From an uncultured Lachnospiraceae bacterium (GTDB taxonomy: Bacteria > Bacillota > Clostridia > Lachnospirales > Lachnospiraceae): 41,349 nucleotides of DNA. Location: positions 1 to 41,349 of the forward strand of contig CANOEC010000034.1 of the NCBI GenBank assembly GCA_947564735.1, given 5' to 3'. Below are positions 1-41,349 of the stretch, piece by piece. The position numbers were made by a program, and so were the translations under genes. Under the pieces are notes generated by a model that was not told the DNA's origin, ran no database searches, and worked only from the letters and a program-made list of their open reading frames with translations. Every line of letters begins with the position of its first letter. Position 1 is the stretch's first letter.

Positions 1-75
1 AACAAAATGCCTTCGGCATTATGTTCGGAAGAACCTTCGGTTCTTCCACTCTTTGAAGGAATTTCCTATACTATA
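1..75 (+). repeat. Two-hairpin intergenic repeat, copy 1 (probably cut by the window edge)
   Basis: First of four copies of a dispersed element (others near 8699, 12289 and 30830, all in the same strand orientation). Slot-1 hairpin: AATGCC-TTC-GGCATT at 6-20. Slot-2 hairpin: GGAAGAACC-TTC-GGTTCTTCC at 27-47. A conserved tail resembling CTTTGAAGGAATTTCCTATA follows. Both loops are 3 nt. Other copies have different stem sequences that remain complementary. It lies downstream of the minus-strand lipoprotein gene ending at 154. Confidence 0.7.
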
Positions 76-153
76 AAAAAGGCGCAGTCCGACGAATCAC
101 TCCATAGTCCTGCACCTTTATCACTCATATTAATAGAAATTCATTGTGCGCCT

Positions 154-816
154 CTACTGCATCTGCGCCGTAAAGTATACGAAGTATACATCACCCTCGG
201 AATCGTCATCAAACAACTCAAGATAGGAAATGGAAAAATCATTCTCTCCCGTAGGAACTTCATACACCAGAAGACCTGTTGCCTCCTCGTTGATACCCAA
301 GCCGTATGTTCCCTCAAACTGCTCATCACTTACCGGGTCAGTATATGCGGTAATCGGATAGTCATAGTCATCGGCGCCATCACTATTCCACTGAATCTGG
401 AAATCTGTATCATACATTTCAATAGACTCATTAAAAGTATTCTTTACAGTTACCTCTGCTACAAGTATGCACTTGCCTTCTGCCGGCTGATAGCCATTAT
501 ACTCTTCGCACAGATAGGCATTGTTAACTGTATAATCAAAGAAATATGTTTTCATCGTATCGCCGAAACGTCCCTCTGCATAGCCGCCGGAACTTTCTAC
601 GTCTTGCGTTTCTTCCTCGGCTTCCGGTTCTTCCTCAACCTCGGATTCCTTCTCAACCTCAGGTTCCTTCTCTACTTCCGGTTCTTTCTCTTCTCTGTTG
701 TCAGCTTCTTCCTGTCTCTCTTCCCTTACGCTGCTGACACTTCCCCTGTCATCCCCGCATCCGACTAAGCATATGGACAGCGCAATTCCCACTAATACAT
801 AAGAAAATCTCTTCAC
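154..816 (-). CDS. Lipoprotein with Glu-rich linker and DUF4352-like domain
   Basis: The 220-aa product starts with a lipoprotein signal peptide (lipobox LVGC, Cys at about residue 20), so it should be anchored outside the membrane. Residues about 33-72 form an acidic linker of repeated EPEVEK-type hexapeptides. The rest looks like an Ig-fold DUF4352 domain: it contains a phrase resembling VAEVTVKNTFNESIEMYDTDFQI, followed by a GLLVYEVP strand, typical of secreted clostridial proteins of unknown role. The start is GTG, with AGGAGG nine bases upstream; the nearby ATG is out of frame and stops at once. A near-consensus promoter lies directly upstream. The domain call is from memory of the family pattern and no function is claimed. 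Confidence 0.75.
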   Translation of the reverse strand: MKRFSYVLVGIALSICLVGCGDDRGSVSSVREERQEEADNREEKEPEVEKEPEVEKESEVEEEPEAEEETQDVESSGGYAEGRFGDTMKTYFFDYTVNNAYLCEEYNGYQPAEGKCILVAEVTVKNTFNESIEMYDTDFQIQWNSDGADDYDYPITAYTDPVSDEQFEGTYGLGINEEATGLLVYEVPTGENDFSISYLELFDDDSEGDVYFVYFTAQMQ

Positions 817-861
817 TTCTTCATTCCTCCTAAGTTGTAAAAAATAATAGCAACGAAGATA

Positions 862-890
862 TTATAACTTGAAATTCTATAAATCTCAAT
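862..890 (-). promoter_or_regulatory. Sigma-A-type promoter for the DUF4352-like lipoprotein
   Basis: On the minus strand TTGAGA (890-885), a 17-nt spacer and TATAAT (867-862) make a near-consensus vegetative promoter, 46 nt before the GTG start at 816. It suggests this gene is transcribed separately from the gene upstream of it, which ends at 923. Confidence 0.6.
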
Positions 891-922
891 CCCCTTTTTA
901 CTGGTTTTCATTAATTGCCAAA

Positions 923-1819
923 TTACAGACACGGTTTTCCATCATGGATATCGTAATATCCCAGATGATATGAACCGCCTTCACCGGCATCTTTCCACGA
1001 TGTGACATGCCGCTCTTCTTTTCTCCAATAGTCTTCTGCATCACAATCCCAGATAATATTTTCATACGAGATGGCAACAATCTCGCCATCTATCTCCACC
1101 GGTCTTGAATAGTTGACCGTCACAATGCGGTTGCCCCAGCAAATGATTTCTCCGAGTTCATACCCCTCCGCTTCAATTTCAGCCGCCAGATCCTGCCCAC
1201 ATAAATCCGCCAGTTCTTCCTCGGAAATTAATTTTCCCTCATACGGTTCAATGCCATCTTCCTCTTCTACATAATGAAAAAAGTATGGCTTCCACGTATG
1301 CCCCGAAAATAAATCATCCTCTATTTCATAACACTGGTCATATCCGTCTGCCGTCAATTCAAATTCATCTCCACCACGATAGGTTACACAATTAAGACCG
1401 GAAAATGCGCTCTCCACCGCTTTACCGCCTTCTACCGTCCACAATTCACTGATGGTAGCCGTCACACAAAAGTCGGTATGCAAATATAGATATTTTCTAT
1501 GCTCCCCAAGCTTCATCTGTCCGGGTATCTGGCGGTACCATCCGTAACTTTGCATTCTTTCACAACCGCCGCTTCCTACAAACCATAGCTGTCCCTCATA
1601 TAAGATATCTCCATATGTGCTTTCATGGCTTCTCCCAAGAAGCACAAATGTCTCATAAGAGCCATCGCAGTCATAATCGTCATAATCCGTAAACAATACG
1701 CAGTTCACATTCTCCAACATTTCTGATGTGCACGTACAATATCTGCTGATGCCTTCCTCCATTCTTCGGTCTAACAGGGTAAGGACTGCTATGCTCCACA
1801 CAATAAGTCCCTTCTTCAT
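923..1819 (-). CDS. Secreted hypothetical protein with Asp-rich VCBS-like segment
   Basis: A 298-aa product I do not recognise. The N-terminus (MKKGLIVWSIAVLTLL) looks like a short signal peptide or membrane anchor. Residues about 43-60 contain FTDYDDYDCDGSYETFVLLG-like text. This resembles the Asp-rich Ca-binding loops of FG-GAP/VCBS or EF-hand-like lipoproteins; a similar pattern occurs in the lipoprotein at 34793-36088. The remainder is acidic and rich in Trp, Tyr and Cys, with several possible disulfide cysteines. AAGGAGCGGCTG precedes the ATG. A strong terminator for the upstream chemoreceptor gene separates the two. Confidence 0.6.
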   Translation of the reverse strand: MKKGLIVWSIAVLTLLDRRMEEGISRYCTCTSEMLENVNCVLFTDYDDYDCDGSYETFVLLGRSHESTYGDILYEGQLWFVGSGGCERMQSYGWYRQIPGQMKLGEHRKYLYLHTDFCVTATISELWTVEGGKAVESAFSGLNCVTYRGGDEFELTADGYDQCYEIEDDLFSGHTWKPYFFHYVEEEDGIEPYEGKLISEEELADLCGQDLAAEIEAEGYELGEIICWGNRIVTVNYSRPVEIDGEIVAISYENIIWDCDAEDYWRKEERHVTSWKDAGEGGSYHLGYYDIHDGKPCL

Positions 1820-1835
1820 CAGCCGCTCCTTCCTA

Positions 1836-1878
1836 GAAAAAAGCCGTTGCCATAGATTCTCTCCTATCTATGGCAACA
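1836..1878 (-). terminator. Rho-independent terminator of the chemoreceptor gene
   Basis: Perfect 12-bp arms GTTGCCATAGAT (1846-1857) and ATCTATGGCAAC (1866-1877) with an 8-nt loop. On the minus strand they are followed by CGGC and a run of six T (complement of 1837-1842). It lies downstream of the gene ending at 1955. Confidence 0.85.
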
Positions 1879-1954
1879 GCGGTCTCTGTAAATATTTCAT
1901 CCTATGTTATTATCTTCTGTCAATTTCACATGACAGCTTCCATCTATCAGAATC

Positions 1955-3940
1955 CTAAATCTCAAACTTACTGATAATCTCATCCAGCTGTTTCACTACA
2001 CCGTCCAGTTCACGCATAGCCTTACCTATATTGCCCATCTCCGCATTCTGGTCTTCTACTCTGCTGTTTACTTCCTGACTCGCCGCAGACAGCTCCTGCG
2101 TCTCACTGGAAATACCGGAGAACGTATCTACAATCTCATTCTTATTCAAATTCAAATTATCGACTGCATTCTCTAACTCGTTGATATCGCTGCCCATGCT
2201 CGTAATATCATCACTGATACGCTGGAATACTCCCTGCGTCTCTCCCATCGCGGTCATACTCTCTGTCGTTGTAGCCTGCATTTCCCCGATTTGTGCGCTG
2301 ACATTCTTGATTTCATTCTGAATCTCGGTAATAATCTGATTGATATTCTGTGTTGCCGACGTCGTCTGGCTTGCAAGCGTCCCAATCTCCTCCGCAACGA
2401 CTGCAAAACCTCTACCTGCCTCACCTGCTCTGGCTGCCTCAATTGATGCATTCAGTGCAAGCAGGGAAGTCTGCGTTGCGATTTCACCGATTGTCTTACT
2501 GATACCGTCGATGGAAACCGACTTCTGTGAAAGGCTGTTAGCCGTCTCATATGTAGCATCCTGTATCTCACGACTCTGGTTAATCTTCTCGGACAATGCT
2601 CCGACCGTATGCATTCCTTCGTCACATTGTTGTACGGCAACATTTGCAACTTCGTTCATCTTCTCCATCCGCTCGGCAACCTGCGTCAGCTTATCAGCAA
2701 AATCTGCCAGATTTTCGTTGGCATGCTGCGTCTGCTGTGCTACATCATCGATTGCAAGGACAATCTGCTCTACTGTGTCTTTCACCGAAGCATTATTTGT
2801 AACCGTACTCTCAACAGATCCTTCCACATTCTCAAACTGGACACGGAGTACTCCCGATGCATCCATCATCTGCTGTACGATTTCATGAAGCGCGGCGCGC
2901 ATCTCCTGTATCGCACGATCCATAATCGCCATCTCGTCTTTTCTCTTCGGACTGAGCGCTCCTTCTTTCAACTGGAGCTTTAATTCCCTCAATTCCGTGA
3001 CTTCATTCTGCATAATCAGAATCGGCTTCGTAAATGTGCCGCTATAAATTGCTACGATAATTGCCGCCAAAACCGCAGACACAATCATAACCAATACTGC
3101 AAATTTCAAAAGCTGTATGACAACATGGTTATAAACATCCTTCGGTGTCACAACAATCATATTCCAGCCGCTGCTGCCCACTGGCCATGCTTTTAAGTAT
3201 TTCTCCGCTCCGTCATAATCAACCATCGTCTCCCCGCTGCTGATTGCACTAACATATGCGCCGTCCAATACGTCTTTCATCTTATATGTCTGCGTTTCAT
3301 CAGACATAAATCCCTCATTCTTATGCATCATAATCGTGCCGGAACTGTTCACCAGAAACGCATAGCTTCCATCTGAAGTATCTACTATTTCGTCCAGCAG
3401 GCTAAACAACGTAGAAAGCTGTAAATCCATACTGATAACGCCGCTGCTTCCGTCCTTGCAGGTAAACTTCTTGGAAACAGGCGCTACCATATTACCGGTA
3501 ACAGAATCAAGGAACGGTTCACCACACACCTTATCTTCCGCGTCGATTGCGCCCGCATACCATGTACGCCCTGTGAAATCCCAGCCTTCTTCCGGGATCC
3601 AGCCAGCTCCGTCATAATATTCCCCGTCAGTAAATCCGACATAAATATCCGTTGTATTCTCATTTGACTCCGTCAGCGCCTTCAGATAATCCCACAGTTT
3701 TTGTCTGTCCAATGTATCCTGCCCACTCATATAGACGATTGTGGAGTCTAACACCGCTGAATTTCCTTCCAGCCACTCGCTAACCTTCGACGCATAATAT
3801 TCAGCCGAAACCTTATACTGCGTATTATTCATATCGGCAATCCGATTCCGCGCAACTGTCAATATGCACAGAATAGCCGCCAGCATACAGCCGATACAAA
3901 TAACGGAAAAAAATGTAGTTAACTTTGCTCTAATCTTCAT
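1955..3940 (-). CDS. Methyl-accepting chemotaxis protein with extracellular Cache domain
   Basis: A 661-aa transducer. Membrane segment 1 is at about residues 9-30. A periplasmic-type region at 31-275 has dCache features ([34 protein letters not shown]), usual for small-molecule sensing. Membrane segment 2 is at about 278-302, followed by a HAMP-like linker and a long coiled-coil signalling domain. The conserved hairpin tip is present ([21 protein letters not shown], then [11 protein letters not shown]). It should pass ligand state to CheA/CheW at the cell pole. No che genes are nearby. The ligand cannot be read from sequence. It implies a motile or chemotactic host. GGGGGTAAGG precedes the ATG. 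Confidence 0.95.
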
Positions 3941-4003
3941 AGCCTTACCCCCTAAACACCTTCAACTCGCTTCAAAAAAATAACCCCCTATTCCCTGCTC
4001 TTT

Positions 4004-4032
4004 ATTTTACTAAAATATAACTATAAAATCAA
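4004..4032 (-). promoter_or_regulatory. Probable sigma-A promoter for the chemoreceptor gene
   Basis: On the minus strand TTGATT (4032-4027), 17 nt and TAAAAT (4009-4004), 64 nt before the ATG at 3940. It sits immediately after the stop of the NlpC/P60 gene, so the chemoreceptor probably has its own promoter. Confidence 0.45.
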
Positions 4033-4037
4033 TTATT

Positions 4038-5339
4038 TTACACAATTCTTCTCACGGTTACAATACTTCTATACGTGGCAGACGTAATTTTAATTCCGCT
4101 ACGCTCGGTACTGGCGTGAACAATCTGTCCGTTTCCGATATAAATCCCCACATGTCCGCCGTAATAAATGATATCGCCGGGCTGCGCTTCCGCGTAAGAT
4201 ACCGCTCTTCCAACACCCGACTGCGCATAGGAGCTTCGCGGAAGTGAAATACCGAATGCCTGATAGACCGCCATCGTAAATCCGGAGCAATCCGCCCCAT
4301 TGGTCAGACTCGTTCCCCCTGCCACATACGGATATCCGATGTATTGACATGCAAAATTGGCAATCTGCTGTCCCTTGCTGCCGCCGCCGGAAGAACTTGG
4401 CGCCGGTGTGTTATTTTCCTGTCCACCGCTCCCCTCTCCGCTGTTTTCATTTTCTGTCGAACTGTCCGTACCGGTATAAGCGCCACCATCAGAATTAGCC
4501 GTTTCTCCCTGTTCTGCTGCCTGCGCAGCAAGCAAAGCCTCCTGTTCGGCTCTTCTGCGCTCCTCCTCTTCCCTACGCTTACGTTCCTCTTCCTCTCTTC
4601 TCCTGCGCTCCTCTTCCTCCAGCTTTTTAATCTGCGCCGTCTCCTGCTTGATTCTTGCGGTGTAAGCCGCCGCCTCCTGCTTTGCCTTGGCAAGCATCAG
4701 ATTATAGTTCTCGTACTCTTCCTGCTTACGCGCCAGAACTTCTTCCAGATACTCCTGCTCTTCTTCCAGCTCCGTCTTGGAAGTCTCCAGCTCCGACTTC
4801 TCCTCCTCGAGCCGATCCTGTAACTGTGCTACCTGCTGTACAACAACTTCATATTCCTCCAGAAGCCGCCTGTCATACTCATACAGCTCCTCGATATAGC
4901 TCGCCTTATTCAGCATATCGCCCATATTCTCCGAACTAAAAAGTATCTGTAAATAGGAATTATTTCCCTGTTCATACATATACTGTATACGAATTTTCAT
5001 GGATTCATACTGTTTGTCTTTTTCCGCCACTGCCGCATCATATTCTATCTGGGTCTGTTCAATGTCCGCTTCCTTGTTTTCAATCGCTTCCTCAATCAGA
5101 TTAATGTCCGTCAGCAGCGCAACCATCTCCGCATCCAGCTCTTCGATTTCTTCCCCAATGTCCGCCTGCGCGCCTTTGGCATCTGAAATCTGCTGCTTAA
5201 CATTATCCAACTGGGATTGATTATTTTTGACATCCTGCTGAAGTTCGGAAATAGTGGTAGCCGATACCGGATCTACCACTAACAGGAACAATATGAATGA
5301 TATTACGACACATATCGTCTGCAGATATCTTTTCCTCAT
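4038..5339 (-). CDS. Secreted coiled-coil NlpC/P60 peptidoglycan endopeptidase
   Basis: A cell-wall hydrolase expected to cut peptide bonds in peptidoglycan stems. It has an N-terminal signal peptide and a long PcsB/CwlO-like coiled coil (about residues 30-240) that includes an uninterrupted Glu/Arg stretch, likely a single alpha helix. A Ser/Gly/Asn-rich linker and a C-terminal NlpC/P60 domain follow. Catalytic residues are visible: Cys in GADCSGF, His in GGHVGIYIG and the third residue in IVHAS. An earlier ATG at 5354 is possible, but the ATG at 5339 has GAGG nine bases upstream and gives a cleaner signal peptide, so I chose it (433 aa). Coiled-coil hydrolases of this type are often activated by FtsEX; no ftsEX is in the window. 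Confidence 0.93.
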   Translation of the reverse strand: MRKRYLQTICVVISFILFLLVVDPVSATTISELQQDVKNNQSQLDNVKQQISDAKGAQADIGEEIEELDAEMVALLTDINLIEEAIENKEADIEQTQIEYDAAVAEKDKQYESMKIRIQYMYEQGNNSYLQILFSSENMGDMLNKASYIEELYEYDRRLLEEYEVVVQQVAQLQDRLEEEKSELETSKTELEEEQEYLEEVLARKQEEYENYNLMLAKAKQEAAAYTARIKQETAQIKKLEEEERRRREEEERKRREEEERRRAEQEALLAAQAAEQGETANSDGGAYTGTDSSTENENSGEGSGGQENNTPAPSSSGGGSKGQQIANFACQYIGYPYVAGGTSLTNGADCSGFTMAVYQAFGISLPRSSYAQSGVGRAVSYAEAQPGDIIYYGGHVGIYIGNGQIVHASTERSGIKITSATYRSIVTVRRIV

Positions 5340-5424
5340 TCTTCTGTGCCTCATCTGTTGCAGCTATACTTACCATACATGCCTTTCGCATGATGCGCTT
5401 TGCCGCCGTCTTGCAGTTCTTTCC

Positions 5425-6825
5425 CTATAATTCGCAGTTATTGACGGTTCTTGGGAACGGAACAACATCCCGGATATTTCCCATACCCGTCAGATACATC
5501 ACGCATCTCTCGAAGCCAAGCCCAAACCCTGCATGTCTTGCAGAACCGTATTTTCTGAGGTCAAGATAGAACTGATAATCCTCTTTCACAAGTCCCATCT
5601 CTTCCATTCTCTTCTCCAGCACGTCCAGATTATCCTCTCTCTGGCTTCCTCCGATAATCTCCCCGATTCCCGGCACAAGACAATCCATCGCCGCAACCGT
5701 TCTGCCGTCATCATTTAACTTCATATAGAATGCCTTGATTTCTTTCGGATAATCCGTCACGAAAACAGGGCGCTTGAATTCCTGCTCCGTTAAATACCTC
5801 TCATGCTCTGTCTGTAAATCACAGCCCCAAGATACCTTATATTCAAATTCATCGTTATGCTTCTTAAGAATCTCAATCGCATCCGTATAAGTAACATGTG
5901 CAAAATCAGAATGAAGCACATGGTTCAGTCTCTCAATCAATCCTTTGTCAACAAACTGGTTGAAGAAATTCATCTCTTCCGGTGCATTCTCCAATACATA
6001 ACGGATGACATGCTTTAGCATTGCCTCTGCAAGCATCATATCGTCCGTCAAATCCGCAAAAGCAATCTCCGGCTCAATCATCCAGAACTCAGCCGCGTGT
6101 CGTGTCGTGTTGGAATTTTCCGCCCGGAATGTAGGTCCGAATGTATATACATTCTTAAACGCGAAAGCGTACGTCTCCACGTTAAGCTGTCCGCTGACAG
6201 TCAGATTCGTAGCCTTGCCGAAGAAATCCTGACTGTAATCAACCTGTCCGTCCTCTGTCAGCGGAAGATTGTTCATGTCAAGCGTTGTCACTTGGAACAT
6301 CTCTCCGGCGCCCTCACAGTCGCTTCCCGTAATGATGGGCGTATGCACATACACAAACCCTCTCTCTTGGAAGAAGGTGTGAATTGCATAGGCAATCAGC
6401 GAGCGCACGCGAAATGTCGCCTGAAATGTATTGGTCCTCGGGCGCAGATGGGAAATCGTTCTCAAATACTCAAAGCTGTGACGCTTCTTCTGCAACGGAT
6501 AATCCGCCGTAGATTCCCCCTCTACCATAATCTCTTCCGCCTGCATTTCAAACGCCTGCTTCGCCTGTGGTGTCGCCACAATCTTACCTCTCGCCACAAT
6601 TGCCGAACCCACATTCAGTTTGGAAATGGTGTCGAAATTTGCTAATGTATCATGATATACCACCTGAAGCGGCTCAAAAAACGTACCGTCATTCAGTACA
6701 ATAAATCCGAACGCTTTCGAGTCTCTGATACTCCTCACCCATCCGCCGACCGTCACCTCCTGATCAATATAGTCCGCCGTATTCCGATATAACTCCTTAA
6801 TATCCGTCAAATTCATGCTTCCCAT
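5425..6825 (-). CDS. asnS: Asparaginyl-tRNA synthetase
   Basis: Charges tRNA-Asn with asparagine in the cytoplasm (class IIb synthetase). The 466-aa length is normal. The N-terminal OB-fold anticodon-binding domain ([17 protein letters not shown]) is followed by the class II core. Motif 2 appears as [21 protein letters not shown] and motif 3 as [16 protein letters not shown] near the C-terminus. AAGGAGAG lies eight bases before the ATG. The gap to the upstream lipoprotein gene is only about 56 bases, too short for a T-box leader, so it may be co-transcribed with that gene. The ending [11 protein letters not shown] is typical of Firmicutes AsnS. Confidence 0.97.
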
Positions 6826-6881
6826 AGCACTCGCTCTCCTTCTATCCCTGTTTTGTATCTATTTCTTTATTTATTACTTCG

Positions 6882-7991
6882 TTATGACCCAGCGCCATCC
6901 TCCGCAGGTATTGTCTCAATCGTACCGTTTTCCTTTAAAAACTCTATAACATTTTTCTTCATAAGCTGCTCTTTTAGCATCTCCAAATCGGTACTCTTGC
7001 GATATTCTTCCTCGGATGCGTAATTGTAGGCTTCCACCCTGCTGCTTATTTCTTCCTGAACCTGCTCATCCGTGGGATTAAGCCCCTCAACGTCGGCAAT
7101 TGCCTGATACATAATATACTGTTGTGCCGCCGTCAACGCATTCTCTTTAAATTTTGCTTCGTACTCCTCTTCACTCATGCCATAATACATCATCATATAC
7201 TGCACCAGCGTCACATTCTGCACCGTTGCCTGTGCAGTCATGGAATCTTTCAGATTCTTGTAAAAACGCTCCACCAGCTGCTCCGGCGGCTCTTTAAAGG
7301 TACACCCCGACATAATCGTATCCGTCAGTGTAGTCTCGATTGTATTCTCGTACGTCTGCACTTCGCTCTGGTAAAAAGAATTATACAGGTAATCTTCCAG
7401 CTCCTTCTTTGTCTCACAGCCTTCGATGTTCAAGGTTTTCACAAACTCATCCGTATACTCCGGCATTTTCTGCCTCGTAACACTATTGACCGTCACCTCG
7501 AACACCACCGGCACCCCCGACAAATCGGGATTGTTCTTGTACGGATCGGGAAATGCAAGGTCCAAGGAAAGCTTCTCTCCGACCTTGGCGCCAACCAGAC
7601 CATCCTCAAAGCCGTCGATAAACTGATGGGATCCAATCGTCAAATCATATCCCGTGCCAGTACCGCCCTCAAATGCTTCTCCGTCAATATAGCCTGTAAA
7701 ATCAATATTAGCAATATCGCCTAACTCAATCACTCCGTCCGGTACACTTTCCTGTGTTGCATATTCCGGCAAAATATAAAGCTGGATATACATGTCCACC
7801 ATTCCATCTGCCACCACCGGCTCCGCCGCCGAAGCCTCAATTCCAATATAATTACCCAGCGTTACATATTTGTCTGCCTTGATATCCTTCAGATATTCCT
7901 TGCTTCCGCATGCCGTCGTAAGCAAGGCGGCTACAGCGGCAGTTGCAAACACGATACTCCGTCTGCCCGTATTTTTCACCTTTTTATTCAT
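6882..7991 (-). CDS. FKBP-type / trigger-factor-like lipoprotein (extracytoplasmic folding factor)
   Basis: A 369-aa product with a lipoprotein signal (LLTTAC, Cys near residue 28). An FKBP-type domain at about residues 90-170 carries IANIDFTGYIDGEAFEGG and IGSHQFIDGFEDGLVGAKVGE, as in trigger factor. A helical C-terminal part resembles the trigger factor C-domain (EPPEQLVERFY, QYMMMYYGMSEEEYEAKFK). It lacks the ribosome-binding N-domain, so I infer a surface prolyl isomerase/chaperone rather than true trigger factor. The start at 7991 has GGAGG six bases upstream; an upstream in-frame ATG at 8006 has no such site. It is placed just upstream of asnS. Confidence 0.85.
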   Translation of the reverse strand: MNKKVKNTGRRSIVFATAAVAALLTTACGSKEYLKDIKADKYVTLGNYIGIEASAAEPVVADGMVDMYIQLYILPEYATQESVPDGVIELGDIANIDFTGYIDGEAFEGGTGTGYDLTIGSHQFIDGFEDGLVGAKVGEKLSLDLAFPDPYKNNPDLSGVPVVFEVTVNSVTRQKMPEYTDEFVKTLNIEGCETKKELEDYLYNSFYQSEVQTYENTIETTLTDTIMSGCTFKEPPEQLVERFYKNLKDSMTAQATVQNVTLVQYMMMYYGMSEEEYEAKFKENALTAAQQYIMYQAIADVEGLNPTDEQVQEEISSRVEAYNYASEEEYRKSTDLEMLKEQLMKKNVIEFLKENGTIETIPAEDGAGS

Positions 7992-8152
7992 AATATACCT
8001 CCACATATACCACCCCTTGCCGGAGCGTCAGATTGCTTGACCAATCGTTTTCAGACTGTTCAGCCAAAAACCATACTTTATTAATATATCATAGTCTTCC
8101 CTTTCTTAAAAGGGTTTCTTCCGAACATTCTTATGAACCTATCGAAATTTTC

Positions 8153-8181
8153 TTGCTTAAAGCAAAAATCAATGATAAAAT
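8153..8181 (+). promoter_or_regulatory. Probable sigma-A promoter for the 8221 gene
   Basis: TTGCTT (8153-8158), a 17-nt spacer and TAAAAT (8176-8181), followed 39 nt later by the ATG at 8221. The rest of the 8000-8220 interval shows no other clear feature. Confidence 0.5.
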
Positions 8182-8220
8182 ATCCTTTACACGCAGTAAG
8201 TAATTTCGGAGGTAAACAAA

Positions 8221-8696
8221 TGAGCACATTAACGATTGTTTTACTGGTTATTCTGGCAGTTCTGGTCGTTGCCGTTATCGTATTATACTTTCTTGGCAAA
8301 AAGGCGCAGAAAAAGCAAAACGAACAGCAGGCACAGATTGATGCAATGAAGCAGACGGTCTCCATGCTGATTATAGATAAGAAGCGCATGAAGCTTAAAG
8401 ATGCCGGTCTGCCGCAGGCAGTATTAGAGCAGACTCCCAAGTGGCTGCGGGGTTCCAAGCTTCCTGTCGTCAAGGCGAAAGTTGGTCCACAGATAATGTC
8501 CCTGATATGTGAGGAGAAAATTTTTGATTCCGTACCCGTGAAAAAAGAGGTCAAAGCAGTTGTCAGCGGCATCTACATAACGGATGTCAAGGGACTGCAC
8601 GGCAAACCGATTGTCACAGAGCAGAAAAAGAAGAGTAAATTCAAGCAGTTAGTAGAACGGGCGCAGGAAAAGGCAGGTGCAAAACCGGTTAAGTAA
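8221..8696 (+). CDS. Conserved hypothetical single-pass membrane protein
   Basis: A 158-aa product, not recognised. Residues 4-25 are a strong hydrophobic helix (TLTIVLLVILAVLVVAVIVLYF), then a Lys/Gln-rich amphipathic stretch at about 28-60 and a soluble tail rich in Lys. It reads like a cytoplasmic domain tethered by an N-terminal anchor. GGAGGTAAACAA precedes the ATG, which decides this start against longer in-frame alternatives upstream. It is transcribed alone between the divergent lipoprotein gene and a repeat element, and ends at a bidirectional terminator shared with ywiB. Confidence 0.7.
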
Positions 8697-8698
8697 TA

Positions 8699-8775
8699 CA
8701 AGAAAATCGCTTCGCGATTATCTTGGGAAGAATGCAGAGCATTCTTCCGCGCTTTGAAGGAAATTCCTATATTAT
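8699..8775 (+). repeat. Two-hairpin intergenic repeat, copy 2
   Basis: Slot 1: AATCGC-TTC-GCGATT (8705-8719). Slot 2: GGAAGAATGC-AGA-GCATTCTTCC (8726-8748). The conserved tail follows. It is almost identical to the copy at 30830, including both stems, and differs from copies 1 and 3 in stem sequence. It starts three bases after the stop codon of the membrane-protein gene. Confidence 0.8.
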
Positions 8776-8782
8776 AGCTCAT

Positions 8783-8822
8783 AAAACAGCAGCTTTTCAG
8801 TTTAGGGAAAAGCTGCTGTTTT
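8783..8822. terminator. Bidirectional terminator between convergent genes
   Basis: Arms AAAACAGCAGCTTTTC (8783-8798) and GAAAAGCTGCTGTTTT (8807-8822) around an 8-nt loop, with T-rich sequence on both exits. On the minus strand the 5-prime arm is made from the last codons of ywiB, whose stop is at 8797-8799 in the hairpin. Confidence 0.85.
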
Positions 8823-9246
8823 CTTTGGAGCAGATGTCGATTCTGATATGACAGTCAGACAGAAACTCATAGTTGACATCCAAGGCGTAATCCACATCTA
8901 CCGTGATGTTGTCCTCCTGCTCATCTATCCTTATCTTTTTGGTATCAATTCCGATGAGTATCTGTCCGAAGGGCGTGTTATAGTTCGTCAGATTCTTTTT
9001 GTTTTCCTGAAAAACCATGTGTACGTTCACCAGTCCGTGTCGGGACAATTCCAGCATGTGTTCGCTAAATTTCAATCTGTTTTTGGTGGGCTGGCTGAAC
9101 CCTTCCGTAATTTCCTCATAGACTATATAATGTTTATCATTCCGTTTATAATAATCGCCGACCGTCACCAGCTCTACCTTGTCGGCGTCCTCCTCCCGCT
9201 GGTCAAACTGCAGCCCCCGGAGGGTCAGTAATACTTCCTGTGTCAT
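8797..9246 (-). CDS. ywiB: DUF1934 / YwiB family beta-barrel protein
   Basis: A 149-aa product matching the YwiB (DUF1934) pattern: VLLTLRGLQF, then VELVTVGDYYKRNDKHYIVYEE, TKNRLKFSE and a late VDYALDVNYEFLSDCHIRI strand. The family is a small calycin-like beta barrel with no assigned reaction, often near murI, argS or rpoE in Firmicutes. Here it is directly downstream of murI on the same strand, separated by an 85-nt repeat. AAGGTG lies five bases before the ATG. Confidence 0.82.
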   Translation of the reverse strand: MTQEVLLTLRGLQFDQREEDADKVELVTVGDYYKRNDKHYIVYEEITEGFSQPTKNRLKFSEHMLELSRHGLVNVHMVFQENKKNLTNYNTPFGQILIGIDTKKIRIDEQEDNITVDVDYALDVNYEFLSDCHIRIDICSKENSSFSLN

Positions 9247-9283
9247 ATATGCACCTTACCGTCTTCCAAATATTTTCAACCTA

Positions 9284-9368
9284 TCATTTCTGCGTATGCT
9301 TTTGACTTAATTTATTGGGTCTGTGCATGAACGAGTTTGTGTCAAGTGCGCGCAGACACAAATCTCGC
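9284..9368 (+). repeat. 85-nt dispersed structured repeat, copy A
   Basis: Identical at 77 of 85 positions, with no gaps, to 28192-28276. It holds two hairpins: GACTTAAT-TT-ATTGGGTC, and CGAG-TTTGTGTC pairing with GACACAAA-T-CTCG around a GC-rich loop. Compared with copy B, the first hairpin keeps pairing through two G-U wobbles if read as plus-strand RNA. The last base falls in the murI stop codon. Confidence 0.75.
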
Positions 9369-10201
9369 TAATACTCATCAATATTAATGACCTTGGCGGA
9401 CAAAATCCCGTAAGTCAGAATGGAATTGGCAAACTTCTGAAATTTATCCGCTGCATCACTGACAAAAAACCGGTACAGCTCTGTTCCGAGCCCCGGTCTG
9501 TGCTCGCTCTCCAATCCTTTTTCCTGCAAAAGCCGCTTTAATTCCATTGCCGTCTCGTATGCAGGATTCACCAGCGTTACGCCTTCTCCCATAATCCTCC
9601 CAATGGTGGAACGTATAATCGGATAGTGCGTACACCCCAGAATCAACGTATCAATGCCAACGTCAATCAGTTCTGCCAGATATCTTCCCGCGATTTCATC
9701 TGTCACCGGGTCTTCCCACAACCCTTCTTCCACAAGCGGAACGAAGAGAGGGCACGCTTTACTTAGTACAAGTGCGTCGGAATCATTTTCTTTTATGTAC
9801 CGGCTGTATATGCCGCTGCCGATTGTCGCTTCCGTGGCGATGACGCCAATCTTATCATTCTTCGTCGCACCGATTGCCGTCCTCGCGCCGGGTCTGACCA
9901 CATCGACAATCGGAAGATCCGCCTCTTCTTCTAATGCATCCAAAGCGCAGGCGCTGACACTGTTACATGCAACCACGATTGCCTTGACATCCTGCGTCTT
10001 CAAAAATCTTACAATCTGCCTTGAAAATTTCGTAATGGTTTCTTTTGACTTGCTTCCATACGGCACCCGCGCCGTATCACCGAAATATACAATCCTTTCA
10101 TTTGGAAGCTGACGCATGATTTCTCTCGCCACTGTCAGCCCGCCGACGCCCGAATCAAAAACCCCGATCGGTCTGTTACACAATTCGTCCTGTTCACTCA
10201 T
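9368..10201 (-). CDS. murI: Glutamate racemase
   Basis: Interconverts L- and D-glutamate for peptidoglycan precursor synthesis in the cytoplasm. The 277-aa length is usual. Both catalytic cysteines are visible, in VVACNSVSACALD and LILGCTHYPII, and the N-terminal signature IGVFDSGVGGLT is intact. The gene precedes ywiB and follows a small membrane-protein gene on the same strand. The C-terminal text RFFVSDAADKFQKFA also matches clostridial MurI. Confidence 0.97.
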   Translation of the reverse strand: MSEQDELCNRPIGVFDSGVGGLTVAREIMRQLPNERIVYFGDTARVPYGSKSKETITKFSRQIVRFLKTQDVKAIVVACNSVSACALDALEEEADLPIVDVVRPGARTAIGATKNDKIGVIATEATIGSGIYSRYIKENDSDALVLSKACPLFVPLVEEGLWEDPVTDEIAGRYLAELIDVGIDTLILGCTHYPIIRSTIGRIMGEGVTLVNPAYETAMELKRLLQEKGLESEHRPGLGTELYRFFVSDAADKFQKFANSILTYGILSAKVINIDEY

Positions 10202-10254
10202 AGCAATCTCTTTTCTATTCTGAATCTTCTATCTTTGTCTTTCTGATTTCTATT

Positions 10255-10536
10255 CTATTTCTTATGCCTGCGTTCTTCCAGCCATTCTAACAGCCTGCTT
10301 CTGATAATCATCTCGTCTCCCGATGCTTTCAGGATTTCCTGACAGTCTGTCTGTCCGATTACGATTTCCTGTCCCCGAGAGACAATCACCCGCACACATG
10401 TGTTTTCCATAAAGCACAGTTCCGGATACAAGACGCCCCACCATGCAAGCGCTGCCACGCCAAGCACTGCCATACGGACATACAGACTATGACAGCCTTT
10501 TCTCAGAAACTTCTTTACCTTTTCTTTATTCTGCAC
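10255..10536 (-). CDS. Small membrane protein upstream of murI
   Basis: A 93-aa product of unknown role. A single hydrophobic helix lies at about residues 20-42 (RMAVLGVAALAWWGVLYPELC), with a positively charged N-terminus and a small polar C-terminal domain. It starts at GTG with GGGAG seven bases upstream; no in-frame ATG is near. The reading frame has normal codon use and is closely spaced (53 nt) before murI, so co-transcription is likely. The intervals 10202-10254 and 10537-10662 show nothing definite. Confidence 0.65.
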   Translation of the reverse strand: MQNKEKVKKFLRKGCHSLYVRMAVLGVAALAWWGVLYPELCFMENTCVRVIVSRGQEIVIGQTDCQEILKASGDEMIIRSRLLEWLEERRHKK

Positions 10537-10662
10537 ACCGTCACGCTCCCTATCCTGCCACCGCTTCTTATTAGAAACGGCGACACTTTTTATGTTATAT
10601 AAGGAGTGTAACCTCTATCCGGCTCTCTATACATCAACTTGCACTTCGCCCGACACTGCATA

Positions 10663-11364
10663 TCACTTTTTCTTAGATTTTACCGTCTGCTCCTGTTCTA
10701 AGCCAATCTGTCTGATGACCGCTTTCTCCTGATTATCAATATGAAGCCTTGCTGCCCGCGCAGCCCCTTCTTTATCGCGCTTCACAATGCTTTCATATAT
10801 CATTCTATGCTCGTCAATCAGATTATCATGACGATTTTCATCCTTAATATATTCAAAACGATATCTGTACATCTGTTCCGACAGATTATTAATCAGTTGA
10901 ATCAGCCGCTTGTTTCCGGTCGCGCGCACGATAATATCATGAAGCTCCACATCAGCCTTCGCAATAATGACCGCATCTTTCGTCCCCGTCGCGCGCTCAA
11001 ACTCTTCACATGCCCCCTTGAGCTGTCTCGTCGCTGCCTCGTCAATTCTATCGCAGGCAAGCTCAACACTGAGCACATCCAACGCTCTGCGCACTTCCAG
11101 CACATCCTTCAGACTCTTCTCCGTAATCTGTGCCACTTCTGCACCACGGCGCGGAATCATGATGACCAGTCCCTCCAGTTCCAGCTTGTGAATCGCCTCC
11201 CTGATTGGCGTCCTGCTGACGCCAAGGCGATTTGCCAGATGGATTTCCATCAGCCGCTCCCCCGGCTTCAATTCCCCCGTCAAAATTGCTTTGCGCAGCG
11301 TATTGAATACGACATCGCGCAACGGAAGAAATTCGTCCATTGCCATAGTAAGATTATCTTCCAT
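10663..11364 (-). CDS. GntR-family transcriptional regulator, FadR/FCD type
   Basis: An N-terminal winged helix (about residues 10-75: LRDVVFNTLRKAILTGELKPGERLMEIHLA, then LGVSRTPIREAIHKLELEGLV) is followed by an all-helical FCD ligand domain. The metal-ligand pattern is partly visible (DVELHDIIVRATGN, DEHRMIYESI). FCD regulators usually bind sugar acids or other carboxylates and often repress. It lies 21-30 nt downstream of ispE and is likely co-transcribed. A candidate operator core, TTGTATACAA, is in the intergenic region at 12468-12477. Start at ATG 11364; a GTG at 11373 is too close to AGAGGA to be preferred. Confidence 0.9.
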   Translation of the reverse strand: MEDNLTMAMDEFLPLRDVVFNTLRKAILTGELKPGERLMEIHLANRLGVSRTPIREAIHKLELEGLVIMIPRRGAEVAQITEKSLKDVLEVRRALDVLSVELACDRIDEAATRQLKGACEEFERATGTKDAVIIAKADVELHDIIVRATGNKRLIQLINNLSEQMYRYRFEYIKDENRHDNLIDEHRMIYESIVKRDKEGAARAARLHIDNQEKAVIRQIGLEQEQTVKSKKK

Positions 11365-11394
11365 ACAAACCACATCCTCTTTTCGTTTGCTATG

Positions 11395-12267
11395 TCAGTC
11401 CTTGCCATTATAAAATTCTGTCACATAGACCTGCCGTGCATATCCCTCTTCCTTTACAGCCTCCGCTGCCGCCTCCGCATCTGATAACTCCGCAAATATC
11501 CCGAACACGGTTGGACCGCTGCCACTCATAAGTGCATTCAAGGCTCCTTTATGCCGCATCAATTCTTTCAGTTCCTCTATCACGGGATACTCTTTTGCGG
11601 TAACGGTCTCAAGAACATTGCCGAGTCTGTCACTGATTCCGTCAAGGCTCCCTTCCTTCAGTGCGACAATGATTCCATCTATGTCCGGATGATATGTTAA
11701 CCTGTCGGCACGCAGATTTCCGTACACGAAACCGGTGGACACATTAACATCCGGCTTCGCCACCACGAGGAAGCAGTCCGGCGGCGCCGGAAGCGGCGTC
11801 AGAATCTCCCCGATTCCCTCCGAAAGCATGGTTCCTCCCACGAGGCAATACGGAATATCCGCACCTAACGTTACACCAAGCGCCTGCAGTTCCTGCATCG
11901 AATATCCCATTTCAAACAGCTCATTCAATCCTCTCATAGTTGCCGCGGCATCGGAACTTCCACCCGCCATGCCTGCAGCTATGGGAATCCTCTTGGTCAG
12001 CGTTATCTTGACGCCCTCCGTAATGCCCCGCTCCCTAAAAAGAAGCGCTGCTGCCTTACAGATTAAGTTATCGCCGTTTACAGGAAGCTCTTCATTATCC
12101 GTCTTTAAAATAATACCCGGCTGCCTGCTTTTTTCAAACAAGAGTTCATCACAGATGCGGACTGTCTGCATAATCATTCTGACTTCATGATATCCGTCAT
12201 CTCTGCGGCGCAGAACATCCAGTCCAATATTAATTTTTGCATACGCCTTTTGGAAGGTCTGTTCCAT
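11395..12267 (-). CDS. ispE: 4-diphosphocytidyl-2-C-methyl-D-erythritol kinase
   Basis: Phosphorylates CDP-methylerythritol in the non-mevalonate isoprenoid pathway. GHMP kinase motifs are present: AYAKINIGLDVLRRRDDGYHEV at the start, PIAAGMAGGSSDAAATMRGLN as the ATP loop and ALMSGSGPTVFG near the C-terminus. Length (290 aa from ATG 12267) is typical. Three candidate starts lie within 12 bases (GTG 12279, ATG 12273, ATG 12267). AGGTGG spacing of eight favours the last. The downstream gene on the strand is the GntR regulator. Confidence 0.95.
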   Translation of the reverse strand: MEQTFQKAYAKINIGLDVLRRRDDGYHEVRMIMQTVRICDELLFEKSRQPGIILKTDNEELPVNGDNLICKAAALLFRERGITEGVKITLTKRIPIAAGMAGGSSDAAATMRGLNELFEMGYSMQELQALGVTLGADIPYCLVGGTMLSEGIGEILTPLPAPPDCFLVVAKPDVNVSTGFVYGNLRADRLTYHPDIDGIIVALKEGSLDGISDRLGNVLETVTAKEYPVIEELKELMRHKGALNALMSGSGPTVFGIFAELSDAEAAAEAVKEEGYARQVYVTEFYNGKD

Positions 12268-12288
12268 TATCATGTCCACCTACCCTAT

Positions 12289-12390
12289 AAGAAAATCTGC
12301 TTCGCAGATTATCTTGGGAAGAACCTTCGGTTCTTCCACGTTTTGTTGCAATTCTCATTCTACAGGAAAATCTGCTTCGCAGATTATCTT
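12289..12390 (+). repeat. Two-hairpin intergenic repeat, copy 3, with a duplicated first hairpin
   Basis: Slot 1: AATCTGC-TTC-GCAGATT (12294-12310). Slot 2: GGAAGAACC-TTC-GGTTCTTCC (12317-12337). The tail is diverged. A second copy of the slot-1 hairpin with its GAAAAT and ATTATCTTG flanks lies at 12366-12391. It sits just upstream of ispE. Confidence 0.75.
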
Positions 12391-12454
12391 GAAAATAATT
12401 ACCTAATTATATATACAATAGGCAATCTCATTTACAAAATTCGTTTCTTCTCCT

Positions 12455-12483
12455 CAATCATTGTACTTTGTATACAATGATTG
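12455..12483. promoter_or_regulatory. Palindromic operator-like site with TTGTATACAA core
   Basis: Arms CAATCATTGTA (12455-12465) and TACAATGATTG (12473-12483) are perfect 11-bp inverted repeats. Inside and overlapping the right arm is TTGTATACAA (12468-12477), which resembles operators of FadR/FCD GntR regulators. Such a regulator is encoded two genes away at 10663. Binding is an inference. Confidence 0.5.
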
Positions 12484-12718
12484 TTTTTAATTATAAACAA
12501 TCCGCCTCTTTTTTGTCAACAGCATCGGACTCTTTTCCCTTAATAGTAAGTAGAAGTTCATGTCATAAAACTCCGTATTCCTGTCATAAAAAAATAAAAT
12601 TTTATAACTTTTCTCCTAATATTTCCATGCACACGGTACGATATAGTAAATAGAAGCGGGGACTTATCCCTGCATGCAACCGGAAACATATAATATTACA
12701 TTCCAAGGAGGGATACCA
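12484..12718 (+). promoter_or_regulatory. AT-rich leader of the 12719 gene with a sigma-28-like candidate
   Basis: No gene is seen in this stretch. TAAT (12617-12620), 16 nt and TACGATAT (12637-12644) resemble the flagellar/chemotaxis sigma-D pattern TAAA-N15-GCCGATAT, matching six of eight -10 positions. This is weak evidence taken alone. Confidence 0.25.
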
Positions 12719-13333
12719 ATGAGCGTAAACGGAGTTACAGGTGCAACAAGTACTTACGATGCTGCCTATCTGGCAAATCAGACCGCTAATACGAAAGCTG
12801 CCGAGGAAAATTCCGAGGCGAAAGCTTCTGAAAAGAAAGACGATAAAGGTGTTGTCTATGAGGCATCTAAGGATGCAGGCACCAAGAAAACTTACACACA
12901 GAACACAAGTCTGGTAAACAAAATGAAAGCAGACGCTGAGGCGCACACACAGCAGCTTCAGAATATTGTTCAGCAGTTGATGACCAAACAGGGACAGACA
13001 TTCAACAATGCGAATGGCATCTGGTCTATCCTTGCAGGCGGTAATCTGAAGGTTGACCCTGCTACGCAGGCACAGGCGCAGAAGGATATTGCAGAAGACG
13101 GATACTGGGGTGTAAAACAGACATCTGACAGAATCATTGATTTCGCTACTGCATTGACAGGCGGTGACCCGTCTAAGATTGAAGAGATGCGCGAGGCATT
13201 TAAGAAGGGTTACAAACAGGCGGAGAAGACATGGGGTGGTCAGCTTCCCGATATCTCTCAGAGAACATACGATGCTGTAATGGAAAAGTTTGACAAGATG
13301 GCTGAAGAAGCCGGACTTACCACGTCAAACTAA
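12719..13333 (+). CDS. Conserved hypothetical protein (flagellar-regulon candidate)
   Basis: A 204-aa soluble product without signal peptide or membrane segment. The N-terminal third is Ala/Lys/Glu-rich and probably disordered (MSVNGVTGATSTYDAA, then a KASEKKDDKG linker). The C-terminal two thirds are helical with conserved-looking phrases (AEDGYWGVKQTSDRIIDFATALTGGDPSKIEEMREA, then WGGQLPDISQRTYDAVM). It resembles proteins of unknown function I associate with flagellated Clostridia, but I cannot name a domain with confidence. AAGGAGGG lies six bases before the ATG. A strong terminator follows, so it is a single-gene unit. Confidence 0.7.
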   Translation: MSVNGVTGATSTYDAAYLANQTANTKAAEENSEAKASEKKDDKGVVYEASKDAGTKKTYTQNTSLVNKMKADAEAHTQQLQNIVQQLMTKQGQTFNNANGIWSILAGGNLKVDPATQAQAQKDIAEDGYWGVKQTSDRIIDFATALTGGDPSKIEEMREAFKKGYKQAEKTWGGQLPDISQRTYDAVMEKFDKMAEEAGLTTSN

Positions 13334-13363
13334 TCTGTGTTATTATATTCCACTTAGTTAAAA

Positions 13364-13400
13364 GAAGTCAGGTTCACGAACCTGACTTCCTTTATTTTTA
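13364..13400. terminator. Rho-independent terminator
   Basis: Perfect arms GAAGTCAGGTTC (13364-13375) and GAACCTGACTTC (13378-13389) with a 2-nt centre, followed by CTTTATTTTT. A-rich sequence precedes it, so it can also serve the convergent serine-hydrolase gene. Confidence 0.9.
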
Positions 13401-13433
13401 GTATGAACATAATGTTTTTGGCATTTCATTCTG

Positions 13434-14612
13434 TTACTCGTCCAGCGAAGCAAACACCACATTTCGCATCCTGCGGGTATAACCGGTGATACCTGCATCG
13501 CATCTTTGTATCATGACTAACATCGTCATATCATGCACCGGGTCATTTGTCATATACGTTCCCAGCCAGCCGTCCCAGCCATACTCCCCCTTGCTTCCCA
13601 AATATACCGCCTCCTCCGGTGCGGTCATAATCCGCATCAGATTGCCATAGCTATGACCAGCGAGAGATTCCCATGATTCCAGTCCACGCCGCTGGGCTGA
13701 AGTAATATGTGCCGTGGTCATATACGCTACCGTCCGTGGCGACAAAATCTCCACCCCCTGATAAGTACCATGTCCCAGAAGCATCTGCGTAAACTTGGCG
13801 TAATCGTCTATCGTGGAGCACAGTCCGGCGCCACCCGATTCAAATGCCGGCTGCCGCTCCATCTTATTCTGTATCCCCAGATGACAGTCTTTCTCTTCTT
13901 CCAATCCCTTCTCCGTCTCCCGATACACCTTGGCAAGACGCTTCTGCTTGTCCTGCGGCACATAAAATCCCGTGTCCGTCATCCCCAAGGGTTCAAATAT
14001 TCTTTTGGACAAAAATTCGCCAAAACGCATTCCGGACACCACTTCCACAACTGCCCCCAGCACATCCGCAGACAGCCCGTACTGCCATGATTCGCCGGGC
14101 ATAAAAGCAAGCGGTATCTGCCCTATCCTGTCCGCAATCTCTCTCGTTGTGAGGGCGCTATCCGTCAATAATTTTTCTTTAATCTCCTCAACCAGCCTCT
14201 CACTCCTTACTTCCGCCGGATTACCTTCACCCAGATAAACGAGTCCCGAAGTCATGTTGAGCAGATTCTGTATCGTCATCGGTCTCGTGACCGGAACCGC
14301 CACGCCACAGTCCCATACATATTGATTGCGAAATCCCGGAAGATAATCGGACACATGATCCAGCAGATCAATCCTGCCCTCTTCCAGAAGGAGCATGACT
14401 GCCGCCGCCGTAACCGGCTTAGTCATAGAATACAGTCTGTGTATTGTGTCTCTTGTCATTTTAAGTCCCGCCGAGATATCCCGGTAACCCGCTTCATAGT
14501 AACACTGCTCTTCCCCCTTTTGTATCACCATACAGCTTACGCCCGACACGAAACCGCTGTCCGTCATTTCCTGTGCGATTTCGCCCACTCTCTCTAATTT
14601 CTTCCGATTCAT
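13434..14612 (-). CDS. Serine hydrolase, beta-lactamase class C / esterase fold
   Basis: A 392-aa cytoplasmic-looking protein (no signal peptide) of the COG1680 type. The catalytic SxxK motif is in RLYSMTKPVTAAAV, the Tyr motif is YGLS in WQYGLSADVLGAVVE, and the usual MTSGL and EPLGMTDTGF phrases are present. Family members are beta-lactamases, esterases and D-amino acid peptidases, so the substrate is unknown. GGAGGG four bases before the ATG at 14612 fixes the start, not the longer upstream frame. It is divergent from the GH42 gene and could be an unrelated neighbour or a deacylase for the glycan locus. Confidence 0.88.
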   Translation of the reverse strand: MNRKKLERVGEIAQEMTDSGFVSGVSCMVIQKGEEQCYYEAGYRDISAGLKMTRDTIHRLYSMTKPVTAAAVMLLLEEGRIDLLDHVSDYLPGFRNQYVWDCGVAVPVTRPMTIQNLLNMTSGLVYLGEGNPAEVRSERLVEEIKEKLLTDSALTTREIADRIGQIPLAFMPGESWQYGLSADVLGAVVEVVSGMRFGEFLSKRIFEPLGMTDTGFYVPQDKQKRLAKVYRETEKGLEEEKDCHLGIQNKMERQPAFESGGAGLCSTIDDYAKFTQMLLGHGTYQGVEILSPRTVAYMTTAHITSAQRRGLESWESLAGHSYGNLMRIMTAPEEAVYLGSKGEYGWDGWLGTYMTNDPVHDMTMLVMIQRCDAGITGYTRRMRNVVFASLDE

Positions 14613-14874
14613 AATTCCCTCCATACCGCAGTCTCCCAAATCCCAATAGCATTTGGATGCCTCCGAAAGCTCCACTTTTCCAAAAGCATTTCTATTGAAG
14701 TTACCAGCTGCGTTGTTTTTATCTACTATAGCACATTGCACCGTTTAATTCACTAAAAAAAAGGGTAGGAAATCAGCAATTTGGCAAGTAGCCAACCGAC
14801 GGCAAATAGGATATACTGTGCACATAGAGGATTACTATGCAGCAAGCGGCAAACGCTTCGGAACGGAGGTAACA
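14613..14874. promoter_or_regulatory. Divergent promoter region in front of the GH42 operon
   Basis: No gene is seen. The inverted repeat TTGGC-AAGTA-GCCAA (14781-14795) overlaps the place of a -35 box, and TATACT (14812-14817) is a possible -10 box 17 nt after TAGCCA (14789-14794). The weak -35 fits an activator-dependent promoter, for example one driven by the YesN-type regulator encoded in this operon. Confidence 0.35.
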
Positions 14875-16893
14875 ATGATTGAAAGCAGCAAAGTAAAGAA
14901 AATCTTATACGGCGGGGACTACAATCCCGAACAATGGGCTGAAGAAACATGGGAGGAGGACATGCGTCTGCTGAAGCTGGCACACATTGATATTGTCACC
15001 TTAAATGTCTTTAGCTGGGCATCCCTGCAGCCTTCTGAAGACGTCTATTGCTTCGACAAACTGGACAAAATCATGGATATGGTCACACGGCACGGCATGA
15101 AAATCTGTCTTGCCACGTCAACCGCTGCACACCCTGCATGGATGGCACGGAAATATCCCGATATTCTGAGGACAGAATTTAACGGTATGAAACGCAAATT
15201 TGGCAGCCGTCACAATTCCTGCCCGAACAGCCCGACCTACCGCAAATATTCCGTCGCACTTGCCACCCGGTTAGCCGAACGCTACAAATCTTATGATAAT
15301 ATTGTATCTTGGCATATCGCCAACGAATACGGTGGGGAATGCTACTGCGAGAATTGTGAAAGGGCGTTCCGCATATGGCTGCAAAACAAATACAAGACGA
15401 TTGACGCCGTCAACGAGGCATGGGACACTGCCTTCTGGGGTCATACTTTCTATGATTTTGAGGACATCGTGTTGCCGAACATGCTTTCCGAGCATTTTGA
15501 GGTCAACAGGACGACTTTTCAAGGCATTTCCTTAGACTACAGACGGTTTAATTCCGAGAGCATTCTTGACTGCTTCCGTCTGGAATATGACGCTGTCCAT
15601 GCCATTACGCCGGACATTCCGATTACCACGAATCTGATGGGCAATTACCAGCCGCTTGATTATCAGATGTGGGCAAAATACATGGATTTCATTTCATGGG
15701 ATAACTACCCGACGCACAATGCGACTTTGGAGGATACCGCTTTCAAGCACGATCTGATGCGGGGCATCAAGCAGGGCAAGCCCTTTGCCTTGATGGAACA
15801 GACGCCCAGCGTAACCAACTGGCATCCCTATAACGCCTTGAAACGTCCGGGCGTCATGCGTCTGTGGAGTTATCAGGCAGTGGCGCACGGAGCCGACACT
15901 GTCATGTTTTTCCAATTAAAAAGAAGCATCGGCGCATGTGAGAAATACCACGGCGCCGTTATTGACCATGCCGGTCATGAAAATACACGGGTTTTTCGTG
16001 AAATTACGCAGCTGGGCGCGGAACTTGACAAAATCGGTTCGCTCACGCTCGGCGCCAGAATGCATTCCAAGGCGGCCATCGTCTTTGACTGGGATAACTG
16101 GTGGGCAACCTACTATTCCGCAGGTCCCAGCGTAAATCTGCAATATTGCGATGAGATTCTGAATTACTACAAAGCGTTCAACAATTTAAATATCCCTGTA
16201 GACTTCATCAGCGTGGAAGACGATTTATCCGGCTACTCTTTCGTCGTTGCCCCGGTTCTGTATATGATAAAACCCGGCTATGACGAGAAAATCAGACAGT
16301 TTGTCAAAGACGGCGGACGGTTCTTAACCACGTTCTTCAGCGGTTATGTGGATGACCACGACCTTGTTACCATAGGCGGCTATCCGGGGAAACTGCGGGA
16401 TATCCTCGGCATCTGGGTGGAGGAAGAAGACGCCCTTCCCGATGAAGCATGTAACAGTTTCACCTACAAAAACGTTACTTACCCTGCCACCTTAATTTGT
16501 GATCTTCTACACTCCGAAACCGCACAGGCACTTTGCGCATATGAACAGGATTTCTATGCCGGAATGCCGGTGTTAACCCGGAATACTTTCGGCGAAGGCA
16601 CCGCCTATTATGTTGCGACGCGTTCCAGCGCGGATTTCTATCGTACTCTGGTGAATGAAATCTGTACGGAAGTCGGTATCCATCCCCTCATAGATACCCC
16701 CGACTTCATCGAAGTGACACAACGTACCAATGCAAACGGCACCTTTCTCTTCTTCTTAAACCATGATGAGAAGAGCCATGACGTTAAGCTAAACTGCGCC
16801 GGCACAAACATCCTCAATGATGTTTCCTATCATGACGGCGATACCTTGACGCTGCCTGCAAAGGATGTGGCAATCATACTCGTAGACGATTAA
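14875..16893 (+). CDS. GH42 beta-galactosidase (intracellular)
   Basis: A 672-aa retaining glycosidase without signal peptide. The N-terminal TIM barrel has acid/base Glu151 in WHIANEYGG and nucleophile Glu308 in LMEQTPS. Four zinc-site cysteines of the classic GH42 fold are present (Cys116 in RHNSCPNSP; 156, 158 and 161 in ECYCENC). The trimerisation domain (GYSFVVAPVLYMI, then GGRFLTTFFSGYVDDHD) and a short beta domain follow. It should remove terminal beta-galactosyl residues in the cytoplasm. In this locus that may be the Gal on xyloglucan side chains, although GH42 enzymes are better known on other linkages. ATG 14875 has GGAGGT upstream. First gene of GH42-GH29-regulator. Confidence 0.93.
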   Translation: MIESSKVKKILYGGDYNPEQWAEETWEEDMRLLKLAHIDIVTLNVFSWASLQPSEDVYCFDKLDKIMDMVTRHGMKICLATSTAAHPAWMARKYPDILRTEFNGMKRKFGSRHNSCPNSPTYRKYSVALATRLAERYKSYDNIVSWHIANEYGGECYCENCERAFRIWLQNKYKTIDAVNEAWDTAFWGHTFYDFEDIVLPNMLSEHFEVNRTTFQGISLDYRRFNSESILDCFRLEYDAVHAITPDIPITTNLMGNYQPLDYQMWAKYMDFISWDNYPTHNATLEDTAFKHDLMRGIKQGKPFALMEQTPSVTNWHPYNALKRPGVMRLWSYQAVAHGADTVMFFQLKRSIGACEKYHGAVIDHAGHENTRVFREITQLGAELDKIGSLTLGARMHSKAAIVFDWDNWWATYYSAGPSVNLQYCDEILNYYKAFNNLNIPVDFISVEDDLSGYSFVVAPVLYMIKPGYDEKIRQFVKDGGRFLTTFFSGYVDDHDLVTIGGYPGKLRDILGIWVEEEDALPDEACNSFTYKNVTYPATLICDLLHSETAQALCAYEQDFYAGMPVLTRNTFGEGTAYYVATRSSADFYRTLVNEICTEVGIHPLIDTPDFIEVTQRTNANGTFLFFLNHDEKSHDVKLNCAGTNILNDVSYHDGDTLTLPAKDVAIILVDD

Positions 16894-16940
16894 GAACAAG
16901 CCTGCCTGTTCTTGGATTTTGAACATCTGCCAAGCAGATG
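16892..16940 (+). other. Two intercistronic hairpins between GH42 and GH29
   Basis: AAGAACA (16892-16898) pairs with TGTTCTT (16907-16913), and CATCTGC-CAA-GCAGATG (16924-16940) is a perfect 7-bp stem with a 3-nt loop ending four bases before the GH29 ribosome site. No T-run follows, so these look like stability or translation-spacing elements rather than a terminator. Confidence 0.6.
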
Positions 16941-16953
16941 TATGGAGGTCATG

Positions 16954-18438
16954 ATGAAAATAACAGACAAATCACAATATCTTACACAAATTGACAACGT
17001 CATCTTGGCGGGGCCTTACCACGACGACTGGGCGTCTCTCACGGATTTCGAAATGCCTGCATGGTACGCTAAGGCAAAATTTGGAATTTTTGTCCACTGG
17101 GGGCTCTACAGTGTACCGGCATATGCCAATGAATGGTATTCCCGCAACATGTATATTCAAGGAACGCCCGAATATGAGCACCATATCAAAACTTACGGTC
17201 CGCACAAAGATTTTGGCTACAAGGATTTTATCCCCCTGTTTAGTGCCAAACGTTTTGACCCCGATTTCTGGGCGGAAACCTTCGCCAATGCCGGGGCGAA
17301 ATATGTTGTTCCCGTAGCGGAACATCACGACGGCTTCCAGATGTACAAAAGCGATTTGTCAATATATAATGCCGCACAGATGGGACCATGCCGGGATATT
17401 ATCGGTGACTTAAAGACTTCTTTTGAAAAAAAAGGATTGGTATTCTGTACCTCCACCCACCGCGCGGAGCACCACTGGTTTATGGGGAATGGCAAAGATT
17501 TCGACAGCGACATCAAGGAACCACTGCAATGCGGCGACTTCTACTGGCCTTCCGAACAGAAACAGCCAAATCATCAAGACTTGTTCGCCACCCCGTATCC
17601 GGACCGCGAATTTTTGGAAGACTGGCTGTGCCGCACATGCGAAATCATTGACCGCTATCAGCCAAAGATTCTCTATTTCGACTGGTGGATCCAGCATGAG
17701 GCATACAAACCTTATCTGCGAAAAATTGCGGCATACTACTATAACCGCGGTCTGGAATGGGGGCAGCCAGCCGCTATCTGCTATAAACATGACGCCATGG
17801 CTTTCGGAAGCGGAATCGTAGACGTGGAGCGCGGCAAATTTGCAGACGCAAAGCCTTATCACTGGCAGACGGACACCGCAATCGCACGTAATTCATGGTG
17901 CTATACCACTTCCTTGGATTATAAGAGCAGCTATGAATTGATATGCTATCTGATTGACGTCGTAAGTAAGAACGGCAATCTTCTGCTCAATGTCGGTCCG
18001 AAAGCAGACGGCACATTCGCCGAAGAAGACGCCTCTATTCTGCATGATATCGGCAACTGGCTTGCTGTAAACGGCGAGTCCGTCTACAACACAAAGCCAT
18101 GGCGTTATGCTGCTGAGGGGCCTACTCTGGAAACAGAGGGACAGTTCAGCGACGCCTCCGCCATCGTTTATACAAGTGAGGACTTCCGCTTTACCGCCGG
18201 AAACGGATGCATCTATGCCGCCTGCCTGAAATATCCGGCGGACGGCAGATTAACTATCCATGCCCTCTCCAAATCAAAGGATGCCAACAAACCCAATTTC
18301 CACGGCATCATCCGCGATGTGGAAATCCTCGGATTTGAAGAACATCCGGCTTATTCCATTGATGACGCCGGACTGCATCTGACAACGCAGAACGTACAAA
18401 GCAAATATCCCGTTGTGTTCAAGGTAATTGTTGAATAA
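16954..18438 (+). CDS. GH29 alpha-L-fucosidase (intracellular)
   Basis: A 494-aa retaining alpha-L-fucosidase. The catalytic barrel shows the GH29 signatures AKFGIFVHWGLYSVPA (about 41-56), VAEHHDGFQMY (121-131) and KILYFDWW, where Asp243 is the likely nucleophile. A C-terminal beta domain follows. No signal peptide, so it acts on imported oligosaccharides. In a xyloglucan scheme it would remove the terminal alpha-1,2 fucose, exposing galactose for the GH42. The acid/base is poorly conserved in this family and I do not assign it. GGAGG five bases before ATG 16954 sets the start; ATG 16951 is too close. It follows GH42 by 60 nt. Confidence 0.92.
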   Translation: MKITDKSQYLTQIDNVILAGPYHDDWASLTDFEMPAWYAKAKFGIFVHWGLYSVPAYANEWYSRNMYIQGTPEYEHHIKTYGPHKDFGYKDFIPLFSAKRFDPDFWAETFANAGAKYVVPVAEHHDGFQMYKSDLSIYNAAQMGPCRDIIGDLKTSFEKKGLVFCTSTHRAEHHWFMGNGKDFDSDIKEPLQCGDFYWPSEQKQPNHQDLFATPYPDREFLEDWLCRTCEIIDRYQPKILYFDWWIQHEAYKPYLRKIAAYYYNRGLEWGQPAAICYKHDAMAFGSGIVDVERGKFADAKPYHWQTDTAIARNSWCYTTSLDYKSSYELICYLIDVVSKNGNLLLNVGPKADGTFAEEDASILHDIGNWLAVNGESVYNTKPWRYAAEGPTLETEGQFSDASAIVYTSEDFRFTAGNGCIYAACLKYPADGRLTIHALSKSKDANKPNFHGIIRDVEILGFEEHPAYSIDDAGLHLTTQNVQSKYPVVFKVIVE

Positions 18439-18470
18439 AACGTTTGGCACGTCAGTATGCCGTTTCTATT

Positions 18471-18592
18471 GCGCCGTTTATGTCAGATATCACCCTTCCG
18501 GCACAAGGCGCCGTTTATGCAGATATCGCCCTTTTTGCACAAGGCGCCATTCATGCAGATATCACCCTTCTTGCACAAAGCGCCGTTTCATG
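18471..18592 (+). repeat. Tandem repeat of 36-37 nt, 3.3 copies
   Basis: Units at 18471-18507, 18508-18543 and 18544-18579, and a partial unit at 18580-18592. Each begins GCGCC, contains ATG(T)CAGATATC and ends TTGCACAA or a close variant. Unit boundaries create GGCGCC palindromes and each unit has GATATC. The repeat lies in the 254-nt gap between GH29 and the regulator gene and is followed by the hairpin CATGTT-N7-AACATG. The spacing of about 3.5 helical turns could suit multiple binding sites. Confidence 0.85.
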
Positions 18593-18692
18593 TTACGATA
18601 AAACATGTAGATAAGTGTAGTATCTAACATATTTTTCAACACTTCACTGTCAGAAACACCTGTAGAAATTGGGAAAGGGAGATTTCCGAAAT

Positions 18693-20324
18693 ATGGCTGA
18701 AAACATGGCAACTATATTTATTGCCGATGATGAGGCTTCCATCAGGGAAGGCCTAAAATATATTATAGACTGGGAATCGCTGGGGTTTCGTCTATGCGGC
18801 GAAGCCTCCAACGGCGAAGATGCGCTCACACAGATTCTTGCCCTGCACCCCGACCTTGTGATGTTAGACGTCAGAATGCCAAGGATGCGGGGAACAGAAG
18901 TGATAAGGCTCGCCAGAGAATCCGGGTATCAAGGTAAATGTATTATTTTAAGTGGTTACTCGGATTTCCAATACGCACAGGAGGCAATCAAAAGCGGCGT
19001 CAGCTTCTATCTCACCAAACCGATTGATGAAGAAGAGCTTGCACATGCCGTCACACAAATCGGCGATGCGCTGTCCGAGGAAAAGAAACAATCCTCTCAT
19101 TTTACGGCATACCGCAACAAAGCAAAGCAGATTGTTCTATATGAATTATTGGCTGACAAGTTAAATCCCCCTCTTTCAGAGGCTGACTGCGCCCATTTTC
19201 GTTTAGATGCGGAGTCCTATCAGGTTGTAATCTGTGAAGACTTTCACACCCAGTCTGCTGCCGCTCCGTATACCTTTGCCGAGCTGCTCAAGGTAACCAA
19301 CAAAGATAACAGCATTTTTGAACATGTGGAGATAGACGGGCGGGATGTCGTCCTGTTAAAAGGCAGTCTCGGTCTGAATCGTCTCGCCGATTTTCTGGAA
19401 CGGTTTGAAGAAAAGACCTTTCAGACCGGAAGTCCTTTGGAATCCATGTTCCTGACCTACGGCAGACCTGTCCGTTTACCGGAAGAGATTCATTTATCAT
19501 ATGAGGATGCGGATGCGCTCCTGCACCGCCGTTTCTTCTGTTCGCAGGACCAGCATGCAATGGGATATGACATGTTACCAGACGTTTCCGACACAGAGCT
19601 TTCCACATCCCGGCATGAGCCGATGCGGCTGAGTGAAGATGCGCTCCAAAATTACAGTGTACAATTTATCAATTATATTCAATCGTATAATCGTAATATG
19701 ATAGCGGACGCTTTGTCAAAGCTGGAGATTTCACTCTCGCATTCGCCAAAGCCAATCAGTGAGATCAAACTCTTCCTGACGGATTTATACTTGCAGATAA
19801 AAAGCGAAATCAAGAGAAACTATGTTTCCATAGAGATTCCCTTTGCTACGAATTCTGCTGCCATCAAATTCATCAGCGGCAGGAACTATCTCTATGAAAT
19901 CACAGTTTTTCTTTCAGAGCAGTTTGACAGTATCATGAACGCAATCGGCAATCCTTCCAGAGATACGGTACTAGACGACGTCTTGTACTATATCGACCAT
20001 CATTTCCGCGATAATATCAAGCTGGAAACCATTGCGCCGCTTTTTGGCTATAGCAGCGCTTATCTTGGCAAAATATTTACGAAATCTGCTGGAGAAAGCT
20101 TCAACTCTTATATTGACCACAAACGCATAGAGTATTCCAAACAGTTGTTGGTGGAAAACAATTTGAAAGTGTACGAGATTGCAGAGCAGGTCGGCTATAA
20201 GAATGTGGACTATTTCCATAAAAAATTTAAGAAATATGTGGGCATCAGTCCTGCGGAGTTCCGCAAAGGACAAGAAGTGGAAACGACAGAGAAAAAATAC
20301 CCCCCCCCACAAAAAAATGACTAA
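18693..20324 (+). CDS. YesN-type response regulator with AraC DNA-binding domain
   Basis: A 543-aa two-component regulator. The receiver domain (1-120) has the acidic pocket ADDE, phospho-acceptor Asp59 in LVMLDVRMP, Ser87 in ILSGYSD and Lys109 in YLTKP. A long middle region is of unknown fold. The C-terminal AraC HTH (about 430-530) includes IAPLFGYSSAYLGKIFTKSAGESFNSYI and IAEQVGYKNVDYFHKKFKKYVGISPAEFR. It probably activates the glycan genes; its partner kinase is likely the one at 24304-26121. The C-terminal tail is encoded across C9 and A7 tracts (20299-20316 region). GGGAG upstream supports ATG 18693 over a TTG at 18669. Confidence 0.93.
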   Translation: MAENMATIFIADDEASIREGLKYIIDWESLGFRLCGEASNGEDALTQILALHPDLVMLDVRMPRMRGTEVIRLARESGYQGKCIILSGYSDFQYAQEAIKSGVSFYLTKPIDEEELAHAVTQIGDALSEEKKQSSHFTAYRNKAKQIVLYELLADKLNPPLSEADCAHFRLDAESYQVVICEDFHTQSAAAPYTFAELLKVTNKDNSIFEHVEIDGRDVVLLKGSLGLNRLADFLERFEEKTFQTGSPLESMFLTYGRPVRLPEEIHLSYEDADALLHRRFFCSQDQHAMGYDMLPDVSDTELSTSRHEPMRLSEDALQNYSVQFINYIQSYNRNMIADALSKLEISLSHSPKPISEIKLFLTDLYLQIKSEIKRNYVSIEIPFATNSAAIKFISGRNYLYEITVFLSEQFDSIMNAIGNPSRDTVLDDVLYYIDHHFRDNIKLETIAPLFGYSSAYLGKIFTKSAGESFNSYIDHKRIEYSKQLLVENNLKVYEIAEQVGYKNVDYFHKKFKKYVGISPAEFRKGQEVETTEKKYPPPQKND

Positions 20325-20335
20325 AAATTATCGTC

Positions 20336-20378
20336 AAAAAACTGCCATGTCGGATAACCGGTATGGCAGTTTTCTTTC
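20336..20378. terminator. Bidirectional terminator at the convergence of the two glycan operons
   Basis: Arms AAAACTGCCAT (20338-20348) and ATGGCAGTTTT (20363-20373) with an inner CGG/CCG pairing, then CTTTCTC on plus and a T-rich exit on minus. It ends the regulator operon and, on minus, lies after the solute-binding protein gene. Confidence 0.8.
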
Positions 20379-20434
20379 TCATATCATTGTATCACAAATC
20401 TGTTAAGCTGATACTTAAATCTCAACCATTTTAA

Positions 20435-22171
20435 TTACTGTACAATTGCAACTTTCTCAGCAATAATATTTGTCATCATCTCTTCAGCTTCGTTCATGCC
20501 AGTTGCTTCCAGTTCAGCAATCATTGCGTCGTAGTTTGCATCAAATTCAGCCTCAGTACCTGTTACACATTTAATCAATGCGGACCAAGCCACCTCGTCA
20601 AGCTTATCTACGATTTCACTAAATTCAAGCGGCATTGCATATGCCCAAAGCGGAGAATAATCAGGTGTTTCAAACTCATCAGGCTGCGGGAATACATCAA
20701 CAAGCAGTTCTACGCCCCATGCTTCACATGCTGCCTTCTCTTCTTCATTGTACTCGTTAATTACTGCATCCTTACTTGTCGTCGTATACGTGCTGCCTGT
20801 AGGATCTAAGATACCATCGCCATAAGACGGGAACGGATAGTTGTGGAAACCTACGCCTGTCTTCTTGGAGTAATCTGCATCTTCTTGAGAGTACTTGATT
20901 TCTTCTTCTGTTCTATAACGATGTCCCTCATCGTCAATAAAATAGTTCACACCTTCGATACCCCATTTATTGAGTACCTGACCTTCATCGGAGCAAAGGA
21001 AGTCGATAAACTTGATTGCTGCAACGGGATCTTTACAAGTAGTTGTGATACCAACACCAGTACCGGTTGTCAGACCCTGATACATAAGGGACGGACACTT
21101 TGTATCCGGTGTCATACCTGTCGGCAGACCACAGTATGTAAGACCATACTTGCCATCAGCCTTCAATACTTTCTCACCATCCTGATAATCCCAGTCCTTA
21201 TCAAACAGACATACAACACGTCCGGATGCAATCTTAGCAATGTAGTCTTCATGTGTCTGTGTTGCAAATTCAGGGTCAAGGATGCCTTCGTTGTACATAC
21301 GGCACATCCATTTGAAGTACTCTCTTTCCTTCTCGGAACGGAATTTGTATACACCCTTGTTGTCTTCCGTTACAATCCACTGTCCGTTATCCGGTGCACC
21401 ATCTGCAATAAATCCAGCCGGGTTACCAAGTGTAATCAGCCAGTGCCAGTCTGAAGTGGATAACGTGATACCAATCTTGTCAAGACCGTCATCCGTCGTC
21501 GGATTTTCAGCGATATAATCTTTAATCATCGTTTCCAGTTCTTCCAAAGACTCTGGAATCTTGTAGTCTTTAGCCTTCAGCGCATCCCACTGAATCTGAA
21601 CGTTACCGCAGTCCTTAAACTTCGTTCCGCCTACTACATATGCGGACAGCTGATAGATGGACGGATCATCTGCGGACTGTTTTAATTTCTCAAACTCCTC
21701 GCCATAGAGTTTCTTGATGTTAGGACCATACTGTTCAATCAGGTCTGTCATATCAATCATGGCACCCGCGTCAATCATGTTACCCGCAGAACCTTTTGCA
21801 AAAATGATATCCGGATAATTCTGCTCTGCAATCATCAGTGCAACCGCTTCGCTCTCATCGTTACCGCCGACAGGACGCGTTGTCTTTAATTTCACGCCGG
21901 TCGCCGCCGTAATTGCTTCTGCAACGGGGTCGGTCCAAGGATCATCCTGATTTGCATCTGCGTTAAAGAATGTCAATTCAATCACTTCACCCGACGCTGC
22001 GCTGCCTGTATCGCTGCTGCCACCATCGTCAGCCGCTGCGCTTCCGCCGTCGTCTGTTGTTGCGCTGCCTGTATCCGCAGCAGGGGCGTCGCTTCCGCCG
22101 CCACAGCCGGCAAGTGTACCGGCTACCATTGTCACTGCCAGTAACAATGCACAAATTTTTTTGTTTTTCAT
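20435..22171 (-). CDS. Sugar ABC transporter solute-binding lipoprotein
   Basis: A 578-aa extracellular binding protein of the large family paired with LplB/YtcP permeases (LplA/YtcQ type). A lipoprotein signal with lipobox LAGC puts Cys at residue 23; a Ser/Asp/Gly/Ala-rich linker runs to about 65. The cluster-type fold shows typical phrases (IIFAKGSAGNMIDAGAMIDMTDLIEQYGPN; FLCSDEGQVLNKWGIEG). Large binding proteins of this type take oligosaccharides; I infer xyloglucan oligosaccharides from the neighbours. It is last in the transporter order permease-permease-binding protein. No ATPase gene is present, so it would depend on a shared MsmK-like ATPase encoded elsewhere. Confidence 0.92.
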   Translation of the reverse strand: MKNKKICALLLAVTMVAGTLAGCGGGSDAPAADTGSATTDDGGSAAADDGGSSDTGSAASGEVIELTFFNADANQDDPWTDPVAEAITAATGVKLKTTRPVGGNDESEAVALMIAEQNYPDIIFAKGSAGNMIDAGAMIDMTDLIEQYGPNIKKLYGEEFEKLKQSADDPSIYQLSAYVVGGTKFKDCGNVQIQWDALKAKDYKIPESLEELETMIKDYIAENPTTDDGLDKIGITLSTSDWHWLITLGNPAGFIADGAPDNGQWIVTEDNKGVYKFRSEKEREYFKWMCRMYNEGILDPEFATQTHEDYIAKIASGRVVCLFDKDWDYQDGEKVLKADGKYGLTYCGLPTGMTPDTKCPSLMYQGLTTGTGVGITTTCKDPVAAIKFIDFLCSDEGQVLNKWGIEGVNYFIDDEGHRYRTEEEIKYSQEDADYSKKTGVGFHNYPFPSYGDGILDPTGSTYTTTSKDAVINEYNEEEKAACEAWGVELLVDVFPQPDEFETPDYSPLWAYAMPLEFSEIVDKLDEVAWSALIKCVTGTEAEFDANYDAMIAELEATGMNEAEEMMTNIIAEKVAIVQ

Positions 22172-22193
22172 ACTTTTTCTCCCTTCTGTTGCT

Positions 22194-22253
22194 CACATTA
22201 TTTACAATGTGTCTTTATATTTGTATGCCGCCGCACCTATGCGCGCCGGCATA
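22194..22253 (-). other. Intercistronic hairpins before the solute-binding protein gene
   Basis: Two stems: CACATT/AATGTG (22194-22211), and TATGCCGCCGC (22224-22234) with GCGCCGGCATA (22243-22253), 11 bp with one mismatch. There is no T-run. Such stems between permease and binding-protein genes often protect or separate mRNA segments so the binding protein is made in excess. That role is inferred. Confidence 0.5.
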
Positions 22254-22259
22254 GAAATA

Positions 22260-23147
22260 TCAGTCTTTGACCGCGCCGACCGTCATACCGCCTACGAAAT
22301 ATTTCTGTAAGAACGGATATACGATGATAATCGGTACTGTCGCTACGATTGTTACCGCCATTCGCACGGAAAGCGGTGACACGGCATTCTTCAGCTGTTC
22401 CGCTGCGTGAGGATCAATCTTTACCGTCGCCTTCTCCATGATTTCGTACAATACATACTGCAGGGTCGGCAGTTCCTTCGCATACAGATAGGTATCCATG
22501 AAGGAGTTCCACTGTCCTACCGCATAGAACAAGGCTACCGTTGCCAGAACCGGCTTACACAGAGGCAGTACAATCTTTGCCCATATGACAAAATCGTTTG
22601 CGCCGTCCACTCTCGCCGCCTCCTGCAATGCAATCGGAAGCCCTTCGATAAAGGAGCGCACCAGTATCATATTGTAGACCCAGATTAGTCCCGGAATAAT
22701 ATAAACAAGGAAATTGTTACCCATCTTCAAGGTTCTCATTAAAAGCAGGTATTCCGGAATCAGTCCGCCGCTGACATACATCGTAATAACAAACAAAGTT
22801 GTAAATAATTTATTGAAATAAAAATCTTTTCTGCTGAGCACATAGGCAAGCATTGCCGTACAAATCACACCTGCTCCCGCACCTATCACAGTCCTTAATA
22901 TCGATAGGAGAAATGCCTTGCCTAAGTTATTCTCCGTAAACACATAAACATAATTGCTCCATGTGAACTTTCTCGGAATGATGAAGTTAATGTTACGCAT
23001 CGTATCAATCGGGTCATTCAATGAAATCGCCAACACATTTAAGAACGGATATATCGTAATAATAATCAAGAATATGAAAACCACCAATAATATGTAATCC
23101 AATATATTATCACGGCTTTTAATTCTGTTACTCTTTACATTCGCCAT
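22260..23147 (-). CDS. ABC sugar permease, YtcP/AraQ-like (CUT1)
   Basis: A 295-aa inner-membrane permease. Six hydrophobic segments are visible, starting with ILDYILLVVFIFLIIITIYPFLNVLAI. The conserved EAA loop, which contacts the ATPase, reads LQEAARVDGANDFVIWAKIVLP. The C-terminus GGMTVGAVKD is typical of YtcP proteins. Start ATG 23147 is eight bases after AAGGAGG, which overlaps the stop of the first permease. A longer frame upstream has no such site. It forms a heterodimer with the product of 23161-24102. Confidence 0.93.
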   Translation of the reverse strand: MANVKSNRIKSRDNILDYILLVVFIFLIIITIYPFLNVLAISLNDPIDTMRNINFIIPRKFTWSNYVYVFTENNLGKAFLLSILRTVIGAGAGVICTAMLAYVLSRKDFYFNKLFTTLFVITMYVSGGLIPEYLLLMRTLKMGNNFLVYIIPGLIWVYNMILVRSFIEGLPIALQEAARVDGANDFVIWAKIVLPLCKPVLATVALFYAVGQWNSFMDTYLYAKELPTLQYVLYEIMEKATVKIDPHAAEQLKNAVSPLSVRMAVTIVATVPIIIVYPFLQKYFVGGMTVGAVKD

Positions 23148-23160
23148 GGTCATGCCCTCC

Positions 23161-24102
23161 TTATACCAGTTTGCTCTCGCCGAGTAAGCCTGCCACTTTA
23201 TTCGCAATGAAAAGCAGCGTAATGCCGACTAGCGACTGGAACATGCCGATTGCGGTACCTAAACCATAGTTGCTGTTTCCGATACCTCTGATATAAGCAA
23301 ACCATGAAAGAACCATCGCATGATCCTGAACGATACCATTGCTGAGAAGCATCTGACGCTCCATACCTACATTCAATGCGCCGCCAATACCCATAATCAG
23401 AAGAACAACAATCGTCGGCTTAATGCCCGGCAATGTAATATGCCAGATTCTCTGAAGGCGATTGGCGCCATCCACCTTCGCCGCCTCATACAAGCCTTGA
23501 TCAATTCCTGCCATAGCAGAGAGATATACGATGGCATCCCATCCTACCTCTTTCCATGTATTAATCAGAACAACCGTAAACCAGAACAACGGCGAGTTGG
23601 TACTCATGAGTCCCAGCTTTGTACCAAACAACGTGTCAAGCATACCACCGTCATTTAGCACCATCTTCGCAATACTGGCGATAACCACCCATGATACAAA
23701 GTGAGGCAGATAAGAAATCGTCTGTGTGATTTTCTTAAATTTCACAAAACGGATTTCATTGAGCATCAAGGCAAACAGAATTGCCATAATCGTACCGATT
23801 GCAATTCCCAAGATGCTTAAGCCAATCGTATTAATCAATGTCTGTGTAAAGATACGATCTTGAAACGCTTTGACAAAGTTATCAAATCCCGCAAACGGTC
23901 TCTGCCAGATTGGGAGCGTCATTGTCTTTGGCTTCACTTCTTGAAACGCCATCGTCCATCCCCATAATGGAATGTACTTGAAGACAATCAGCCAGACAAC
24001 AAACGGAAGTGACATCAATAGCAGATATCGCTGCTTCCACATGAGCTGTCCGCTAAATTTCTGTTTTACAACTTTTTCTTTCGGAGCTTTTCTTCCACTC
24101 AT
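23161..24102 (-). CDS. ABC sugar permease, LplB-like (CUT1)
   Basis: A 313-aa partner permease. N-terminal text WKQRYLLLMSLPFVVWLIVFKYIPLWGW is characteristic of LplB. The EAA loop is LYEAAKVDGANRLQRIWHITLPGI, and six membrane segments are expected. It is first of the transporter trio, and its stop overlaps the ribosome site of the next gene. AAAGGATG precedes the ATG. A terminator lies between it and the histidine kinase gene, so the transporter genes may have their own promoter in 24103-24195. Confidence 0.94.
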   Translation of the reverse strand: MSGRKAPKEKVVKQKFSGQLMWKQRYLLLMSLPFVVWLIVFKYIPLWGWTMAFQEVKPKTMTLPIWQRPFAGFDNFVKAFQDRIFTQTLINTIGLSILGIAIGTIMAILFALMLNEIRFVKFKKITQTISYLPHFVSWVVIASIAKMVLNDGGMLDTLFGTKLGLMSTNSPLFWFTVVLINTWKEVGWDAIVYLSAMAGIDQGLYEAAKVDGANRLQRIWHITLPGIKPTIVVLLIMGIGGALNVGMERQMLLSNGIVQDHAMVLSWFAYIRGIGNSNYGLGTAIGMFQSLVGITLLFIANKVAGLLGESKLV

Positions 24103-24125
24103 ATTTGTTCATCCTTTCATACATT

Positions 24126-24167
24126 TTTGAAAAAAATTTTTCAAATACTTCTGCTCGAGCGCTTTCC
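24126..24167 (-). promoter_or_regulatory. Operator-like sites upstream of the transporter genes
   Basis: TTTGAAAAA-N2-TTTTTCAAA (24126-24145) is a perfect inverted repeat. The minus-strand sequence GGAAAGCGCTCGAG (24167-24154) shares the left half and centre of the CcpA cre consensus but not its right half. Both precede the first permease gene. Catabolite control is only a suggestion. Confidence 0.3.
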
Positions 24168-24195
24168 TAATCGGAAAAATTTTCTATAAATACAG

Positions 24196-24236
24196 AAAAA
24201 ATGCATCACAGGAAACATCTATCCTATGGTGCATTT
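24196..24236 (-). terminator. Terminator between kinase and transporter genes
   Basis: Minus-strand stem AAATGCACCATAGGA with TCCTGTGATGCATTT (15 bp, one mismatch and one G-U), with Ts continuing to 24196. It lies 68-108 nt after the kinase stop and may be partial, giving attenuation between GH74-GH31-kinase and the transporter. Confidence 0.7.
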
Positions 24237-24303
24237 ATTATAAAATGATAAACAAAATAAAAATACTGAAAAAATTACGGGAAAAATACCTTCTTTTTTT
24301 ACC

Positions 24304-26121
24304 TTACAGTCCGTCCTGCATAATCTGGTCTATTGGGAGCAAAAGTCTGACTCTTGTGCCTATCTGCGGTTCGGAATACACATGAATCCGGTATCCGTCC
24401 CCGAAATGCAGCTTCATCCGCTGGTTAATATTATACAGCCCAATACTCTTATTCCTGCTCATATCCCTTATCTCGATATCATTACGCAGCTGATTCAATG
24501 TTTCCTCGGTCATGCCACATCCATTATCATCAATATCAATTATAAGAAGGTTCATGTTGTCCGATGTCTTCCTGCGGACAGACACAATGATCGTACCCGC
24601 CTCGTCCCTATCCTCAAGCCCATGTACAATCGCGTTTTCCACCACCGGCTGTAACAATAGCGGCGGCAGATAATACCGCGAAAGGTCAAGCCCTTCCTCT
24701 ATCTCTTTACGATACCGAATCCGGTCTCCGAACCGCAGATGCTGTATAGCAATATACTCATCCACATGATTCAACTCTTCTTCTAACGTCGTCATTGCCG
24801 TTCCCATGTTCTCCAACACATATCGCATGGACTTCCCTAAAAGCTTAATCGCTGTCGCCGCCTCTTTGTCCCCTGCCTTGAGCGCTTTCATACGAATCGT
24901 TTCCAGCGTATTGTAGAGAAAATGCGGATTAATCTGACTGGCAAGCATCTTAAATTCTATTTCCTGCTGGCTGATAAGCAGTTCCTGCTCCTTAAGCTGG
25001 GCTTCGTATGCCCTCGCTTCCTGCTCTTTGATATTCTGCACCATGACCTGCAAATCCGCAAATGCCTCCGACAACTCGTCATTGCCTTGGAATGTGGAAA
25101 TCAACTCATAATCCTGATTGCTTGCTTTGTGCATCTCCTCCCTTAACACATTCACCCTGCCTGCAAACTGCTTCGTGAAGAAATGTATCATAATCCCCGG
25201 AATAACCAGATTCAGCGCAATGATGATAGCGCACAGCCCTAAAACATTTTTCATGCTCTCATACCCCTGCCCGTCAAGTGTGCACACATAGATGCAGGAA
25301 TCAGACTGATACATATAAAAGGTAGAAATATTCAGCAGATATCTTTTCCCATCCATCTCCATCTGTCCCGTATACTGAAAGGACGGCTCCTCAAAGTCCA
25401 CCGGCAGAGGCTGCGCCTTTCCATAGCGTCTTCTGTCGGAACTATAGAAAACGGGTCCCTTGTCCACCGACATGGTACAGATATATTCATCGCTGTCCAC
25501 GCGAAGCCGCATATCATTTTCATCAAGATGAATCACAAGCACCGCATGATACGGCGAATTGATAAGCTGGATGGACCTTACCAGACACAAGCTCCAATAC
25601 TCATCGTTATACCCGTATTCCCACGGGATTGCCCGCCAATGGACGCCGGGATTTGATACGGCGTCCTGATACCATACCGTATCCATAATCTCCTCGTCCA
25701 CCCGGACAAACTGTTTGTAATCGGATATGGTCGGATTATCCGTATAAATCTCGATGGCGCTGTACTCGGCATAATTTTTTGCACATTGCTCCAACAATAC
25801 ATTGCTGTCCACAGCCGCCATGTAGTCCCTTTTCGTTTCAAAATCCCTCGTCAGGATATCGCGGATTCCCAAATCAAACGCAATGTCTTTGGAAACATTA
25901 TAGGTATCCGTTGTCAGCTCAAACAGAAAATTCCTCACACGATGGTTCTCCGACTGCAGTAAATCCATATAGTAATCAATCATGACGCGCCCCGTGTACA
26001 TCATCAGAAACGTGCCAAGCAAGAGCATGGGCACCACAATCACAGCCGTATAAATCAAGTATAGCTGTCGTTTGATGGGTGCCCTATGAAAAATGGATAT
26101 AAATCGCGACTTTTTACTCAT
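24304..26121 (-). CDS. YesM-type membrane sensor histidine kinase
   Basis: A 605-aa kinase. Membrane segment 1 is at about residues 20-42, an extracellular sensor domain of about 240 residues follows, then membrane segment 2 at about 288-312, a HAMP-like linker and a coiled coil. The kinase core (His_kinase type) has its phospho-His in QINPHFLYNTLETIRM. The ATPase part has N-box VVENAIVHGLED, G1 IDIDDNGCGM and GLYNINQRMKLHFG. It likely senses extracellular oligosaccharide alone or with the binding protein, and phosphorylates the YesN-type regulator at 18693-20324. Its ATG overlaps the GH31 stop by 8 nt (ATGAGTAA), showing translational coupling to the glycosidase. Confidence 0.94.
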   Translation of the reverse strand: MSKKSRFISIFHRAPIKRQLYLIYTAVIVVPMLLLGTFLMMYTGRVMIDYYMDLLQSENHRVRNFLFELTTDTYNVSKDIAFDLGIRDILTRDFETKRDYMAAVDSNVLLEQCAKNYAEYSAIEIYTDNPTISDYKQFVRVDEEIMDTVWYQDAVSNPGVHWRAIPWEYGYNDEYWSLCLVRSIQLINSPYHAVLVIHLDENDMRLRVDSDEYICTMSVDKGPVFYSSDRRRYGKAQPLPVDFEEPSFQYTGQMEMDGKRYLLNISTFYMYQSDSCIYVCTLDGQGYESMKNVLGLCAIIIALNLVIPGIMIHFFTKQFAGRVNVLREEMHKASNQDYELISTFQGNDELSEAFADLQVMVQNIKEQEARAYEAQLKEQELLISQQEIEFKMLASQINPHFLYNTLETIRMKALKAGDKEAATAIKLLGKSMRYVLENMGTAMTTLEEELNHVDEYIAIQHLRFGDRIRYRKEIEEGLDLSRYYLPPLLLQPVVENAIVHGLEDRDEAGTIIVSVRRKTSDNMNLLIIDIDDNGCGMTEETLNQLRNDIEIRDMSRNKSIGLYNINQRMKLHFGDGYRIHVYSEPQIGTRVRLLLPIDQIMQDGL

Positions 26122-28183
26122 AGATATCGTATTGTTTTCCTTCTCTAATCATCACCGGAATCACGTCAAGCGGCGCCGGAACCGTTATCGTCTGTCCGCC
26201 TTCATACTCTTTCTTGGTATAGGCATCCGTCCACTTACAGCCTGCCGGCAGATAGATTTCTCTTTCTCTTTGTCCTTCTTCCATTACCGGCGCTACTAAC
26301 AAATCGGGACCGAACATGTATGCATCTTCCGCCTCCCAGCATACCTTATCTTCCGGGAAGTCATAAAACATCGGACGCATCACAGGCGCACCGGACGCCG
26401 ACGCCTCTCTCATACATGCTCTGATATAGGGACGGAGCCTTTCTCTTATGAAAAGATATTTTGACAAAATCTGATAATTGTCCTCTCCGAAGCTCCACAC
26501 TTCATTGTCCTGTCCGCTTGTCAGCTGCCGCACCCCGTTGATAAACTCCTGCTGCCTCTCATACCATGGAGAACGCTCTCCATGCATACGGAATACCGGA
26601 CAGAATGCACCCCATGCAAACCAGCGCACCAGCAGTTCTTTAAAATGCTCATCCCTGATGTCACCGCCAAGAAATCCACCGATATCAGACGTCCACCATG
26701 GAATGCCCGCTATGCCCATGCTCAACCCCGCCTGCAGCTGCTCCCGCATAGAACGGAATGAGGAATGGATATCTCCCGACCATGTGAGCACACCGTATTT
26801 CTGGCTGCCTGCCCATGCACACCGCACAAGACTCATAATATCCGTTTCGCCCTCAGCACGCAGACCCTCATAAAACCCTTTGGCATACCCTACCGGATAG
26901 CGGTTAGAGCACTGTAATGCAGTGCCTTCATAATAACGGTAATTGTCAAAGTCATAGGGACCGTATTCCGGCTCCGCCTCGTCTAACCAGAAGCAGCGGA
27001 TTCCCTTCTTATAATAATTCTCCCTACAGCGCTCCCACACATACTTCTGCGCGCCGGGATGCGTCGCATCATAGAAAATCGTATTCCCCATCCATGTCAT
27101 GTGATTGGCGTTTCCTCTGTCGGCGCTCACAAGATAACCGTTCTCCGCCATCGGTCCGAAGTTCTCGCTCCGCTCGTCAATGGTAGGCCACACAGATACT
27201 ACCGTCTCGATTCCCATCTCTTTTAATTCCCGCACCATTGCCTCCGGGTCTTGCCAGTCTCTCGGCTCAAACTTGAAGTCTCCCTGCATTGTCCAGTGGA
27301 AAAAGTCCACGACAATCGCATCCATAGGAAGTCCCCTTCTCTTGTGTTCCCTTGCCACGGCGAGGATTTCTTCCTGATTGCGGTAACGCAACTTGCACTG
27401 CCAGTACCCCATCCCGTACTCCGGCATCATCGGCGTTCTCCCCGTCGCTTTAGAGTACTGTGCCTCTATCTGTGCCGGCGTGTCACCTGCGGTAATGAAA
27501 TAATCCAGTTTTTTCGTGCTGACTGCAGACCACTCCGTCTTGTTGACGCCGAACACTGCCGTTCCAATCGCCGGATTATTCCAGAGAAAGCCGTACCCTC
27601 TGCTGGAAATCATGAAGGGAACGCTCGCCTGCGAATTGCGGTGTGCCAACTCCAATATCGCACCCTTTTTATTCAGATGCTTCTCCTGATACTGCCCCAT
27701 GCCGAAAATCTTCTCATCATCAAACGCTTCAAAACGCGCCGTCAGCGAATAATCCGTGCTGCCCGGAACAGGTTTTAACTCTCTGGCATCAATGCGCAGC
27801 GGCACACAATATCTGTTGATACGGTTCCTGTTGCGCCAATACTCCTCCGTCAGCAGTTCTCCCCTCTGGTTATAGAAGCTGATCCAGCCCTCATGGGAAA
27901 CCTTCGCCGTGATTTTACCGTTGACAAGCTTCGCCTGTGTCCCTGTCTGATGGTACTTCGCATATTCCTCCGACCGATACCACGGGTCCGTCACATCTAT
28001 CTTCTCAAAATCAATTTGCACCTCCGTCTCTTCGACCGGCTCCGACAACGCCCAGTCATTGGCATCCATGCACGCTTCTTTTGTCATACGTACCCGCAGG
28101 GAATTGACGCCCCAAGGCTCGATAATGACGCGTGACGTCCCGTCCAAAATAAGCAGCTTGTTTCCGTCCTGTTCTAAATGCAT
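26114..28183 (-). CDS. GH31 alpha-glycosidase, probable alpha-xylosidase (non-YicI subtype)
   Basis: A 689-aa cytoplasmic GH31. The nucleophile is Asp401 in RCFWLDEAEPEYG and the acid/base Asp471 in LTWSGD. The phrase WLDEAEPE is typical of the Xyl31A-like alpha-xylosidases acting on xyloglucan oligosaccharides and differs from the YicI type. There is no signal peptide and no extra carbohydrate-binding insert such as PA14. The start at 28183 has GAGG seven bases upstream; the longer open frame runs into the GH74 3-prime end and is not used. It lies between GH74 and the sensor kinase and overlaps the kinase gene. Expected to remove alpha-1,6 xylose from the non-reducing end; the exact substrate is inferred from context. 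Confidence 0.9.
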   Translation of the reverse strand: MHLEQDGNKLLILDGTSRVIIEPWGVNSLRVRMTKEACMDANDWALSEPVEETEVQIDFEKIDVTDPWYRSEEYAKYHQTGTQAKLVNGKITAKVSHEGWISFYNQRGELLTEEYWRNRNRINRYCVPLRIDARELKPVPGSTDYSLTARFEAFDDEKIFGMGQYQEKHLNKKGAILELAHRNSQASVPFMISSRGYGFLWNNPAIGTAVFGVNKTEWSAVSTKKLDYFITAGDTPAQIEAQYSKATGRTPMMPEYGMGYWQCKLRYRNQEEILAVAREHKRRGLPMDAIVVDFFHWTMQGDFKFEPRDWQDPEAMVRELKEMGIETVVSVWPTIDERSENFGPMAENGYLVSADRGNANHMTWMGNTIFYDATHPGAQKYVWERCRENYYKKGIRCFWLDEAEPEYGPYDFDNYRYYEGTALQCSNRYPVGYAKGFYEGLRAEGETDIMSLVRCAWAGSQKYGVLTWSGDIHSSFRSMREQLQAGLSMGIAGIPWWTSDIGGFLGGDIRDEHFKELLVRWFAWGAFCPVFRMHGERSPWYERQQEFINGVRQLTSGQDNEVWSFGEDNYQILSKYLFIRERLRPYIRACMREASASGAPVMRPMFYDFPEDKVCWEAEDAYMFGPDLLVAPVMEEGQREREIYLPAGCKWTDAYTKKEYEGGQTITVPAPLDVIPVMIREGKQYDIYE

Positions 28184-28191
28184 AATTATCC

Positions 28192-28276
28192 TCATTTCTG
28201 CGCACGCTTTTGACTCAATTGATTGAGTCTGTGCATAAACGAGTTTGTGTCGGGTGCGCGCAGACACAAATCTCGC
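28192..28276 (+). repeat. 85-nt dispersed structured repeat, copy B
   Basis: Eight mismatches and no gaps against 9284-9368. Hairpin 1 is a perfect GACTCAAT-TG-ATTGAGTC. Hairpin 2 is CGAG-TTTGTGTC with GACACAAA-T-CTCG. It begins at the ribosome binding site of the GH31 gene and fills the GH74-GH31 gap together with the next element. Confidence 0.75.
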
Positions 28277-28380
28277 GTGTGAGAAAGATTTGCCAAAGGC
28301 AAATCGTAGTGTTTCCAAGTCAGCTATGCTGACTTTGCGATACAGCCTCTGCTGCGAGTGGTTAGAAACACTTCTCACAC
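28277..28380 (-). repeat. Nested hairpin structure built from the 3-prime end of GH74
   Basis: The 16 nt at 28365-28380 encode the last GH74 codons (CEKCF, then stop). Their inverted copy occurs at 28277-28285 plus 28309-28315, interrupted by 23 nt (28286-28308) that themselves carry GATTTGCC-AAA-GGCAAATC. A further hairpin, AAGTCAGC-TAT-GCTGACTT (28317-28335), lies in the loop. No T-run follows. It may slow 3-prime decay of GH74 mRNA or partly terminate. Confidence 0.7.
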
Positions 28381-30764
28381 TGCTCTCCATACAACACCCC
28401 TCTGCTGCCGGTGGCAAGATAAAATCTGCCGTATACCCTGCTGTCACCTTCCACGCTGTTAATCTCTCCGTACATCTGCCTGTCCGTATTTAAGCGCACA
28501 AACGACTTTCCGTCATCCTCCGACCGATAGAACCCGTACACGCCGTCAATCACTGCCGCCGCATAGATTGCTTTGTTCTCCTTACAATAATCACCGCCCG
28601 GACGAAGAACCCCCAGTCCCATCCTATAGAAAATATCGCCGTCCTTGCTCAGTCTGACCGCACGGATTCCATCCGGCTTACCTTCCTTCCCCACTGCGCC
28701 GGCGTCATACCTAAACTTCCAGAGTCCGTGCGCGTCAAGCGCCATGTAAAACACGCCCTGCCGCCCATTTTCACCCCGCACCTCAATCTTGCTGGCACAG
28801 TCAATCAATGCAAAATCCACCTTAGGAAAATCCGCCGGCATCCTGCACTGCCTAAAAGACAGTCCGCCGTCCGTACTGATATAACACTGCGACGCTTCCC
28901 CGAACCCGTAGAAAAGACTACTGTCCACACGGTCGGCAAACACTTTCATGCCGCCCTGCGTAACCCGCTCCCCTGCCAGATCATAAACCTGTGCCTGCAC
29001 GAAATGCGCTCCGCCGTCCGCACTTGTCACCACCCTGCTGATTGGAAGACGGATGCCTTCCGCCACCGACCAGACAATCCTGCGGCAGTCCGGCGATAAC
29101 GCCACCCATCCGCTGTTTACATTGGGCGTCTCTATCCGGTGAAAGGCTTCGTCCAGTTCCTCCGTAATACCGTACGGTAAAGGCAGCCTGCGGAATGTCC
29201 GGCACTGGTCTTCTGATAGGATAAGCCCGCCCTTCGTCATGCCTTTCCAGTTACCCCTAGGCGTCACCACGACAACATCCGGATTTTCATCGGAATAATC
29301 CGCATTGATGCAGGTGATATACCGGTTGCCCTCCGCATCGTCAAAGGAATTGTCACAGGGTCTGTCAAGCTGTCTAAAGGCAAAACCGCCCAAATCCCCC
29401 AGAATGTCTATCACCTTCACCTCTCCCGCCGGCGGACTGTACAGATTCAAATGTACCGTCTCCTCCAAGCCGTCGCACCAGTCGCTAAAAACAACTTCCT
29501 TCCCCGTTAGGTTTCTTGTGCGGAACACTCCTGTCCCTGTGTTAAACCATGCCTCGTCCTCGTCAAAAGGATTTATTTTCAAATCTGACAGCCAATGGAT
29601 AATCGAGTGTCCACCGTTATAACACGGCTTCATATAGGAAGTGCGAAACTCCATCCTGCCCTTGTCTAAATCATACAAAATTTCTTCCCACGTCTGCCCG
29701 TAATCATAAGAGCGATAGATGCTGTCGCCATCCTCCTTGCAGATTGTGGAACAGACGATAAGCCCCTGTCTCGTCGCTACCGCGCTGACGCCGCTGAAAC
29801 CATACTCGTGACCGTAATCCTCACAGGATGCGGGACTACCTTCCGCGCCGCCCGCTCCATTTTCTTCACATTGTCCGCTCACTATGCCCGGCGTTATTTC
29901 CTCACCCTGTCCAAAGCGCGTACCATTTTCCGTCCGAAGCAGCGGATATCTGACGACTCTGCCGCCGATGACGCTGCCGCCGTCGCAACTGTATCCCAGT
30001 TCATACACATATGCATTTCTGCCCATCACGGAATAGGTCACATAGAGATACTTCTCATCCATGGCATATCTCTGCGCCACCAGACCTGCCAGCCTGACAC
30101 CCTCTATCTCCCCGTCCTTGGGCTGCCACATCTTCTCAAATGTAACGCCGCCGTCATAAGATACATACAAGCTGTGTCCCCGCAGACGCCCGCTCCGCTT
30201 CACAGATGCACCCGCACAGCCCACAAGTAATGCCGTACCATCCTCGCTCTGCCCCGTAAACGTCAGATAGTTCTCCGCAAAAGCCTTATTTCGCTCCCAC
30301 GAAGCGCCTCGATCCAAGCTATGCCATAATCCCGCATCCTGCGAAGCAAACCAGAGTCCGTCGCCACTGCTCTTATCAACAATCAGGCGGTATCCCGTGC
30401 CCCGTCCGTTCAGATTGCCATGAACATGCATTGGCATCTCATAATATCTGAAGGTCTCCCCGTAATCCTCAGACACCGCCAGCTTCCCATGCGGGGAAGC
30501 ATTGACGCCGCAGGCGATATAAAGCCGTTCCGGGTAGTTGTCATCCAGCGCTGCCGCCGTCGGAAATGTCTCGCTCAAATCTTCCATTGTCACATGGTCT
30601 GTCAGACTTTTCCATTCCTGTGTCTCTGCTTCAAAACGGTACATGCCGCCAATATCCGTTCTGATATACAATATATCCTTTTTCTTCGGATGATAAATAA
30701 ATCCTGTCACATAACCGCCGCCGGGAATCGGAAGATTACGGTATCTATACTGCTGTGTCTGCAT
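28362..30764 (-). CDS. GH74 xyloglucanase-family protein, without signal peptide
   Basis: An 800-aa double seven-bladed propeller. The N-terminus IPGGGYVTGFIYHPKKKDILYIRTDIGGMYRFE is the GH74 signature, with catalytic Asp37 in RTDIGG. The second catalytic Asp457 is in IDILGDLGGF, the spacing of known GH74 enzymes (about Asp35 and Asp465). Many BNR-like turns (SEDYGETF, SLDRGASW, SYDYGQTW, STDGGLSF) mark the blades. GH74 enzymes cut the beta-1,4-glucan backbone of xyloglucan and are normally secreted. This one has no export signal, so it should process imported oligosaccharides. Start ATG 30764 has GAGGG six bases upstream. First gene of GH74-GH31-kinase, divergent from the second GH31. Confidence 0.9.
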   Translation of the reverse strand: MQTQQYRYRNLPIPGGGYVTGFIYHPKKKDILYIRTDIGGMYRFEAETQEWKSLTDHVTMEDLSETFPTAAALDDNYPERLYIACGVNASPHGKLAVSEDYGETFRYYEMPMHVHGNLNGRGTGYRLIVDKSSGDGLWFASQDAGLWHSLDRGASWERNKAFAENYLTFTGQSEDGTALLVGCAGASVKRSGRLRGHSLYVSYDGGVTFEKMWQPKDGEIEGVRLAGLVAQRYAMDEKYLYVTYSVMGRNAYVYELGYSCDGGSVIGGRVVRYPLLRTENGTRFGQGEEITPGIVSGQCEENGAGGAEGSPASCEDYGHEYGFSGVSAVATRQGLIVCSTICKEDGDSIYRSYDYGQTWEEILYDLDKGRMEFRTSYMKPCYNGGHSIIHWLSDLKINPFDEDEAWFNTGTGVFRTRNLTGKEVVFSDWCDGLEETVHLNLYSPPAGEVKVIDILGDLGGFAFRQLDRPCDNSFDDAEGNRYITCINADYSDENPDVVVVTPRGNWKGMTKGGLILSEDQCRTFRRLPLPYGITEELDEAFHRIETPNVNSGWVALSPDCRRIVWSVAEGIRLPISRVVTSADGGAHFVQAQVYDLAGERVTQGGMKVFADRVDSSLFYGFGEASQCYISTDGGLSFRQCRMPADFPKVDFALIDCASKIEVRGENGRQGVFYMALDAHGLWKFRYDAGAVGKEGKPDGIRAVRLSKDGDIFYRMGLGVLRPGGDYCKENKAIYAAAVIDGVYGFYRSEDDGKSFVRLNTDRQMYGEINSVEGDSRVYGRFYLATGSRGVLYGEQCEKCF

Positions 30765-30780
30765 AATTGTCCCTCGTTTG

Positions 30781-30962
30781 CGAGATTCGCTTCGCGAACT
30801 CGAAATAAACATAGAAATTTCCTAATATACAAGAAAATCGCTTCGCGATTATCTTGGGAAGAATGCAGAGCATTCTTCCACGCTTTGGAGGAATTTCCTT
30901 TTATAGAAAACTAACAAGAATTACACAGTAATTCTTGTGACGCAAGCCGCTTTGCTTGCGTC
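30781..30962 (+). repeat. Array of five consecutive perfect hairpins, including two-hairpin repeat copy 4
   Basis: In order: CGAG-a-TTCGC-TTC-GCGAA-CTCG (30781-30802); repeat copy 4 with AATCGC-TTC-GCGATT (30836-30850) and GGAAGAATGC-AGA-GCATTCTTCC (30857-30879) plus conserved tail; ACAAGAATTAC-ACA-GTAATTCTTGT (30914-30938); and GACGCAAGC-CGCTTT-GCTTGCGTC (30939-30962). It occupies the leader of the GH74 mRNA, read from the other strand. Four of the five loops are 3 nt. Confidence 0.8.
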
Positions 30963-31009
30963 TATTGTACCATCATAACATCCAAGAAACTACCACAATA
31001 TAGCAAAAA

Positions 31010-31030
31010 TTTGATGTATTATACATCAAA
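31010..31030. promoter_or_regulatory. Operator-like palindrome between divergent GH74 and YicI-type genes
   Basis: Perfect 9-bp arms TTTGATGTA and TACATCAAA around TTA, placed centrally in the 463-nt divergent interval. It is a good candidate site for a dimeric regulator controlling both sides. The rest of 30963-31227 is AT-rich and shows no gene. Confidence 0.5.
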
Positions 31031-31153
31031 AAATTACACTTTTATTTTCTGTTTTCTTTCTATATATTGAGTGTGAAATGAGTTTTAAGGCTTTTTGTGA
31101 TTTAATACCATTAATTTGTGATTTTATGCAATGTATCTTTGAAATGAATGCTT

Positions 31154-31159
31154 TATAAT
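31154..31159 (+). promoter_or_regulatory. Consensus -10 box of the YicI-type gene
   Basis: TATAAT stands 68 nt before the ATG. No good -35 box is found 16-18 nt upstream, which fits activator-dependent transcription. Confidence 0.45.
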
Positions 31160-31227
31160 CGGTACTGTTCACACAGAACCGGCTCATTGTCCGCAAAAAT
31201 CAATCAGAATAATTAGGAGGATTTACT

Positions 31228-33576
31228 ATGAAATTCAACAACGGCTGCTGGCTATTTAAGGAAGGATGCGCATGTTTTACTCCAAGCGAAGTTTACTACA
31301 CGACTATCAAAGACACGGAGGTGACGTTGTGTACGCCAACCCACCCAATCAGAGAACGCGGTGACACGTTAGGCGGAGTCAACCTCACAATCCGTATCTC
31401 TTCTCCTATGCCCGATGTGCTCAGAGTACAGACTTACCACCACATGGGTACGATAGAGAAAACGCCTTCCTTTGAACTAAATCTAAACCAGCCGCAGTCT
31501 TTGCAGGTAGAAGATACAAATGATACCCTTACGATTACAAGCGGCAGCTTATCACTCGTCATCACCAAAAACCCTTGGTCGATGACGTATATGAGCGGCA
31601 ATAAAGTGCTCACCAAGAGCAGCAGACGGGATCTTGCCCTGATGAAAACAGATTATAAGGGCGACTGTTACGAGCTAAACGGTGACCTCGAAAACACCTA
31701 CATGCGCGAACAGCTAAGTATCGGCGTCGGCGAACTGCTCTATGGTACGGGCGAACGCTTTACTCCTTTTGTCAAAAATGGACAGACTGTCGAGATTTAT
31801 AATGAAGACGGCGGCACCAGCACCGAGCAGGCATATAAGAATATTCCTTTTTATCTTTCCAACAAAGGGTACGGCGTTTTAGTCAATCATCCGGAGCGCG
31901 TTTCCTTTGAGTTCGGCACCGAAAATGTAACCAAAGCCGCTTTCAGCGTGGAGGGCGGAAGTCTGGACTATTTCTTCTTTAACGGACCTTCCATGAAGGA
32001 TGTACTGACGCGCTACACCGACTTGTCCGGCAAGCCTACGCTGCCTGCGCCTTGGACTTTCGGCTTATGGCTGTCCACCTCTTTTACAACCAATTATGAC
32101 GAAGAGACGGTTATGAGCTTCATCGACGGCATGTTAGACCGTGGCATTCCGCTTCGCACCTTCCATTTTGACTGCTTCTGGATGAAAGGCTTCCACTGGA
32201 CCGATTTTGTGTGGGATGAGGAAGTGTTCCCCGACCCTGCCGGACTGCTCTCCAGAATCAAGGCAAAGGGCTTAAATATCTGCGTGTGGATTAACCCCTA
32301 TATCGGACAGGAGTCCATACTTTTTGCAGAAGGTATGGAAAAGGGCTATTTCATCAAACGCCCGAACGGGGACGTATGGCAGTGGGATATGTGGCAGCCG
32401 GGCATGGCTCTGGTAGACTTCACCAACCCCGATGCATGTAAATGGTATCAAGACAAGCTGGCAGCCCTGCTTGATATGGGCGTGGACTGCTTCAAGACGG
32501 ATTTCGGCGAGAGAATCCCTGTCAACTGTGTCTACCATGACGGTTCCGACCCGAAGAAGATGCATAACTTCTATACCTATCTGTACAACAAAGTGGTATT
32601 TGAATTATTGGAAGAAAAGCGCGGCAAAGGCGAAGCCGTACTGTTTGCCCGTTCCGCAACGGTAGGCGGACAAAAGTTCCCCGTACACTGGGGCGGCGAC
32701 TGCTGGTCCGACTATGAATCCATGGAAGAAAGCCTGCGCGGCGGTCTTTCCTTACTCATGTCAGGATTCGGCTTCTGGGCACACGATATCGGCGGCTTCG
32801 AGCACACCTCCACCGCGGATGTATATAAGCGCTGGGTTGCTTTCGGTCTTTTGTCTTCCCACAGCCGTCTGCACGGAAGCCAGTCCTACCGTGTGCCGTG
32901 GTTATATGATGAAGAAGCGGTTGACGTTGTCAGAACGTTTACCCGCCTAAAGGCAACTCTGATGCCGTACCTGTATAAAACCTCCATCGACACTTCCCGC
33001 TCCGGCGTGCCGACCATGCGTAGTATGGTACTGGAATTTACGGAAGATAGGAATTGCAGCTATCTGGATAAGCAGTATATGCTGGGCGACAACTTGTTAG
33101 TTGCTCCCATCTTCAACGAAGAAAGCATCGGTTCTTTCTATCTGCCGAAGGGCACATGGACAGACTTCTTTACCGGCGAGACTGTGGAAGGCGGTACATG
33201 GGTGGAGAAAGAATATGACTATCTGCATCTGCCGCTGATGGCACGTGCCAATTCCATCGTGGCTATCGGCGCATGTGATGAAAAACCGGACTACGATTAT
33301 GCTGACGGCGCGCAGCTGCGCGTATATGCATTAACAGACGGCATCAAGGCTAAGACCACCGTTTACGGTATGGCACAGAATGCAGAATTAAATGTTTCCG
33401 TTCTCAAAGACGGTACAAAAATTACGATTCAGACAGAGAATATTGGCAAAAAACCGTACACCGTAAGGCTTGTAAATGTACAGGCGGTCTCTGCGGACGG
33501 CGCTTCTATGGAAGTAATCGGAAATGATACGCTACTGACCCCGAACACGGAAACGGTGGTTGTCAGTATTGCTTAA
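31228..33576 (+). CDS. yicI: GH31 alpha-xylosidase, YicI type
   Basis: A 782-aa enzyme very close to E. coli YicI in text and length. Examples are GERFTPFVKNGQTVEIYNEDGG, DCFWMKGFHWTDFVWD and ARSATVGGQKFPVHWGGD. The nucleophile is Asp425 in CFKTDFGERIP and the acid/base Asp491 in HWGGD. It releases alpha-1,6-linked xylose from isoprimeverose-like and xyloglucan oligosaccharide ends in the cytoplasm. Substrate residues of YicI around the barrel (Cys-Phe in FDCFWMK, Trp in CVWINPYIGQ) are kept. AGGAGG lies seven bases before the ATG. It is transcribed alone, divergent from GH74, with a strong terminator after it. Confidence 0.96.
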   Translation: MKFNNGCWLFKEGCACFTPSEVYYTTIKDTEVTLCTPTHPIRERGDTLGGVNLTIRISSPMPDVLRVQTYHHMGTIEKTPSFELNLNQPQSLQVEDTNDTLTITSGSLSLVITKNPWSMTYMSGNKVLTKSSRRDLALMKTDYKGDCYELNGDLENTYMREQLSIGVGELLYGTGERFTPFVKNGQTVEIYNEDGGTSTEQAYKNIPFYLSNKGYGVLVNHPERVSFEFGTENVTKAAFSVEGGSLDYFFFNGPSMKDVLTRYTDLSGKPTLPAPWTFGLWLSTSFTTNYDEETVMSFIDGMLDRGIPLRTFHFDCFWMKGFHWTDFVWDEEVFPDPAGLLSRIKAKGLNICVWINPYIGQESILFAEGMEKGYFIKRPNGDVWQWDMWQPGMALVDFTNPDACKWYQDKLAALLDMGVDCFKTDFGERIPVNCVYHDGSDPKKMHNFYTYLYNKVVFELLEEKRGKGEAVLFARSATVGGQKFPVHWGGDCWSDYESMEESLRGGLSLLMSGFGFWAHDIGGFEHTSTADVYKRWVAFGLLSSHSRLHGSQSYRVPWLYDEEAVDVVRTFTRLKATLMPYLYKTSIDTSRSGVPTMRSMVLEFTEDRNCSYLDKQYMLGDNLLVAPIFNEESIGSFYLPKGTWTDFFTGETVEGGTWVEKEYDYLHLPLMARANSIVAIGACDEKPDYDYADGAQLRVYALTDGIKAKTTVYGMAQNAELNVSVLKDGTKITIQTENIGKKPYTVRLVNVQAVSADGASMEVIGNDTLLTPNTETVVVSIA

Positions 33577-33630
33577 TGGCATCATTGCATACGTCAACGC
33601 ATCATGACATCCTAATGAAATGAATGGTAA

Positions 33631-33674
33631 AAATCCCCGGAGAACGGATTAATTCTCTGGGGATTTGATTTTTG
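33631..33674 (+). terminator. Terminator of the alpha-xylosidase gene
   Basis: 14-bp arms AAATCCCCGGAGAA (33631-33644) and TTCTCTGGGGATTT (33653-33666) with one G-U pair, then GATTTTTG. It insulates the toxin-like ORF that follows. Confidence 0.9.
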
Positions 33675-33692
33675 TAGAATGGGGGGATGCCT

Positions 33693-33782
33693 ATGAAAAA
33701 TCGCTTTGATTCTAAGGATTTAATGACCTTTGGTCTTTTCCTTTTGGCATTGCTTACATTCGTTTTTACGTTTTGTAAGTAA
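33693..33782 (+). CDS. Small holin-like toxin (29 aa), probable type I toxin
   Basis: A 29-codon ORF with GGGGGG six bases before the ATG. The peptide has a short charged N-terminus (MKNRFDSKD), then a hydrophobic helix LMTFGLFLLALLTFVFTF and a CK end. This matches the pattern of the putative holin-like toxins (TxpA/Hol_Tox group) found in many Firmicutes, including the L-M-x-F-G-x-F-x-LALLT core. Members insert in the membrane and are usually kept off by an overlapping antisense RNA. A long hairpin follows immediately, as in those loci. No antisense promoter could be fixed by eye. It is flanked by the xylosidase terminator and the phosphoribosyltransferase-like gene. Confidence 0.75.
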   Translation: MKNRFDSKDLMTFGLFLLALLTFVFTFCK

Positions 33783-33787
33783 CCATA

Positions 33788-33842
33788 CATAGAAAAGGAC
33801 AGCCCGCAAATGCAATTCCCATTCACACGCTGTCCTTCTATG
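33788..33842. terminator. Hairpin after the toxin ORF, possible shared toxin/antitoxin RNA terminator
   Basis: CATAG-AA-AAGGACAGC (33788-33803) pairs with GCTGTCCTT-CTATG (33829-33842): 14 bp with a 2-nt bulge and a 25-nt loop. Plus-strand exit is TTCATTTATCTTG. The sequence 33843-33930 has no gene and would be the place for an antisense RNA promoter. Confidence 0.55.
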
Positions 33843-33930
33843 TTCATTTATCTTGATAACCCGGAAAACCATTCCCAAAACCGTCCTCATCGATGCCCAC
33901 GAAACAACTCCGGATTAGATTGAAACGCCG

Positions 33931-34572
33931 TCAGTTAATCTTGGAATATCCAAACGCATTGGCAAATGCATCAATCGGTTTCTGCTCTTTGCACATAGCG
34001 CATCCATCCGGCTTAAAAGTCTTATAGTCCGGAATATCCGCCGTCGTAAACAGTGCATTCACCGGAATCCCCATAACGCTGTTGGCTGCACTGAATACCG
34101 CGCTGATGCCGCTGATGGTTGCTCCATAATATGTAAGCGTCTGGATTGTCTTCGTAACGGTTTTACCGGTTGTAGCGCTCGCCAAAAGAACCAGTACGTT
34201 CTTATCTTTAATCATCGACAGATAATTGTCTCTGAATAACATCTGTCCTGTCGGAGAATACTCCGGCGTGATAATATAAATTGTCTGATGCGCATTTCTG
34301 GAATAAATTCCTGCCCTTGTCAGTTCTTCCGCCAAAAAGGCTCCGATAATCTCACAGCCGTCTATACACACGATTGTATCTACTATCATAGATGCCAGAA
34401 TCTGTCTGCCCAGCTCCCTTGCTGTCAGGGACGCTTCGCTCAGCCGCGTCTTCAAAGTAGTCATATCCAAAAAATAATTGATATGAGAACTTGGTGTTAC
34501 AAAATGTCCGGGGATTGCTTTTAACTCAATGTTAGGGTGCGCCTTAGAACTAATCTTAATCATTTCCTGCAT
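33931..34572 (-). CDS. Phosphoribosyltransferase-like protein (orotate PRT-like) with CxxC motif
   Basis: A 213-aa soluble protein with a type I PRTase fold pattern: TIVCIDGCEIIGAFLAEEL early and a PRPP-loop-like strand NVLVLLASATTGKTVTKTI, where the acidic pair usual for OPRT (VDD/VED) is replaced by LAS. The C-terminus has GCAMCKEQKPIDAF, a CxxC motif seen in a clostridial subgroup annotated as orotate phosphoribosyltransferase. Loss of the acidic residues makes catalysis uncertain; it may be a regulator or bind a nucleotide. The ATG at 34572 has AAGGAGG seven bases upstream. It is transcribed alone from the promoter at 34645-34673. Confidence 0.75.
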   Translation of the reverse strand: MQEMIKISSKAHPNIELKAIPGHFVTPSSHINYFLDMTTLKTRLSEASLTARELGRQILASMIVDTIVCIDGCEIIGAFLAEELTRAGIYSRNAHQTIYIITPEYSPTGQMLFRDNYLSMIKDKNVLVLLASATTGKTVTKTIQTLTYYGATISGISAVFSAANSVMGIPVNALFTTADIPDYKTFKPDGCAMCKEQKPIDAFANAFGYSKIN

Positions 34573-34644
34573 GTGCATACCTCCTTCTTGTGACACAGTC
34601 AACCGCTTACAGCATCTATGCCAAAACACGTTATTAATGTATTT

Positions 34645-34673
34645 ATTATACCGCTAATACAACTGTAACGCAA
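34645..34673 (-). promoter_or_regulatory. Probable promoter for the PRTase-like gene
   Basis: Minus strand TTGCGT (34673-34668), a 17-nt spacer and TATAAT (34650-34645), 72 nt before the ATG at 34572. The remainder of 34674-34792 shows nothing definite. Confidence 0.55.
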
Positions 34674-34792
34674 TCATTCTTTGCACTTTGAATATTTCCT
34701 GCACACAATTGCTGATTGAGTCAGAACGTCATTACATTCCGCCTTATAGATTTCTCTTTTAACCCAAGCTGCGCACCGCCCTATTGTCCACG

Positions 34793-36088
34793 TTAATTTG
34801 CCAATGCCGCCGTCAGTTCGGCTAAGGTCATATCACCGACTATCATTTCATACTCGCCCGCATCATAGGCTGCATACTCTTCAGCCGTAATTTCTTTGCC
34901 CCCGACATAGCTTACGCTATAGTATCCGATGGACTCCTCCTCGTCTTCATCGGGCATCCCATTCCCATTGACATCGTCGAAGTTATTAGTCAGAATCTCC
35001 GTGACAGTCTGCAGCGAATATTGTTCGGTCATTGACAGATAGGTGGTGTACATAACTGCGCCTGCATAGTCGTTGTTATAATTTCTCAGCCGATTACCTT
35101 TCGGAATATATTCATATCCCACATTTCCCATGACACCATATCCCCAATGGTCCATCAGCATAGATACCTGCCCGTTATGATAGGTATAAAGGCTAACCCA
35201 ATAACCGTTCAGACCAAAAACCAGTTCCGGAATGTCATCACCATCAACATAAATCAAATCGTAAGTTAAATCTCCATAATCCGACTCTGTTCCATAGGAC
35301 AGCTCACACAACGCAAGGACTGCCCTATATGCTTCCCTGTAATCTGCATATTCACCGTTTTTCTTCCCTCCTAACTGGTTGCGCAGCTGTGCAACCGTCA
35401 AAGGATTCAGCTTACTCGATATCGCCTCAGAGATAGATGGCATCGAAATAAACGCTTGTTCATTTTCATCCGCATCCGGGTCAAAGCCATAATAGAGCGC
35501 CATAAAACTGGTATCCCCGTATGTCTCAATCAATACAATGTCCGTAAAGCCGTCAAAATTCACATCGAAAAAAGATACGGCATCGAGACTGGTAAACGGT
35601 TTCCCTTCCAGACTATCCGGAACATAAGGATAAAGATCGGTGAGTATCCCACCATTCTGAACAATCTGTATTGTAGGCGTCTGTCCCACTTCAGCAGGCG
35701 CATAAGGAACAAACCATACTTTGCCGTCGTATTCACTCAGTTCCACCTCAAAAGTCTGCTCGCTGATACAATTCTCGCCGAAACGCTCTTTGATTTCGTC
35801 CGCCTGCGGATTCTCCGGCGTATCTGCTTCGCTGCCTGTCTGCTCTGCCGGTTCCCCATCACTGCTGGCAGCCCTTTCGATATCGTCAATGGTCTGCCCG
35901 GCTCCGTAATCGTCCGAAATCACCTGTGACGCTCCCGCGCCTTGGGTATCCTGCACTGCTCCTGTCTTGTCATTTTCTGCCTGCTGCCCCATCCCACACG
36001 CCGTAAGCATTACGACAGTCATCATAAGCAACAACGTTGTGCAGACCCGTCTTCTGCACGTCCCATCTGCTAAACCATAAAGTTTCAT
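34793..36088 (-). CDS. Lipoprotein with Asp-rich VCBS/EF-hand-like segments
   Basis: A 431-aa surface lipoprotein: signal peptide ending in VVMLTACG, then an acidic Gln/Glu/Ala-rich linker to about 95. Two Asp-rich loops look like calcium sites of FG-GAP/VCBS or dockerin/EF-hand type, in FFDVNFDGFTDIVLIE and DDVNGNGMPDEDEEE. A third, DLIYVDGDDIPELVFGLNGYW, matches the pattern found in many clostridial lipoproteins of unknown role. It may bind extracellular ligands; no enzyme motif is seen. AAGGGG eight bases before ATG 36088 fixes the start. It lies 60 nt after the HD-domain gene and could be co-transcribed. Confidence 0.75.
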   Translation of the reverse strand: MKLYGLADGTCRRRVCTTLLLMMTVVMLTACGMGQQAENDKTGAVQDTQGAGASQVISDDYGAGQTIDDIERAASSDGEPAEQTGSEADTPENPQADEIKERFGENCISEQTFEVELSEYDGKVWFVPYAPAEVGQTPTIQIVQNGGILTDLYPYVPDSLEGKPFTSLDAVSFFDVNFDGFTDIVLIETYGDTSFMALYYGFDPDADENEQAFISMPSISEAISSKLNPLTVAQLRNQLGGKKNGEYADYREAYRAVLALCELSYGTESDYGDLTYDLIYVDGDDIPELVFGLNGYWVSLYTYHNGQVSMLMDHWGYGVMGNVGYEYIPKGNRLRNYNNDYAGAVMYTTYLSMTEQYSLQTVTEILTNNFDDVNGNGMPDEDEEESIGYYSVSYVGGKEITAEEYAAYDAGEYEMIVGDMTLAELTAALAN

Positions 36089-36148
36089 TTGTATTTCCCC
36101 TTTTCTATGAAAATTTATAACCAGTTGATAAATCCTTATAAAATACAA

Positions 36149-36826
36149 TTAGTCAATCAACCTGTCAAGTTCATCCCTGCCGCCAAGATAAGCGGACTTA
36201 ACTTCCGAATATAAACTGTCATAAAAGTTAACTGCCGCCCGCTGTCTTTCACGCCCGATTTCTGTCGCTCTGGCAGTATAGAACCGAGAATATAATTTTT
36301 CTAATTTATACTTATATTCTTGAAAAAAAGACGGCGCCGTATCATTTTCCCCGTCCTGAACCGTTCCGTCCGGCGCTACCGAATACAACGGTTCCGACAC
36401 GATACCTTTATAAATCAACGTTCTTGCTATCCCTAGCGCGCCGGTAACATCCAGCTTGTCCGCATCAAACAAAATTTTTGCCTCCAGACTTTGCGGTAAA
36501 TCGGTCTTCCGGTATCTGTGCGTTCGGATACATTGTTTCACTTGTTCAGCATACGCCGCCGCAAATTCATGTTCTATCAGAAACTGATATGCTTTTTCAC
36601 TTCCTACAGCCGCATGGCACACAGAGGGATTATCAAACTGCTCTTTTCGCCCGATGTCATGCAGCAGGCATGCGGCAATCAAAATATCATAATCCACATC
36701 TTTCTCTGTCCGCGCGATTTCCAGCGCCTGATACAACACCCGATACACATGCTCTTTATCATGAGCGCTGTCTTCCATGCATGAAAGCATATAATTTTCC
36801 AATAAAAGATAAGTTTGTTTGTTCAT
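36149..36826 (-). CDS. HD-domain phosphohydrolase, YedJ-like
   Basis: A 225-aa metal-dependent phosphohydrolase. The HD motif series is visible: H in HDKEHVYRVL, HD in AACLLHDIGRKEQ, a later H in CIRTHRYRK and D in AKILFDADKLDVTGALGIART. This order and the DADKLD phrase are those of YedJ-type HD proteins, whose natural substrate is not settled (nucleotides or other phosphates). The ATG at 36826 is the first start after the MGMT-type gene; GAGGAG is 12 bases upstream, a little far. It is probably in one transcript with the MGMT-type gene upstream. Confidence 0.88.
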   Translation of the reverse strand: MNKQTYLLLENYMLSCMEDSAHDKEHVYRVLYQALEIARTEKDVDYDILIAACLLHDIGRKEQFDNPSVCHAAVGSEKAYQFLIEHEFAAAYAEQVKQCIRTHRYRKTDLPQSLEAKILFDADKLDVTGALGIARTLIYKGIVSEPLYSVAPDGTVQDGENDTAPSFFQEYKYKLEKLYSRFYTARATEIGRERQRAAVNFYDSLYSEVKSAYLGGRDELDRLID

Positions 36827-36896
36827 TGTACATCTTTGCTCCTCTTTATTATTTTGCAGCACATGACTATTCACATCTCTCCTTTTCCTATCATAT

Positions 36897-37220
36897 TTAA
36901 AAGCACTCCCATCTACAGTGTTGTAAATCAACATACCCATTATTTTTGAAAGGAACGTTCTCCTGCCGCAGCAGATATTCCTGCTCCCGCCATCCGGGAA
37001 CAAGACGCCCTGCATGGTTTACGACTCTGTGACACGGATATCGCCCGTAAAACTCTGCCATGCTAAGGACTTTCCCTACAAGCCGCGCATTGTTATCCCT
37101 GCCAATCAGCCCAGCGATCTGTCCATATGTTGCAACGCACCCCTCCGGAATCTCCTCTACCACAGAGAGTATCTCATAAATAAGCGCTTCATCCAGAACA
37201 TGTCCCATCTTAATAATCAT
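36897..37220 (-). CDS. MGMT-type DNA-binding domain protein (alkyltransferase or ATL-like)
   Basis: A single-domain 107-aa protein of the methylated-DNA-protein-cysteine methyltransferase family. The winged helix has VVEEIPEGCVATYGQIAGLIGR and the active-site motif is YPCHRVVN. Its length and the LVPGWREQEYLLRQENV ending are like YbaZ/ATL proteins, which normally carry PWHR. Here Cys is kept, so a true alkyl transfer is possible. The N-terminal domain of Ada/Ogt is absent. Start choice among TTG 37232, ATG 37220 and ATG 37208 is uncertain. The 183-nt gap to the next gene (37221-37403) holds AT-rich sequence with no clear feature. Confidence 0.85.
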   Translation of the reverse strand: MIIKMGHVLDEALIYEILSVVEEIPEGCVATYGQIAGLIGRDNNARLVGKVLSMAEFYGRYPCHRVVNHAGRLVPGWREQEYLLRQENVPFKNNGYVDLQHCRWECF

Positions 37221-37403
37221 GCCCTTTCTCAACCTGTAAATTTAAACTGCGGGCACAAATCCTAAATATGCTGCCCCGTGCTGCCATTATTTTAGCGCAG
37301 ACATGGGAGAAATTCCATAGAAAAATTTTTACCTATACAAAACTTTACTAATCTCTATTCACGTGATACAATTATATAAATAGTTTGAAAGTAGGGTTAC
37401 AGT

Positions 37404-38633
37404 ATGACAATTATAAACCAGCCATTCCAAGGTCAGCTTGGCGATATTCTCAAGACAGAATTAGCTTCCGATTACCAGACCTTTACCATTTTCTCAGCCT
37501 TTGCCAAAAACAGCGGTGTGCTGCGGTTAAAAGATTCTCTTGAAACATTCAAGAAGCAGGGCGGCAGAATAAGGGCATTTATAGGAATCGATCTTGATGG
37601 AACATCCTATGAAGCATTGCTAAACCTTTATGCCTTATGTGATGAACTATACGTTATTCACTCCGAGGATTTTTCAACTACATACCACAGCAAAATTTAT
37701 CTGCTGGAAAACAGTGATAAGGCATGGTGCGCTGTCGGCTCTAACAATCTGACGGGAGGCGGCCTTTGGACTAATTTTGAGAGTTGCTCTATCCAGACTT
37801 TCCACCTTCCGGAAGAGAAAACAAAACTCGATAATCTATATGAAATTACCCGCAAATACATTGACCCGGATTATCCATGCTCTGCAAAAATATCGTCAAT
37901 CGTTGATATCGTAATATTATTAAATAGCAATTACATCTCCAAGGAAGTAACCCAGAAAGTGAACAATCTGGCAAAAAAGGTTTCCCAGAGGAAACGGCAG
38001 AAAAACAACGCTCTGTTCGGAACCGAAAGAGTATCCATTCCAACGCTCATGTCGGTTGACCAGCAGACAGCCGCCCAACCTGCGCCTTTTACTCCACCTG
38101 CCGATTATATTTTTACCACTGGTAAAGAAACTCCTTCTTTTACAAACGAGCAATTCTGGTTTGAAATGCGTGAATCTACCGGTGGTTCCCGTAATATCCT
38201 CGATTTGTCCAAATATGGACAGATTGAAGAAGGCTCTGTAAAGGGGACATCCTATGAATGTGCTGATTCAAGCCGTATGTATGGCGGAATAAAATTCTTC
38301 GATATTGACCCGGAAGACACTTCAATTGAAAAAAATATTACTATCAACTATCTGGGCAAAGACTATTACCCATCAACAATTAAATTTGCCCCGAACAATG
38401 GAAGCTGGCGCATCCAGCTAAAAGGTGCTCCAGACGATGGCACGGCAGAACTGTCCAGATACGGTAATCATGGTGATTTCGTACACAAAATACTTGTCTT
38501 TGAGAAAATAAGCACTGATTATTATGTTCTTTCCCTTCTTGATGAAGACCAGCTTGAAAAGATTAAATCACTAAGCCGTGTATGGGCGCATAACGGAACG
38601 CTTTCTACATCTAAAGCCTACGGAATGCTCTGA
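37404..38633 (+). CDS. PLD-family restriction endonuclease (NgoFVII/BfiI-like)
   Basis: A 409-aa protein. The N-terminal phospholipase D fold (residues 1-170) has one HxK-type active site: His-Ser-Lys in TTYHSKIYLLE, followed by AWCAVGSNNLTGGGL. This is the arrangement of metal-independent PLD nucleases that work as dimers. A Lys/Gln-rich linker (about 190-235) leads to a C-terminal domain with FWFEMRESTGGSRNILDLS, likely for DNA recognition. An adjacent DNA methylase on the opposite strand supports restriction. TAGGG seven bases before the ATG is a moderate ribosome site. A defence PLD protein such as DrmC is less likely, given length and context. Confidence 0.78.
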   Translation: MTIINQPFQGQLGDILKTELASDYQTFTIFSAFAKNSGVLRLKDSLETFKKQGGRIRAFIGIDLDGTSYEALLNLYALCDELYVIHSEDFSTTYHSKIYLLENSDKAWCAVGSNNLTGGGLWTNFESCSIQTFHLPEEKTKLDNLYEITRKYIDPDYPCSAKISSIVDIVILLNSNYISKEVTQKVNNLAKKVSQRKRQKNNALFGTERVSIPTLMSVDQQTAAQPAPFTPPADYIFTTGKETPSFTNEQFWFEMRESTGGSRNILDLSKYGQIEEGSVKGTSYECADSSRMYGGIKFFDIDPEDTSIEKNITINYLGKDYYPSTIKFAPNNGSWRIQLKGAPDDGTAELSRYGNHGDFVHKILVFEKISTDYYVLSLLDEDQLEKIKSLSRVWAHNGTLSTSKAYGML

Positions 38634-38645
38634 TTTTTTTGCGAA

Positions 38646-38680
38646 GGAAGTTGAAAACTCAAAACAGTTTTTCAACTTCC
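38646..38680. other. Hairpin between convergent nuclease and methylase genes
   Basis: GGAAGTTGAAAA (38646-38657) pairs with TTTTCAACTTCC (38669-38680), and the right arm is the 3-prime coding end of the methylase (VEKLF, stop at 38659). There is no T-run after the stem on either strand; a run of Ts precedes it on plus. It is similar in design to the ywiB and GH74 ends. Confidence 0.55.
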
Positions 38681-40899
38681 TCCCTGCTGTAGTATTTATC
38701 GAACGAATACGCTATTTCTTTCAACGTTATCCTGTCTATGGAATATAGAAATGCTACAAGGCGATCGATTTCTGCAATCAGTTCCTTCCTTGTTTTTTTA
38801 TCATCTATCGCATATGTCTTAATTTCATAAAATAATTGATTCAACCTGACATCATTCTGATATAGTTTCTTAATCCTCGAATGAATATGCATTTCCACCG
38901 ATTCACTCCGCCCCTCAAAGTCAATCAATTCATGAAACATTTTTTCATCCGGAACAGGAATTTGTTTTATGATTGTCTGCGTAAGATCCAGACCTGCCAT
39001 CTTTAACCTCACAATATAATCAAATACTATGGAATTAAAAATCGACAATACACGCAGCATTTCTTCTGCTTTATCCAATTGGAGTATCTGTATGGACTGA
39101 CATGGCGGAACAAGCGGCAGTATTGTCGCAAGCATCGTTCTTCTATTTGTCGCAGATGTAAGACTCCTCCATGCAATCACAAACTCACCGCTAAATCTCC
39201 TTGACAAATTTTTCCAGATGTCATGTCTGATAAAAAATCGAGACTGTGGATATTCCACTCCATCTATATCCGCAATCAGTTTCGCATTTGCCTTATTCTT
39301 ATATTTGTCATTATCCGATATATCTTTGAAGGTTGCATACTTACCTGTATATATCTCAATAAATTTCCCCTCATATATAGGGTCATAATTGTCCTCACGG
39401 TTCTTTTTTATGTATGCTGAATGATTGGTCAAGTGCACCAGACGTCCAAATTTGCAAAGAGGATATCTCTCTCCAAAGGTTTTGTGATTTTTATAAATGG
39501 ATAATAAAAATTCCAGTTCTTTATGATTACTTATATTAGGAATCATGCCCGTTTCCGGATTTATCGCATTGAGCATTTCGTATGATAGCTCTATCTTGTC
39601 TTTATTTCCAAAATCTGTGAAATCATCAATATCTAATGCCAGCTCTAAATTGCTGCTGTTTCCCCTTTTTAAATAGATAACAGAAAATTCTTCTCTCGAA
39701 TCTATATTAAATATCTTTCTTTTATTCACAAACATATACAACTCATACAGGCTTCTATCACTCGTTATTCTTCTAAAAAAGTCACTGTACACCGGTAACT
39801 TCACCAAAGATGACTTTATGATGATTCCTGCAACCCCGCCTTCTTCTAATGAATTGAGACATAACTCTGTAAACAGTGCATATGTATTTAATTCACCACG
39901 GCTTGATTGCACAAAAAAAGCATCATTCTTTATTTTTATTTTTACTCTTTCATAGTCAGCAATAAAAACATCATAATAATCTTTATTATTTTCCGATATA
40001 TTCTGAAGATATCTTTCTCTCTCTGATTTTGTCCCAATATTACCGGCATCCGTATAATGATATAAAAACTTTTTTTCTTCAAATCTTATTTTTTCCCAAG
40101 GGGGATTTCCTATCACAATATCCATGTTACCCTCAATAGAAATCCCCATGCCCAAGTTATAGAACTTTCCTGCCGCTGCTAACTTAAACATAATTAATGG
40201 ATTCGCTTCATCTTCGTTTCGGATTAATGGATTCCCCAAAAAAACAAATATATTATTTTGTTCTCCCTCCAGTTCACTATACAAACGCAGACGAGTAATT
40301 AGGACTGCTATAGGGTCAACGTCATATCCATAGATATCCACAGGAATCTTCTTTTCATTGCATATCCTACCGGCAGAAATCAAAAATTCACCCCCACCGC
40401 ATGAGTAATCCGCTATTCTAATCTTATTATTTTTCACCTGCTTATGCTGAAAGTAATCCTTTATCGCCTTTTTAGTAATCTCATGCGCAAAGTTTTTCTG
40501 TGTATAATAAGCCCCCAGTACATCCCTGTTTTTTTTTCCTCCTTCAAACACAACTTCCCCATCAAGCAAAACAAAATCCTTTGATAAATATTCTTGGTAC
40601 AGAGTGTACACATCCATCGTCTCATATCTTTTTGCAAGTTCTAAAATCACATCCATAAATATTCCTGCATCTTTGATATTCATGACAAACTGCAATATAT
40701 TTTCATCCTCTAGCCCATGCTCTTTGATAATATTGCAAACACTCTCTGTATTGCATTCCTTATTTAGCGCCTTTGCCGTAAGACACAAAAAAGCAAGATA
40801 GGAATAATACGCATATTTTTCCCTAATATCCTTCCAGCATGTCAGACTGCTGTTTTTTGTAATATAATCTGCCACCTTATCCTGCAACTCTCTTATCAT
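38659..40899 (-). CDS. N6-adenine DNA methyltransferase (Eco57I/TaqI-like)
   Basis: A 746-aa protein. A helical N-terminal part (1-125) leads to the MTase core. The entry motif is LGAYYTQKNFAHEITKKAI, motif I (SAM) is ADYSCGGGEFLISA, and the catalytic motif IV is IVIGNPPWEKI. Downstream, ESLR-type target-recognition text includes ARSLTSATNRRTMLATILP (actual RSLTSATNRRTM), as in type IIG and BREX/DISARM-type methylases. No separate nuclease motif is seen in it. It should methylate adenine in the sequence cut by the PLD enzyme. Codon use is clearly AT-rich compared with genes before 37 kb, suggesting transfer. It overlaps the upstream unknown gene by 23 nt. Confidence 0.88.
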   Translation of the reverse strand: MIRELQDKVADYITKNSSLTCWKDIREKYAYYSYLAFLCLTAKALNKECNTESVCNIIKEHGLEDENILQFVMNIKDAGIFMDVILELAKRYETMDVYTLYQEYLSKDFVLLDGEVVFEGGKKNRDVLGAYYTQKNFAHEITKKAIKDYFQHKQVKNNKIRIADYSCGGGEFLISAGRICNEKKIPVDIYGYDVDPIAVLITRLRLYSELEGEQNNIFVFLGNPLIRNEDEANPLIMFKLAAAGKFYNLGMGISIEGNMDIVIGNPPWEKIRFEEKKFLYHYTDAGNIGTKSERERYLQNISENNKDYYDVFIADYERVKIKIKNDAFFVQSSRGELNTYALFTELCLNSLEEGGVAGIIIKSSLVKLPVYSDFFRRITSDRSLYELYMFVNKRKIFNIDSREEFSVIYLKRGNSSNLELALDIDDFTDFGNKDKIELSYEMLNAINPETGMIPNISNHKELEFLLSIYKNHKTFGERYPLCKFGRLVHLTNHSAYIKKNREDNYDPIYEGKFIEIYTGKYATFKDISDNDKYKNKANAKLIADIDGVEYPQSRFFIRHDIWKNLSRRFSGEFVIAWRSLTSATNRRTMLATILPLVPPCQSIQILQLDKAEEMLRVLSIFNSIVFDYIVRLKMAGLDLTQTIIKQIPVPDEKMFHELIDFEGRSESVEMHIHSRIKKLYQNDVRLNQLFYEIKTYAIDDKKTRKELIAEIDRLVAFLYSIDRITLKEIAYSFDKYYSREEVEKLF

Positions 40900-41349
40900 A
40901 CCTGCAAATCACTCCTTCATTGTAAATCAAATACGGAACTCCTTTGAATATCTCTCTATGTATCACGTTGAACGATTGTTCTAACCATTTTTCATAACCA
41001 AAAGCTTCTCCAAATCTATTTGTAAGAAAAGGAACCACATCTTTCGCTGTAGCATTTGTTACTTCAATGCCATAATCTGTATGATATCCCAAACACAAAA
41101 GGACACTATTGTGTAAAAGCATATTCTTATACTTCTTCAAGACATTTACCATCACATTCGGATTTTCCTGTATTTTTCTTACTACTATCTCCGGATTAAT
41201 TGTCAAATCCTTTGCGATAAACTCTATAATTCCATCACTTCCCAGAAAATTTTTTGATGTCCTTGTTCTCCTCAGCCAGCATGATGCATCCAAAAGCTTA
41301 TCCATATATTTATCAAGTTTTACAAGTTCGATATCCTGTATCCCATCAA
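40877..41349 (-). CDS. Unrecognised protein of the restriction-modification module, 5-prime end beyond the window
   Basis: The frame stays open to the window edge (codons for DGIQDIELVKLDKY precede the Met at 41305), so the real start is outside. The visible C-terminal part has about 156 residues and is mostly helical (FIAKDLTINPEIVVRKIQENP, VLKKYKNMLLHNSVLLCLGY). I see no catalytic motif. The 23-nt overlap with the methylase indicates co-expression; it could be a second restriction subunit, a specificity factor or a type II nuclease. AT-rich like its neighbour. Confidence 0.6.
   Translation of the reverse strand, partial: DGIQDIELVKLDKYMDKLLDASCWLRRTRTSKNFLGSDGIIEFIAKDLTINPEIVVRKIQENPNVMVNVLKKYKNMLLHNSVLLCLGYHTDYGIEVTNATAKDVVPFLTNRFGEAFGYEKWLEQSFNVIHREIFKGVPYLIYNEGVICRYDKRVAG

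Follow-up and report, generated by a model that had tools for sequence, protein, structure and literature searches.

A Lachnospiraceae gene cluster predicted to import and dismantle xyloglucan oligosaccharides contains a GH74 protein without a signal peptide

Gene layout and genomic setting of the cluster

The window analyzed here is one whole contig of 41,349 bases from a Lachnospiraceae genome (G000) of 4.52 Mb. On its plus strand, a run of three genes encodes a GH42 β-galactosidase family protein (14875..16893; Pfam PF02449, 506.3 bits), a GH29 protein of the α-L-fucosidase family, or an α-L-galactosidase (16954..18438; PF01120, 323.3 bits), and a YesN/AraC-type response regulator (18693..20324; Response_reg and HTH_18). 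The minus-strand run, in which intergenic gaps do not exceed 201 bases, comprises genes for a GH74 protein (28362..30764), a GH31 α-xylosidase of the MeXyl31 type (26114..28183; PF01055, 263.2 bits), a YesM-type sensor histidine kinase (24304..26121; His_kinase and HATPase_c), permeases 1 and 2 of an ABC importer (23161..24102 and 22260..23147; both BPD_transp_1), and a solute-binding lipoprotein (SBP; 20435..22171; SBP_bac_1); the kinase start overlaps the stop of the GH31 gene. A second GH31 gene, of the YicI type (31228..33576, plus strand), is divergent from the GH74 gene, with 463 bases between them. An earlier note had described GH42, GH29, two GH31, and GH74 genes grouped with an ABC importer and a YesM/YesN pair, and Pfam, NCBIfam, and solved relatives confirm this grouping.

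Several starts given by the longest open reading frames appear too long. For GH42, we, like the earlier note, prefer 14875 over 14818 because GGAGG precedes the ATG; a ribosome-binding site likewise supports 23147 for the second permease. Likelier starts for the others are 16951 or 16954 (GH29), 28183 or 28195 (MeXyl31-type GH31), 30764 (GH74), and 18693 or 18705 (regulator), those of GH74 and GH31 also being backed by relatives. When the likelier starts were used, a signal peptide was recognizable in none of the five GH proteins, as had been claimed: the highest N-terminal 12-residue Kyte-Doolittle mean, which served here in place of a dedicated signal-peptide program, was 0.79 to 1.60, compared with 2.78 in the SBP.

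Pfam detected neither an ABC ATPase gene between 13434 and 33576 nor a GH3 β-glucosidase among the genes of this region, and Rfam at the gathering threshold gave 0 matches in the whole window. The description of the locus as complete is not supported: the importer ATPase lies outside the cluster, the glucose-chain step is encoded elsewhere, and L-fucose isomerase (PF07881) was not found in G000, although it is present in 4 of the 21 genomes searched. A backbone β-glucosidase is indeed missing from the cluster, as the earlier note observed, but not from the genome, in which 11 GH3 matches and 9 GH94 stretches in 5 reading frames rule out the absence of any backbone-finishing enzyme. Further, Pfam classes both of the weak GH5 matches in G000 as GH53, whereas the remaining 20 genomes of the GH5 search all had a match at E = 2.4e-29 or lower. 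The best GH9 of G000 (L120:1453-3198) has no signal peptide and may be a second, cytoplasmic enzyme of the backbone type; another, weaker GH9 has a lipoprotein-like N terminus, which rules out the absence of any secreted endoglucanase. This endoglucanase content, as judged from GH5 and GH9, suggests that the cell may depend mostly on fragments released by other organisms.

Beside the GH42 gene, the minus strand encodes a serine hydrolase of the β-lactamase fold (13434..14741; PF00144), possibly an accessory esterase whose membership in the cluster is uncertain. A 43% identical protein in a related locus (L040) sits close to a GH31-GH74 pair; a β-lactamase-like homologue in L041 was left uncounted, as it appeared in a single-linkage comparison but not in a second one, in which the open reading frame caller took an overlapping frame. 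At the right end of the contig, a PLD-like protein (37404-38633; weak, below the Pfam cut-off) adjoins an Eco57I-type methylase (38659-40899), and the two are a possible restriction-modification pair.

Ligand of the importer and the side-chain enzymes

The best solved relative of the SBP in a phmmer search was 9PMY (E = 1.9e-92), which is Athe_2052 of Anaerocellum bescii, a protein that binds XXXG with a Kd of 14 nM (PMC12710961, a preprint). The two proteins are identical at 179 of 502 aligned residues (36%). We mapped the Athe_2052 numbering onto the window SBP with an offset of 15, and all 25 residues checked carried the expected letter. The SBP retains the groove tryptophans Trp-226, Trp-311, and Trp-494, the reducing-end cap Asn-234, and Lys-111; Tyr-109 is replaced by phenylalanine, and Glu-56 and Asn-436 are replaced by aspartic acid. 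Gln-88, Ile-162, and Asp-167 are not retained, and two of these, Gln-88 and Asp-167, contact xylose in the docking model of Athe_2052 (PMC12710961). The glucan groove thus appears conserved, with differences at some residues predicted by docking to touch xylose, which may reflect differently decorated oligosaccharides or a different ligand. The importer is assigned to the xyloglucan-oligosaccharide type by homology to Athe_2052.

The YicI-type GH31 is an equivalog match to NCBIfam PRK10658, scoring 1227.5 bits against a cut-off of 606, twice the required score. The second GH31 reached 262.1 bits with the same model, below the cut-off, and is closest by phmmer to the α-xylosidase MeXyl31 (5zn6; E = 8.5e-259). 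In a search of 20 genomes, 4 contained a match to this MeXyl31-type GH31, at 80-81% in G421 and G541, in which it adjoins GH74, and at 49-52% in G345 and G533. The SBP, as the strongest evidence, together with the YicI equivalog, the MeXyl31-like GH31, and the GH74 relatives, points to import of xyloglucan oligosaccharides and their breakdown in the cytoplasm, and we consider it very probable that the cluster handles such oligosaccharides. In this respect, the earlier proposal of fucogalactoxyloglucan utilization is supported in part; that the side chains are fucosylated we infer with a slight preference.

The nearest solved relative of the window GH29 is BpGH29 (7snk/7ljj; 402 bits), followed by the fucosidases 9lxl (224 bits) and 4ni3 (220 bits). 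Xyloglucan may carry L-galactose instead of L-fucose, and GH29 could, although this seems unlikely to us, be an α-L-galactosidase or act on another L-sugar, in which case the side chain would not be fucose. The lead of BpGH29 over the next match, a fucosidase, fits this possibility, as BpGH29 is an exo-α-L-galactosidase (PMC12316285; review PMC10154630), and so does the failure to find L-fucose isomerase in G000; yet BpGH29 is merely a distant relative, and many fucosidases also belong to GH29 (PMC10154630). For GH42, the nearest solved structure is 3tts (E = 1.1e-271). The earlier note regarded the use of GH42 for galactose as a different solution from that of known systems; however, a cytoplasmic GH42 acting on xyloglucan oligosaccharides is already known from Ruminiclostridium cellulolyticum (PMC4780118), which rules out GH42 as the source of novelty, and GH42 has also been proposed to act in A. 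bescii (PMC12710961).

We also considered that the GH42-GH29 pair is an independent module, directed at host mucin or at Fuc-Gal glycans of the milk type, and is a neighbor of a xyloglucan importer by position only. The Roseburia locus Ros-1, which contains GH29, GH42, ABC importer, and histidine kinase genes, has been assigned to O-linked mucus glycans (PMC5320581). Among the 8 loci with GH42 relatives of at least 58% (the window and L057-L063), GH29 is adjacent in 5; the GH42-GH29 pairs of L058, L061, and L063 have no GH74 beside them, and those of L058 and L063 occur with other, 23%-similar SBPs. Because this pairing was looked at only in genomes preselected for GH74, it is no independent test of linkage. 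GH42 is not adjacent to GH74 in L003 or L004, and, within the genus of the window, G370 gave no GH42 match at E ≤ 1e-60 and the best match in G060 was 39%. On the other hand, the next gene after the pair in the window, on the same strand, encodes the regulator and is adjacent to the xyloglucan-type importer; the SBP, permeases, kinase, regulator, and GH29 occur together, away from GH74, in G060 and G370, and regulator and GH29 are neighbors in L002. In G349 (L057), genes for GH42, SBP, YesM, YesN, and a YicI-type GH31 fragment lie within one 20-kb stretch. Both gene sets are united in G096, in which GH74, GH31, a CotH-kinase protein, GH43, GH5 (with a lipoprotein-like N terminus), GH94, GH29, GH42, and a kinase form one same-strand run of ~19 kb, the clearest sign that GH74, GH31, GH29, GH42, and the others work together. 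We therefore regard a separate mucin or milk module as very unlikely.

A GH74 clade without signal peptides

By Pfam, the window GH74 is a BNR/Sortilin-type propeller protein, and its solved relatives are GH74 xyloglucanases, including the oligoxyloglucan reducing-end-specific cellobiohydrolase 1sqj. The homology covers two propellers with both conserved aspartic acids (Asp-53 and Asp-535 of the long open reading frame). Named near relatives are from three metagenome-assembled genomes labeled Lachnospiraceae, Butyrivibrio, and Clostridiales. In the family sample, a GH74 match (E ≤ 1e-20) was found in 21 of 397 genomes, 19 of which carry the clade of the window (counting G333, in which the N terminus lies beyond the contig end); G047 and G345 contain the secreted kind only and G166 contains both. 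Matches were also present in 8 of 295 genomes of the order sample, which contributed G421, G541, G442, and G609 to the clade, and in 25 of 391 genomes of the class sample, which contributed G759, G937, and G918, with short fragments in G667 and G783 assigned to neither kind.

The presence of a signal peptide follows identity to the window GH74. Proteins with at least 35.8% identity and a visible N terminus had none, whereas those with 33.5% or less had one each; three high hydrophobicity values in the signal-less group were judged by eye (L033, 1.93, arising from an upstream extension of the reading frame; L078, 1.77, a fragment; and L103, 1.70). In a maximum-likelihood tree of 41 sequences, drawn with a midpoint root and excluding L046, L099, L050, and some other fragments, the 27 proteins without signal peptides were separated from the 14 with them by one branch supported at 100/100; long branches were flagged for L048, L091, and L103. 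The first conserved aspartic acid is present in all 27 signal-less proteins and the second in 26. A tryptophan pair, which corresponds to Trp-341-Trp-342 linked to processivity in R. cellulolyticum Xgh74A (PMC4780118), occurs in 0 of the 27 compared with 13 of the 14 secreted proteins. Similarly, the segment before the HW/GW motif that holds the exo blocking loop has 26-27 residues in the clade and 37-50 in 13 of the 14 secreted proteins, the exception being L091 with 16. The combination of a tryptophan pair with a long segment or blocking loop expected of exo- or endo-processive xyloglucanases is thus not seen in the clade. Conversely, a loop near residues 260-289, with a YSCD-like motif, is longer in the clade (24-35 residues versus 7-18), and Arg-519, Asn-521, Trp-522, and His-454 are the same in all 27 clade proteins and differ from the commonest letters of the secreted ones; RGNW and EETVH motifs are likewise invariant in the clade.

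These features point to a distinct, probably non-processive enzyme, and this signal-less GH74, which the earlier note had not singled out, is the unusual part of the locus. That GH74 cuts the backbone in the cytoplasm seems to us somewhat more likely than not. The broader proposal, that the clade is an undescribed, permanently cytoplasmic GH74 subfamily with a remodeled cleft that cuts imported xyloglucan oligosaccharides, appears to us evenly balanced. The bacterial GH74 enzymes described in PMC12710961 and PMC4780118 are secreted or cellulosomal xyloglucanases, and we found no report of a cytoplasmic GH74 in open-licence PubMed Central papers. Spread of the clade by plasmids was rejected: 16 plasmid records matched, all below 60% identity, and the 10 listed, at 25.4-29.8%, are not members of the clade. 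Both kinds of GH74 are encoded on one contig of G166 (L047, on G166:C19), the secreted one, of 1042 amino acids, lying ~5.7 kb from the member of the non-secreted clade. In G442, the GH74 at L099:9059-11448, which stands beside a GH31, is itself split over two reading frames, either a broken gene or a sequence error.

The MeXyl31-type GH31 directly adjoins the clade GH74 in 13 of 29 loci, which span several families (the window, L002, L003, L004, L032, L033, L037, L040, L041, L042, L097, L098, and L099). No neighboring GH31 was found in the other 16, in 3 of which GH74 is at a contig end (L031, L046, and L047). Genes for the YicI-type GH31 and GH74 are arranged divergently in 4 of the 29 loci (the window, L002, L003, and L004), and the recurrence of the order YicI-type GH31, GH74, GH31 in L002-L004 indicates that the grouping is not due to chance. 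In L002, the order extends to YicI-GH74-GH31-kinase-permease-permease-SBP-regulator-GH29, the GH29 being represented by its C-terminal 103 residues (80% identity) where the fetched stretch ends.

Proposed pathway and comparison with known systems

The closest known system is the R. cellulolyticum cluster Ccel_2451-2458 (Gal42A, XygS/XygR, Glu3A, Xyl31A, and an ABC importer). There, the GH42 enzyme Gal42A turns galactosylated four-glucose oligosaccharides into XXXG, and its gene lies with those for GH31, GH3, a two-component system, and an ABC importer (PMC4780118). The window shares with it GH42 and GH31 enzymes without signal sequences, a two-component system with an AraC-type regulator, and an adjacent importer with two permeases and an SBP (PMC4780118, PMC8576529). 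It differs in the lack of GH3 in the cluster and in the presence of a signal-less GH74, a second GH31, and GH29; in R. cellulolyticum, the backbone is trimmed by GH31 and GH3, the GH74 is cellulosomal and exo-processive (PMC4780118), and the putative fucosidases are GH95 enzymes encoded elsewhere (PMC4780118, PMC8576529). The A. bescii locus Athe_2052-2054 has the same type of SBP and a GH31, with GH42 and a fucosidase proposed, but its GH74 is part of the secreted CelF (GH74-CBM3-CBM3-GH48) (PMC12710961), whereas that of the window is a single-domain protein without a signal peptide, beside an importer operon. Roseburia Ros-1, also from Lachnospiraceae, resembles the window in its GH29, GH42, ABC importer, and histidine kinase but is listed without GH31 or GH74, and R. 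intestinalis strains are reported to have GH74 yet not to grow on xyloglucan (PMC5320581). The Xanthomonas XyGUL also combines GH74, GH31, and debranching enzymes in one locus but is from a Gram-negative bacterium, relies on TonB-dependent uptake, and uses GH35 and GH95 for side chains (PMC8245568).

We propose, with a probability of roughly 0.7 for the whole pathway excluding the fucose step, that this two-component-regulated cluster imports xyloglucan oligosaccharides and dismantles them in the cytoplasm. Neighbors, or the GH9 of the cell itself that bears a signal, would produce fragments outside; the SBP would capture these, and the importer would take them up with the help of an ATPase whose gene lies elsewhere. 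GH29 would then remove L-fucose (or L-galactose), followed by GH42, which would remove D-galactose; GH74 would cut the xylosylated glucan backbone inside the cell, either splitting oligosaccharides that exceed one repeat in length or breaking up the four-glucose repeat itself; both GH31 enzymes would remove xylose from the non-reducing ends so formed; and the glucose chain would be finished by GH3 or GH94 enzymes whose genes are located outside the cluster. GH74 would thereby supplement or replace the alternating GH31/GH3 trimming known from R. cellulolyticum.

The pathway could instead simply be that of R. cellulolyticum, with GH31 and a GH3 encoded elsewhere trimming stepwise and GH74 tidying rare long fragments or acting on another β-glucan. 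GH42, GH31, and GH3 are all that the R. cellulolyticum cytoplasm needs for XGO4 (PMC4780118, PMC8576529), the genome of the window offers its 11 GH3 matches, and the cleft motifs of the clade differ from those of secreted GH74s. We consider this improbable, however, given that GH3 is absent from the cluster and that the GH74-GH31 adjacency is kept across several families. Backbone cutting by GH74 thus remains our preferred reading, and the cluster is a well-supported variant of the R. cellulolyticum kind whose interest would lie in the GH74 clade and its α-xylosidase partner, not in GH42. If so, a conserved signal-less GH74, often beside an α-xylosidase, would be a further type of enzyme in the selfish use of xyloglucan by Lachnospirales, those with the clade importing xyloglucan pieces whole and cutting the backbone out of the reach of competitors. 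For annotation, taking GH74 gene counts as a sign of extracellular xyloglucan degradation would mislabel possible fragment feeders as primary degraders.

Other genes beside non-secreted GH74 genes were noted. Two proteins without a Pfam match (L101:6932-8659, 575 amino acids, and L102:83-1627, 514 amino acids; from two genomes of family f65) are encoded directly upstream of GH74 and are possible unknown glycosidases; the former has no convincing solved relative and has a YicI-type GH31 and importer genes alongside. Esterase-like genes of the SASA type (L042:872-2455) and GDSL/CE2-like type (L043:11412-12509) encode proteins that could remove acetyl groups from xyloglucan. Finally, in G370, a GH5 of 381 amino acids with a hydrophilic-looking N terminus (L032:7546-8691) is encoded next to the GH74-GH31 pair on the opposite strand.
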